This document shows, one piece after another, positions 1-64,000 of a stretch of DNA of 64,000 nucleotides. How positions within the stretch are numbered: position 1 is the first letter of the stretch; each line of letters opens with the position of its first letter. The stretch comes from Amyelois transitella (Eukaryota; Arthropoda; Insecta; Lepidoptera; Pyralidae): NCBI RefSeq assembly GCF_032362555.1, contig NC_083527.1, positions 7,254,001-7,318,000 on the forward strand, in the 5' to 3' direction. Both the position numbers and the translations under genes were made by a program. The notes under the pieces are model-generated. The model was not told the origin of the DNA. It was given only the letters and a program-made list of their open reading frames with translations, and did not search any database.

Positions 1-6
1 TGCACT

Positions 7-268
7 AGCTGTGCCCGCAACTTTGTCCGCGTGGAATAGTTATTTTGGGCATCATTGAAGCCCTCAAGGATGAATAATTTTCCCCGTTTTTTCCACATTT
101 TCCAATATTTCTTTGCTCCTTATAGTTGCAGCGTGATGTTATATAGCCTAAAGCCTTCCTCGTTAAATGGTCTATTCAACGCAAAAATAATTTATCAATT
201 CGAACCAGTAGTTCCTGAGATTACCGCGTTCAAACAAACAAACTCTTTAGCTTTATAATATTAGTATA
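7..268 (+). repeat. Interspersed repeat, family R5
   Basis: Starts with a 'GTGCCCGCAACTTTGTCCGCG' -type head and ends in a run like TTTATAATATTAGTATAGAT. Near-identical copies lie at 13974-14222, 26062-26236, 33479-33672 and, inverted, 60100-60357. No coding capacity; the element class is not resolved from sequence alone. Confidence 0.8.
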
Positions 269-1122
269 GATAAATACAAACATATAATCAAGATATTCAT
301 TGAATAAATAATTTAAATGATTACGAAAAAGAATCTTCTAAAAATTGGCGCTTTAATCTCGACCAGAATATTTACTGAAAGCCATAATAACATCGATTCG
401 TCACATAGATTTTAAACACATTATCGACGTAATTCACAAGGTCAAGTTTTTTATCGATGACTCAATAGAAATTTATTTCGGAAAAGATATATATCAGCTT
501 CATAATCGCTTAATTAAAAACTTTTGAGCTGACGTAAAAACATTCTTAAGATTGTGTTTCTATCATTTGATGTATCTTTATTTATTTAATTGAAAACTAG
601 CTATTGCGCGGGGCTTCGCTCAAGCGGGAAATTCCAGAAAAATAGTAGCCCACGTCACTGCTGAAAGTCTATTCTATATCTGTGCAAATTTTCGTGAAAA
701 TCAATCCAGTAGTTTTTGAGTTTATTCGTAACAAAAACAAATATTTTCTCTTTATTATTCTTATAAGCAACACACTCAAGTGTTGGTAAAAAGCGTGCTC
801 GTCATCCCTTAGTCTTCGCTAACCAGATCAGTACCGAAGCATTTTTTGGAATTCACTCCAGGAGAAATTTAAGAAAAATCTTCGTAACAGAAAATTATAC
901 ATATTATTAATTAATTATATAATTATACATATACGACCACTGGAATAAGCCTAGCCGTTGGCGGATTAAAAAAAACTTTACCTACCCTCATTAATTATAC
1001 GGTGAACTTACAATGAGCAATTTATTTTGTCATTTGTTTGAGTCCCCATTAGTCTTTGGATGTAGGTATATTCTGAAGGCTGTGATGTGGTGGATAGGTA
1101 AGAAGCTGAAGACGGTGGAAGT
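269..1122. other. No gene seen; repeat remnants
   Basis: AT-rich. Bases 595-770 hold a piece resembling the ends of interspersed repeats (a 'gggcttcgctcaagcggg' head and text like the 3' parts of families R5/R6). The signal-peptide exon of the Kazal-type gene is not identifiable here. Confidence 0.5.
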
Positions 1123-1385
1123 TACATACATACATATAGTTACGTCTATATATGTACCTCGCGAGCTAGACAGAGCCAGCAGTTTAAAAAGACTGATAGG
1201 CCACGGTCAGCTATTTGGCTCAATGATATAATTGCGGTTCAAATAGTGACTGTTGCTAGCCCATTGCCTAAAAAAACGAAACGCACGTTTGTAAGCCTAT
1301 CCCTTAGTCGCCTTTTACGACATCCATGGGAAAGAGGTGGAGTGGTCCTATTCTTTTTTGTATTGGTGCCGGGAACCACACGGCA
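1123..1385 (-). repeat. F1 SINE-like repeat
   Basis: Inverted copy: begins in the (TACA)n side, reads through the 'gacagagccagcag' block and ends at the ACCACACGGCA terminus. Confidence 0.85.
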
Positions 1386-1448
1386 CTTTGATAATCAATT
1401 TAAATTACTATTAATTTCCCACTGATGTCTGTATCTACTTCCCCACAG

Positions 1449-1831
1449 GTCTCATCCTAGTACATCAAGCTATATCTGCACAAGGTACAGGGCAGGATTA
1501 CTCTGAAAATTTCGTATGCGGCACCGACGGTGTAACTTACGCCAGCAGTCATTTCATTTTAGCTCAGCTACTTCATAAAAACGTGGCCGTGAAGCACAAA
1601 GGGAGGTGTGACCTTCGAGATACTCCAATAAAGAAGATGTTACGATGCGATGTTGTCTATGGCTCTGAAGGACGGTTGGGTATAGAGGATTATACCAGAG
1701 ACGATGGAAGGAATTTAAAAAATCCTGGGACGAGGCTGACGTGGTCTGGAAACGTAGATAACAGAAAGCAGGAGAACAATGATGCCGTGGGGGTTAATAT
1801 TGGAATTAAGGGTATTTTAGCTCAACTATAG
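1449..1831 (+). CDS. Kazal-like secreted protein, last exon (partial gene)
   Basis: Exon starts after the acceptor CCCCACAG at 1448 in phase 1 (GT completes a split codon) and reads 127 codons to TAG at 1829-1831. It opens with the hydrophobic end of a probable signal peptide (LILVHQAISAQG) and then VCGTDGVTYAS, the signature core of Kazal serine-protease-inhibitor domains, closing with KGRC. Classical Kazal domains have six cysteines; only the third-type and last-type Cys are present, plus one more downstream (LRC), so inhibitor function is doubtful. The C-terminal ~60 residues are polar and unlike anything I recognise. The first exon is not found and may lie left of the window. An F1 repeat begins 7 bases after the stop, and its target duplication includes the stop codon. 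Confidence 0.6.
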
Positions 1832-1837
1832 ACTTTT

Positions 1838-2120
1838 CGTGTGGTTCCCGACATTGCCGTGTGGTTCCCGGCACCAATAAAAAAAAAAAGAATAGGACCA
1901 CTCCATCTCGTTCGGTTCCCATGGATGTCGTAAAAGGCGACTAAGGGATAGGCTTATAAACTTGGGATTCTTCTTTTAGGCGATGGGCTAGCAACCCGTC
2001 ACTATTTGAATCTCAATTCTATCATTAAGCCAAACAGCTGAACGTGGCCTATCAGTCTTTTCAAGACTGTTGGCTCTGTCTACCCCGTAAGGGATAAAGA
2101 GGTGATCATATGTATGTATG
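1838..2120 (+). repeat. F1 SINE-like repeat with target duplication
   Basis: Head is doubled (GTGTGGTTCCCG occurs twice), tail is (TATG)n. Flanked by the 11-base duplication TATAGACTTTT at 1827-1837 and 2121-2131. Confidence 0.9.
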
Positions 2121-2423
2121 TATAGACTTTTTCCAATATACATAACTTTCTCTGATTGGCCCGGATCTTGGATGTTTATCTATATATACGAATGCCTTCA
2201 AAAACATCCTATAAAAAACCCAAGTCTCGCAGCTCACTCTTTCTACTGTATAAAGTTGTGAGATCCATGTAATACCAAGTCGGTTAATCTATTTAGTCTC
2301 TACTTAAAGGACCTTCTGTCTTAAATTATTACATAAGTTATTATCATGCAATATTAAAATATTTTATGATTCATTACAACTACTATTATTAAGTTTATAC
2401 ACTATAAAATCTATGCTGTGCTG

Positions 2424-2682
2424 TGCCGTGTGGTTCCCGGCATAGGACCACTCCATCTCTTTCCCATGGATGTCGTAAAAGGCGACTAAGGAATAGGCTT
2501 ACAAACTTGGGATTCTTTTTTTAGGCAAAGGGCTAGCAACCTGTCACTATTTGAATCTCTATTCTATCATAAAGCTATACAGCTTAACGTGGCCCTCAGC
2601 CTATTCAAGATAGTCCACGTTCAGCTATTTGGCTTTAAGATAGAATTGAGATTCAAATAGTGACAGGTTACTAGCCCATCTG
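2424..2682. repeat. Two F1 pieces in inverted (fold-back) arrangement
   Basis: A + copy lacking part of its head (2424-2610) runs directly into a - fragment (2611-2682), so the two halves can pair. Confidence 0.75.
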
Positions 2683-2709
2683 AAGAGCAAATAAATCTAT
2701 TAGCATTAT

Positions 2710-2925
2710 TTATGTATCTTGATCAAATTAAGGACGTCCTGGTAAAGGGTCAGGTTAAAAGTACCCGAAACCGCTGAGCTTGCATGTAGAGAGTTATGAA
2801 TGTGGATGAAGCAAAGGAAGCATTGCAGCATTGCAAGAATGCAGAGATCGTGGCAAGTGGAAAGAGGTAGTCTCTACCTACCCCTCCGGGAAAGAGGCGT
2901 GATTTTATGTATGTATGTATTATTT
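2710..2925 (+). repeat. F2: 3' end of RTE-like LINE
   Basis: Contains the 'aaattaaggacgtcctgg' and 'ctacccctccgggaaagagg' blocks and ends in (TATG)n. Same sequence as the tail of the reverse-transcriptase fragment at 24507-25150. Confidence 0.85.
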
Positions 2926-2935
2926 TTGAACTTAC

Positions 2936-3601
2936 ATGAGAGCATCGGTAAACCTCAGTATCGGAGCCATTTGCAGCACCAGTATGAAGATACGGAGCCA
3001 GTGACGTCGGGTCACCTCGTTGGTAACCGAATCTTGCTGTTTGTCCTGTGCATACCTGGTAAATTAAAAGTTTGTTAATAGCAAAAGTCACAGGTAAGAG
3101 AGATGAGAGACAATTAAAAGGGCTAGGTATAGACATGTATATGAATTAATAAATATTTTAAAGATCCTTCGTAGATAGATAGATACTCTTTATTGCATCA
3201 TAAGAAAAAGAAAACAAAAAAAACACAGGTAATGAGGTACAAAGGCGGACTTATCGCTAAAGCAACTCTTCCAGTCAACCTTCGTAGATACAGAGGCAGG
3301 CTTTTGAAACATGTATGAAAACTCATGATCGAAACATTACTTACATTCTTATAGACACAGCGGTGTTCACAAACGCGGGAAACAGTATGAAGGCAAGTGT
3401 CCAACCGAAAGCTTCCATTTCCTGAGCCAAATAGTACCTCACGGCTATATTCAGGTCCACAGCTAGGTCCACAAAGTGGCCAATAATTGCTACAACGTAC
3501 ATGATTAAGTCTAAATTGGTGATAGATATGTTTTTCGGCATCCTATCTGGCTCGTCGTAAGAATGCCCATTTTGAAGCAATTCGCGAACAGCTTTTGGCA
3601 T
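2936..3601 (-). CDS. XK-related protein (XKR), exons 1-2, partial gene
   Basis: Exon 1 is 3601-3345 (ATG at 3601; donor GTAAGTA; 85 codons plus 2 bases), exon 2 is 3055-2936 (acceptor TTTACCAG, donor GTAAGT, again ending after 2 bases). Both splice in frame. The product has a short polar N-terminus, a first membrane segment around LDLIMYVVAIIGHFVDLAVD, then WTLAFILFPAFVNTAVSIR, and in exon 2 RRHWLRIFILVLQMAPILRF, which match the N-terminal membrane region of XK-related proteins (multi-pass; some vertebrate members are phospholipid scramblases). Remaining exons would lie to the left, beyond or within bases 1-2900, where I could not recognise them. Its start is head to head with Syntaxin-16, 942 bases apart. 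A LINE 3' end and RTE tail sit in or next to intron 1. Scramblase activity is not shown by this fragment. Confidence 0.75.
3165..3290 (-). repeat. LINE 3' end (family R8) in XKR intron 1
   Basis: Reads (TAGA)n, CTCTTTATTGCA and then 'aaggcggacttatcgct'. The same block recurs at 37128-37252 and in diverged form at 28830-28945 and 30420-30550. Confidence 0.65.
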
Positions 3602-3984
3602 TTCGGATATTAGATTTTATAATATGATTAATAAAGATTTTTAAGTATTTACTCGTTATTTAATAGTTATTAAAAAGGAAAGTAGCGTCGTCTTGCTTGG
3701 CGTGTACGTTTGGTTTAGCTTTGTTTACATTTTTGACATTATACTGACAGATCTTTACCGAACATGGTCTTGACATTGGTTTTCTTAAAATTTTCCCATT
3801 CCGATGGCATTGGCTCCACCCTTTCATTCATCATCCTATGATTTGTTACCCGGTTGCACAATAATTCATCTCATCAAGAGACATCTTGTTGCCTTTCCGT
3901 CTAGCCTATCCTCGGTCCCGACAATATATCAAGTGGCAGCTATCACAAAATTGTCTTCTGTCCTCCTTCGAAATATATCATTGT

Positions 3985-4215
3985 CATACATACAATATTG
4001 TTACATCTATATCCTTTGCGGAGTAGACAGAGTCAACAATCTTGAAAAGACTAAGTCCACGTTCAACTGGATGGCTTTATGTTGTAATTGAGATTCAAAT
4101 AGTGACAGGTTGCTAGCCTATCGCCTACAAGGAATTCCAAGTTTATAAGCCTATCCCTAAGTCACCTTTACGACATCCATGGGGAAGAAATAGTGTTTTT
4201 ATTCTATAGTGCCGG
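3985..4215 (-). repeat. F1 SINE-like repeat (diverged)
   Basis: Inverted; recognisable by 'ggagtagacagagtc', the 'agattcaaatagtgacagg' block and a damaged head. An F2 tail (4216-4343) follows it directly. Confidence 0.75.
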
Positions 4216-4343
4216 AAACATGAAGAGAGTTATGAATGTGGATGAAGCAAAGGAAGTATGCAGGGATCGTGACAAGTGGAAAGAGGTAGTCTCTGCCTAC
4301 CCCTCCGGGAAAGAGGCGTGAGTTTATGTATGTATGTATGTGC
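4216..4343 (+). repeat. F2: RTE-like LINE 3' end
   Basis: Truncated tail from 'tgaagagagttatgaatgtgg' to (TATG)n. Confidence 0.85.
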
Positions 4344-4543
4344 CGGAAACCACATGGCAATTCATTGCCATAATTTACCCGAACTAAAAAAACGGATCTC
4401 GTTTGTCATTACTGTCAATGTCATTTATGACAATAACAATCGTATCGTGTCGCTGCGCTGGAATGGCAGCAGTAAATCCCAAAAATTAAAATTAAATTTC
4501 TTGTAATTTGTAGTACATTCACTGCTGAAAAAATTCATTTACA

Positions 4544-7500
4544 ATGGTGTCACGAAGTTTAACTGAAGTGTTTTTGTTAATGCGTAACAATGCAATACAC
4601 AGCCGACATATATTCGCAGAACAGGTGCGGCATAAATATTGATTTATTTGTTTTTACGCAATGATACAATTTTTATCTAGAATACTGTGCCCCTAGGGAA
4701 TTGGGTATTATAATTTGATATCACAATGTTTTCTTACCACGCACGAAAAATAGTACAAGTATGTGCTAGAAATTAAGAACGATTTCTTATTTTATTCAAG
4801 TGCAATTTGGCTGTTACACTACCTGTCTAAGACGACTAAGGGTAAGGCTAATAAACTTGAGATTCTTCTTGTAGGTGATGGGCTGGCAACCTGTCACTAT
4901 TTGAATCTCAATTACATCATTACTTTCAGTCTGTTAAATGGCTCTGTCTACCCTGCAAGGGATATAAACGTGACTTTATGTTTGTACACTACCTGAAAAC
5001 ATCTACAGTATCTCTCATTTTAAGCTCCAATTGATTGGCCTTGATTTAGTACCATGACCACATGTAGAGAGAGTCATGACATATAGGTACTGTGCCATGG
5101 TCCATACCAACTTCTTTTCTCTGCATTATCAAACATTTTATGCTCAATTGTTATTTTACGTTTTGCTTATGAATTCCAGAGCGGTCAGTCGGAACGTGTG
5201 AGATTGATGAGAAGCAGCTCGCAAGATGCTGAAGCAGGTGTTGAACTCCGAACAGAATCCAATGCCCCTCCACCGTGGACTGACACATTGGAAGAACTAC
5301 ATTATGTTATTACCAGGTGACAATTTTGTTTTACATTTAACAAACTTTTAAGAAATTATTGCCACTTACAAAAAATATTGGCTTCAAAGAAACTTATTAA
5401 AGATTATTAAAAAAAAAACTAATTAATTAAAATTCAAATTAAAAACATCCTGGTAAAGGGTCAAGTCAAAAGTACCCAAAACCGCGATTGAAGCGAAGGA
5501 AGTATGCAGAGATCGTGGCAAGTGGAAAGAGGTAGTCTCTGCCTACCCCTCCGGGAAAGAGGTGTGATTTTATGTATGTATGTTCTCAGAAACTATGACT
5601 TTTATCAGACTGAAAATACTCATGTCTTGGCATGTTCTCATTTGCACCCTCTGCCGTTAAGCAACGTGGCCTGGGGTTCCGCTTTCCTACTGCCTTCTCA
5701 CCTTCTAAGATTATTGGTCCAGTAGATAATGCGTGAAGCAGCAACAAACGAACTGACTTTTGCATTTTTCATATTAGTCGGGATTGTCTTTCAAGTGGTT
5801 TCCGACACGGTATTTACATTTATATTTACCATTATTTATTTATCAAATTAAGGACGTCCTGGTAAAGGGTCAGGTCAAAAGTACCCGAAACCTCTGGGCT
5901 TGCATGAAGAGAGTTATGAATGTGGATGAAGCGAAGGAAGTATGCAGAGATCGTGGCAAGTGGAAAGAGGTAGTCTCTGCCTACCCCTCCGGGAAAGAGG
6001 CGTGATTTTTATGTATGTATGTATGTATAACGATATTTCAACCATACAATGCAAATATGTTACAAATTCCTTCTTAAAGAACAAGCATAATGTAATTTCA
6101 AATAAGAAAAAAGAAAACATTATCAAAAGATAGTTTGGACAGAATACATCATCATCTTTTTTAAAACAGCGCAAATATTTCACTCATTTTAGCATATTAT
6201 ATTATTATATTATTGCCGTGTGGTTTCCGGCACCAATACAAAAAAGAATAGGACCACTCCATCTCTTTCCCATGGATGTCGTAATAGCCGACTAAGGGGT
6301 AGGCTTATAAACTTGGGATTCTTCTTTTAGGCGATGGGCTAGCAACCTGTCACTATTTGAATCTCAATCCTATCTTAAAGCCATAAAGCTGAACGTGGCC
6401 CATCAGTCTTTGCAAGACTGTAGGCCCTGTTTACCCCGCAGGGGATATAGACGTGATTATATGTATGTATGTATGTATTTTAGCATATTTCCCGTACTTT
6501 CAGACTTAAAACCAAATTGTCCGAATTGCAAGCGCGCCACGAGCGGCAGATCCGGCGGCCGGCGTTAGACGATACCAGTGAACAGCAACATATAGGAAGA
6601 CTGACGTCCGAGATAGGAAGGCATTTCAATACCGCACACAGTCACTTGACAGCTATCAAGGCGCAAATGAGGCATGGTTAGTATTTAAATATAATGTATA
6701 CGTGACAAATTACATGTATTGAGTTAGCCTTGATGTAAGTTCGAAACTTGTGTTACGTGATACTAACTCAACGATACATACATATAATCACGTCTATATC
6801 CCTTGCGGTGTAGACAGAGCCAACAGTCTTGTAAAGACTAACAGACCACGTTCAGCTGTTTGGTTTTAAGATAGAATTAAGATTCAAATAGTGACAGGTT
6901 CCTAGCCCATCGCCTAAAAGAAGAATCCTGAGTTTATAAGCCTATTACTACATCCATGGGAAAGAGATGGAGTGGTCCTATTCTTTTTTCTATTGGTGCC
7001 GGGAACCACACGGCAAAAACTCAAAGATGCTGTATTTTATAATAAATACTAGTTGTTGCAATAACAATTTAATGTGTAGACTATTTACGAGTATTTCTAC
7101 GTATGTTGTGTTATTTGTACGCTTATAAGGCGGGAAGCAAAGCACTAAATATAACGCAATATAATAATAATATTATTAATTATTAACAATTAATAATATT
7201 GTAACCTGTTTTCATTGGTTGACTATCAGTAGATATATAGGAAGACGCTAGCTACAATAATATAGGAAGACTGAAAGTGGAGATTGGAAGACATTTGAAT
7301 ACCGCACGCAACACTTAACAGCTATCAACGCGCAAATGAGATAGGGTAAGTTGTTGCAACAACAACTTAAAGTAACCCGTCAGGTCAGAAACCACATCAA
7401 CTTAAAAAATTAACTGCGTTTTTGCCTGACAATTCATTCTTTTTCGCAGGCAGCAAAACAGAGCAGAAACTAACAGCGAACGTAGTTCTGGCCCTCGTCA

Positions 7501-8069
7501 CGACACTCCAAGAGTTGAGCATCCAATTCAGATCAGCTCAATCCAACTACCTCCGTTCCCTCACCTCCAGAGAGGAAAGGTCGAACGCTTACTTCGACCT
7601 GCCGAACTTTGAGGAACTAAGTTTAGATGACAACGAATTAACCGGTCTATCGAGTAACCAAACCGATTTGCTTTTTTCGTTACCGAGTACATCCGGTACC
7701 CAAAAAGGCTACGATGACCCAGAGACGTATGAGAAACAGGTTATGAGTCAAAAACAGTTGCTCCTTTTACAAGAGGAAAACACAAAGATGATCTCGGAGA
7801 GGGAGGAAGAGGTTAACAAAATTGTTAGATCTATAACGGACTTGAATGAAATATTCAAAGATCTAGGCCAAATGGTACACGAACAGGGTACTATATTGGA
7901 CAGGATAGATTACAATATTGAGCAAACGCAGACTCAAGTGTACGAAGGTTTAAAACAATTGCAGAAAGCTGATAGTTATCATAGGAAAAATAGAAAGATG
8001 CATTGTATATTAATACTGGCTGTGTTTGTTGTAGTTTTGTTTGCTTTGTTGGTAATTGTTAAGAGTTAG
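4544..8069 (+). CDS. Stx16: Syntaxin-16 (t-SNARE)
   Basis: Qa-SNARE of the trans-Golgi network that drives fusion of endosome-derived vesicles. Coding exons: 4544-4624, 5180-5316, 6504-6676, 7450-8069; all GT-AG and in phase, giving 336 residues, close to the usual ~325. The N-terminus (MVSRSLTEVFLLMRNNAIHS) matches the conserved Stx16/Tlg2 start; the R(L/I)K..L..L......RP.LDD block is in exon 3. The SNARE helix is about residues 245-307 with the central-layer Gln in VHEQGTILDRID, followed by a basic patch and one C-terminal membrane anchor (about 315-334). Introns hold F1 and F2 repeats; an F1 copy ends only ~25 bases before the exon 3 acceptor, and intron 3 holds a decayed copy of exon 3. 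An RTE fragment inserted at the stop codon leaves the frame intact. Identification is secure. Confidence 0.95.
4826..4990 (+). repeat. F1 SINE-like repeat, partial (Stx16 intron 1)
   Basis: Lacks the head; starts at the 'gactaaggg' block and ends 'aaacgtgactttatg'. Confidence 0.75.
5437..5585 (+). repeat. F2: RTE-like LINE 3' end (Stx16 intron 2)
   Basis: Short tail copy ending in TATGTATGTATG. Confidence 0.85.
5845..6030 (+). repeat. F2: RTE-like LINE 3' end (Stx16 intron 2)
   Basis: Starts 'tcaaattaaggacgtcctgg', ends in (TATG)n; close to the copy at 2710-2925. Confidence 0.9.
6215..6478 (+). repeat. F1 SINE-like repeat (Stx16 intron 2)
   Basis: Near complete. Its (TATG)n tail ends 25 bases before the exon 3 acceptor; TTTTAGCATATT occurs after it and a little before it. 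Confidence 0.9.
6772..7015 (-). repeat. F1 SINE-like repeat (Stx16 intron 3)
   Basis: Inverted near-complete copy ending ACCACACGGCA. Confidence 0.9.
7261..7352 (+). pseudogene. Decayed duplicate of Stx16 exon 3
   Basis: About 90 bases in intron 3 align to the 3' two-thirds of exon 3 (6591-6676), beginning with the same TATAGGAAGACTGA and ending GCGCAAATGAG followed by a GTAAGT donor. One base is missing near the middle and a TAA arises, so it cannot be read as a functional exon. A further TATAGGAAGAC stub lies just upstream (7236-7246). Confidence 0.8.
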
Positions 8070-8079
8070 TTAAGGTAGG

Positions 8080-8345
8080 ATGAATGAAAGCAGGTTGACT
8101 AAGCAGATATACAAGGAGAGTGTGGAGGGAATGGTCGGAGTGGGAAGGCCTAGACGAACGTATCTTGATCAAATTAAGGACGTCCTGGCAAAGGGTCAGG
8201 TCAAGAGTACCCGAAACCGCCGACCTTGCATGAAAAGAGTTATGAATGTGGATGAAGCGAAAGAAGTATGCAGAGGTCGTGGCAAGTGGAAAGTAGTAGT
8301 CTCTGCCTACCCCTCCGGGAAAGAGGCGTGATTTTATGTATGTAT
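8080..8345 (+). mobile_element. RTE-like LINE 3' fragment inserted at the Stx16 stop codon
   Basis: Reads in one frame as the C-terminal remnant of the RTE-like protein (starts MNESRLTKQIYKESVEG, as at 24898 and 26333), then the (TATG)n tail. A 14-base duplication GTTAAGAGTTAGTT (8058-8071 and 8346-8359) brackets it; the left copy contains the last two sense codons and stop of Stx16. Confidence 0.9.
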
Positions 8346-8509
8346 GTTAAGAGTTAGTTTGTGGCCTGAAATGCATTTTAAGGATAATGCCGGTAACGCT
8401 ACCTATGCTGATCGTCTGATGATCAAGAATCGGCGTTATGGTATCATTGATAAGGGAAAAACTGCACGGAATAGCAACATCCACTTATGTAGCGGATACC
8501 TCAATTGGT

Positions 8510-8605
8510 ACCGGTAATTTTTTAGGTTCGTTACCGGTACTTGCACGGGACGGATATGGCAAGAACCGCTGAGTACCGGTAAAAAATCAACATTTTTGTA
8601 CCGGT
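8510..8605. other. Cluster of four ACCGGT palindromes
   Basis: ACCGGT at 8510, 8533, 8575 and 8600, each within TACCGGTA or nearly so, just downstream of Stx16. Could be a regulatory cluster or repeat debris. Confidence 0.4.
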
Positions 8606-8609
8606 ATCA

Positions 8610-11600
8610 AATCTTGGTTCGAAGTGAGTGTAGTTGAACGCCTTATATTTCGTAGTTAAAATTAAGTTTACAATATTTGTATTCGATTATGTTTATAGAG
8701 AAGAGAATGTAAATTATGTTGTTTGTACATACATAGTTAGGTAAGAAATTAATAACTTTCAGAAACGTAGACACGAGAAATATTAAATTGCCTACTTTTC
8801 TAAATATACTAAATCAAAACAAACAACGTCATAAAAATATTTTAACAAATAATATTAATTAATTTTGTTTCATTGAAATAATGATACAAATTATGTCTTT
8901 CACAAATATGTAAATAATTTAAGTTATTATTACTTATATGCACATTCTAGTCTATTCCTGGTGTTAAGTTAGAATAAGGTGTATTTATTTATTTAAGAGT
9001 GTTTTTATTGTAAATGTAAGTATGGTATTGGTATGGTAGTGCAGATAGAAATTTACATACACATACTACATACATATAATCACGTCTATATCCTTTACGG
9101 GGTAGACAGAGGTAACAGTCCCGAAAATACTGATAGGCCACGTTCAGCTGTTTGGCTTAAAACGATAGAATTGAGATTAAAAAAAAATAGTCATTTTTTG
9201 GAAATTAATTTAACTGACTTTGAAAAAGGTACGAAATGTTTTGTTTACTATAAATAAGTAGTTTATGATTTTTTTTCTCTATGATGGCCAATGGTACAAC
9301 GTGCATGCAAACCACTATTATTTAGTAAGTGTGGCTATACCCCGGACACTTCCATGGTCCTTTGAGGCTTTTGACTTTAACAGATCACTTAAAAATTGTC
9401 ATATTTTTTTAGTTTACCAACATTGGTAGACGTCAAATAAATTACTTACAACTTTACTGACGTCAGTGTTAGTTAGTCAGTTGTTACCGCTTCTTCTGCA
9501 CTGACGCCTTGGAAGCGGCAGTAAACTTAGTTTTAAGTAATTTATTTGACGTCAACCGATTATAAAGCGATATGATAGTATCCTATAATATAATGAATAA
9601 AAATTTTGAATTTGAGTGCAGAAGAAGCGGTAACAAACCGCACTGCAGCATTATCTTTGTCGTCCAACCAGTAAAGGATATTGATGATTTGTGTGTGTGT
9701 GTGTAAATTCCATAATTTTCTTTCTGCGCAATGTTGTGTGTGCCAATGAGTTTATATAGATGGATTTCCATAAATATTACATTCCTCTTCAGATCAGAAA
9801 TCAGAATTTGTTTATTTGCAAAAATCTATTTGAGTGTCCTCTATTTTTCTTTTTGTTTGTTGGTATGTTTGTACGTTGGAGAGTTCCCTTAGTCGCCTTT
9901 TACGATATCAATGGGAACGGGATGGAGTAGTCCTTTTTTTGTTGGTGCCTGGAACAACACACCACGTAAAAACATACCAGCAAAAATTTATACTTAAAGA
10001 TAATTCAATTATTACATTTTGGTTCAAATTATCTTTGTAGTATAAATGTCCAATTGTCCATATCACCTTCCATTATCGCAAATTGTCTAGTAATGCAGTG
10101 AATAATGAATTGTTGAATTGTAAATAATTTGTTAATTCATAAAAAAACAAAAATCGAAATTTAATAAATTGAAATTTTGAAATATTTATGACTTTTATTT
10201 TAATAGGCGTCATCATCCCCACAGCTTGACATCTACTGTTGGAGTTAGGCCTAAACCTCTTATTAGACTATTCGCTATTCAGACTAGTCGACAGTAAGAC
10301 TCGACGAGCCTGGTCGGTCTTGCAGTCTGAATTCAGAGTCTTAACTGTCTAACTCTTTAATACACTATTCGTTTTAAGACAATTCAAATTCAAAAGTTTT
10401 ATTTATTATTAGGAGACACTTCATAAATGTCATATCTTTTGGTTTTACAACATTGGTTGAGGTCACACAAATTGGTTAAAACTCAAATTGCTAAAAACTA
10501 AATTAACAGCCGCTCCCAAAGCGTCAGTGCAGAAGAATGGGTAACAAACTGCATTGCAGCATTTTTTCAACACCATCAACTTTACAATTAACCAAACTCA
10601 GAATAGAAATTTGGACGAGAGAATAGTTACATTGTTGTCATTAATTGACTTATATGAAATTTAAATAATTACAGAATTTTGATTTAGGTTTAAATCAAAC
10701 TACAATTCAGTCTTAATATAGAATAGTCTAATAGATAGGCTTACAAACTTGGTATTCTTTTTTAGGCGATGGGCTAGCAACCTTTCACTATTTGAATCTC
10801 AATTCTATCATTAAGCCAAACAGCTGAACGTCAACGTTCAGTCTCTTCAAGACTGTTGGCTCTGTCTACCCCGCAAGGGACATAGACGTGACCATATGTA
10901 TGTATGTATGTAATGGAGGCATAAGATTTATCTTGACCTACCCTCTTATTCACAAACATAGGCAAGGCATTCTTCTATCTCATGTCCAGTTTTGGGCTGT
11001 ATTCTGAATTAGTGTTTACTCGTAGCGTCGCCCGCGCTAATTAAGCGCCGCCTACAAAAGAATAAGGGTTTTACGCAAATCCTACTACAGGTACTGTTAG
11101 TTTTACCTGGATGAAAAGTACCCTATGTCCTTCTACAGACTTTTAAATTATAGGTTTAGGGTTACATAAAATTTCATGAAGATTGGCTTAGTAGATAACG
11201 CGTGAATGGAAAACAAACTTACTTTGGTATATATGTATATTATATAAAATTTTGGAAGGGATAAATATATATTAATTTTCAGTTATTCATGATCCAGTTA
11301 TTTATTATAGCTAAGATCAGACACTTATTCCCTTAGTCGCTATTTACGCCATTCATGGAATGATGGTCATTCAAGTAAGTTAATGGTGGGTGGTTATAGT
11401 TATACTGAAAGGGCTTATTTTTGTTATGTCTATATCCTTTGCGGTTAAGACAGGGCCAGCAGTCTTGAAAGACAAAACACGTTCAGATGTTAGGCCTAAT
11501 GAAAGAATTGAGATTCGAATAGTGACAGGTTGCTAGCCCACAGCCTAAAAACAATCCCCAGTTTGTAAGCATAACCCTTAGTAGCCTTTTACGACATCCA

Positions 11601-12524
11601 TAGAAGAGATGGAGTGGTTCTATTCTTTTTAATAATGGTGCCTGGAACTGCACTGTACACACACACACAAACACACTACACATACAAGGTCAGAGAAAGA
11701 AATACAAATTAAATTGCACTAAAGAATTATAATTGTCAGTGATTCAATATATATAAACTCCATCTTAATTAAACCAGAGACAAGAGCACGAAAAATCAAA
11801 GACAGATTTACTAATCAAGACATTTAAAAAACGATAACAGAATAATGGAGGCAGTCCCAGTATTTTTTCAGGTTTTTTTAGTGATAATGCACATTTAAAT
11901 GTTCCAGGTTCTTTTTTTTGGCCAGAGCTAGCGGGAAAAACCAGTTTATCAGTAACATCAGTATGACCAAACCAGTGGAAGAATGGAGTTTGAATTTGAC
12001 TTTGGCAAATAAAAGCTACATGAATTGACCAACATGATTAAGGGAGCCATTTGGACATGACCCAATTCAAGATAAAAGTTTTTTTAGTAATTATGTTCAA
12101 AGGGAAATGTCATTAATATATACTTTTTGGTTACAACCTGAGGTACTAAAATAAAGGCTACATGAATTATCCAGAAGAGATTGCTTAATGTGTTAAGGCA
12201 GCCTTTTGCACATTACTCTATGTCTGTTTATGACGAAAGTATAACAGATGTGCAAAAAGACATTCCATTATATATTTCTCGTGAATGCAGTCACATATTA
12301 GCTAATAAAGAAATAAATAAAGGATTCGTGATACTGGGACCAGCCTGAATAGAAAACATTGTCCAAACCAGAGTGGGACAAACCAAAAAATTAACATTAA
12401 AAAGTTGTACTCATCCAACAGACAGTTTAACGTGCTCCCACTCTCATTACAAACATATTCAAACATCCGCAACACAAAATACAATGCAACTCAATAAGAA
12501 ATACAATCAAAATTATTTAATCAA
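8610..12524. other. Intergenic, no gene; repeats
   Basis: F1 pieces at 9055-9190 (-), 9886-9965 (-), 10733-10911 (+) and 11325-11656 (-). Family R7 copies at 9395-9605 and 10380-10620. A CA/GT tract at 9690-9710. Bases 11660-12524 are AT-rich with nothing recognisable apart from the probable 3' UTR of UBE2C next to its stop. Confidence 0.6.
9395..9605 (+). repeat. Interspersed repeat, family R7
   Basis: Core 'cgcttcttctgcactgacgc' ... 'cggcagtaaacttagtttta', ending 'aatgaataaaaattttgaa'. Other copies: 10380-10620 (-), 24190-24345, 53105-53315, 61470-61640 (-), and pieces at 34375-34455 and 57950-58100. Confidence 0.75.
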
Positions 12525-13137
12525 CTATGAGTCTTTATGTTTACTGTAAAATTCATCTAAGTACTTCTTGTAGGCTGCCTGATTTGGCCAAAGGTATGAT
12601 GCTTGCTGGTTTAACGGACTCTGAGTGTTGGGTTCCGCCAGCAAACTCTGTATCGACAGTAAAACGGTACGGACGTCATACAAAGCCGTCCATTTGTCCT
12701 TCAAAATGTCTAAACATATTAAACCACAAGTATCTACATTGGGATGAAAACAGGGCGTCAAAAATTTCACTACGGGGGGCGCGTATGGATATGAATTTGG
12801 GAACTCCAATGATAATTTGTACTTGTGACCCGCGTATACTGTGTCCTGGGGGCCGTTTATTGTTCCTATCCATTTGAATAAGTTTTCGCTCTCCGGGAAC
12901 GCTGATACTCCTTTGTCGGCACATCTCATAAGCTCCATCAACTCTTTTTGCAATCTGAAGGCAAGAAATGTAATTTGTTAGGATTTGGCAAGGAAAACAA
13001 CGAAAAGTTGAAGTGAATCGACAGTTTGGTACTTACCGCTTGCTGACAGCGTGATTATCTTTGAGTTTTATCGTGTCCTCATTTTGTTTAGCTGGATTCG
13101 ACGAAGAAGCGTAATGAGGATTTATATTTTGAGCCAT
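12525..13137 (-). CDS. Ube2c: Ubiquitin-conjugating enzyme E2 C (UBE2C / vihar)
   Basis: E2 that initiates ubiquitin chains on APC/C substrates such as cyclin B during mitosis. Exon 1 is 13137-13037 (donor GTAAGTA), exon 2 is 12954-12525; they join inside an Arg codon to give 176 residues. The UBC fold is complete: the [11 protein letters not shown] start, [10 protein letters not shown], the HPN motif at 104-106, and catalytic Cys 114 in GLICLDIL, the same residue number as in human UBE2C. The E2C-typical N-terminal extension (about 30 polar residues) is present. A reversed CCAAT box (ATTGG, 13222-13226) lies ~85 bases upstream beside a TTTGAG element near the cell-cycle CHR consensus, fitting mitotic control but not proved. 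Secure identification. Confidence 0.96.
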
Positions 13138-13360
13138 TATTCAACGAAAAATCGAAATCAGATGCCACAGAATTTCTGTTAGAAGAACGACTTCCTGTTA
13201 ATTTTAAAAAGCTCAAATTTTATTGGACAGCAGACAGGACATCGGTTTTAATTTGACAGCTTGATAATGGCGGCAACCATAGACAACTTTTTTCTTCTCT
13301 TGTTGACTATGGGGATTGTATGTAATATGTAATCGATCGATTTACTAGAACTTAATCCAC

Positions 13361-13530
13361 ATTCATATAATCACGTCTATATCCCTTGCGGGGTAGACAG
13401 AGCCAGCATTCTTGAAATAGTAGCCATATTCAGCTGTTTGGCTTAATGATAGAATTAAGATTCAGATAGTGACAAGTTGCTAGCCCACCGCCTAAAAGAA
13501 GAATCCCAAAATAAGCCTATCCCTATTATA
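13361..13530 (-). repeat. F1 SINE-like repeat, partial
   Basis: Inverted, head side missing. Confidence 0.8.
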
Positions 13531-13690
13531 CATATCCCTAACAGATTACTTCCCGTCATTATAATTTAACTATTCCATCATTACCATGATTCGATAATAC
13601 AATTAAATTAAAAACTAATTTTCTTTTCCGATATACACGTTTGCCGTTACGTCACGTCATCTCATCAGATGAAAATAAAAGAAACGAAAA

Positions 13691-13700
13691 TTTCACTTTC
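13691..13700 (-). promoter_or_regulatory. ISRE/IRF-like site
   Basis: On the minus strand reads GAAAGTGAAA, a perfect GAAANNGAAA; GAAACGAAAA sits directly beside it on the plus strand. It lies ~100 bases before the TATA box of the small secreted-peptide gene. Functional relevance is inference. Confidence 0.35.
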
Positions 13701-13791
13701 TCTTTCTATGGCAAATTATTTAATAGTCGCTGAAGCGTGAAATTGGAGATCAGTGATGCATTTTAAAGTAAAAAGAAAGATCTGCGAAGTC

Positions 13792-13827
13792 TATAAAAGT
13801 TCACGACATTTAAAAATGTTGTTTAGT
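13792..13827 (+). promoter_or_regulatory. TATA box and initiator of the secreted-peptide gene
   Basis: TATAAAA at 13792-13798 and an initiator-like TTAGT at 13823-13827 are 33 bases apart, the normal spacing. The ATG of exon 1 follows at 13865. Confidence 0.6.
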
Positions 13828-13864
13828 AACGAACTTGATTTTTCAGTGTCAATAATTTAACATA

Positions 13865-15029
13865 ATGGAATTTAAAGTGAGTGTCAAGATCCTTTTATAC
13901 TAAAAATATTAGCTTAAAACATTTTTAAAAATATCGTTTACTACCATTATAATTTATTGTTCACTGGCTGTGCCTGCGACTTCGTCCGCGTGGAATAGTT
14001 ATTTTGGGCATCACTGAAGCCCTCAAGGATGAATAGATTTCACCGCTTTTTTCACATATTCCATTATTTCTTTGATCCTTATAGTTGCAGCGTGATGTTA
14101 TATAGCCTTCCTCGATAAATGGTCTATTAAACACAAAAATATTTTTTCAATTTGAACCAGTAGTTTTTGAGATAAGCGCGTTCAAACAAACAAACTCATC
14201 AGCTTTATAATATTAGTATAGATTTAATATTTCATTTTTATAATTCATAACATTGCACCATACAATTGGTAGCATAATACCATACGCATCATAGATTTGT
14301 CTTATTTCATCTTGCTGCAAAAAAAATGCTTTATCATTTTGAGATTTTATTTCATTTCAATTTGCTTGCATTGAATGCACGATAAATACAATGAATGAAC
14401 GCTTGAATGGGAGTTTTCATAGCAGTCACTATAGGCTATTTGACAAAGTTCTAAAAACTATCTTAGGGTATTTATTTGTTTATAAGGAGCCCTACAAAAA
14501 TACTTTTCTGCCTTTATTACAGCTATTTTATTAAAAAATCGAAAAAGAAAATGAAATATTCAAATATGCCGCCAAAACGCGACTTTTAGCAATATGGCGG
14601 CCATGGCATGCAGTGACGTAAATTTCGTGTAAATATCATACAAAGCTTGTTGGTGTTTCGAAAAGTTTTGATTTTCTCTTGTTTTATTTAACTTGTGCCA
14701 CGTCATATGTGTGAAAATTATTAAAATGAGTTCCTATTAATGTTGTGTAGTGCCTCAATGCACTAATACAACAATAAAATCTCCTACGAAACTTACTACT
14801 ATTAGACGGCCTCTGTGGCGCAGCGGTAGTGCGCTTGTCTGTGTCACCGGAGGTCCCGGGTTCGAATCCCGGCCAGGGCATGATGAGAAACGAACTTTCT
14901 CTGATTGGGCTGGGTCTTGGATGTTTATCTATATACGTATTTATTATAAAATATAGTATCGTTGAGTTAGTATCTCGTAACACAAGTTTCGAACTTACTT
15001 CGAGGCTAACTCAATCTGTGTAATTTGTC

Positions 15030-15090
<61 letters not shown>

Positions 15091-18000
15091 AACTGTTTTT
15101 TTCTATGCCGATGGATTTGAATATTTGCAAGAAGTGGTTTCAGATCATGATCTAAGATCAGTGGTTACCAAGATATACTTACATTGATGTTTTCATATTC
15201 CTCAGTTCGGCAGCATAGAAATCTGGATTGTCTTTGAAGAAGACAATCCAGATTTCTTCTTCCAACCATTATTGCGTCCACTTTTGGTAGGTTTCGACTG
15301 TCAGCTTTCGCGAAATTGGTTTCTATTATTAAATACCTATGTTATCTGAGTAATCCTGAGCGATCAAACACTTATAAAATCTTGAAAAATAATAGCGAAC
15401 ACTAAGGAACGGTGCGATCCACAGTCTATTTATGGATAATTGACGTCATAATAGAAATAGCCAATCACGTTCGTTTTTAGTCACGTGACAGCTGCATATA
15501 AAAACCTAATTTTCTGAGACGGATTTTGTTTAAATAATGCAATATTTTTATCTCGCGTTATTACAAATCGCTCCAAAAAAATAATATTAAGACTGATGAC
15601 ATAAAAGAAATGTATATTTTTAATACAGTCAAATAGCCTATTCTGTCATTCAAGTCATTCATTGACGATTTCATTCAAATCATTCAAATGATTTCCATAT
15701 TGTCAAAAATTGTGTGGGGCACGTCATTCATTCATTTTGTTTGTGTAGGTACTGTAAATATCGTGTTTTCATTGCGTTATTTGCGTTATCTTCACGAAAT
15801 TAAACGTGTTAAAATTGTTTTCAAGATGCCTTGTACGTTTTACTTTGAAAACGCGTTGCTAGCAAACTTCACTTGCCCAGATGTGGCTACCCTAAAGAAG
15901 AGGATTTCAGAAGATTACGGTGTGCCATCTGAAGACTTGTTTGTGGTGATAAATGGCAGAAAAGTCTTTGAAAATCTGCGTTTGCAAGATCTCAATTATG
16001 TGGTCCGAGTGTACAAGAGACTGGTCGGTGGTAAAGGAGGTTTTGGTTCTATGTTGCGAGCTATCGGGGCTCAAATTGAAAAAACAACAAACAGAGAAGC
16101 CTGCAGGGATCTTTCTGGAAGACGATTGAGGGATATAAACGAAGAGAAACGTCTAAGGAAGTGGTTGGAGGGTCAGGAAGAGCGAGAAAAAGAGGCAGCC
16201 GAGCGTAAACAGAAGAAATTGGAAAGGTTGATTGCAGAGCCAAAAATTGATGTGAATTTGAATCCCATGTATGAGAAAGAGCGTCAGGAGTTGCCGGAGA
16301 GAGTCAGTGCTGCTGTGGATGCTGGCTGGCAGGCGGCGGGGAGCTCCAAAGACATTGGTACGAAGAGAAAAATAGAGGAGGAAAAACCAAAGGGAAAGAA
16401 AAAAGCTAAATTGTGGATTGATGCGGAGTTGTCAGATTGTTCGTCTTTAAGTGATGAAGAGGAAGAGGAAGTGAGTACGAGCCGACCGCAGACAGTTTCT
16501 ACGGACAGTGGGAATGAGTCGGATCACAATTTAGAGAAAAGCAAAAATTAAAACAATTGACTGTGAATTTAAGTGAAAGTGTTAAGATTTTATGGTCATT
16601 GTTCACTCATTGCATTAGTCCTAGAATTGTTTGTCATGAGATGACCACAACCAAGTACAACTTTCTAGGATACTGATGATGAAATGGTCTTAAAACAATA
16701 GATATAAATTAGTTAATAACATAACAGAATAAACCAAATTAAATACACAACACAAATCTTTATTTTCAATTTTGACTCCACAATTTTTTTATAATCATTC
16801 AAAATATGATTGGAAAGTGCATTGTGAAAAAACTAAATTTTTATTATGGAAAAATATTATACCTAATAATGGCGTGTATTCTATACAATTCCTGTAAATC
16901 TAAACATAAATAGGCACCAATTGACACAAAGGATGTTTTGCACTATTGTCTGGCTTTGTTTACCTGGTCTAGGAATATGTCTTTAGGATACAATGTGTAC
17001 ATATTTATTTCCTGTTTTTGATTTTGTAGCCCAATGCCTACAATCAGTACCTATATCTTGTGTAAACCCATGGACTTAAACTAGTTAGGTACTTTTTGAA
17101 ATGTAACTTTTTAATTAATTTGTGCCTATGAAGGAAAAGAATTAAATCTGTATTTTAATTATATGGTATTATATGTATAGAGTATGATGGAGTAATTTTT
17201 ATGAAGATATTAATTCATCAAAAAAAATTACCTTTTTTATGCATGATGATATGTCTCCCATTTGAAACTATACAGAAGTCATGTTTGCATTTTTATTGTT
17301 TATCATAAAAATCATCTTGTAAGTTTTACTCAATACTGTTTGTTCCAAATTGTAACTTTCTTATTTTACTTTATTGTACAATTTATAATGATTAAGTAGA
17401 TAAAACGACAAGAAAGTCGAAGTAAAAGATAAAAAATTAATAAACATGTTTTTATTTGCACATTACCTTACAAATACTCATAAAAACAAGCCATTTGGCT
17501 CGGCTCGGCGCCACAACGAATCCACCTTCTTTACGACACAAGCTTCAAGCATCTATAATTTTTTTTAAAATTTTCCTTATATTTTGTAATTTCTGACTAT
17601 TTCATAAGAAGGCAAAGGCATTCTAATAGATGTTACGGATTTCTTTTCCTTGCCTTATGGAGATTATTCCTTTTTTAAAAATCTGGGATCATCAGTCTTC
17701 AACAATGCTTTTTTTTATTAATCTTTTTTAAATTAAATAGGCCAATCAAACTCCTTGCCCGGTGCCGGGAAAGACTTATTACTATCTTCATAATACATTT
17801 TTATTTCTAGACTTGTGTCCTGTGTTTTTTTATATATTATTATGTAGGTATGATGTTGTCCGAGGTCCGGTTGATGAAAGAATGACAGGATTTTGAAAGA
17901 TCTGGCAGTTGAAAGTTTTAGTTTTTAGCATTTGTCAAATAAAAATAGAAACGGATTTACTAAAGAGTTTTGAAACACGAGTAAAACACTTACAACTTTT

Positions 18001-18991
18001 TTTAAAAATGAAACGTTTAATTATCTTTAAGTATAAGAGATACCTCTGCATCATTGAAATATTAAAAAATATTAGGTCTAGCGTACCTGCATTATTTACA
18101 TCTGCGAGAGCGCTTATTAATTTAGTCGCCTCTTACGGCCACAGGAAAACGGGAAAATATAGAAGTGGTCCAATTTAACTCTGCTTTATAATATCATGGA
18201 ATGAAAAATCTTTAAGTTTTAACCAAATAATTTTCAGAAAGCAGCATGTATCTTCGTGATGCTGATGACACTCCTGGCCCTCGTGGTGGCTCGCCCACAC
18301 GAGTTCGATGACGAAGAGGATGGTAACGCGAATGATAAAAGAGGTATTATACATTCACTAGCTGTGCCCGCGAGTTCGTCCGCGTGGAATAGTTATTTTT
18401 GGGCATCATTGAAGCCCTCAAGGATGAATAATTTTCCCTGTTTTTTTCACATTTTCCATTATTTCTTCGCTCTTGGTTGTTCAGCTACCTACATATCAAA
18501 TTCCATCGTAATGGGTTCAGTAGTTTTTGCGTGAAAGAGTAACACATACTGACATCACACAAACTTTCGCATTTATAATATTAGTAGGATATGTATGTCT
18601 TGGTCCAACTTAAAAGTGGTACTTATACAAAAATATCTCCTACCACTCCTCTTAACGGCGAACGAAGTCGCAGGCAATGACTATAGTACCTACATAAATA
18701 TACACTTCGTACCTACATGCATGTAAACTTCGAGCGATGGGTTAGCAACCTCTATTTGAATATCAATTCCATCACGAAGATATACAGCTGAACGAGGCCT
18801 TCTATTCGAGATTTGTCTCTGTCTACCCCGCAAGGGAAAAAGACGTGACTATGTATGTATGTTTATGTATTTTCTCTGTTGTTTCAGATGACATTGCTCG
18901 TGTTCAAATCAAAGTTTACAGAGGTCCTACCAAGCATGACGGCTACGCCCCTTGGGGTTTTTGGGTCAAACAGCCTTCCGACGAACAGTAG
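13865..18991 (+). CDS. Small secreted peptide precursor (73 aa), family not recognised
   Basis: Coding exons 13865-13876 (MEFK, donor GTGAGT), 18238-18343 and 18888-18991. They join in phase to 73 residues: a signal peptide (about 1-22, ending VVA), an acidic pro-segment rich in Asp/Glu, a Lys-Arg site at 38-39, and a 34-residue mature peptide beginning DDIARVQIKVYRGPT and ending FWVKQPSDEQ. The mature part has no cysteine and contains two Trp and a PWGFW patch. This layout is that of a processed peptide (hormone, antimicrobial or defence), but I do not recognise the family. Exon 1 is far away (4.4 kb intron containing SDE2), so it is the weaker part; an ATG inside exon 2 (18259) would also give a signal-peptide start. 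An AATAAA lies near 19520. Confidence 0.6.
13974..14222 (+). repeat. Interspersed repeat, family R5
   Basis: Complete-looking copy from 'ggctgtgcctgcgacttcgt' to ATTAGTATAGAT, in intron 1 of the small peptide gene. Confidence 0.85.
14726..15151 (+). pseudogene. THAP zinc-finger fragment split by a SINE
   Basis: ATG at 14726, then an in-frame TAA at 14738, then CCVVPQCTNTTIKSPTKL. After the SINE (from 15089) the frame continues as FFSMPMDLNICKKWFQIM and stops. Spacing C-x4-C, the Pro and the Trp agree with the THAP consensus; the later Cys-x2-His is missing. It is a dead remnant of a transposase-like gene. Confidence 0.65.
14805..15088 (+). repeat. tRNA-derived SINE-A with 58-base poly(A)
   Basis: tRNA-like head with A box (TGGCGCAGCGGTAGTGCGC) and B box (GGTTCGAATCC), a ~150-base body, and an uninterrupted poly(A) of 58 (15031-15088). 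GAAACT occurs at 14788-14793 and directly after the tail, a likely short target duplication. Pure long poly(A) indicates recent insertion. Not a functional tRNA gene: the head lacks proper acceptor pairing. Confidence 0.9.
15826..16551 (+). CDS. Sde2: SDE2, replication-stress / splicing regulator
   Basis: Single-exon frame of 241 residues from ATG 15826. Residues 1-69 form the ubiquitin-like domain, ending in the di-glycine cleavage site LVGG|KGGFGS (after Gly69); the released C-terminal part starts with Lys. The Sde2 core GGFGSMLRAIGAQIEKTTNREACRDLSGRRLR follows in two parts and is nearly invariant in the family. Then comes a charged coiled-coil, a Lys-rich nuclear-localisation-like block, and an acidic Ser-rich tail. 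Known roles: PCNA-linked DNA damage response (animals) and intron-specific splicing (yeast). An upstream in-frame ATG at 15688 would add 46 residues without family similarity, so 15826 is preferred. Shorter than human SDE2 (~450), lacking its C-terminal SAP region. AATAAA lies near 16730. Confidence 0.93.
   Translation: MPCTFYFENALLANFTCPDVATLKKRISEDYGVPSEDLFVVINGRKVFENLRLQDLNYVVRVYKRLVGGKGGFGSMLRAIGAQIEKTTNREACRDLSGRRLRDINEEKRLRKWLEGQEEREKEAAERKQKKLERLIAEPKIDVNLNPMYEKERQELPERVSAAVDAGWQAAGSSKDIGTKRKIEEEKPKGKKKAKLWIDAELSDCSSLSDEEEEEVSTSRPQTVSTDSGNESDHNLEKSKN
16552..18237. other. SDE2 3' UTR and AT-rich intron, no gene
   Basis: Polyadenylation signal near 16730. The rest is AT-rich non-coding sequence with one faint F1 remnant near 18120-18175. 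Confidence 0.5.
18357..18595 (+). repeat. Chimeric R5/R6 interspersed repeat
   Basis: Starts as R5 ('agctgtgcccgcgagttcgt') and ends as R6 ('ttttgcgtgaaagagtaac' ... 'tattagtaggat'), directly after exon 2 of the peptide gene. Confidence 0.75.
18733..18866 (+). repeat. F1 SINE-like repeat, partial
   Basis: 3' half, ending in (TATG)n about 20 bases before the exon 3 acceptor of the peptide gene. Confidence 0.75.
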
Positions 18992-20411
18992 ATGTAGGAA
19001 ATAATTTAGTTTAACGCAATAATATCTAATAACAGTTAAACGTGGCCTTTCAGTCTTTTCGAGACTATTGGCTCTGTTTACCCCGTAAGGGATGTAATAA
19101 TAAGAGTTGAATGACATACCTACGCAGTTGTATTTGTCAGTTTCTTTACGATTTAAAAGTTATGTTAGTGTTTTATTGTCGATAGTACTTGGTAAAAAAA
19201 ATACAGTCTCTGCCTACCCCTCCGGGAAAAAGGCGTGATTTTTTGTATGTATGTAAAACTAATAATAATATTGAGTTAAAATTAACGCCTCTTTATTTGC
19301 AGTAGGAAAATAATTATGATCGTTGTTAATAATTTTGTTTTGAGAATTTGTTTTATTAATTGGAATAATATAGGATACGTATCGTTAAATTATTAATTAG
19401 TTAGATAAGCAATAATATTTGTTATTCAAAATTAATGTTACACTTGTAATTTTAAAGTTCATAAAATTATATCTTAGCTTGAAGCTGTTTTCATTGATGT
19501 AGTTAGATATTTTTTATAATAAACCAAAGATTATTTTTTATTTTTATTTTTTTGCACAACATTTTATGGATTTAATTCTTAATTACTTACGTACCTAAAT
19601 ATAAGTTCTTGTTTACATTTCTTTGTATATTTATTTCATTTCATTGTTTGACATGCTAGCATGTCATTATTTGAATCTCAATTCTATCATCAACCCAAAA
19701 AGCTGAACGTGGCCTTAAAGACTGTTGGCTCTGTCTAACCCGCAAGGGATATAGACGTGACTAGAGAAGGAGTGGTCTTTTTAATGGTGCCGGGAGCCAC
19801 ACGGTCAAATTTACTAAAGTAATAAATAAAAATTCATTCCGTATAGAAGTACATATTCACAGAGCACGGTTTACCGTTGAGCTAAATTCTTTGCTCTGTG
19901 GTCGTTGCCGGCAAAACATATCACGTTAATAGACAATGGCGTCGCTCGTCTAGGAATACTGGCGCCAATGAACTTTGGTGAAAATGGCGGAAATAATAAG
20001 TTTCGTGAAAAGAGAACCGTCACTAATAGATATCCTCCTTTTTTGAAGTTGATTAAATTTCTAACACCTTCTCTTAGTAACAAACACTTTTCTGAATATC
20101 GTATCAAAATCGGTTCAGCGTAACGCGAGATAATCGCGGACAAACATACATAGCAAATTGAGAATCACTTTTCTTTTTTTTTTAAGGCAACAGGTCAAAC
20201 TGAGAATCATGCTTTTTTTTAAGGCGGTCAATATGAATTTTGCCTCAAAAGCATGAGATCCATTAGATGCTTGGAACTTAATATACAAACGTACTAACAT
20301 ATAATCACGTCTTCATCCATAGAGTAACAGACTTTATAAGACTAAATTAAATTAAATGTGATAAAGCAAATTGACTTTTTTAATAGGCAATTTAATTTAA
20401 ATAAATAAATA

Positions 20412-20642
20412 TATACGGGACAAATTACACTGATTGAGTTAGCCTCGAAGTAAGTTCGAAACTTGTGTTACGAGATACTAACTCAACGATACTATATTTT
20501 ATAATAAATACTTATATAGATAAACATCCAAGACCCAGGCCAATTAGAGAAAGTTCGTTTCTCATCATGCCCTGGCCGGGATTCGAACCCAGGACCTCCG
20601 GTGTCACAGACAAGCGCACTACCGCTGCGCCACAGAGGCCGT
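20412..20642 (-). repeat. tRNA-derived SINE-A
   Basis: Inverted copy; the tRNA-like head is at 20575-20642 with B box intact except one change. Confidence 0.9.
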
Positions 20643-21246
20643 CAATTTATTAATTAATTGTGATAAAGTAAAACTTATTAATAGGTACCTACTTGTTTTT
20701 TAAATGGTCTACGTACGTGGTTCCTATTTTTGGTTTTTTAATTAACTATTATGTGATTAATACAAAATATTTTATACTGACGTTGATGTTAACACTGCGG
20801 ACAAACCTCTGTGGTTTTTATCAGTGTTCTTATATATGTACTAGATATATTTAATTTTTATATATATTGTGAAATAAATAAAAAAAAGGCCACGCGGTCA
20901 GCTGTATGGCTTAAATTGAGAATCAAATAGTGACAGGTAGCTAGCCCATCGCTTAGGTAATCCATTTTGGATGACTGGAAGAAAACCCGCTTGGGATAAG
21001 TCCGCCATTGTACATATTCTTCTAAATCCAATAACCGTTTCGTAATATGTTATATTCCTTTTTATGTGCAATGTAGAGTTTACAAACAAACAAACATAAC
21101 ATCACACCACTTACCCGGAGTGGTAGGCGGAGACAACATCATTCCACTTACCACGATCCCTGCACACTTATGATATTATATCCAAAGTAACAACTTCATG
21201 TCAGTTCTTTGGTTTAAGTACGAGTAACACATGCTTTTGAATATTT

Positions 21247-21471
21247 ACATACATACATATAATCACGTCTATATCGCTTGCGGGGTAGACAGAGCCAACA
21301 GTCTTGTAAAGACGTTCAGCTATTCAGCCACGTTCAGCTATTTGGCTTTAAGATAGAATTGAGATTCAAATAGTGACAGGTTGCTAGCCCATCGCCTTAA
21401 AAAGAATCCCAAGTGTAAGCCTATGCCTTAGTCGCCTTTTACGACATCCATGGGAAAGAGATGTAGTGGTT
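21247..21471 (-). repeat. F1 SINE-like repeat
   Basis: Inverted; the 'ttcagctatt' segment is locally doubled (21324-21350). Confidence 0.85.
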
Positions 21472-22086
21472 TAAGATAATTTTAATGGTAAAATTACTTA
21501 AACAAATTCTTAAAACTAAAAATATTAATGACGATCACAATCATTTGCCTACTGGAAATAAACAATCCTTTTTTAACTCTGTACCATTATTTTTTTTACA
21601 TAAAATGTTGCCTTTTCCCCGGAGGGATAGGCAGAGACTAAATTTTTTTTCTTTTCATTAAGTACTATCAAAATTAACATAAATACGTCGTTAAGAAACT
21701 AGTAAATACAACTAGGTATGTCATGAAACCCATTATTACATCGCTTACGGGGTAGACAGAGCCAACAGTCTTGAAAAGGCTGATAGGCCACGTTTTTTGG
21801 CTTGATGCTTTTGTCAAAGTTCTCATGAAGATTTCTTTTTTTTTGTCAAAACCCTAGAGAATACCTATAGCCTTGCTAGACTCTAGGGAAGTGACCCAAC
21901 ACGCAAGAACCGGAAAAAATCGATGATAATAGCTTGTGTGAAGATTTTAACATTATCACTGTATATTTTAAAGTAAAATTCTCCTATTTTCTCTGTCTGG
22001 TACGTATGCACTAATCTCGGAGAGTTGTAGATAAATTTTGTTCCTGTTTGAATTGTTGAAACGAGGGTTTTCTTATGAAGATTAGT

Positions 22087-22217
22087 GCCGTGTGGTTCCT
22101 GGCAGCAATTCAAAAAGAATAGAACCACTCAATCTCTTTACCGTGGATGTCGTAAAAGGCGACTAAGGGATAGGCTTATAAACTTGGGATTCTTCTTTTA
22201 GGCGATGGGCTAGCAAC
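22087..22217 (+). repeat. F1 SINE-like repeat, 5' half
   Basis: Head to 'gctagcaacct'; the 3' half is missing. Confidence 0.8.
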
Positions 22218-22262
22218 CTATCATCTAAAACAATGCGATACTAATAGATATGTATATAAACC

Positions 22263-22527
22263 TTTTTCAGTAATGTTTTGTAATACATACATATGTATGT
22301 ATGTATCTATATTTTTTGCGGGGTAGACAGAGCTGACAGTCTTGAAAAGACTGATAGGCTGTTTGCTTTACGTTAAGCTGTTTGGCTTAATGAAAGAAAT
22401 GAGATCCAAATAGTGACAGGTTGCTAGCCCATCGCCTGAAAGAAGAATCCCAAGTTTTTAAGCCTATCCCTTAGTCAGCTTTTACGACATCCATGGAAAC
22501 GAGATGGAGTGGTGCTATATTTTTGTT
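22263..22527 (-). repeat. F1 SINE-like repeat
   Basis: Inverted, (TACA)/(TATG) side at 22264-22302. Faces the copy at 22087-22217. Confidence 0.85.
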
Positions 22528-23039
22528 ATACGGTAGGTATATCTAAATACCTGCGCAAGTTACCTAACTGTAAGTGCCCGGTTCGAATCTAGATTTCTAG
22601 GTATAAATAATTGTTAATACTAGATTTTTCCTCATTGCAAATCACGGTATTTTCATTACCTAAGAGCTGATGCCCGTGACTTCGTGCGCGTGGATTTTAT
22701 TTGATTGATATTTTAGACGATTTTAATAACTTACAATTTTTACTTACAATTTTTGTGTGAAAGGCCGCCTAAGGACTCAAAAGAAAGCTCATCAGAATTA
22801 TGATGGCAATTGAATGAAATCAAACATTCGGCGTTTATTTTCGCCGCTGAAGAAACATCCCGTTCCGTCCTTGGAACTTGCGCCAAAAAAAAAGGTAGGA
22901 TAGTCAGACTGACGCCAGACGGGCGGGCTGTAGGTCGTGGTAAACCGTTTTGAGGTTATTTATTTGCACATTGGCGCAAAAACCTGTTCTTCACCTTTTG
23001 TCTATGCTTCAACCGAGTTAATTATAACCTAAATTAAAC

Positions 23040-23232
23040 CATACCATTTCTCAGTGTCGTCCGCTCTTCACTGGAGAGGGGACGCGTCGCAAACGTGACT
23101 ATTTACATAATATTTTATCGTAACTATATCGGTATCGGTAAAAATAGATAAGTTAGTGCCGTCTATTTCGTTCAAGTGGAGTGAAGAGGACAGATAATGG
23201 TCGTGTTGTGATTCGCTTTTTAAAAGAGAAGA
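23040..23232 (+). other. Possible non-coding first exon of the GT31 gene
   Basis: GC-richer block ending in GAAGAG and a good donor GTATGT at 23233, 2.8 kb before the first coding exon. No long frame (its ATG is followed by a stop after three codons). Purely a suggestion from base composition and the donor. Confidence 0.3.
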
Positions 23233-24189
23233 GGTATGTTTTGTTTTTTTTTCTTTTTGCTTTTAACAAAGCACAGGTATGTCACTAAATTTAAAGATGT
23301 TATTTTGTGAATCAGTTTGAAACTAAGTTTATTGAACAGAAACCTTGTGTATGGGCAGTTAGGTCAATGATCGTAAAACTATATTTGTCTTAAACACTCC
23401 CTACCCTTTTCATTAGCGCCTGTTAGTAGATTAATGCAATTTCAAAGCAAGCAATTAGTAAATGTGACATGTAGTGTGACTTTTTAGGGTTCCTTAGGAA
23501 ACAAGGAACCTTTATAGTTTCGTTTTGTATGTCTGTTTGTTCGCGGTTTTACTCAGAGACTTCTTATCAGTGGCAGAAAGTTGTAATTGTTATGGTTATG
23601 TTGTTATAGGTTTTAATAATGTCAATGTAGAAAAGAAAACTTTAATTTTATGTCTACGCCGAAATCATAAACCCAAGAGGAGAATTAATTAAACGAAATA
23701 CTTGTAACATGTTAGTTATGTAAGTTTGATTAAAAATTGATTAATATACATACGTTTCCTTTTTTTTACAGTTATAACTTTTTTTTATTTATTACCCAAT
23801 TGATATAACATTTTGGAATAAGCAAAATTAAAACTAAAGCTATTAAAGAAGAATACGTTGGCTGAGATTAATTAAATATGCTAGTTTCTAGGAAGAAGTT
23901 GCAGTCCGAATACATCCTGCCTTGACCTTGGCAAAATGTAATGTACTTACCTACCTACTCGTAGGTACAAGCCTTAAAACTGAGGATGCTGTGAACCGTT
24001 AAAATTTGAGAAAAAATGTCGGAACTTGATTAGCGGGTCCCGAGCCCTGAAGCATAGCTGGTAGACGATGCAATTAAGATAAAAACTAAAGCCTAAACTT
24101 TCCAATAAAATTATATTACTTTATTATATAAATTACGTATAAACCAATTCAATAATGTTCAATCATAACATAACAATGTATTCTCTCAT

Positions 24190-24345
24190 CCACATTTCTA
24201 TTCTGAGTTTGACGTTGTTGAAGAAAATGCTGCAGTGCAGTTTGTTCCCGCTTCTTCTGCACTGAACGCGTAAACGGCAGTAAACTTAGTTTTAACAAAT
24301 ATATATGACGTCAACCAATGTTGTGAAACCAAATGTTGTGAAGCC
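24190..24345 (+). repeat. Interspersed repeat, family R7
   Basis: Contains 'gctgcagtgcagtttgtt' and 'cggcagtaaacttagtttta'. Confidence 0.75.
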
Positions 24346-24506
24346 GGGGGTAGAGCCTAGATACCAAAAAACATAGGTACAACGCCTTTCTTTACACTTT
24401 TCTGTCGTGGGCCTGCTGGAAAAAAATTCGCTAGAAATAAGTAGTGCCCTTGTACTGAATTTCTCTTTATTTTAAGTTTTATTCTTATTTTCCTTGATGT
24501 AATATT

Positions 24507-25150
24507 TTGATTGGAAGAGAAAAAGTTGAGCATGTGAAAGAGTTTGTATATCTAGAATCAAAGTTTACATCAGATGGCAAGTGTGATAGTGATATTGAAA
24601 GAAGAGTGAACGCGGGGAACATGGTGATTGGAGCTTTGCATGCCTTTATGAGCAGTCAGAAACTATCCAAAAAGGCTCGACTGGCTGTGCATAGGGGCGT
24701 GTTGGTCCCGACATTAATGTATGGGAGTGAAAGTTGGGTAAGAAAAAAGAAGTGGAAATGAGAGCGTTAAGGAGTATGATGGGTGTGAAATTGAGTGACC
24801 GGGTAAGGAACAGCATGATAAGAGAATGTTGTGATGTGAAAAAAGATGTAGTTACAGGAATAGAAAAGGGTATGTTGAGATGGTTCGGTCATGAGGAGAG
24901 GATGAATGAAAGCAGGTTGGCTAAGCAGATATACTTACAAGGAGAGTGTGGAGGGAAAAGTCGGAGTGGGAAGACCTAGCCGAACGTATCTTGATGAAGT
25001 TAAGGACGTCCTGGTAAAGGGGTCAGGTCAAAAGTTATGAATGTGGATGAAGGGAAGGAAGTATGCAGAGATCGTGGCAAGTGGAAAGATGTAGTCTCTG
25101 CCTACACCTCCGGGAAAGAGGCGTGATTTTATGTATGTATGTATGTATAT
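24507..25150 (+). pseudogene. RTE-like LINE: end of reverse-transcriptase protein plus F2 tail
   Basis: Two overlapping frames (24507-24761, 24734-24979) encode the RTE-type C-terminal block KEFVYLESKFTSDGKCDSD, ERRVNAGN, LVPTLMYGSESW and MLRWFGHEERMNESRL; one frameshift separates them. The protein runs out before the usual end. The nucleotide tail (to (TATG)n at 25150) is identical in type to the many F2 pieces, so this copy names their parent family. Confidence 0.85.
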
Positions 25151-25159
25151 ATATATAAT

Positions 25160-25376
25160 ATTATAAATGCGAAAGTTTGTGAGTATGTCAGCATGTCAGT
25201 ATGGAGGTTTGTTACGCTTTCACGCAAAAACTACTGAACCGATTACGATGAAATTTGATATGTAGGTAGCTGAAGACCCAGAATAACATATAGGCTACTT
25301 TTTATCCCGGAGTTCCCGCGGGATTGATAGGGTTTCCATGCGGACGAAGTCGCGGACGGCCTCTAGTAAAACATAT
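25160..25376 (-). repeat. Interspersed repeat, family R6
   Basis: Inverted copy, from 'atataatattataaatgcga' to the 'gacgaagtcgcggacggcc' head. Others at 28155-28361 (+) and 57398-57598 (-). Confidence 0.85.
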
Positions 25377-25620
25377 TTTCTTTGTGTAAGTATATCTATC
25401 TATCTACGTTCGTCTGGACATGGTAAAGTAATAAAAATTGCAACATTGTTGTTCATGTTAACCGTGTCAACTTGTCCGTGCGCCATTTTGTCAACACAAT
25501 GGCATTTTCCAATACTTTGAAGGACACTAAATCCATCTAGGAAATAGTTTTTTTTTATCAATAGCAGCCCTTTTTTACTTTACTTATCAAATCCTACTAA
25601 TATTATACGAGTAAATGCTT

Positions 25621-25901
25621 GCCGTGTGGTTCCCGGCACCATTACATTGCCGTGTGGTTCCCGGCACCATTACAAAAAGAATAGGACCACTCCGTCTCAT
25701 TCCCATGGATGTCGTAAACGGCGACTAACGGATAGCCTTATAAACTTGCAATTATTTTAGGCGATGAGCTAGCAACCCGTCGCTATTTGAATCTCAATAC
25801 TATCATTAAGCCATACAGCTGAACGTGGCATTTCAGTCTTTCAAGACTGCTAGCTCAGTCTTACCCGCAAGTGGGAAAGACGTGATGATATATGTATATA
25901 T
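25621..25901 (+). repeat. F1 SINE-like repeat with doubled head
   Basis: GCCGTGTGGTTCCCGGCACC is present twice (25621 and 25650), as at 1838. Confidence 0.85.
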
Positions 25902-26012
25902 ATCAATGTAGCGCTGATCTCATCGTAAAATAATGTCAATGATGTCTTGATTGAAATGATTACAGATCCGTAGGCGTCAGCTAACGATGACTATAAGCAG
26001 ATTGGTGGTGAT

Positions 26013-29000
26013 ATGATCGGAATCAGTTTTCTTAGAATAGGTAAGTTTCATGTTATAACACTAGCTGTGCCAGCGACTTCGTCCGCGTGGAATAGTTATT
26101 TTAGGCATCATTGAAGCCCTCAAGGATAAGTAAATTAAATTACCCCGACTTTTTTCACATTTTCCATTATTTCTTTGCGTCTTATAGTTGCAGTGTGATG
26201 TTATATAGCCTAAAGTCTTCTTCGATAAATGGTCTGTTTAAAATATTGTGATGTGAAAGAAGATATAGTAACAGGAATACTCGTAGAAAGAGGGTATATA
26301 AATATGTTAAGACGGTTCGGTCATGTGAAAAGAATGAATGAAAGCACGTTGACTAAGCAAATATACAAGGAGAGTGTGGAGGGAAAGGTCGGGGTGGGAA
26401 GGCCTAGACGAACGTATCTTGATCAAATTAAGGACGTCCTGGTAAAGGGTCAGGTCAAGAGCAACCGAAACCTGTATGAAGCGAAAGAAGTATGCAGAGA
26501 TCGTGGCAAGTGGTTTGCCTACTCCCGAGTAGGCAAAGTCTATATCTTTCTTCCTACGGCCTCTGTGGCGCAGCGGTAGAACGCTTGCCTGTGACACCGG
26601 AGGTCCCGGGTTCGAATCCCGGCCAGGGCATGATGAAAAAAGAACTATTTCTGATTGACCTGAGTTTTGGATGTTTATCTATATAAATAAAATAAGTATT
26701 TATTATAAAATAAAGTATCGTTCAGTTAGTATCTCGTAACACAAGTTCCGAACTTACTTCGAGGCTAACTCAATCTGTGTAATTTGTCCCGTGTATAAGT
26801 ATGTATTAATTTTTATAAGATATTATTTAGTAACTTAGTTCAAGGCCAACTCAATGTTACACAGATTTGTCAAAAAAAAAGAAAGAATGAAACGAAATTA
26901 TGTATGTAATATGTATGCAATATGTATGTAATATGTATGCAATATGTATGTAATATGTATGTAATATGTATGTAATATGTATGCAATATGTATGCAATAT
27001 GTATGTAATATGTATGCAATATGTATGTAATATGTTTGTAATATGTATGTAACATGTATGTAATATGAATGTAATATGTAAATCAAATCAAATCAAATCA
27101 AATCAAATCTATTTATTGTGGAGCACAGGTAAAAAGATAATATAATTGTATAGAGTACCACTGAGTCCTGTCTTTACAGACGTACAATAATTAATTACAT
27201 ACATTTATATAAAATAAAGTCAACATAAAAATTAAAATATGGGGTATGTATGCAATATGTATGTAATATGTATGCAATATGTATGTAATATGTTTGTAAT
27301 ATGTATGTAACATGTATGTAATATGAATGTAATATGTATGTAATATGTATGCAATATGTATGTAATATGTATCACCTAATAATTTCCAGGTCGTCATCGT
27401 CTGCTGTCAGCCTGTCTCGCTGTCTACGTGGTTTTCGTTCTGGGCAAGCTATGGCATTCCACGGAGGTCAGCAGACCCTTCCTGGTGCCGTTGCCAGTCG
27501 ACAAAAACCTGGACCACTTCAGGAGAAGCAGGAGCTTGAAGAACTATATTGATGCCATGTATGTGTCAAAGGTCATTTTTACTTAACCGATTTATACATC
27601 CATATGTATGTATAAATGTAGCCAGAGCCAACAGTCTTGAAAAGACTGATAGGCCACGTTCAGCTGTTTGGCTTTATGTTAGAATTGAGATTCGTATAGT
27701 GACAGGTTGCTAGCCCATAGCCTAAAAAAGAATCTCAAGTTCGTAAGACTATCCCTTAGTCGCCTTTTACGACATCCATGGGAAAGAGATGGAGTGTTGC
27801 TATTCTTTTTTGTATTGGTGCCGGGAATCACACGGCACTTAACTGATCAAATAAAGTATATTTCTTACTGCATTTTACAATTCCGTATATAAATACATAT
27901 ATGACGGCCTCTGTGGCGCAGCGGTAGTACGCTTGTCTGTGTCACCGGAGGTCCCGGGTTCGAATCCCGGTCAGGGCATAATGAAAAAAGAACTTTTTCT
28001 GATTGGCCTGGGTCTTGGATGTTTATCTATATAAGTATTTATTATAAAATAAAGTATCGTTGAGTTAGTATCTCGTAACACAAGTCTCGAACTTACTTCG
28101 AGGCTAACTCAATCTGTGTAATTTGTCTTGTTTATATTACATAAATATAATAAACTAGAGGCCGCCCGCGACTTCGTCCGCATGGAAACCCTATCAATCC
28201 CGCGGGAACTCTGGGATAAAAAGTAGCCTATGTGTTATTCTGGGTCTTCAGCTACCTACATACCAAATTTCATGGTAATCGGTTCAGTAGTTTTTGCGTG
28301 AAAGAGTAACAAACATCCATACATCCATACAAACTTTCGCCTTTATAATAGTAGTAGGATATAAACAAGACAAATTACACAGATTATTATTATTATATAT
28401 ATTTTTTTTAGCCAAATCCTGATAGAGCCATCAACGACAGCGTGCGATGGTCCAGAACAGGTACCTACACCTAATAAAATATTAAATTTTAAAACTTATA
28501 CTCATTTAATCATGCTCCTAAAGTAAGTCCCTGGTACATCCTCACCACTCTGGAGAACAGCTCGGGGTTTGCGGCATACCCCGTGCGAAAACCTGACTCA
28601 CCCAATCCAGGATGTGAATGATGATGAGTGGCCAATGAAAGGCCGTATGCCTTTGACCATGGATCCTGGATTGGGTGAGTCGGTTTATTGGCTAGCAAAC
28701 TGTCATTATTTGAATCTCAATTCCATCATGAAGCCATCCAGATAAACGTAGCTTTTCGGTCTTTACGTAACTGTTGGCCCTGTCTACCCCGCATGGAAAG
28801 TATACGTGACTGTTTGTTTATAATATCTTTATTGCATAGAAATTTACACAGTTACAAGACATAGTACATAGTTATGAAATAAATAAATCACATGCAATGG
28901 CGGACTTATCCCATGAAGGGATCTCTTCCAATCAACCGGCAAACAGTAAAGGAACCATTATAAATTTAATAATAAAAAAAAAAGCGGCATATCACTGTGT

Positions 29001-32000
29001 GTTTTAATTAAGCAACAATACAAAAATAAAATTATTTTTACCCAACTTTTTTTTTGTAATATTATTCTATTCTAGTAAGTTCTAAAATGATTGATGATTT
29101 AATCAGGTGTCAGTGTTGGTGTTGGTCACCAGTTCACCTTCAAGGGTGGACCAGAGGGCGGTCATCAGGAGTACCTGGGCGCAGCATATGCCGACATACT
29201 TCGTGCTCGGCACTGAATTGTCTGGAGATGATAGTTTTGTAAGTATTTTAAAGTTGTGATTTTCTAGAGTACCTACAAACAAATATAGATATGATTGTCT
29301 AAAAACCTTGATGTACAGTAATGTGGTTCCCGGAATTGAAAAGAAAAAATAAAGAATTTTATTTTATTTTTATTTTATCTTTATTAGGGAAACAAACAGT
29401 TACATGGTTGCCTATTAATATTATCTTATACTATTATAGTTAAAGGTAAAGAATGTGGAAAGAGGTAGTCTCTGCCTACCCCTCCGGGAAAGAGGCGTGA
29501 TTTTTATATAGGTATGTATGTATGTATGTGGTTCTCGGCACCAATATAAAAAATAATGGGACTAATCCATCTTTTCCCCATGGATTTCGTAAAGAGCAAT
29601 TAAGGGATAGGCTTCATAAACTTAAGATTCTTCTTTTAGGCGTTGTGCTAGCGACCTGTCACTACCTATTTGAATCTCAATTCTATCACTAAGCCAAACA
29701 GCTGAGCGTGGCCTATCAGTCTTTTCAAGACTGTTGGCTCTGTCTACCCCGTAAGAGATATATCCGTGATTATATGTATGTATGTTAAATCTAAGCGATG
29801 TGCTAGCAAGCCGCTATTTAATCTAGTCAAATTAATATCTCACTACTACCTAAGTGCAAGTGTCTAATGAATAATTCTTTAACTCCAGTCAGACGTTTAC
29901 CTCGAAGCGAAAGAATACGGCGATATGGTGGTCTTCGACTTCGAAGACCACTATCAGAACTTGACGCTGAAGACTGCCCTGATGCTGCAGTGGTCTGCCA
30001 GGAGGTGTCCGCAGGCAGAGTTCCTCTTTAAGACTGATGATGATGTGTTCGTCAACCCTTGGATGCTGAGACAGGTGCTCAAGGATAATCAGGGCGCGAA
30101 GGTTCTTGGTGAGAGACTATGTTTTTCAATTCAATCATCATTGTGTTGTCGTGTGGTGCCCAGCACCAATACAAAAAAGAATAGGACCACTCCATCTCTT
30201 TCCCATGGATGTCGTAAAAGGTGACTATGGGATAGGCTTACAAACTTACAAACTTTTTCTTTTTTTAGGCGTTGGGCTAGCAACCTGTCACTATTTGAAT
30301 CTCTATCATTAAGCCAAATAGCTGAACGTGGCCAATCAGTCTTTTCAAGACTGTTGACATATACTATACCAACGGTCAGAAATAGTGCATACGCTTAAAC
30401 GTGCTGTCATAGTTTGTTTGTAAACTTTTTATTGCACATAAAAAGATATATAACAAATTATAAAACAGTCATTGGATTTAGGAGAATACTTACGTACAAT
30501 GGCAGAATGTGGGCATGCTGGAAGAAATTTCTCTAGAAAAAAACAAGTAAATTCAATACAAGGGGTATTGAATTTCTCTTCATTTTAAGTTTTATTCTTA
30601 TTTTCCTTGATGTACATAAATATATAAATAAATAAATAAATAATGGCGGACTTGTCCAAATCGGTAAAGTTTCTACGGATTGGAGCATAAATACAACCTC
30701 TAATTCACTGTGCACCGTGCAATTCATTTATGCCGTGTGGTTCCCGGCACCAGTACAAAAAAGAATAGTACCACTCCATCTCTTTCCTATGAATGTCGTA
30801 AAAGGCGACTAAGGGATAGGCTTGCAAACTTGGGATTCTTCTTTTAGGCGATGGGCTAGCAACCTGTCACTATTTGAGTCTCAATTCCATCATTAAGCCA
30901 AACAGCTGAACGTGGCCTATCAGTCTTTTGATGACTGTTGACTCTGTCTATAATATAAGGGATATAGACGTGATTATATGTCATGTTTTAAATATATTTC
31001 AGGATACATGAAGAACAACAGTTTTCTCCACCGGGACGCGTACAATAAGTGGTTCGTGCCGAGGTGGTTGCGACGGGAGGACCACCTGCAGGAGTACCTC
31101 TCGGGGACCGGGTACCTTATTAGTGGTGGGTATCCCGTACTTCCTTTTCCGTGTTAGTCTCATTTAAATCCTCACCTCTCTGGAGAGGAGCCCGGTATAT
31201 GCTTGTGACTATGATTAGGTAAGTTAGGTTTTGTACAAAGCAAGAAGCTACATGCTTTTACATTCCATTTTGTAACAAGAGTTAACCAAAAAATTTATGC
31301 TATTTGAGCAAAATGTCGTGAGGAAACCTGCGCATTCAGGCAACTGGATGGATCTGTAACATACATACATACATATTGTCACGTTTATATCCCTTGCGGG
31401 GTAGACAGAGCCAAGAATCTTGAAAAGACTGAATGGCCACGTTCAGCTATTTGGCTTAATGATAGAATTGAGATTCAAATAGTGACAAGTTGCTAGCCCA
31501 TCGCCTAAAAAAGAATCCCAAGTTTGTAAGCCTATCATTAAGTCGCCTTTTACGACATCCATGAGAAAGAGATGGAGTGGTCCTATTCTTTTTTGTATTG
31601 GTGCCGGGAACCACACGGCATCTGAAACCATGATCCAAACCTATCATCTCCCTCATCGTTGTGTTGTAATTTCGGTAAATCCTCTGTAACTGCATCTCCT
31701 AATCCATAAAAAGTTTGGGTTGTGCCTTTATATGAGAGTCAGTCAGTTAATCAGTTAGTTATTCTACAACATTTGATTACAATCAAAACTATGACTCGAA
31801 TTATTGCTTCACATTGTTTAATCAGTATTTTTTTAATATTAACCGATGCTCTTACGGTGAGGGAAGACATCGTGAGGAAACCTGCACATTCAGGCAACTG
31901 GATGTGTAACCGTGGATCCAATCGGGTTAGGTTCACCTGCAAAGGTTGCGAAAGTCAGATGGGAGTCGCTTCGTGTAAAAACCTGACTTACCCAGGATCC

Positions 32001-32721
32001 ATGGTCAAAGGCATACCCCGGGCTCCTCTCCAGAGTGGTGAGGATGCACCCGGGACTAAATTCAGGAGGAGGAAGATAGCTTAATCAGTACCTACTCACA
32101 TACAAAAAATTTTGTATTTCCTTCTAACTCGGATCAAAACCTACACATACATTTTGTCACGTCTATATTCCTTGCGGGATAGACAGAGCCAATAGTCTTG
32201 AAAAGACTGAAAGGCCACGTATGGCTTAATACTGGAACTGAGATTGAAATAGTGGTTGCTAGCCCATCGCCAAGTTTATTAATCTATCCCTTAGTCGCCT
32301 TTTACGACATTCATGGAAAAAAAAATGGAGTGATCCTATCCTTTAGAACCGGGAACCACACTCAGGCACTCAGATTAGAAATTTTATAAAAATTATCATT
32401 TTTTTATTGTTTGTTCCAGGTGAATACACGACAAAATTACTAAAAGCAGCCAACGAAGTGCCATTATTAAATTTAGAAGATGTATATTTTACTTATTTAG
32501 TTGCTAAAGAAGCCTTGAGCCTTAATTTGACACATGATAGGAGACTAAGCCCTTACAAACCCTGGATTCCCTTCGCATGTTCATATTTTGGACTCGCCTC
32601 GGCTCATAGTCTGAGTCCAGAAGAAATTAAATTAGCCTGGGACAAATTAGTTAGTATTGTGAGAGAGAGGGGTGATTGTGAAAATTATGAGTATTTGTGC
32701 CATGATTGGTTTTTGTATTGA
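26013..32721 (+). CDS. Beta-1,3-galactosyltransferase family protein (GT31), complete
   Basis: Coding exons 26013-26040, 27390-27558, 28412-28460, 29107-29238, 29889-30108, 31003-31125, 32420-32721; every junction is GT-AG and in phase, giving 340 residues, normal for GT31. It is a type II Golgi enzyme: nine-codon cytoplasmic start (MIGISFLRI), basic RHR, membrane anchor about 14-30, stem, then catalytic domain with RAVIRSTW, FDFEDHYQNLTLKT, the metal/donor-binding TDDDVFV (DDD at 176-178), GTGYLISG and EDVY (260-263). Family members add galactose or GlcNAc/GalNAc in beta-1,3 linkage to glycans; the exact substrate cannot be read from sequence. The exon carrying the ATG begins at 25966 and contains a nine-codon upstream frame whose stop overlaps the start as ATGA. 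Introns are packed with repeats. Confidence 0.92.
26062..26236 (+). repeat. Interspersed repeat, family R5, 3' truncated
   Basis: Head to 'cttcttcgataaatggtct', then joined directly to an RTE piece. Confidence 0.85.
26237..26520 (+). pseudogene. RTE-like LINE fragment (GT31 intron 1)
   Basis: Encodes the same C-terminal block as 24780-25000 (MLRRFGHVKRMNESTLTKQI and following) and stops at 'cgtggcaagtgg', before the (TATG)n tail. Confidence 0.85.
26557..26792 (+). repeat. tRNA-derived SINE-A
   Basis: Head with A and B boxes at 26557-26632; no long poly(A). Confidence 0.9.
26893..27370. repeat. 11-base minisatellite split by a LINE end
   Basis: Units of AATATGTATG(T/C) with variants fill 26893-27079 and 27242-27370. 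Between them (27080-27241) is an inverted LINE 3' end starting with (AAATC)n and CTATTTATTG. The variant order just before and just after the insert is the same over roughly 90 bases. The array ends ~20 bases before a GT31 acceptor. Confidence 0.85.
27598..27836 (-). repeat. F1 SINE-like repeat
   Basis: Inverted, near complete (GT31 intron 2). Confidence 0.88.
27903..28128 (+). repeat. tRNA-derived SINE-A
   Basis: Near-complete copy in GT31 intron 2; intact B box. Confidence 0.9.
28155..28361 (+). repeat. Interspersed repeat, family R6
   Basis: From 'tagaggccgcccgcgacttc' to AGTAGTAGGAT; very similar to 57398-57598 (inverted). Confidence 0.88.
28512..28945. repeat. SINE-B piece, F1 piece and LINE end in series
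   Basis: 28512-28610 is the inverted 3' end of SINE-B and 28645-28682 a short direct piece; 28683-28810 is an F1 3' half; 28825-28945 is a family R8 LINE end ('tatctttattgcatagaaat' to 'tctcttccaatcaacc'). Confidence 0.7.
29450..29786 (+). repeat. F2 tail followed by F1 copy
   Basis: 29450-29525 is the last ~70 bases of the RTE tail; its (TATG)n runs straight into an F1 copy (29526-29786), suggesting insertion into an existing tail. Confidence 0.85.
30145..30360 (+). repeat. F1 SINE-like repeat
   Basis: GT31 intron 5, starts ~35 bases after the donor; lacks the terminal (TATG)n. Confidence 0.85.
30732..30984 (+). repeat. F1 SINE-like repeat
   Basis: Ends ~18 bases before the acceptor of GT31 exon 6 (31003). 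Confidence 0.88.
31358..31621 (-). repeat. F1 SINE-like repeat
   Basis: Inverted complete copy in GT31 intron 6. Confidence 0.9.
31835..32085 (+). repeat. SINE-B, 3' part
   Basis: From 'accgatgctcttacggtgag' to 'gaggatgcacccgggactaa', followed by an inverted F1 (32147-32365). Confidence 0.8.
32147..32365 (-). repeat. F1 SINE-like repeat (diverged)
   Basis: Inverted; its end is ~55 bases before the last GT31 acceptor. Confidence 0.8.
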
Positions 32722-33068
32722 TAGTGAGTAAGTCTAATTTTTTTTTTAAATATATTGTCGATATATTTCAGTAAGCCAATTCTAAAATTTTGTAGAATAT
32801 CAGAGCAGGTCTTTGATGAATGTGTGTATTTTTTTTTTAATGAAAACTAAATGACGAGTTGTATCTGTATATGTATGTAAAAAATGTATGAGCCAATAGA
32901 AATGACATCAATTTAAATCATGTGTCATATGAATATTGTGTTTGGTAAATATCATAAAAAGTGATAAATAAATCATTTTTAAACATTCAGATTCAACTGG
33001 TGAATATACGGTATATTAGTGCAGTACTTAACACTTCTATAGTCTTATAATATTCCGAAGTCTATGGT

Positions 33069-33100
33069 ATATCAAAACAATATTAATATTGTTTTGATAT
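33069..33100. repeat. Perfect 32-base palindrome
   Basis: Two 16-base arms meet with no spacer around AATATTAATATT, beginning ATATCAAAAC. Can form a cruciform or hairpin; no neighbouring gene signal explains it. Confidence 0.9.
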
Positions 33101-33478
33101 GTTTGTGTCGTATTTTGTTTGTCTAATAATTGGCGAATAATTTAGTGATTATTTAAACATACATACATGTAATGATGAACTATATACCTTGCGGGGTAGA
33201 CAGATAACTCGAAGTTATAATTGGTTATATACTGTTGACTAAACTATAAGAAACAAAATAAGTGATCCTTTTCTAGTGAATAAGATTAAATTGTACTTAA
33301 AAAAATATATAAATGAAATGTATATTATTACGTTGCCTAATGCGTATTATTTGGAAACATGCATTTATTATTACAGCCTTACGTGTGAATTTAAAAAACT
33401 TTATAAATATATTTTGTTTATTGCAAAGATAAATTAAATAAAAATTTATTTGTACCTCGTCTTTCACTTATTATTTAA

Positions 33479-33672
33479 TAGCTGTGCCCGCGACTTTGTC
33501 CGCGTGGAATAGTTATTTTGGGCATTATTGAAGCTCTCAAGGATGAATAAATTTCTTTCTTGCTCCTTATTGTTGCAGCGTGATGTTATATACCCTAAAG
33601 CCTTCCTCGAAAGGATTTTTCAATAAGCGCGTTCAAACAAACAAACTTCAGCTTTATAATATAAGTATAGAT
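33479..33672 (+). repeat. Interspersed repeat, family R5 (internal deletions)
   Basis: Head and 3' end present; two internal gaps compared with 13974-14222. Confidence 0.85.
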
Positions 33673-34091
33673 TTATTAAATTATGATTACTAACAGCATA
33701 CAATGTATGCTGTTCCAATTACCACGTTATCCAAACCAAAGGGTACATTTCATTAGCGCGGAGCCGCGGACGGAAGTTAGTATTGTACTTATACAGGTTT
33801 ACTCACGATGATAACAATATAATTCTTCGTCAATTCATAATTATAAAGTCCTCCTATTTTGTCTGTCTGTATGTACGCTTTAATCTCGGAAAGTTGTGGC
33901 CGGATTTTGTTCCCGTTTGGAATGTCGGAAAGGAGGTTTTCTGTGGAAGTATCTATAAATGATACCATGCGGAGCCGGGGCGGGTCACTAGTAACTTATT
34001 GAATAGTCATTACACGGGTAAGAAATTTCCTTAGCAGAATAGAATACCTAGATTTATTTTCAAAATTGGATACAAGGTATCACTTAGTCGT

Positions 34092-34345
34092 GCCGTGTGG
34101 TTCCCGGCACCAATACAAAAAAGAATAGGACCACTCCATCTCGTTCCCATGGATGTTGTAAAAGGCGACTAAGGGATTGGCTTACAAACTTGGGATTATT
34201 TTTTAGGCGATGGGCTAGCAACCTATCACTATTTGAATCTCAATTCTATCATTAAGCCAAATAGCTGAACATGGCCATTCAGTCTTGAAAAGACTGTTGG
34301 CTCTGTCTAGCCCACAAGGGATGTAGACGTGACCATACGTATGTA
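34092..34345 (+). repeat. F1 SINE-like repeat
   Basis: Complete copy; tail GTATGTATGTAG. Confidence 0.9.
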
Positions 34346-35094
34346 TGTAGGTATCACTTACGTCACATCACTTAAATCTAATTATAACTACTACCGCTTC
34401 CAAAGCGCATGCGTAAAAGAAGCGGCGGAACAAACTACACTGGAGCATTTGAAATTCAATTCTAAGAGTTATATACATACTTGTGATTATGATATGTTAT
34501 ACCCACTCTATAAAAAAGAGGTTCAAAGATGTTATGATGATGATGGAACATCTGGTTGAGAACAATGTTGACTACAGGTGTGTAAACGATAAGGTTTTTG
34601 TTTCACTCGTCTTATTGCTCGTGTCATTGTTATTTGGCTCTTGGACACGTCAGGGACGTATTTAGAAGAAAATATTATTGAAAATTGTTTATTTACATAC
34701 ATATATCCCTTGCGGGGTAGACAGAGCCAACAGTCTTGTAAAGACCGACAGGCCACGTTTAGCTATTTGGCTTGATGATAGAATTGCGATTCAAATAGTG
34801 ACAGGTTGCTAGCCCATTTGCCGTGTGGTTCCTGGAATTTAAGAATAGGACCACTTCATATCTATCATGATGTTATAAAAGTTGAGTAAGGGAAAGTTAA
34901 TAAACTTGAGATTCTTCATATAGGCGATATAATAACTTGTCACTATTTGAATCTGAGTACCATACAGCTGTACGTACCCTTTTTTTTTTTTAAATTGTTG
35001 TCTCTGTACACCCCGCAAGAGATATAAACACGGATATATTATGAATGTATGTACGAGTACTAAAAAATACAAACAAAATACGGGTTCACATTGT

Positions 35095-35312
35095 AACTTG
35101 GTTACACATCCACTTTCCTGAATGTGTAGGTTTCCTCACGTTGTTTTCCCTCACCGTAAGAGCATCGGTTGGTATTCAAACTAATGTACATAACTCTCGA
35201 AAATACTCAGTGGTCAATAGCCACGGCCCAGCTAGGATTCGAACCTGTGCCTTTCTGCGCACACGCATTTAAAGCGGGCACCTTACAGATTTGATCACCG
35301 ACGCTTTAGAGG
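35095..35312 (-). repeat. SINE-B (second tRNA-derived family)
   Basis: On the minus strand begins 'aaagcgtcggtgatcaaatc' and contains the B box GGTTCGAATCC (35231-35241), then the 'accgatgctcttacggtgag' body. tRNA-like head and body agree with copies at 36185 and 58480. Confidence 0.75.
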
Positions 35313-35329
35313 GTGCTGCGTAAGAAATT

Positions 35330-35593
35330 TACATACATACATACATATGGTCACGTCTATATCCCTTGTGGGGTAGACAGAGCCAACAGTCTTGTAAAGA
35401 CTGAATGGCCACGTTCAGCTATTTGGCTTTAAGATAGAATTGAGATTCAAATAGTGACAGGTTGCTAGCCCATCGCCTAAAAGAGGAATCCCAAATTTGT
35501 AAGCCTATCCCTTAGTCGCCTTTTACGACATCCATGGAAAAGAGATTGAGTGGTCCTATTCTTTTTTGTATTGGTGCCGGGAACCACACGGCT
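35330..35593 (-). repeat. F1 SINE-like repeat
   Basis: Inverted complete copy ending just 22 bases before the shared promoter motif of gene B. Confidence 0.9.
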
Positions 35594-35614
35594 CACTTTA
35601 TTTCATGTATTTAG

Positions 35615-35628
35615 CCTAAGTCCGTCCC
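35615..35628 (+). promoter_or_regulatory. Shared 14-base promoter motif, gene B
   Basis: CCTAAGTCCGTCCC, 101-114 bases before the ATG of gene B. Identical in gene C (57292-57305, minus strand) and one base different in gene D (58987-59000). Confidence 0.7.
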
Positions 35629-35674
35629 CTTGCGACCGAAAAGGCATTTGTGTCGCAAATTGCGCGTAAAACCA

Positions 35675-35705
35675 TATAAATCCACCATTTTGTTTGAATT
35701 TCATT
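35675..35705 (+). promoter_or_regulatory. TATA box and initiator of gene B
   Basis: TATAAA at 35675-35680 and an arthropod-type initiator TCATT at 35701-35705, with the A 28 bases from the start of the TATA box. Confidence 0.6.
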
Positions 35706-35728
35706 AAGTCGAACAGTCGGAGTCGAAG

Positions 35729-38700
35729 ATGAATGTGAAAATTGTAATTTTTCTTGTCACTATTGCATTTACCATCGTGAATGCCGGTAAGTTTATTTTA
35801 AATTATTATTATTTTTCCCCATTTCTTATGTTAGTAAAGGATATATTTTTAACCGACTCCAAATAAGGAGGAGGTGTTCTCGACCGTATCTTTATACTTT
35901 GAAGTTAGACCGAATTACAAATCATTTTTAAAGCTACACAAATTATAGAATTAAAATGTGACATTTGATTAAAATCGGTTAAGTAGATTAGTGGATTTTA
36001 AATATATTTTCCCGCGATAAATTTCCAGTTATTGCTGTTCCCGTAAGAATTTTCAGGAGAATTACGTAGCATAGGTTTGATCTCCAATAATACATACAAA
36101 GTTTCATCAAAATCGGTCGGCGGTTTCACCTGTAATAGACGGACAGACAGATTTATTTAATACTATTAGTATGGATGTGTATACTTAAGGAGCGTCGATG
36201 GTCGAATTGTTAAGTTGCCCGCGTGAACTGCCAAAAAGACACAGGTTCGAATACCACCTCGGTCATGTACCAGTGACTATTTTCGAAAGTTACATTACAT
36301 TATTTTCACTAACCGATGCTCTTACGGTGATGAAAACTGCACATTCAGGAAACTAAAGGTATAACCACTGTATTCTATTCAATATGGGTTAGGTTTCCCT
36401 GCAAAGGTAGCTAGATAGGAGTAGCTTCGTGTAAAAACCTGACTCACCCAATTCAGGATCCATAGTCAAAGGCATACCCCAGGCTCCTCCCTAGAGTGGT
36501 GAGGACGTAAGCGGAACTTAAGTCAGGAAGAAGTAAGTGAAAAAATAGAGCCAAGTTGTTGATATGATCCCATAGGTCAGACGGGAACCGTATCTGACTT
36601 CCCCTGGATTGTAGACTAGTTACAGGATTAGTTTAAACAGAATCCTAATGATGAATGTGGCGATATCTATACCATAAATCATATCTAATCACATGACATT
36701 ACTCAATATCATGATGATAAAGTTGGCACGGATTGGAGCATATATACAACCTCCGACACAACATCGTCTGTCGCGCGGTTCCCCAGGCATCACACCAGCC
36801 TGGCGGAAGAACTTCCCTTTGTGGCGGTTGAGCCTGAACTATAGCTATCGGTGTAAAGGACTACACTGGGATAACAGTGTCAGGTTAACAGATTAAATAT
36901 ACCTAAACCTATAACATATAAGCCAAAAAAGAAAACAATTTGTCTCTCCGTCTCAAAGGGTAACAGACACCCGTAAATTAAAAATAAATTGAACTTGCGT
37001 GCATTTCATATAAGGCTTACCATCAGGCAGATTTGGTTTAAACACACTTAAAATCTCTATTATAATCCATACAATTTGCTGAATTGTATAAACATGGATC
37101 CAATATTAAATCTATAGTAATCGCAAATGTTAGATAGATAAAACTCTTTATTGGACCATAAGAGTAAAACATGCAAAACAGCACAAAAGAGACAGGCATG
37201 GTACAAAGGCGGACTTATCGCTAATGCAATCTCTTCCAGTCAACCTGATTTTAGATTTCTACCAACCACATTTTAGATTTCTATTTCAATCCGGTGTTGC
37301 CAAAAAAGGAAGATCTCAATAATTTGAATCTGAAATGTATCCGTGGAAGGACAACGATAAAAGTTAGAGAACGGATACAATCAGTTAACGATGATACAAG
37401 CGAAGAGGACGATGGTTATCGCAGATCTCATATGAATTTTGGTGCCACAGACAGCGAGACATGCGAGATTTGTGTCTGTTCTGTAGATGGAAAAGACGAA
37501 TATTGTAGTAAGAGGCCAGCAATGAACGTGAATGAGTGTATTCGAATGGCTAAAATTAATGACGATCACAATAGAAATGTTCCATTCGACGTTGACAGTG
37601 TTTTGTCGAGCAGAGTCAGAAGGAGAGGTTAGTTTTGAGTGAACGATTCATTGATCAGTGCAGCTGAATGAAATGATCTTCAAAATTGTATTTTTGGTGA
37701 TGTAAAATTGCGTATTACCGATGATTAGTCAAATAACCTCAAATATTTAGGCGGTCTGTTAAAACATATTTCTTTTCGTGGTTTTTTAAGTACTTTTTCG
37801 GATTCGGGACACAAGTTGTTAGTATTTAAACCAAGTTACGCCTAGGACATCTGTTGTACCTATAAATACTCAAATTTGCTTAAAATTTCTGCATTAACAA
37901 CAACAATAAGACTTCTTCTTTTGTTACTGTCATTACCTACACATTGTTAAATTCACTGTCAAATATTATAGTCTTATTTTTAAACAGTTTTGTATTGCAT
38001 AAGTTCGTATGTTATTAATCGACATTATATTCACCATAATCACATATTAGCCATATCTCTTTATCATCAAAGATATTTATTGCTACTAAATATTTTATAA
38101 CTTTATCTCATGTAAATATAACAATTCCCAATCAGATTTGATCTACCACTACGATGAAATCCCGTTACAAGTTAACGCCAAGTGCGTCCGTGGCATGTCT
38201 TACTACTCGAATAACCCCAAAGCCAACGATACCGACCTTGACGTGGAAACTGACATTGAGTCCTTGCTTGATTACGACACTAAGGAGATCTGCTTCTACT
38301 GCATCTGTTCCACCTCCGGCAACCACGCCGCCTGTCTCGACAGAGACCCTTTCTACTGCGAATACTACAGATACCTCAAAAACGAGACCAACATGGGAAA
38401 GGCCCGATATGGAAAACTCTTTAAGCAAGACAGGCCGGCTTTTTTCAGACAGCTCTCGTATAGAATCAGGAGAACTATGGACGAAGGCCTCTTCCAAATG
38501 GTGGACAATTACAAGTCGAGGCAAAGTGGATCCGGTACGGCTGGAAGTTTGATCTTCGAATTTGACTTGATGGCTTTTACTTTAACTCTTTTCTGACTTA
38601 CTGCACAAACTCACGTCATTCATAAGTTTAGGTTGATAGCTTTAAATTGTTTGTGTATATTAGTGAATTCATTCGTGTTGTGATTCGTGTTATGATCAGC

Positions 38701-41700
38701 CGCGAGTCGCCTTTTGAAACCAATCTTAGGATTAAGATGTTTTTACCTTCTGCCAATGTTAAAGATTTCAAGTTATTCTTAGTCGCCTTTAATGTTTAGA
38801 TCTGTTCGGATAAAATAACAACTAGAACTATGATCATTGATATAACAGACAATATCTATATGACTAAGAGATTAAGTGAGGGTTACGACACTGACTTTCT
38901 TATTTGGCAGTTGATACAATGTGTTTTCGGCTTATAAAGAGAAGATTGGTGATTGCAGGAGGCGACTCGTTGTGCTGCGACCACCCCGCCGGTCACCGTA
39001 TAAATCTCCACAACCAAATAAGAGACAAGATTCAAGCAATGAAGAGAAGAGTGCCAAAGGAAAATCTGTTGTCTGGTGGACAGCCAGGAACTGATTACGT
39101 AGATTTTGTTGTTAACAATGATAAATGAGATGACAGAAACGTTGTAAACGCACAATTTAATGATAGAAATGATGTGATTGATTTGTATTGCGGTACAAAT
39201 GATGCATGAAAATATTTATTGCTAGCTAATTGATTAATTATCAAGAATTAATGAGAAATTAATAAAATTAAGAAAACTATTCATTGCTCTACAAACTAGA
39301 ATGAGAAACAAGAATTGAGATAATTTTTAACTTCAACAATGGCTATAAAACTCAATATTTTCAAATAAAGAATTTGCAAGAAGATGGAAGTAAACATTTT
39401 GAGTAATTTAACCAGAATAGCAGAAGTTAATCAGTTTATAAAGAGCGACATATGGTCATTATTACATATAGTACAGCAACGTTATTCGTAAATTCTTTAG
39501 TCAAAATTCTTTTAATATCGGACTATCATAACTGATATAGATAATGGTTCTAAGAAAGAAAATTAAGAAAGAAATCTCATGAAAACATTGTGAATTAATT
39601 AATAGTGGTTGTATTGTGCAGTGTAATATTAATGTTCTTTTTTGTGATTGTGACTGGTTTTCTATTTTTATATTCAGTGTTGTAGTTTTGTGTAATAAAA
39701 ATGGTTAAAGTGAATTGTTAATTTGTGATTTCATTACTATCAGTTCTGTCATCATCAAAACTTCATTCATCAACTTTAATTCACAATTTAGCACATTATT
39801 CTTGTGGTCTATTTCGCTATTGACAAGCAATTACTTAGGTCTATATTTTTACAACAAAAATTGATATTACTTTATGGATTTAAAGTTAGAATTGCTTATT
39901 TTTAAGCACGCCATTTTTTGCAAGCACGGCACGATTTTTATTGCACGTTTTTTTGAGCTGCACTGATCATTAAAGCTCATTAGATTAGTATTTTATGTTT
40001 TAAATACATACACATAATCACATTTACCCTTATGGAGTCTCAGTTTTGAAGATACGGAAATGCCAAGTTCAGCTGTACGGCTTAATGATGGAATTGAGAC
40101 CCAGGTAGTGACTGGTTGCTAGCCCATCGCATTAACAAAGAATCCCAAGTTTATAAGAGTGAAACTGATAAGGATTATCACGAGTGAACTATTAAGAAGT
40201 AAGTATTTTTTTTTATCTAAGAAGAGTCTATCCAGCTGTTTAGGGCGATGTCTTTAGTTAAAAATGAAAAGACAAATATTTTTTGATAGTTGTTTGACAT
40301 ATAAAAAGGATTATAAAAGCTTTCATATTTAGATGCTCAAGAAATTAACCTTTTTTGTAAGGTGTAGACAGAGCTAACAATTTTGAAAATACCGACAAGC
40401 CACGTTCAGCTGTAAAACTTTATGATGGAATTGAGATTCAAATAGTGACAGGTTGCTAGCCCATCGCTTACAAAAGGAATCTCAAATTAATTAGCCGTGA
40501 GGTAAAAATTGTGTTACAAGGCTTTACTCGAGACAAAATAAAGGTGAACGCGGATTTGGCCAAGCCGCTTACATGATATTATAGAATCTAATTGTTTTTT
40601 ATGAACTTGTATGAAACCTCACACGCATCATATGACTTGAACCAAAGCATAATCTGCATTCACCTTTAATGTGAATACCATAAAATGTGCTGTATGATTT
40701 ATCTACAACTTAATTATGATAATGTTGCCGAGTGGTTCCCGGTACCAATACAAAAAGAATAGGACCACTCCATCTCTTTCCCAAGGATGTCGTAAAAGGC
40801 GACTAAGGGATAGGCTTACAAACTTGGGATTCTTTATTAGGCGATGGGCTAGCAACCTATCACTATTTGAATCTCAATTCTATCATTAAGCCAAATAGCT
40901 GAACGTGGCCATTCAATCTTTTCAAGACTATTGGCTCTGTCTACCCCGCAAGGGATATAGACTATACGTATGTATGTATGTATTATGATAATGTTAAAGA
41001 ATATAATGAAACAATCAAACTTGTAGGAGGAGTTCAGCAGTGTGTACCATTTGTGTCGCAATACACCACTTGTACGGATGGTAAGCAATCTTCAATTTTA
41101 ATTAACGTAAAAATTACTCAGACCTATCGCTCTTGTATAACTTATATTTGTAAATTGACGTCCAATGAAAATGCTGCAGTTTAGATACTGCTGTGTGGTA
41201 TCTAGTGGTTGAATAATCTAAGGAAAAAAGAATAGAACCACTGCATCTCGTTCCCATGGATGTCGTAAAATGCGACGAAGGGATAAGCTTATAAACTTGG
41301 GATTCTTCTTTTAGGCGATGGGCTAGCGACCTGTCACTATTTGAATCCCAATTCTATCATTAAGCCAAACAGCTGAACGTGGCCTGTCAGTCTTTACAAG
41401 ACTGCTGGCTGTGTCTATCCCTCGAGGGATACAGATGTGATTATAAGTATGTGTATAGAAATGCTTCAGAGCGTTTGACACTAGGTTATGGGTGATGCAT
41501 TGAAAGTCAATTCTCATGATGTTTCTTTTGTGGACAGAGAACAGTTGTTCGGGGTGCAAGGAGTGCCGGTGTGATGAGTCAGGTCAGTGGGCTTGCCAGG
41601 ACGTGACCAGGTGCCTTGGAATGGACTCTAGGGACCTCAACGAGAACTCCGTGGATCTGGCTTGGCAAACTATTGAAGACGGTGAGTTTTGAGAGTATCT

Positions 41701-44700
41701 GGTTCTCAACCAACAATCTTCTTATAAATGCTAATAAGATCCAATGCATTAAATTTACCCTTTCAAACGTAAGGCAGGCTAATACTGACATAATACTGGA
41801 AGGCCAGAAATTAGAATTTATTGAAAATACAAAGGAATTTTTAGGAATTATAATAGATGCAAAGCTACAGTGGGGTGCTCATTAGGGTGGGTCGCTTTTG
41901 TATGGAAAAAAATAAAATTGTCCAATACGTTTTGTAATAGTAAAAAAAACGTGACCCACATCCATATGTGAAAAAACAACGAAAAAAAAATTATCTAGTT
42001 CAACCCCTTCTACCCGCGCATTGAGTTTGAAAAACTGAAATTTTTGATTTTTTTGTGAATTATTTGAAAATCTATTTGTAGTGGCACATAGGAAAAATAA
42101 CTACATAAACTAATAAAATAAAGTACTTTTGGACTAAATTTTATTATTAAGAAAGAAAAATAAAGAAATAATAAGATAAAATAAAAATAAAGCATCTTCA
42201 AATCACGTTAAAATCTTTCTTACTTTCGAACTTAGGCATAAGCTTTCGTGAAATAATTTTATTCTTAATTAAAGCTTCTCGTGCTGTTTTGTGGCAAAGC
42301 TGCATAGATGCCTCTGTTACTGTTTTTACTGCCCGCTCCACAACTTGAGTATGACATGGTAGCCGCAGAAAAAGGACTTCATCATCACCACCTGACTCAA
42401 CTAGGGAATGAAGAGTCTCATCCGGAACATTCGTCAATATAGGTGGTTGCGAGTAAGATTGCTGCCAGTCTATCAAATCGATGTAAGACGAAGCGTTTAA
42501 ATTTATCTTAGGCACTTCAAAGACTCGAAGCTGAAGGGATTCAGATGGTTTCCTTGCCTTTAAAATGCGTCTAGCGGCAAGTTCTCTCACATGTTTTTGT
42601 TCATCAGATAACATAGACAAGAGCAAGTTCTCTGGGTGCGCAAAAATAGCATTTCGCTTTATTACAGGATCAACAACACTCTTCAATTCTTGCGGAAGAT
42701 ATCGAGAATAAAATACCAACTTCCAAAAGTGCCTTGCTCCATCTTTACATGTCGGATTTAATTTGATTTCAAACCAAATAGGGGCATATACTTTAACTAC
42801 AAAAGTAGCGAGTTGTTTCAGTTCGTTTGTAGGTATCTCAGTAGACACATATAAGCGCAAAATCCTGTTGGCCTTTGTTAGCCACCTGGCATGCGACATT
42901 TTTCCCGGAGAGCGATTAGACAAATCAGGAGAGAACTCACCACTTATGACGGCAGATGTGATATCATAAAGGTAACGTTGATCAGAACTGAGGTCTTTTA
43001 CATTTGAAATGTTTGGTAACATACCTTCTATCTTTTCAAACATGACAACCGAGCGCTTCTCACAATCATCTAATAACTTGCCGATAGTACCTGAATAAGT
43101 ATTAGGTCCTGTTGTGGTGCCATCAAGTTTTGCAAATAAATGTCTTAAGGGCAGTTCATTGAAGTGTAAAAGGCATATGATCCATTGAAGTGGTCGGTGT
43201 AAACGCTTTTCTAAAAGCCGTATGACTCCGCCGTATTTGCCCGTATTGGTAACCGTCCCATCACAACCTATAGCTAGAGTATCCTCTAGAGACATATTCA
43301 TTTGACCTGTTACTGTTTGAAATATAGCTGACTCCAACCCTTTTGCAGTTCCATGGCTGGGAACGGCATATCCGACATAAACTGATCCTGGTTCTTTAAT
43401 TATTGAAATATGTTCTTCCACAGATGTTAAGCGTTATTTTTTGTCCCCTTTCATAACGATTTTCATGGTCTTATCTTTTCTTCCATCAAAAAATAAGGCA
43501 GGAATAGTATCTAGTTGACCTTGAGATAAGGTTTCTTTTCGTAATTTTTGTCTCGCTCGTCGCAATTTCGACTTATCGATTACTTCGTTGTCGATGCTCA
43601 ATCTCATATCTTGTAAAACAGCAGAAGCGACAGCAGCAGCTGCTCTGTCCGATATACCGTATCGGTCACAGATTGTTGACAAATTCTTCAGAGATGATAT
43701 TTTACGTTTTTTCGATACTGTTTTTGATGAACTTGAGGGCAAAGTTTGTTCTTCATCGCTACTTTCAGACGTTACTGAGGTATTAGGATTTTCGTGAGAG
43801 GGGCCTGGTTCACAAACGCTAGAATCGTAATAGGATTTAAGCTTAATTTTTCTATCACTTAGTTTACTTGTCAATAAATCAACAGTTCCCATAATCATTT
43901 TTCTCTCTGTTCTCTGATCTATTAAAAAAGCTCGTTCCTCCTTAGGAATCTTTTGGTTTTTAGAACATTTACATAACTCTAAATCTTTACACTTCCATGA
44001 ACTCAAATCAAACAGTCTTTCCGAATTTCTATGAAAATCTTGAATCTTTTCTTCTGATAAACGCTTCAAAGATTTTAATAAATTTTTACACTTTGCGTGG
44101 TAACTTTTAATCAATTGCATCACACGATTATGGGACACAGTAGGAATAGACGCTTTTCTCCACAAATATTCAACTTTAGATGACACTATTTCAGATATCT
44201 CATTAATGGATGGCTCTTTTTTTGAATTGTTCCCAAGTTTAAGCTGATGTCGTACTAAATTGTAATATTTCATAACTTGTTTGTAAGTGGGTAGTTGATT
44301 TTCGTTAATTTCTTCCGACCTTTCACCCGGAACTAATTAGACGCACTGAGACAATGACGCGTGATCGACAGTTTACGCCCCCTTTCCCCACTCCTTCCCC
44401 CGCACTATACGCACGATTATTCTAATATTTTGGTTTAATTATTATTTGTATTACGTTTATCTCTGAGTATAATAATGTAATATCATTTTACGCCATGTAG
44501 TTTATACAATAAACTCTGAAACAATAAATACGATTTTAACAATTTTTCCGAATTTTCAAACGTCATGCGCGGGTAATTAATGTTGATAAAAATAAAAAAT
44601 AAATATACACGTTTTTAAGTCGCTACCCAGGTCATCTTTTCCGCACTATTATAAATCGAATTTTGAAAAAAATAATTTTCGACCCACCCTAGTGCTCATA

Positions 44701-47700
44701 TTTGTAAACTTTCCAATAGACTTAGCTCTGCCGCTTATGCTGTTAGGAGGATCCGACAAACATGAAACGTTTTGAATCCATCTTTTTACTTATGAACGGT
44801 TCGTCTAAATAACATTACATCTGTAAATAATTTGCCTTGCAAATTTGTATTATCAATAGATGAATTACTTGATGTAATAACGATTTCAGGTTTTAAGAAG
44901 AAGACACGAGATGATGCTGCAAGATTCGGTTCACCTCACGTGCCACGGCCGGGTTCAAATTATGATGACGAATTAATAGGTATTTATCACTATTAACAAT
45001 ATAGAAACCATTATAACTGTATAAGACAATATAAATTAAGGACGTCCTGGTAAAGAGTCAGGTCAAAAGTACCCGAAACCGCCGAGCTTGCATGAAGAGA
45101 GTTATGAATGTTTATGAAGCGAAGGAAGTATGCAGAGATCGTGGCAAGTGGAAAGAGGTAGTCTCTGCCTACACCTCCGGGAAAGAGGCGTGATTTTATG
45201 TATGTATGTATGTAGATGACATCCCACTTAAAACGGATTCGGACGACCAATCAATGGCATGGCTATGCGAGGCGTAATAAATATCGTTAGCTCCTTTACA
45301 ACGTAGGTCATGAACTAAACCGACACAACATAGATTGCGACTGGATCTTGTCCTTCCTGTCTCTAATGGCTTCCAGTTCGGCGTTCGTGTACATCGCAGC
45401 TAATCTGTGGCATAATTGAATAACTATTAACTACTAATTAGCTGTGCCCGCGACTTCGTCCGCGTGGAATAGTTATTTTGGGTGGGCGTCATGGGTTGTG
45501 GTGTACTTGGATGTGAAGGAAGGATGTGTCGTTATCAAATGAATCTCAGTATGAAAATGTATAAAGTCACAACAATTAGTTTCAATGTCACGTTCATCAG
45601 TACCTACAAGTTATCTAGTCTTTTATTCTGTCACTAGTTTTTCACTAGATTTGGCATTGCACCGATCTATATCTTCTCAAATGCACACGTTTCATTAATT
45701 TCAGGTTATGTTATTGGTATACCGAAAGAAACAGCACTTTTGCAATAAACCTCTATACGCACATTGCACTTTCATTAATAATTCTATTTTGAAAAATCTC
45801 AAGGTAAGTTTCGTATGTTTTAGAGATGTTAATAGAAAATATGTATTAAAAATGGTTAATTTTACAGGTGACATTGATAAGGAGAAATATGTTGATAGTG
45901 ATGTTGATCCATCCTCAGTTCCAAATGTGAAAGTATTCATGAATTCACAATTAGACTTTATGAAAGATGGGTTGGTGGATAGGTTCAAAAGATCGCTACT
46001 CAATAAGAATAAAACAAAGGACGCACATCCAATTAAGTTTTACCATGCTGTTGATGAGCTAAATGAAGGTAATATTAACATTAAAAAAAGGAAAATAAAG
46101 ATCTGGCGAGAGTCACATAAAACCTGATGTACCAAATCCAGGGTAGAGTTCATAGGCGGTCCCAAGGCATCATCTCTTCAGAGAGAAGCAGATACAACAA
46201 GGACAAACCCTAGCACAATGATATTGATTTTAATTATATACACCTCCAAGTATAACAATGGCTACAATTCTTCCTGAAAATCCTTAAGGAAGCAAAGCTT
46301 TGTAGAAAAGTTCTAATTTAACAAAACATTATTAAACAACTTTTTTATATAATAAAAACAACTTTTTTTTCAGATACATTGCAACACTCCAATAATTCTG
46401 GAACAATAGCCGCTAAGAAAGCAATTCCACTCCCCGCGTCACGAAGAAGTGGTCGGGTTGATGTTTCTAATTCATCTAACCCTCTACACATTGAATACAA
46501 ATTACCATTAAATGATTACCATATTACAGATAACAAAATTGACAGTATACACAACAATGAGAAAAAAGACATTGTTAATGATAAAAATCATGATTTTATG
46601 GGCAACAGGACAACAGAAGTAAAAGATAAAGAATTGTCTAAGTTGATTGTAAATGAACTCAAAAAAGGCACAGAAGTTGTCGGAGATAAAAATTCTCCAT
46701 TGATATCAAACATAACATTTACAAGAGAAAATGATACATTGACGGCCATGGCATTTATTGCTGGAAATCTGTTAAATAAATTGTGGAACTTAGAAAAGGA
46801 CAACCAAGGAGATTCAATGGAAAGTCAAGTATTGAAACACGAAAAAATTTCAGATTTAGTTGACTTATTTAAAGCCCCGTTGACTATAAGGCAAGAAACA
46901 TTCCTTAAAGATGCTTTAGAACATTTAGCAGGAGTGATGAGTAAGGGTGATGATGATAAAAACAACATTCCATTGTGTGATCAAGTTGCAAGAATCAAAG
47001 AAAATTTGGGAATATCTGCAAATTGTACACAACGTAAAAACTTAAACAAGGAGGAACTTAATCCTGAAAAAGTAAAAACGAAAGGAGATCATATCGAAAA
47101 AGTGCGACGTGCAGAAGTAACAAATGATGCCACTCTAGCTGCAGTGAAAAAACTTGATAATGTAATGACGTTGATTCAAAAATACGAGGAAGTTCAAAAA
47201 AATATAAATAATTTTAAAACGCCATCAACTAAAGAAGACGTTAAAAATACTTCATCAAAAAATGGTCCTAATGCAGCAGATTTTTTGTCGGGTAGTGAAA
47301 ATCAATCACTTAATGTATTTGGCAATGTTCTTGAAAAAGTGACCAAACTTCTTGTTCCCGAACAGAAACAAAAAAATATAGTAAAGTCAATAAGAAATAA
47401 AAATATACTCAGGAAAGATGAAGATTTGAAAACAAAACTCAAAAGAATATATGACATAGATTTAGAAAATTCAACTTTTACTTCTAAAGATAAAGTGGTA
47501 TTAGATTATTTGGTAAACCTCAGAAATACGAACTGTGAACTCGTTCATAATGTTTATGACACTCAAATGCCGGGAGGAGATATAATACAGAATTTATCAG
47601 AGTTTCTGAAAGTTAAATCGTTTGTTGATTTACTCAAACTCTTAGAACCAGAAAAAACCACTACAACCACAGAGTCATCTTCGAATAAAAATATTTTAAG

Positions 47701-49398
47701 ATCGAATCAAATTGAAATCACAGAACCTCCAGTATTATCGACAACACAAACAAAAGAAACTACTGCTGTTCCACCTACTACTACTGATAGTCAACTTTCA
47801 GTCAGTGACAATTTAGCTCAGACAAAAGAAAAGTTAAAACTACATTTAAAGGCAATTGTTGGTGATTTATTAGAGTTGCAGAAAGCATCCGGGATAAGTG
47901 TGAAAGATAGTAATATAAAACTCGCAGAGGCATTGCCCTGTTTGTACAATATCTTGAACAGTAATAAATTGGCTGAAGATAAAACTAAATTAAGAATAAA
48001 TAAAATTAAAACAGTTTTTGACGCAATTAAGGAAGAGTTGAAATTTAACCCTGAAACAAGAAGAGCTTTTAAAGTATTTGAACCAAGACCTAAATCAGCT
48101 GCGGTCTGGGAAAGAGTTATTAAAAATACTCAACAACTGAATTCCAGAACCAGAAAGTTTATAGAGTATCAAGAACCAAAATCATTTGATGAATTAGAAA
48201 GCTTAATGCGTTCATTGGATAATAATAACAATGCTTACAAAAATACAGCCATTTCAAAGGGAGTATCGCCTGAAAAACGCCTTGATCTTGTCAAAACAAT
48301 TGATGTTGACGCTAGACTATATATGGCAGTTATAGAAAATATTAAACTATATTTAGATGAACCTAAAACTCTTAGTCTGAGTAAAAGTAGTAAAATTAAC
48401 AATTTTCTCAAAAAAGTGAGTTTGAACTTAAAACTTGATGAAGACGTTTTAAATAGTTTATACAAACATAAACAAAATGAAATTCAACTACCAAGAACTT
48501 ACAATTATAAGTATGAACTAGCTAAAAAAAGGAGCGAAGCTATTAAAACGCCTGCTAATATAAAGCCAAAATCAGCTAAAGTGTCACGTGATGAAATAAT
48601 TAACCAACTTATTAAGAACCGTGTTCAATTCTACCTAAAAATCAAAGAATTGGAGGGATTTAATAAAGAAGATGATGTGAACGTAAGACTAGCAAGAAAA
48701 ATATTAAATTATTTGGAAACTAAGAATTACAGTCTCGCTAGAGAATTGTTCAAAGTATTTGTGGCAACGAAACAGATAAATAAAACAGACAGTAAGTATT
48801 TATTCATGAATAAGAAGTAGTTTCAACGTTCACCAATTAATTTAAGAGTATTTTTATGACATTGGACGGCTTGATAATTTTGCAATCTATAGTTATTTTA
48901 TGGCTTTTCGGAAACGTTTGTAATTTTCACAGATTTTAATGCGCCTTTCTCATTTGCGGATGTTTCTGATTGAAAATTGGAATCATTCTATTGGGCGATG
49001 AGAATTGGGGGATGAGAACTGTTACTATCTCTGAATTTCAATTTCATGTAACGTTGAAATCTCTAGTGATTGCATTGAAATACCTCGAATCTTCATGTTA
49101 AGCTAGAAGAGTTCTAAGCCAGTCTGTTTTACCATTATGTCCTTCGATAATTGTGACTGTGGGTTTTGTTCTGTAAGCCGTGATAGTTAACACTTTTACA
49201 TTATTATGTTTCATTACAGGTAATCCTTTCCCTTCCCTCTCTACCGTTCAACCTTCTCCAAGAGGAATGCTCATAGCTTTAAAGGAACCTCTTATACAAT
49301 TTGAAGAAGATAAGAGTCCAGGAATGGGCCCAGACATGATTTCTTTAACCAAATCTCTGATGAAGCAACTATCCAATATAAAAAATATGCGAGCATGA
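35729..49398 (+). CDS. Gene B: secreted cysteine-module / helical pro-protein, family not recognised
   Basis: Coding exons 35729-35786, 37313-37627, 38136-38534, 41000-41080, 41538-41681, 44890-44979, 45868-46068, 46374-48791, 49220-49398: 1294 residues, every intron in phase 1. Order: signal peptide (1-19, MNVKIVIFLVTIAFTIVNA); module 1 (C28, C70-x2-C73-x-C75, C84, C95); furin-type RVRR (120-123); module 2 (C141, C177-x2-C180-x-C182, C191, C199); RIRR (234-237); an eight-Cys module (C272, 282, 288, 291, 294, 296, 304, 310) with CxxCxC spacing as in pacifastin or VWC domains; RFKR|S (401-405); an 806-codon exon rich in Lys/Asn/Asp, mostly helical, with a Thr-rich linker near its middle; a short last exon. 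AATAAA at 49433. Clearly related to gene C. Which internal exons are always used is uncertain: an alternative end (38911-39128) and one near 45216 are possible. Function unknown; secreted and proteolytically processed by inference. Confidence 0.75.
36185..36540 (+). repeat. SINE-B (gene B intron 1)
   Basis: Head 'gagcgtcgatggtcgaattg', B box GGTTCGAATACC, body and 'gaggacgtaagcggaactta' end. Confidence 0.8.
36727..36834 (+). repeat. 108-base repeat shared with gene D intron
   Basis: Starts 'cacggattggagcatatata' and includes 'cgtctgtcgcgcggttcccc'; about nine bases in ten match 59663-59773. A short relative occurs at 30670-30715. Confidence 0.8.
37128..37252 (-). repeat. LINE 3' end, family R8
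   Basis: (TAGA) run, 'aaactctttattggaccata' and 'aaggcggacttatcgctaat', close to 3165-3290; ends ~60 bases before exon 2 of gene B. Confidence 0.7.
38911..39128 (+). CDS. Possible alternative last exon of gene B
   Basis: After acceptor CTTATTTGGCAG the phase-1 frame reads 72 codons (VDTMCFRLIKRR, two adjacent Cys in SLCCDHP, then a basic stretch) to TGA at 39126-39128, and AATAAA signals follow near 39259, 39363 and 39692. Used as a last exon it would end gene B as a short secreted Cys-module protein of ~330 residues without the helical part. No convincing phase-1 donor is present inside it. Alternatively, bases 35729-39128 are a separate gene and 41000-49398 another whose start is not seen. 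Confidence 0.5.
39129..40999. other. Gene B intron or intergenic, AT-rich
   Basis: Low-complexity AT-rich sequence to ~40000, then F1 pieces at 40010-40175 (-), 40345-40495 (-) and a complete F1 at 40727-40981 (+). No shared promoter motif and no clear signal-peptide exon here, which favours a single gene B. Confidence 0.5.
40727..40981 (+). repeat. F1 SINE-like repeat inserted at a splice acceptor
   Basis: Flanked by the 14-base duplication ATTATGATAATGTT (40713-40726 and 40982-40995); only 4 bases (AAAG) separate the right copy from the start of gene B exon 41000-41080. Confidence 0.92.
41186..41450 (+). repeat. F1 SINE-like repeat
   Basis: Between gene B exons 41000-41080 and 41538-41681; tail decayed. 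Confidence 0.85.
41883..44691 (-). mobile_element. hAT-like DNA transposon, 2809 bases, nearly intact
   Basis: 12-base terminal inverted repeats TAGGGTGGGTCG (41883-41894 and complement 44680-44691), flanked by a perfect 8-base duplication GTGCTCAT (41875-41882, 44692-44699). The duplication fits the hAT pattern nTnnnnAn and the ends fit the hAT start YARNG. Encodes one long minus-strand frame. Inserted in a LINE fragment inside gene B. hAT assignment rests on the ends; the protein itself I do not place with certainty. Confidence 0.85.
42198..44273 (-). pseudogene. Transposase-like protein of the DNA transposon, one in-frame stop
   Basis: A single frame of 691 codons from ATG 44273 to 42198, interrupted only by TAA at 43434-43436; both halves are in the same frame. 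The first 279 residues are basic and Ser-rich with a CKCSKNQ patch (possible DNA-binding part). The second half carries motifs I know from a repeated arthropod protein family: IGCDGTVTNTG, ICLLHFNELPLRHLF, AHPENLLLSML and LPCHTQVVERAVK near the end. No hATC dimerisation motif is obvious. The lone stop suggests recent inactivation, or read-through. Confidence 0.75.
45030..45215 (+). repeat. F2: RTE-like LINE 3' end
   Basis: Tail ends TATGTATGTATGTAG; the final AG could act as an acceptor for the short frame that follows. Confidence 0.88.
45216..45278 (+). other. Possible short terminal exon of gene B
   Basis: In phase 1 reads DDIPLKTDSDDQSMAWLCEA then TAA. Acidic like its neighbours, but the acceptor would be the end of the retroelement tail and no in-phase donor exists. 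Could be a real exon whose original acceptor was displaced by the insertion. Confidence 0.3.
45308..45420 (-). other. Coding-like fragment, origin unknown
   Basis: Minus-strand open stretch ending in TGA reads ...HRLAAMYTNAELEAIRDRK and ends MLCRFSS. Codon choice and the charged helical look suggest former protein-coding sequence (gene or LINE), not recognised. Confidence 0.3.
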
Positions 49399-49432
49399 AT
49401 TTGTAAAACATTTTGTACTTTTACATGTTTGT

Positions 49433-49438
49433 AATAAA
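49433..49438 (+). terminator. Polyadenylation signal, gene B
   Basis: AATAAA 35 bases after the gene B stop. Confidence 0.75.
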
Positions 49439-49733
49439 ATTTTAACTACATTGATGATTTTCATTTCATTTCTCCAAAGATAAAAGGTTTGGAAGATGTA
49501 TATAAAAAAGCTACTAAGTATTCTTGTTGAAAATCTATGTAGATATTATAAGATGATGGGCTAACAACCTGTCACTTTCTAAATTTGAATTCTATCACTA
49601 AGCCATTCAGCTAAACATAGTTTTTGAGTCTTGTGGCTATATTGGTCCTGTCTACTCCGTTAAGAATACATTTAAGAGTCTAGAGACTCTAAAGATATTT
49701 AGAGAGAAAAAAAAACATAATTCGTAGTTGTAC

Positions 49734-49739
49734 TTTATT
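49734..49739 (-). terminator. Polyadenylation signal, gene C
   Basis: AATAAA on the minus strand, ~95 bases after the gene C stop. The two convergent signals are under 300 bases apart; a diverged F1 piece (49550-49680) lies between. Confidence 0.7.
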
Positions 49740-49832
49740 TCACTTGTACTTTTAGTATATCATCAGACAAACGAATCAGAATATCTTAGGAATACCCTCA
49801 ATAGCGCTAAATCAGGATAAGTTAGTATTACT

Positions 49833-52800
49833 TTAATTTTCCTGTGTTTTAACACCTCGTTTATTATTACTAGGTTGCTTATCAGCTTTCAGTCGGCGTG
49901 TGTTTGTAATATTTTGTTTAACTGCTTCACCATGTGTAGCATGAGTCGTTACTTTCGATTGACGTTTTATGTGAGGTTTTTGTGTGGTGCCTTTTACTCT
50001 GCTTTTACGCGCATTATGTTCTGAAAAAGAAGCAATGACAAGATATATATTATTTAGTCGAGAAAGTTCGTAGCTGAGACGAATTATGTTATTAGCAAGT
50101 CCACAGCAAATAAGAATATATATTAAGGATTCAAGATTTTAATATCTTTTTGAACTGAACAAGAAAATATATAAAAATAATACTTACCCTTCCTATTCTT
50201 CGCATTTTTCTTTTTCGACTCATCAATAGCAGGATTTACTTTTCCTCTTAAATATGAAGGCAGGATGTTATTAATTCGATTCTTTTGTTTCCTGAAATCG
50301 TAAGCAGACCTTCTTATTCTCACATTTAATTTGTTCTGCCATTTTTTCAACGTATCTTCGTATTGTGTCATTTTCTGTTTCGCTAATTCATTCAACTTGC
50401 TCTTAGCCAATTCTCTCACAATTTCTGATTTAGACACTTTCTCGTGAAGCATACTTTTTATATCTTTTCGTGAATTTCTGAACAGTCTTTTGATTTGTTT
50501 TAAAAACGATCTCCTCTTTGTTGTTGGTTCTATATCTTTTTCTAACTTTTTCGCGAGTTCCCTTTGAAAGTTTTTTTTAAATTTTTCATTTAAATCATTG
50601 AAAATATTCTGTATTCTAGTTATTTCCTGGTCACTCAAAGCTGTGTCCAAATACGCACGTCTGTTTTCAGCAAAGTTTAATAATTTAAGAATGTTAGCTA
50701 TTTTATTTAAATCTACTGTCAGCATAAGGTGTAGCAGTTTTAAATTGTAGAGCTTATCTGGAGAAGAACTATTTAATAGAATATCTGTTAATTCAGGCCA
50801 TTTATTGGAAATACCTTTTAATTCTTCGGAAAGAGTAAATGTGGGATCACTTAATTTAACACCTATTGACGCAAAATCGTAAATTTGATTTTGATTAATA
50901 ACTCTTTGAAGAACACGTTTAGTTGTATGAGAAAGTTGGCTTAAAGAATCATGGTCGGTCATTTCTTTATCACATAGTTCTAATATTTCTAGTATCATAC
51001 CTTTAAGCTTTACACTATTATCATCAGTCCATGTGCGTCTTATATTATTAAAGTGTGATTTTTTTTCTATATACAATTTTGTTTGACTGTTTAAATAATT
51101 ATTCATACCATGTAGTAGTAATATCAGGTCTCTAGGAAGTCTGTTACCTCTTAAAGATCTTTTCAAGGCTTTCAAATCTTTGATAATTTCAAAAACATCT
51201 CGTTGTAGTTTCTTAACAAACGCTTCTGCAATGTTATGCGACCCGGATCTTCTCGTGTCAAGGTTGTCTTCAGCAATTCGAGTTTCAGGGACAATTTCTA
51301 GCTTGTAAATTGAAAACAGTGTTTTATTGTTCTCTGTATTATTGACCATTTGGTCCAAGCTGAAATTACTGTCCATGCCTTTTATAAGTTCTATGAGGCT
51401 AGTTTTTACGGCTAACAATTGTTTTAGTTCATTTTCTTTATCGTTCACAATACTTATCATTGGGTAAAGAACATTGTTTTTAAAATCTTGTATGGTCTGT
51501 TTGTTTTTGTCTGCAATATTATCAATTTTCGATTCGTTCACCTTTGAAACATCTCTTTTTACAATACTCAGAGAGTTAACTTCGTCTAAGTAGTTATTAG
51601 ATTCAAAGAAATTATTTGATTCTGTTCCGATTCCTGCAATGAAAGCATATATATAATACACATAAGTATAATCAAATGCAAAGTTCCGTGCCCAAGACCA
51701 ATATAAATAAGAATAGGACCACTCCATTTCTTTCCCATAGATGTGGTAAAAGGCGACTAAAGAACAGGCTTTTAAACTTGGCATTCTTCTTTTAGGTTCT
51801 CTTTTAGAATCTCAATTCTATCATTAGCCTATCAGTCTTTAAAGACTGATGGCTCTGTCTATAAATGATATAATAAAATTTGTCTTAAAAAAGTACCTGT
51901 ATAATTTTTATCAAGCTCTTCTTGTAATTTATCCTTTATTCCTTTTAGAAGATCAACCTTAAAGGAATCTTTGTCATCAGAATATCTCGCATATAACTCT
52001 CCGTTTTCATTGTACATATTTGTGTGTTCATCTGTATTGTTCCCTGTTGACACGATATCTACGAAACTCACATAACCGCTTTCAACTGTTTCTGGTATTG
52101 GTTTTTTTCTACTAATATTGTTATTATCTAAAGCTATATTACTCAAAACTTCATCAAAAGCCAAATAGTCTGGACTCGAAGTTGTGAGATTACGTCCTCT
52201 GGTACTTTTAGTTTTCTTTACTGAAACTATAAGTATTAAGTAAGTTAATGATTTGATAAAGAATCTAATTTATTTGTTCATTCTCTATTGTAACAGTTAC
52301 AATTTGTAATGTAGCTACTATAGACGGAATTAATGCTAATAGCAATATCTAACAGTCTATTATTGGGTTAAGCAGAGAATCTTTGTGTAGGTGATAATAA
52401 ATAATGGTTAATCTTTTAAAAGTGTTTTAAATAAAATAAATATATAGGCGAGTTCGAGACTTTTGTTACGAGATACATAATTATGTAACACATAAATCGT
52501 TATTGTAATAGAAATGTCATTATTGTAGGTACTTGAAACGAAAGGAATGATGATTGTTTAGTCCAATTTATAGTATTTACAAAAGAAAATCGAGCGAAAT
52601 GCAAATAAATTAGGTAGTTTTTTTAGCGATAGCGAACCTGTCACTTGTATCTCAATTCCATCATTAAGCCATACAGCTGAAATTGGACTCTTTCTAAGAC
52701 TGGCTCTCCTCGTAATGGATAAAGCCGTGATTATAATGCGTGACGTACATACATACATAAAATCTCGCCTCTTTCCCGGAGGGGTAGGCAGAGACTACCT

Positions 52801-55800
52801 CTTTCCACTTGCCACGATCTCTGCATACTTCCTTCGCTTCATCCACATTCATAACTCTCTTCATGCAAGCTCGGCGGTTTCGGGTACGTGACGTATAAAT
52901 GCATAAAGAGACATTTCTACAATTGTAAGTACAAACCCATCTCTTCAGCTTCATCGTGTATTCTCGTGTCGTTCAGCCATTGTGACAGCTCTTCAAATGT
53001 CACCCTGGTTTCGACATTATTTCCCGTGACATCCGCAGCGGACCGCTTAGTTCTAGATTGTTCGTTTGTTGAGACTGAAATTAGATGAGATATTCTATTC
53101 TAAGTTTAATTAATATTGTGAAGTTGACGTTATTGAAGAAAATGCTGCAGTGCAGTTTGTTACCGCTTCTTCTGCACTGACGCCTTGGAAGCGGCAGTAA
53201 ACTTAGTTTAAGTTATTTATTTGACGTCAACCAATGTTGTTAAACCATACGTTTTGACAATTATTAAGCGATATATAGTATCCTATTGTAATGAATAAAA
53301 ATTTTGAATTTGAATATCATTGCGGATTAATTTCTTCTTCATTTCATTTTTTGTTTTAACAAGAAAATACGGGGATTCTATATCTATGATATATATGCCG
53401 TGTGGTTCCCGGCACCAATACAAAAAAAGAATAGGACCACTCCATATCTTTCCCATGGTTGTCGTAAAAGGCAACTAAGGGATAGGCTTACAAACTTGGG
53501 ATTCTTTTTTAGGCGGGCTAGAAACCTGTCACTATTTGAATCTCAATTCTATCATTAAACCAAACAGCTGAACGTGGCCATTTAGTCTTTTCAAGACTGT
53601 TGGCTCTGTCTACCCCGCAAGCAACTGGATGTGTAACCATGATCGATCCAATACGGGTCAGGTTCATCTGCAAAGGTTTTGGAGGTCAGACGGGAGTCGC
53701 TTCGTGTACCTGACTCACCCAATCCAGGATCCATGATCAAAGGCAAACCCCGGGCTCCTCTTCAGAGTGGTGAGGATGCAACCGGGACTAAAGACAGTAG
53801 GAAGAAGACATCTAAGCAATCGAAGCCGCTGGCGACAATTAAAAAAGTAAATAAATATATACGGGACAAATTACACAGATTGAGTTAGCCTCGAAGTAAG
53901 TTCGAGACTTGTTACGAGAGACTAACTCAACGATACTATATTTTATAATAAATACTTATATAGATAAACATCCAAGACCCAGGCCAATCAGAGAAAGTTC
54001 TTTTCTCATCACGCCCTGGCCGGGATTTGAACCCGGGACCTCCGGTGTCACAGACAAGCGTACTACCGCTGCGCCACAGAGGCCGTCGAACAATTAATAA
54101 CAAAAAACAATTATGTAGTAACTTCAACTTACTTTCAGTGTGTGTGTGGTTGGTGGTGCCGTGTGGTTCCCGGCACCAATACAAAAAAGAATAGGACCAC
54201 TCCATCTCTTTCCCATGGATGTCGTAAAAGGCGGCTAAGGGATAGGCTTATAAAACTGCGATACTTTTTTTAGGCGATGGGCTAGCAACCTGTCACTATT
54301 TGGATCTAAATTCCATTATCAAGCCGAGCAGCTGAACGTGGCCATTCAGTCTTTACGGGACTATTTGCTCTGTCTACCCCGTAAGGGGTATGGACGTGAC
54401 TATATGTATGTATGTATATACTTACTTTCAGACTTCAAGCTAGCTATAGCCACAGTGATCTTCTTGTTACTGAAGAGCGTCTCTTCTCTACATTCTTCTG
54501 TGCCACACACCCATCTTCCCTCCACACAGGTGCATGTGACGCAGCCCGTACACAGGTTTTCTGTAAAAGGACAAATCCTTTTAGGATCTAAAACTCGTGA
54601 ACAATTTCAATTTTTGCAGAATTGTGAATAATATCTCTCAAAACGCCAATACAAATGCCGTGTTCCCGGCACCAATACAAAAAAGAATAGGACCACTCCA
54701 CCATAGATGTCGTAAAAGGCGACTAAACAAACTTGGGACTCTTTTTAGGCGATGGGCTAGAAACCTGTCACTTCATCCTGAAAACGAGTTTGTAAGCCTA
54801 TCCCTTAGTCACCTTTTACGACGTCCATGGGAAAGAGATGGAGTGGTCCTATTCTTTTTGTATTGGTGCCGGGAACCACACTCAATTCTATCATTAAGTC
54901 AAACAGCTTTTAGGCTTACAGAGAGTATATTAGTATGACATGAAATTTAATAGATAATGTACCTTTATTGCAGTCAGTGTAAGTTGATATCATAGGTATG
55001 CAATCCATATTTTGATAATCTTCATCTGTAAAAAAATAATTAAATTTTAGTATTAACGTTACACAAACCATTTAAAAAACTGGCCAAGTGCGAGTCTGTT
55101 TGTTACTTTTTCAAGCAAAATCTGCTGGACGGATTTTGATGGAATTTTGTGGACACGTAGAATGTAGGTAACTTTGAATAACGTCTTAGCTGTTTGGCTT
55201 AATGATAGAATTGAGATTCGAATAGTGACATGTTATTGCTAGTCCATCGCCTTAAATAGGAATTCCAAGTATATAAGCCTATCCCTCAGTCGCTTTTTAC
55301 GATATCTATGGGAAAGAGATGGAGTAGTCCTGTTCTTTTTTCTATTGGTGCAGGGTACCACACTCAATTCTATCATTAAGCCAAACAGCTTTTGGGTTAA
55401 ATGATAGAATTGAGATTCAAATAGTGACTTATTTCTTAGAGTCTGTGTCTTAGTCGCCTTTTACGACATCCATGAGAAAGACATAGAGTGTCTCTTTTTT
55501 TAAAAGTGCTGGAAACCACATGTCATATGCTAGTAAATTTAAAATAAATAAAAATAAACACATACGGGACAAATTAAACGGATTGAGTTAGCCTCGATGT
55601 AAGTTCGAAACTTGTGTTACGAAATACTTACTCAACGATACTATATTTTATAATAAATACTTATATTATATAGATAAACATCCAAAACCCAGGCCAATCA
55701 GAAAAAGTTCTTTTCTCATCATGCCCTGGCCGGGATTCAAACCCGGGACCTCCGGTGTCACAGCTGCGCCACAGAGGCCGTCAATAACAAACTTACTTTT

Positions 55801-57229
55801 TTCTATAATGTTATACATCATGGCGTCGACTTTACTGAGCAATAGGTTGTTGGGGGGAGATTTATCTTCTTCCTCGGGTAAGTTAAGTAAGGTTGACCCA
55901 GCCATGTAGAACTGACATCTGGAAATAAGGTAATCTAAAAATTTTTTGGCAAACGTTCAGGTCAAGAGTACCCGAAACCGCCGAGCTTGCATGAAGAGAG
56001 TTATGAATGTGGATGAAGCGAAGGAAGTGTGCAGAGATCGTGGCAAGTGGTAAGATGCAGTCTCTGCCTACCCCTCCGGGAAAAAGGCGTGATTTTATGT
56101 ATGTATGTAATCTACAAAATCTGACCGCGTCTGACCTTTTACAGGGAACATTACTCGCGTGCATGGTAAATTTTTTAAACAAGGCTCTTAAATTTTTTTT
56201 AGGTCTTTGCTCACTTTAGAATTTCTAGATAGTTACCTGAAGGTCTATTTTATCAAAATCGGTATAGTAGGTATTAAGTTTGTTCCTAAAAACAAAACTT
56301 TTGTATTATATTTGTATAGAAGTTTATCGGTCTGGTTGCGATGTTAAACATAGTGTGTTTTAGCACTTTCACATGCAGATTTTGAAAGCCTATCAATAGG
56401 ATTTTGAAACCTTTTTTGAATCTCAATTCTATTATTAAGCCAAACAGCTGAACATTGCCTATCAGTCTTAACAAGACTGTTAACTCTGTCTACCTCGCAA
56501 GGGATATAGACGTGACTATATGTATGTATGTATATTACTTAGGTGTTTCCAAAGGTATGCAGTCATGTTTGAAGCAGACTCGGCATTCCTCCTCTGTGTA
56601 CCTGCGGTATATGGACATTTGCTTTGTGTAATAGAAACCATTTTCTGATGCGTGGGTTGCTGAAAAAAATTTCGAAGTCAGTGTAATAATAAAAAGAATC
56701 AAGGGGCAGGATGAGCGAAGCGAAGCGCAAAGACACTACCTATATTTTCTTAAAATATAGGTATCGACATTATTTGAGTAATGGGCTAGCAACGTGTCAC
56801 TATTTGAATCTCAATTCATCTGAACGTGGCCTTTTTTTTTGTTATTGAAGGGGAAATCCTTTTTACGGGCAACTCCCCGGGTCTTCACCCAGACGTGATT
56901 GTATTATGTAATCTTGATCTCTATTAAGCCACACAGCTGAACGTGGCCAAACAGTCTCAAAAAGACTGACTGTGTCTTTTTGAGACTGTTTCCTTTGTCT
57001 ACCCCGCAAGGGATATAGACGTCATTATATGTATGTATGCATGTAATCCGTTAGATGGCGCTGATTTCAAACCTAGTTTAACCCACCGTTGGCAAAACAA
57101 ACCAAGTTATAACCTCAAAGTTGTCAAAATGAACAATGTGGATTGTTTTATAGAATTTAAGAAGTCACAACACTCACCGGACGCGCCGTAAATGCCGCAG
57201 AGGCACAGACAAACATACAAACTCGACAT
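49833..57229 (-). CDS. Gene C: secreted cysteine-module / helical pro-protein, paralogue of gene B
   Basis: Coding exons, in order: 57229-57178, 56659-56539, 55918-55797, 55025-54963, 54560-54426, 53074-52937, 52220-51897, 51633-50188, 50020-49833. All junctions are GT-AG and in phase, giving 862 residues. Signal peptide 1-17 (MSSLYVCLCLCGIYGAS); a short module C43-x2-C46-x4-C51-x7-C59; an eight-Cys module C107, 117, 123, 126, 129, 131, 138, 143 matching gene B Cys for Cys within one residue of spacing; furin-type RTKR|S at 172-176; a polar region; a 482-codon helical Lys-rich exon (with RRSG, RIRRS); a strongly basic 62-residue tail. Exon 7 begins KKTKSTRG as gene B exon 44890 begins FKKKTRDD. 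Fast divergence outside the cysteines. Function unknown; secretion and processing are inferred. Confidence 0.85.
51690..51860 (+). repeat. F1 SINE-like repeat, diverged (gene C intron)
   Basis: Antisense to gene C; head block 'aataggaccactccatttct' to 'gactgatggctctgtct', tail lost. Confidence 0.75.
52625..52890. repeat. F1 piece (+) and F2 tail (-)
   Basis: 52625-52740 is a diverged F1 3' half; 52745-52890 is an inverted RTE tail starting (TACA)n. Just past gene C exon 53074-52937. Confidence 0.8.
53105..53315 (+). repeat. Interspersed repeat, family R7
   Basis: Best copy: 'gttgacgttattgaagaaaa' to 'gaataaaaattttgaatttg'. Confidence 0.8.
53398..54088. repeat. F1 / SINE-B chimera followed by SINE-A
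   Basis: F1 (53398-53620, +) switches at 'ctaccccgcaag' into the middle of SINE-B (53621-53805, +); SINE-A follows inverted (53866-54086). Confidence 0.85.
54159..54415 (+). repeat. F1 SINE-like repeat
   Basis: Complete; its tail ends ~10 bases from gene C exon 54560-54426 (beside the donor on the minus strand). Confidence 0.9.
54656..54882. repeat. Two F1 halves head to head
   Basis: A + 5' half (54656-54785) abuts a - 5' half (54786-54882). Further F1 pieces at 55185-55375 (-) and 55375-55525. Confidence 0.8.
55561..55782 (-). repeat. tRNA-derived SINE-A
   Basis: Inverted; ~13 bases of the tRNA-like head are deleted, so the A box is lost. Ends 15 bases from gene C exon 55918-55797. Confidence 0.9.
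55955..56110 (+). repeat. F2: RTE-like LINE 3' end
   Basis: Antisense to gene C, in intron 2. F1 pieces at 56400-56530 (+) and, interrupted, 56770-57040 (+) lie further right. Confidence 0.85.
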
Positions 57230-57291
57230 ACCGGCGATAACTGTTCCGGAGTCGGGTCCGAGTGGCGCGTGTTTTGGAAAAAAGCGAAACA

Positions 57292-57305
57292 GGGACGGAC
57301 TTAGG
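57292..57305 (-). promoter_or_regulatory. Shared 14-base promoter motif, gene C
   Basis: Minus strand reads CCTAAGTCCGTCCC, 63-76 bases before the gene C ATG; identical to gene B. Confidence 0.7.
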
Positions 57306-57397
57306 ATACTTTAGAATGTAATGTATGTGGGTGAATCTTGAGATTCGGCGTCAGTTGATTCCCCTGGCGAAATTTTTTTTTAGTATTGGATGCTAAA

Positions 57398-57598
57398 TCC
57401 TACTACTATTATAAAGGCGAAAGTTTGTATGGATGTTTGTTACTCTTTCACGCAAAAACTACTGAACCGATTACCATGAAATTTGGTATGTAGGTAGCTG
57501 AAGACCCAGAATAACACATAGGCTACTTTTTATCCCAGAGTTCCCGCGGGATTGATAGGGTTTCCATGCGGACGAAGTCGCGGGCGGCCTCTAGTTGT
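57398..57598 (-). repeat. Interspersed repeat, family R6
   Basis: Inverted full copy, ending 'gtcgcgggcggcctctagtt'. Confidence 0.88.
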
Positions 57599-57599
57599 A

Positions 57600-58986
57600 C
57601 ATAATTACTATCATGCCTCAATTAGATCATACATATTAGTAGCTTAAAAAATATATTTTGGTTCATGATTTTAATTCTGCGGGTAGTTTATGTCGCCGGG
57701 CAACGTAAATTGCGCCTCTCAAGATTTACCCATGTATGTGTGCTAGCTAGTTGCAAGAGGAATCCCAAGTTCATAAGCCTATACCTTAGTCGCCTTTTAC
57801 GATATCCATGGGAAAGATATGGCGCGTCTAAACACAGCCGCCCAATCTCGTGACTGACTGTGCCTACCTCGTTAGGTTTTGAAGAGTTATATATATACAT
57901 TTTTAAATAAGTGTTTCCCCGTTTCATCGGTATTTTCCTTAGAAAAGAATAGATTTATTTTCAAAATTGTATACAAGTTATCACTTGTTGACGTCACATG
58001 ATTTAAATCTAATTATATCTAGCGCTTCCAAAGCGCATTTGTAGAAGTAGCAGCGGAACGAACTACACTGCAGCATTTTCACTGGACGTCAATTTACAAA
58101 TATTAAGAGATCGCTCTTAAATCTAAATTGTAGACGAATACACTACACATTGTCTATATATATATATATATATAAAAAAGGCAGTGAATTAGGAAAAATT
58201 TCTGATAAACCATGTTTTTTTTATATCATATACAGAGGTTAATTGGATTGCATTAAGAGGAAACAGACTTCGTCAGTTAAAAATGATTTTATTCTAAGTA
58301 TAGAGTCACAGGACAAATGGTCAGGTCAAGAGTACTTACCCGAAATCGAGGAGCTTGCACGAAGCGACTTATCAATGTGGACGGAGCGAAAGTATGCAGG
58401 GATTGTGGCAACTGGAAGGATGTAGTTTCTGTCCACCGCTCCGGGAAAGAGTCGTGATTTTATGTATGTATATAAAGTAGAGCGTCAGTGGTCGAATCGG
58501 TATTATCGAATGCTTAGTTAAAACGCGGTTGGTACCGGTTCGAATCCCACTGCGGCCATGTACCAATGACTATTTTCGAAGTTAGTACATTAGTTTGATA
58601 ACTAACCGATGCTCTTGCGGTGAGGGAAAATATCGTGAGGAAACCTGTACATTCAGGCAACTGTATGTGCAACTAAATGATCCAATACGCTTATGGTTAA
58701 AGTTATGGAGGTCAGACGGGTGTCGTTTCGCGTAAAAACCTGACTCACCCAATCCAGGATCCATGGTCAAGCGTTCACCCCGGACTCCTCTCCAATTCGG
58801 TGAGGATGCAACCGGAACTAAATACAGGAAGAAGAACAAGCATAGAGTTGTATGTAAATGAAAAAAAAGTCATGAAAATAGAATAGAATAGATTTATTTT
58901 CAAAATTGGAAACAAGGTATCACTTATTGACGTCACATAACTTAAATCTAATTATAACTATAGTGTAAAAGAAAAAAAAACGAGAT
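57600..58986. other. Gene C / gene D intergenic, repeats only
   Basis: F1 piece 57740-57810 (-), R7 piece 57950-58100, (TA)n at 58157-58174, diverged F2 tail 58315-58475, SINE-B 58480-58850, then an LTR/LINE-like AT stretch. Confidence 0.6.
58480..58850 (+). repeat. SINE-B, longest copy
   Basis: tRNA-like head 'agcgtcagtggtcgaatcgg', B box GGTTCGAATCCC (58537-58548), body, and end 'ggatgcaaccggaactaaat'. Confidence 0.82.
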
Positions 58987-59000
58987 CCTAAGTACGTCCC
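58987..59000 (+). promoter_or_regulatory. Shared 14-base promoter motif, gene D
   Basis: CCTAAGTACGTCCC, one base from the gene B/C motif, 81-94 bases before the gene D ATG. An initiator-like TCAGTT lies at 59066-59071. Confidence 0.65.
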
Positions 59001-59080
59001 AGCGTTCTTAAACGTGATTTTTTCATTGTTTGTAAACAGTTTCTGCGGCGGCTCGCGTTTTACATTCAGTTGGTTCAGCG

Positions 59081-62000
59081 ATGTTGTTCCTGCTGCTCCT
59101 GTACCTTGCTTCCCAAAGCTGGGCGAAAGGTTTGTGGGAATCTTTCAAGAATTATTTTATTTATGGTGAGGAGTTAACATAGATTTGTAGATACTAACTG
59201 TTTGTGACTTCTGTCTTTTAATATGATGTTGTGCTACCCTGGTGGCGATTAAATATTTGTGAAAAACTGATCAAGGGAAAAGCCGAGCGTCGATGGTCTT
59301 AATCGTACCTGGGTTATGAATGAATGAATGAAAATTTATTAAAAAACCAACAGACCTGAAAAGACTGTTATAACTCCTTTAGCTTAGTATGGCTTAATGA
59401 TGGAATTGAGATTCAAATAACGACATGTAGCTAGCCCATCGCCTACAACAAGAATCCCAAGTTTATTAGCATTTCCCTCAGTCGCCTTTTACTATAACCT
59501 TGGGAAAAAATATGGAGCAGACCTATTCTACACAGCACTATAACAGGAATTCCCGAAATTCAGCGAAATCTATACGCCACAAGTTACAAAAATAAAAAAT
59601 AAAAATCACGCGACGCTATCAGTCAAAACAGCGAAAAACCTAAATCGCGCAAGCAAAGATTTCACGGATTGGAGCTATATATACAACTTCCGACACAACA
59701 TCGTCTGTCGCGCGGTTCCCCAGGCGTCACACCTAGCCTGGCGGAAGATCTTCCCTTTGGTGGCGGTCGAGCCGAATCATCGCTCCCGAATGAGATTTAT
59801 AGTTGAACATAGTAGTAGCATTTACAAGAATACTTATTTATTGCATCTGAATGCAAGTCCTAGTATACAACCCTTTGGTTTACGGAGGTCAGAAGTCAGT
59901 CATTCTTTGCGGAAACTAGTCTTTCTCATTCTAACATAATATTACGCTAATATTTTTATAGACTTACGTTTGCTTGCCTATTTTAGTGAGCTTTTAAATT
60001 TATTTAATTGTGTGATAATTTTTAATGATAAACACAAATAGTACTCTATGTTCTTATCAGACTAACTATTACAGTGTAACTATTACTTATTACCTATACT
60101 AATATTATAAAGCTGAAGAGTTTGTTTGTTGGAACGCGCTAATCTCAGGAACTGCTGGTTCGAATTGAAAAATTCTTTTTGCGTTGAATAGACCATTTAT
60201 CGAGGAAGGCTTTAGGCTATATAACATCACGCTGCAACTATAAGGAGCAAAGAAATAATGGAAAATGTGAAAAAAAAAACAGGGAAAATTATTCATCCTT
60301 GAGGACTTCAATAATGCCCAAAATAACTATTCCACGCCGAAGTTGCGGGCACAGCTAGTAATTTATAAATTGCGTAGTCACAGTTTTATTACAAAATAAT
60401 TATCACACCTCTTTCCCATAGGAAAGGCAGACCCTCATCAATTTAAAATTTCTAGAACAAATAATTTAAAACGGTCTATCATCATTACAATAAATCTGTG
60501 ATTGTGTGATTATTAATGTTTGAAAATGTAACCACGGCCGGTTAATCCTGTCAAATCGTCAGGAAAAAATGGCGTATGTTCGCGGTTATTCCTAAGTATA
60601 TGCAGACATTGATTTATCTTTTATTAATTACGAGTATTATGTATTCCCGTGTGCCAAATTTCATCAAAATCAAGTATATTTTGCATGAATGAGTTACAAA
60701 CATACATTCCTAAAAATTTTCGCATTTATAATATTAGTAAGAAGTAGTTTGCCGGAACCACAGGGCACCAATAGAAAAAAGAATACGACCACACCGTCTC
60801 TTTGCCATGGATGTCGTAAAAGGCGACTAAGGAATAGGCTTATAAACTAGAGATTCTTCTTTTAGGCGATGGGCTAGCAACCTGTTACTATTTGAATCTC
60901 AATTCTATCATATTATGCAAATAAAAGTTTGAATTTGAATTTTGAATTTGAAAATCTTAAAGCCAATTAGCTGAACGTGGCCTATCAGTATTTTCAAGAC
61001 TGTTGGCTCTGTCTACCCCGCAAGGGATATAGACGTGATTATATTTATGTATGTTCCTTCTAAGGGGCAACAACTAGAAGACATATCATTAGTTCATTCA
61101 ATCTCATTTCCTGGTGCTCAACTTTCGTTCACAATTTTGTTTAGAAAACATTTAGTCTCAAAAATTAAGCGGAGTAAGACCATGTTTCAAAACAGTTTAC
61201 TTTTGGCGTCCTCCGCCGTTACATTGAAGAGAAAGTTCAAACACACACACATACATACATAAATCACGCCTCTTTCCCGGAGGGGTAGGCAGAGACTACG
61301 TCTTTCTTCATGCAAGCTCGTTTGATTAATCTTATATTATCTTACTCATCGTCAATGTTTCATCTGAAAAATGTTTTTATGTGAGATGTAGGTATTTATT
61401 TTCGTACAACTTATTAAAATTCATTCATTATTGTTATAAAAAACAATTTAATCATTATTATGGGACACTTCATATCACTATCATTCATATTTCACAACAT
61501 TGGTTGACGGCAAATAAATTATTTAAAACTAAATTTACTGCCGCTTTCAAAGCGGCAGTGCAAAGGAAGCGGAACAAACTGCAATGTAGCATTTTATTCA
61601 ACAACTTCAACTTCTCAACAATCCAAACAGAATAGAAATGTGATTATTAGTAGTAGTCGGTTTAGTAGTAGTAGTTTAACTTCAGATTATGTAGTTTATT
61701 CGCTAGTTTTTTATTATCTGTAGTTTAGACTTTACCTATATTGCTTAATTAATTAATTATTTATAAATAATGGTTGACCATCTTGTTTTCAGACCTGTAA
61801 TCATGAAATTTGAAAAGACTTGTGGGAAAACTATATAAACCTAATAAAAAAAGCAATTTAAATGTTTGTTTAAAAAATAATGTTAATTAAATTAATTAAT
61901 ACAGGCATTAAACGCGCACGTAATGTATCCTAATTTTATCTTGAACATCAACTATTTCTTATCAGTAAGATATTGCTTATTTAAAAATGTTTGTGAGTCC

Positions 62001-63978
62001 TTTCAGGCAACTAAGGGATAGGCTTATAAACTTGGGATTCTTCTTTTAAGCAATGGGCTAGCAACCTTTTACCATTTCAATCTCCATTCTATCATTAAGC
62101 CAAATAGCTGAACGTGGCCATTTAGTCTTCAAGATAGTTGGCTCTGTCTACCCCGCATGGGATATAGACATGACCATATGTATGTATGTATGTATAATAG
62201 ATTTAACTCTTTCAGATGTGCCCCACGATACGAACTACAGGTTGCAGAACATCTCTTCATGCCCTGAAACCGGTTATTTCTTCAGAAGAGAGCCAAGCGT
62301 GAACACTCTTCTTGGACATTGCTACCTCTGCTTCTGTCAGAACGACAGAACTGCTGTGTGCTGGCGGAGGGATAATAAGAAGTGCGACGTACAACATTAC
62401 AAGCATAACACCACTGTTGTTAAGAAGTAGGTTTATTTTTTATAAGCGTCGCGTCCCGGCTGCGCACAGGCAGTTATGATTATTATTTATACATTACTAG
62501 CTGTATCGCTAACGTTGTTTTGCCATATAAATAGTTTTGAAGTAATTTCTAGTTGAAAAAACAATGAAAAAGGGTGGACAACACTTATCACTAAGGGGTA
62601 TGAAAAATAGATGTTGGCGGATTCTCAGACCTACTCAATGTGCTCACAAAATTTCATGAGAATCAGTCAAGCCGTTTCGGAGGAGTACGGGAACGAACAT
62701 TGTGACACGAGAATTTTATATATAAGATGAACCTACCTCAGAAAACACTCTTTCTAACATAACAAACAGGAATAAAATCCGTGTGGTTTCCGGCAACTTT
62801 AGAATAAAAATACTCCCATATCTTTCCCATGGATGTCGAAAAAGGAGACTAAGGGATAACATTTGCTTATGGACTTAGGATTTCTCTTGTAGGCGATGGG
62901 CTAGCAACTTGTCAATATGTAAATCTCAATTCCATCATCAAGCCACAAAGCTGAACGTGGCCTTTCATTCTTTTAAAGATTGTTAACTCTGTCTATATGT
63001 GACTTTATATATGTATGTACATATGTGTACAAAATCCGTGTACAACTTTCCGATTTAGATTACCGAGATCATACATACAGACAGACAACGTATAACAAGG
63101 GGAGTTTATAGTATAATATGTCGTGATAATAAGGGATTTCGTTAAGGGATTTTCGTTACACGTGAGCTCCTCTCACACTGAAAATCCCGTCATTTGTTTG
63201 TTTTTGTAGAAATTTTGGAAAATCTTGTCTAAGTGCATGCATGCCATTCAAATTGGCAATGCTGCCAGCCTTCTAGGCACACTCCCGCATGTTGATGCTA
63301 TGCAGGGACTGTACAATTTATAAATTAAATTTTAGTTTGTAGTCATCTTTTTTCTTTATTTTTATAAGTAGTTTTAGTTTTAAATTAATTAGTTTGTAAA
63401 AGTATCTATTTTCTTTCTTTTTATAAGTAGTTTTAGCTTTAGTTTTAATTTGATTTAATTATAATATTTATTATAAATATCAGAAAAGTGCTACACCACT
63501 TTGGAAACCTAACATTTAAATCTCTAGCTTGACCACTTATTGACCCCACCATGCCATTTAAATATCTAACTAGACCACTAAGGAAAATGATATGCCATTT
63601 AAACCTTTAGCTGGACCACTTATTGACCCTACCATGCCACTTAAATCTCTAGTTGCAGTTTGGGCTGTGCTTTTTATATCAGTCAATAAGTTAGTGGCTT
63701 TTTTAAAATATTTAGACTAGCTACAAGAATTTTGATGGGAAATTTAAAAATTATATTTTTTAAATTTCTATTTGGGAATTTTACTTTATATAAATTAGGT
63801 ACTATTTACTTTAACTACTTCTGAATGTGTATATTGTTGTACCAAATTTGATTGAGGACTAGTAAGATTAGCGTTTATTCGGTACATAAGGTTTTTTTTT
63901 ATGTTTTCAGGGAAAATAGAGTGAGAAGAAGTCCTCTTGGTCTTGGTGATATATTTTTTAAGGACGCAGCGAGGGAAG
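59081..63978 (+). CDS. Gene D: third member of the cysteine-module family, partial
   Basis: Coding exons 59081-59129 (signal peptide MLFLLLLYLASQSWAK), 62216-62426 and 63911-63978, with in-phase junctions; the last ends in phase 1 at a GTTTGT donor, so the gene continues to the right of the window. One module: C32, C52-x2-C55-x-C57, C65, C73, the same pattern as gene B modules 1 and 2. It is followed by the furin-type site RVRR|S (90-94) and then SPLGLGDIFFKDAAREG. The first donor (GTTTGT) is weak but the same type is used in gene C exon 53074-52937. Whether it has a helical region like B and C cannot be seen here. Confidence 0.65.
59350..59530 (-). repeat. F1 SINE-like repeat, diverged (gene D intron 1)
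   Basis: Inverted; preceded by a stub of the SINE-B head (59284-59310). Confidence 0.75.
59663..59773 (+). repeat. 111-base repeat shared with gene B intron 1
   Basis: Near-identical to 36727-36834. Confidence 0.8.
60100..60357 (-). repeat. Interspersed repeat, family R5
   Basis: Inverted full copy, ending 'gaagttgcgggcacagctag'; closest to the copy at 7-268. Confidence 0.9.
60748..61055 (+). repeat. F1 SINE-like repeat with a 40-base insert
   Basis: Complete copy interrupted at 60914-60960 by 'gcaaataaaagtttgaattt'-type sequence. Confidence 0.88.
61250..61640 (-). repeat. F2 tail and R7 copy
   Basis: 61250-61320: inverted RTE tail behind a CACACATACATACATA run. 61470-61640: inverted R7. 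Confidence 0.75.
62005..62196 (+). repeat. F1 SINE-like repeat, 3' part
   Basis: Tail (TATG)n ends 20 bases before the acceptor of gene D exon 62216-62426. Confidence 0.85.
62500..62732 (+). repeat. LINE 3'-end-like repeat
   Basis: Contains 'aaaatttcatgagaatcagt' and 'gccgtttcggaggagtacgg', a block common at the ends of insect non-LTR elements. Confidence 0.6.
62778..63015 (+). repeat. F1 SINE-like repeat, diverged
   Basis: Head 'tccgtgtggtttccggcaac' to TATATGTATGTA, gene D intron 2. Confidence 0.82.
63232..63323 (+). pseudogene. C-terminal remnant of a LINE protein
   Basis: Frame reads AIQIGNAASLLGTLPHVDAM then GLYNL and TAA, resembling the GNAA..LGTLP.. ending of R1/Jockey-like polyproteins. 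Confidence 0.55.
63500..63656 (+). repeat. Short tandem array, ~50-base units
   Basis: About three to four imperfect units built on 'atgccatttaaa' and 'ctagaccactta..gaccc' in gene D intron 2. Confidence 0.75.
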
Positions 63979-64000
63979 GTTTGTTTAAAAATAACATACA

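Follow-up and report, generated by a model that had tools for sequence, protein, structure and literature searches.

Among the systems described so far, the pacifastin precursors (e.g., locust SGPI/PMP and Bombyx mori BmSPI71-73) come closest to the three genes considered here. As far as the available part of PMC2689174 describes them, the signal peptide is encoded by a first exon of its own, the precursors contain repeated small modules with a Cys2-x2-Cys3-x-Cys4 core, basic cleavage sites lie between the units, and the genes are often clustered paralogues. In the consensus given there, Cys1 and Cys2 are 9-12 residues apart, Asn directly follows Cys2, Thr directly follows Cys5, four residues separate Cys5 from Cys6, and Cys1 and Cys4 form a bonded pair. 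The available part of PMC9745057 describes a second group, the sericins and mucins of moth silk, as secreted proteins with short Cys-x-Cys motifs (CXCX or CXCXCX) near the C-terminus and a serine-rich body.

Genes B (+), C (-), and D (+), located in a 64-kb stretch of moth DNA (hereafter, the window), look like neighbouring related genes for secreted proteins. They share with pacifastin precursors the separate signal-peptide exon, the small modules with the same core, the basic sites, and the clustering, and pacifastins also appear to be the nearest PDB sequences to their modules. An earlier note had described the genes as a cluster of an unrecognised secreted cysteine-module family; its signal exons, cysteine modules, and exon chains were recovered in our analysis, while a KK(K/T) exon and a basic last exon, which it took to be common to B and C, were not supported as such.

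Organisation of the three genes

The model of gene B comprises nine exons (1,297 aa), the last of which was newly placed, and that of gene C also comprises nine (862 aa), including one added exon that fits the frame (Table 1). Gene D runs past the end of the window, and its model is incomplete. The exon chains can be read directly in the sequence: in B and C they are phase-consistent and open to the stop, with AATAAA nearby. Several splice sites are mediocre, namely the donors of B exons 3 and 6, C exon 6, and D exon 2 and the acceptors of B exons 4 and 6, and the donor of C exon 2 is weak. We infer splicing and secretion; the signal peptides were called by eye from the hydrophobic first exons, which end in phase 1 in all three genes, as previously noted. 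The dibasic sites reported earlier were also found, as six R-x-K/R-R sites counted from their sequence contexts (three in B, two in C, and one in D). Such sites come after five of the six modules and are probably cleaved.

Table 1. Features of genes B, C, and D. Positions are those of the window; donors are scored out of 9, and acceptors by the number of pyrimidines in 14 nt.
Gene	Feature	Positions	Strand	Basis
B	upstream element, CCTAAGTCCGTCCC, -114 from ATG	35615..35628	+	
B	exon 1, signal peptide, ends phase 1	35729..35786	+	donor 8/9
B	exon 2, 6-Cys module m1 then RVRR, phase 1-1	37277..37627	+	exon chain, module scan
B	exon 3, 6-Cys module m2 then RIRR, phase 1-1	38136..38534	+	donor 6/9
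B	possible alternative terminal exon (CC, stop)	38959..39128	+	acceptor 6/14 pyrimidines
B	exon 4, 8-Cys module, first part	41027..41080	+	acceptor 7/14 pyrimidines
B	exon 5, 8-Cys module, second part	41538..41681	+	module scan, alignment
B	exon 6 (FKKKTR), phase 1-1	44890..44979	+	acceptor 7/14, donor 6
B	exon 7, RFKR site, phase 1-1	45868..46068	+	exon chain
B	exon 8, giant, Lys/Asn/Leu-rich, helical periodicity, 806 aa	46374..48791	+	composition, periodicity
B	last exon, 59 aa + stop	49220..49398	+	AATAAA 35 nt past stop
C	upstream element, -76 from ATG	57292..57305	-	
C	exon 1, signal peptide, ends phase 1	57178..57229	-	exon chain
C	exon 2, degenerate module (CRVC), phase 1-2	56539..56659	-	weak donor
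C	exon 3, newly found, phase 2-1	55797..55918	-	completes degenerate module, frame kept
C	exon 4, 8-Cys module, first part	54963..55025	-	exon chain, alignment
C	exon 5, 8-Cys module, second part	54426..54560	-	module scan, alignment
C	exon 6, RTKR site	52937..53074	-	donor 5
C	exon 7 (VKKTK)	51897..52220	-	exon chain
C	exon 8, giant, helical periodicity, 482 aa	50188..51633	-	length, periodicity
C	last exon, basic, 62 aa	49833..50020	-	AATAAA 94 nt past stop
D	upstream element, CCTAAGTACGTCCC, -94 from ATG	58987..59000	+	
D	exon 1, signal peptide, ends phase 1	59081..59129	+	exon chain
D	exon 2, 6-Cys module, ends phase 2	62216..62426	+	donor 6
D	exon 3, RVRR site, phase 2-1	63911..63978	+	exon chain; gene continues outside window

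Gene C also keeps its frame without exons 2 and 3, in which case it would encode 781 aa. We prefer the longer model because D too has a phase-2 intron and because the product of C exons 2-3 aligns with D (score equalled or exceeded by 3 of 1000 shuffles at a gap cost of 9; for exon 2 alone, by 14 of 200 at a gap cost of 11), although the phase-2 introns of the two genes differ in position relative to Cys6. Taken alone, exon 2 either hits a stop or leaves a phase unfit for exon 4. An exon such as exon 3 arises in 2 of 500 shuffles, under limits that were set after the exon had been seen. In the best alignment with D, this sixth module keeps Cys2, Cys3, Cys5, and Cys6 and is without Cys1 and Cys4, i.e., the pair bonded in pacifastins; as chance would remove a bonded pair in 3 of 15 pairs, their joint loss is only a hint of pacifastin-type pairing (1-4, 2-6, 3-5).

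Cysteine modules and the pacifastin comparison

The modules with a Cx2CxC core, reported previously, are seen in the sequence, as is part of the homology among them. In a six-frame scan, the pattern CxxCxC-x(4-11)-C-x(3-12)-C, which was written after the modules had been seen, gave five matches, all within the cluster, whereas the mean was 0.07 and the maximum 1 in 60 Markov-2 randomisations of the window. Homology of the 8-Cys modules between B and C, as had been claimed, is borne out by a Smith-Waterman score of 110 versus 30.5 +/- 5.3: none of 200 shuffles scored as high, with the cysteines unmasked or masked. Among the 6-Cys modules, m1 resembles m2 and m2 resembles that of D (0 of 200 shuffles as high for each pair), while m1 and D show no similarity beyond shuffles (48 of 200); the 6-Cys similarities disappear once cysteine is masked. 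In none of the six pairs did a 6-Cys module align with an 8-Cys module beyond chance (shuffles as high: 32 to 123 of 200). A profile search of viral contigs, where moth DNA is not expected, with the 8-Cys alignment gave 24 stretches, none of which was confirmed.

That the modules resemble pacifastin or VWC domains and match neither was correctly stated in the earlier note; our tests lean to pacifastin. Against PDB chain sequences, a five-module profile retrieved 13 matches with a marginal best E of 0.0091, all of which we take to be pacifastins by their recognised names, two rows carrying the word itself. A three-module profile gave nine matches (best E 0.43), eight of them presumably pacifastins. 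One Cys-preserving shuffle of the profile retrieved nothing; the other drew five matches (best E 0.56), which we likewise take to be pacifastins, so cysteine spacing carries much of the PDB signal. The pacifastin entry of Pfam (PF05375) did not appear when B (its first 461 aa), C (in the 781-aa form), D, and each 8-Cys module by itself were searched with a limit of E 10. It was likewise absent for C exons 2-3 at a limit of E 1; the filters of HMMER discard most matches weaker than about E 0.1. The same queries searched at E up to 10 matched neither VWC nor SVWC. The absence of Pfam matches is consistent with an unrecognised family, and the layout is not described in the literature searched, judged by title among the matches listed. 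An AlphaFold model of the D module (mean pLDDT 63) has three strands within the module; Foldseek returned 257 matches for it at E up to 10 and none at 0.001.

Cys2-x2-Cys3-x-Cys4 followed by Cys5 and Cys6 is present in five modules. Unlike in pacifastins, none of these five has Asn directly after Cys2 (the residues are E, F, Y, K, and V) or Thr right after Cys5. The Cys1-Cys2 gap is off the consensus in all of them, at 41 residues in B m1, 35 in B m2, 19 in D, and, with the second cysteine taken as Cys1, 8 in each 8-Cys module, and the Cys5-Cys6 gap departs from it in four (10, 7, 7, and 5 residues), the module of C having the expected four. The Gly expected 2-3 residues past Cys4 and 3-6 before Cys5 occurs in four of the five, D being without it. 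The additional pair of cysteines in B and C and the R-x-K/R-R form of the sites also differ from pacifastins, and the available part of PMC2689174 makes no mention of a giant helical C-terminal region such as that of B and C. Since the consensus Asn and Thr are missing throughout, canonical protease inhibition by the modules seems doubtful. The modules are best called pacifastin-like, as they resemble pacifastins and their membership in that family is not proven.

Giant exons and the shared upstream element

The giant exons of B and C are open for 806 and 482 codons, respectively, far past chance (the longest stop-free run in 200 Markov-3 versions was 210). Both have helical periodicity and look amphipathic-helical. 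A giant helical exon common to B and C, as proposed earlier, holds for length and periodicity, but overall similarity between the two is weak (BLASTP E 0.60; 4 of 200 shuffles scored as high). Homology seems confined to their ends: 1, 26, and 3 of 1000 shuffles scored as high for the last 100, 150, and 200 aa, respectively. Comparison of half with half revealed no clear internal repeats (65 of 200 shuffles as high in B and 9 of 200 in C). An AlphaFold model of the C exon from two sequences was all helix at pLDDT 36, useless as a model, and the giant-exon profile found nothing in PDB at E up to 1. Profile searches in viral contigs (C exon; 13 stretches) and genome contigs (giant-exon alignment; 229 stretches), neither expected to contain moth DNA, yielded none that was confirmed.

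Homology of the two further exons thought to be common to B and C found no support. For the FKKKTR exon of B against two C candidates, 106 and 123 of 200 shuffles scored as high, and for the last exons 58 of 200. With a net charge of +2, 12% Pro, and 14% Ser, the B last exon is not markedly basic; the earlier note may have meant another B exon as the last.

The strongest new evidence for the relatedness of B, C, and D, backing the earlier idea of related secreted cysteine-module genes, is an element seen in the sequence upstream of each ATG, CCTAAGT[C/A]CGTCCC on the coding strand. Its only exact copies in the 64 kb are those before the three genes. In a random control, 3 of 3000 triples of 200-bp segments shared a 14-mer with up to one mismatch, and all three derived from repeats with 9-25 copies. 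In addition, CAGT stands at -15/-14 of the ATG in B, C, and D, a placement seen for 15 of the window's 2345 ATGs. A 10-letter part of the element, TAAGTCCGTC, also turns up in 15 papers, which are biomedical by title among the matches listed. Nearly the same 14 letters before all three genes suggest that B, C, and D are switched on together, probably in a common tissue. An origin of the cluster as pseudogenes or a transposon artefact is unlikely, because the B and C chains are open to the stop with AATAAA near and because the element is no dispersed repeat here, with only three copies within one mismatch in the window.

Proposed function and alternative readings

We propose that three or more related genes, clustered at this locus, encode secreted multidomain precursors that are processed by furin and release target-binding pacifastin-like modules; taken as a whole, this proposal has about an even chance of being right. 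Each precursor would consist of a signal peptide and at least one pacifastin-like mini-domain (core Cys2-x2-Cys3-x-Cys4...Cys5...Cys6), followed in B and C by the 8-Cys version of the module and the very large Lys/Asn-rich region with helical periodicity. Furin-type proteases would cut the R-x-K/R-R sites past five of the six modules, and this cutting would free small disulfide-locked modules from the helical part. The freed modules might then bind extracellular targets, most likely proteases, via the Cys5-Cys6 loop, whose sequence differs in every module copy; target binding is a guess.

A structural role is somewhat unlikely in our estimate: without inhibiting proteases, the modules would cross-link a secreted material by disulfides or act as its assembly domains, the material being silk, cement, spermatophore, or egg covering and its bulk polymer the Lys-rich helical region. 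The missing pacifastin loop residues and the large Lys/Asn-rich exons agree with this, and the apparently very short 5' leaders and common upstream element would be expected of genes co-expressed in a gland. The Cys-x-Cys motifs of moth silk proteins also speak for such a role, but in the available part of PMC9745057 these lie near the C-terminus, whereas the modules of B, C, and D are near the N-terminus, and the bodies of B and C are rich in Lys, Asn, and Leu and not, as in the sericins described there, in Ser. The giant exons, moreover, lack clear internal repeats. That the modules are reduced first subdomains of VWC domains, in proteins modulating growth factors or adhesion, we consider quite unlikely. 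The core CxxCxC...G..C...C is also found in VWC domains, the module of C gave sub-threshold Pfam matches to FnI_RECK (E 0.89) and VWF-like (E 1.3), and the only PDB match of the B/C 8-Cys pair profile was a fibronectin type I chain (E 7.3). The second VWC subdomain carries CCxxC, however, and the modules have no such subdomain; an adjacent Cys pair occurs nowhere in B, C, or D except in the optional B exon, and none of the 13 PDB matches of the five-module profile was a VWC chain.

It is also unlikely, in our judgement, that B represents two genes, a short one at 35729-39128 (two modules plus CC tail) and another starting at 41027, for which a signal exon was not found. The optional exon does end in frame with a stop, with AATAAA 133 nt later, its acceptor is barely worse than that of exon 4 (6 versus 7 of 14 pyrimidines), and B has two 6-Cys-type modules where C and D have one each. 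Against this, exon 3 joins exon 4 directly in phase 1 with the whole chain open to the stop, the interval 39128-41027 contains no copy of the upstream element even at up to 3 mismatches, and the optional exon could also be an alternative 3' end of a single gene, giving a short isoform of 325 aa. A YAcAr match of this exon (E 0.0069; 16.6 bits against a cut-off of 28.2) was taken as chance.

Beyond the proposed cluster of processed precursors, we tentatively suggest, while regarding it as less probable than the proposal itself, that B, C, and D belong to a family of co-regulated secreted polyproteins not described before. In this family, a pacifastin-like fold would have lost its canonical inhibitor loop, undergone duplication with variation of the loops, and become fused to a giant helical carrier, and a new proximal promoter element would drive the genes. 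If this is true, the promoter element marks family members and may help in finding the remaining family and its tissue; it is a cheap handle, which predicts co-expression and helps in seeking the rest of D and genes past the window. If right, this would show how, inside a single gene cluster, a small protease-inhibitor fold can be dismantled, with reactive-site residues and one disulfide pair lost and another pair gained, and large secreted proteins rebuilt from it.

Gene models and start regions

The gene models were rebuilt from the window sequence, and the signal peptides were called by eye. Gene B comprises nine exons encoding 1,297 amino acids up to the stop, and all eight of its introns are in phase 1. 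Its last exon was newly located in the present analysis, with an AATAAA 35 nt past the stop. An optional terminal exon of gene B carries a CC pair and gives a sub-threshold match to YAcAr (a SLOG-type domain; E 0.0069). Intron 5 of the same gene houses a 2.8-kb DNA transposon whose inverted ends are 12 bp long (TAGGGTGGGTCG) and which is flanked by an 8-bp duplication (GTGCTCAT). On the minus strand it carries a long coding stretch (300 and 411 codons, with an in-frame stop between them) that matched no Pfam family at E up to 0.01.

In gene C, the exon at 56539-56659 ends in phase 2 and is on its own incompatible with the next exon. Inclusion of an extra exon located here (phase 2-1, donor 8/9, acceptor with 11 of 14 pyrimidines) makes the chain coherent, giving nine exons and 862 amino acids; when the stretch was simulated 500 times with a Markov-2 model, 2 versions contained an exon of this quality, under limits that were chosen post hoc. 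A short form, in which the signal exon is joined directly to 54963-55025, encodes 781 amino acids with a stop at the end. Gene D has three exons and runs past the window edge; both its exon 2 and that of C end in phase 2, at different positions relative to the cysteines. Donors are mediocre at B exon 3, B exon 6 and D exon 2 (score 6) and at C exon 6 (score 5), scores of 6 or more being found in 16% of window GTs and of 5 or more in 43%.

Comparison by eye of the stretches upstream of B, C, and D revealed a common string ahead of the three ATGs. The window contains three exact matches to CCTAAGTMCGTCCC, one per gene; the B and C copies are identical, and the D copy differs by one base. With up to three mismatches, five matches are found, which is ordinary (shuffle mean 3.27; as many in 20 of 100 shuffles), and thus it is the exact matches, together with where they lie, that carry the claim. 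When 3000 random triples of 200-bp segments were compared, 3 had a 14-mer in common (up to one mismatch); in all three cases the string was present in 9-25 copies, compared with three copies of the upstream string. In addition, CAGT, a string found in insect initiators, lies at -15, -14, and -14 of the B, C, and D ATGs (D has a second CAGT at -44); it occurs at -15 or -14 in 15 of the 2345 window ATGs. Although noticed after the fact, the element and CAGT together argue strongly that the three gene starts are genuine and related to one another. A TATA-like string is present only in gene B (TATAAA at -54); TATAAA, TATATA, and TATAAG are absent within 200 bp upstream of genes C and D.

Ordinary genes occupy the neighbouring region (1415-30224): of ten open stretches scanned, five matched Pfam. 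Five tRNA-His-like sequences, four of them also found by Rfam, are probably heads of a tRNA-derived SINE; one lies inside a gene C intron.

Features of the cluster and its surroundings (window positions)
Feature	Position	Strand	Remark
Kazal exon	1415-1831		Pfam
SNARE protein	7371-8069		Pfam
Ubiquitin-conjugating enzyme	12525-12977	-	Pfam
tRNA-His-like	14809-14880		ARAGORN
SDE2	15637-16551		Pfam
tRNA-His-like	20568-20639		ARAGORN
tRNA-His-like	26559-26630		ARAGORN
tRNA-His-like	27907-27978		ARAGORN
Galactosyltransferase exon	29883-30224		Pfam
Upstream element, gene B	35615-35628	+	exact match, -114 on coding strand
TATA-like string, gene B	35675-35680
Gene B	35729-49398	+
Optional B terminal exon	38959-39128
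DNA transposon	41883-44691
Last exon of B	49220-49398	+
Gene C	57229-49833	-
tRNA-His-like	54012-54083		ARAGORN
Extra C exon	55797-55918	-
Upstream element, gene C	57292-57305	-	exact match, -76 on coding strand
Upstream element, gene D	58987-59000	+	exact match, -94 on coding strand

Cysteine modules and pacifastins

A CxxCxC core occurs in five modules, against 0.07 expected by chance: those of B exons 2 and 3, the D module, and the two 8-Cys modules, one each in B and C. The eight-cysteine module that the earlier note had described as common to B and C holds up: by sequence comparison, the two copies are clearly homologous, also with cysteines masked. The 6-Cys modules of B exons 2 and 3 resemble each other, and the latter resembles that of D (0 of 200 shuffles each); this likeness is due to cysteines only, since after masking 106 and 200 of 200 shuffles, respectively, score as high. 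The exon 2 module of B aligns with that of D no better than shuffles do (48/200). Likewise, none of the six 6-Cys/8-Cys pairs exceeds shuffles (32 to 123 of 200), so that what links the two kinds is the shared core and the profile searches.

No cluster module matched Pfam, a search that the earlier note had proposed. A profile built from the five intact modules, searched against PDB chain sequences, gave 13 matches with E values of at most 10, the best being 0.0091. Pacifastin appears by name in two of them; we take the remaining names (SGPI, PMP/LCMI, serine protease inhibitor I, trypsin inhibitor) to denote the same family. When only the three 6-Cys exons went into the profile, eight of nine matches were of pacifastin kind (best E 0.43). 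The B 8-Cys module alone gave a single match, SGPI-1 (E 2.1), and so did the B/C 8-Cys pair profile, to a fibronectin type I sequence (E 7.3). Of two controls in which cysteines were fixed and the remaining residues shuffled, one gave no matches and the other five of pacifastin kind (best E 0.56); thus, cysteine spacing alone can point to pacifastins, and other residues contribute some. The modules depart from the family consensus (PMC2689174): in none of the five is Cys2 followed by Asn or Cys5 by Thr, and four miss the Cys5-Cys6 length. They are therefore termed pacifastin-like rather than filed as family members. An AlphaFold model for D (from three sequences) places three strands within the module, with a further strand preceding and a helix following it (mean pLDDT 63, pTM 0.51); Foldseek with this model returned nothing reliable.

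Exons 2 and 3 of C encode a degenerate module. Its alignment with D has a score reached by 3 of 1000 shuffles, and in this alignment it has lost Cys1 and Cys4. In pacifastins these two are bonded (PMC2689174); since 3 of the 15 possible cysteine pairs are bonded ones, chance could also account for the loss, which counts as a hint only.

Giant exons

The giant exons of B and C, at 806 and 482 codons, far exceed the maximum of 210 that an open stretch reached in 200 random versions. The helical character ascribed to them earlier is borne out in both by amphipathic periodicity at 100 degrees (C, 0.96 vs. 0.69 +/- 0.06; B, 0.79 vs. 0.67 +/- 0.04; 60 shuffles each), with none over shuffles at 170 degrees. 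At full length, the two are weakly alike (BLASTP E 0.60; 4 of 200 shuffles). The C-terminal 100 residues do better: their C-terminal 100, 150, and 200 residues are matched by 1, 26, and 3 of 1000 shuffles and their N-terminal 100, 150, and 200 by 11, 7, and 14 of 500; because several window sizes were tried, this similarity of the ends is only suggestive of a real relationship. Half-against-half scores (65 of 200 shuffles in B, 9 of 200 in C) indicate no clear internal repeat. The exons matched nothing in Pfam or PDB, and structure prediction yielded no usable model.

Predicted processing and function

An R-x-K/R-R site comes after each 6-Cys module of B (RVRR and RIRR), after the 8-Cys units of B (RFKR) and C (RTKR), and after the module of D (RVRR). 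No such site accompanies the degenerate module of C, and C has an additional one (RIRR) inside its giant exon. Insect pacifastin precursors, according to PMC2689174, likewise commonly have basic cleavage sites, carry the signal peptide in exon 1, and are often encoded by clustered genes. Bombyx mori is described as having three pacifastin genes, BmSPI71-73, with 2, 4, and 13/11 domains (PMC3278429); BmSPI73 has been detected in cocoons (PMC4393245), and E-strain Ostrinia has raised pacifastin transcript levels in the bursa copulatrix (PMC4007636). These data serve as leads on where to look, not as evidence on the cluster itself.

The main rival to a precursor with binding modules is a structural role of the cluster proteins as gland material, and the data do not decide between the two. 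We favour the precursor as the most likely predicted working: cleavage of a secreted protein would yield cysteine-knot modules along with a helical part, and the released modules may bind proteases or other partners via altered loops.
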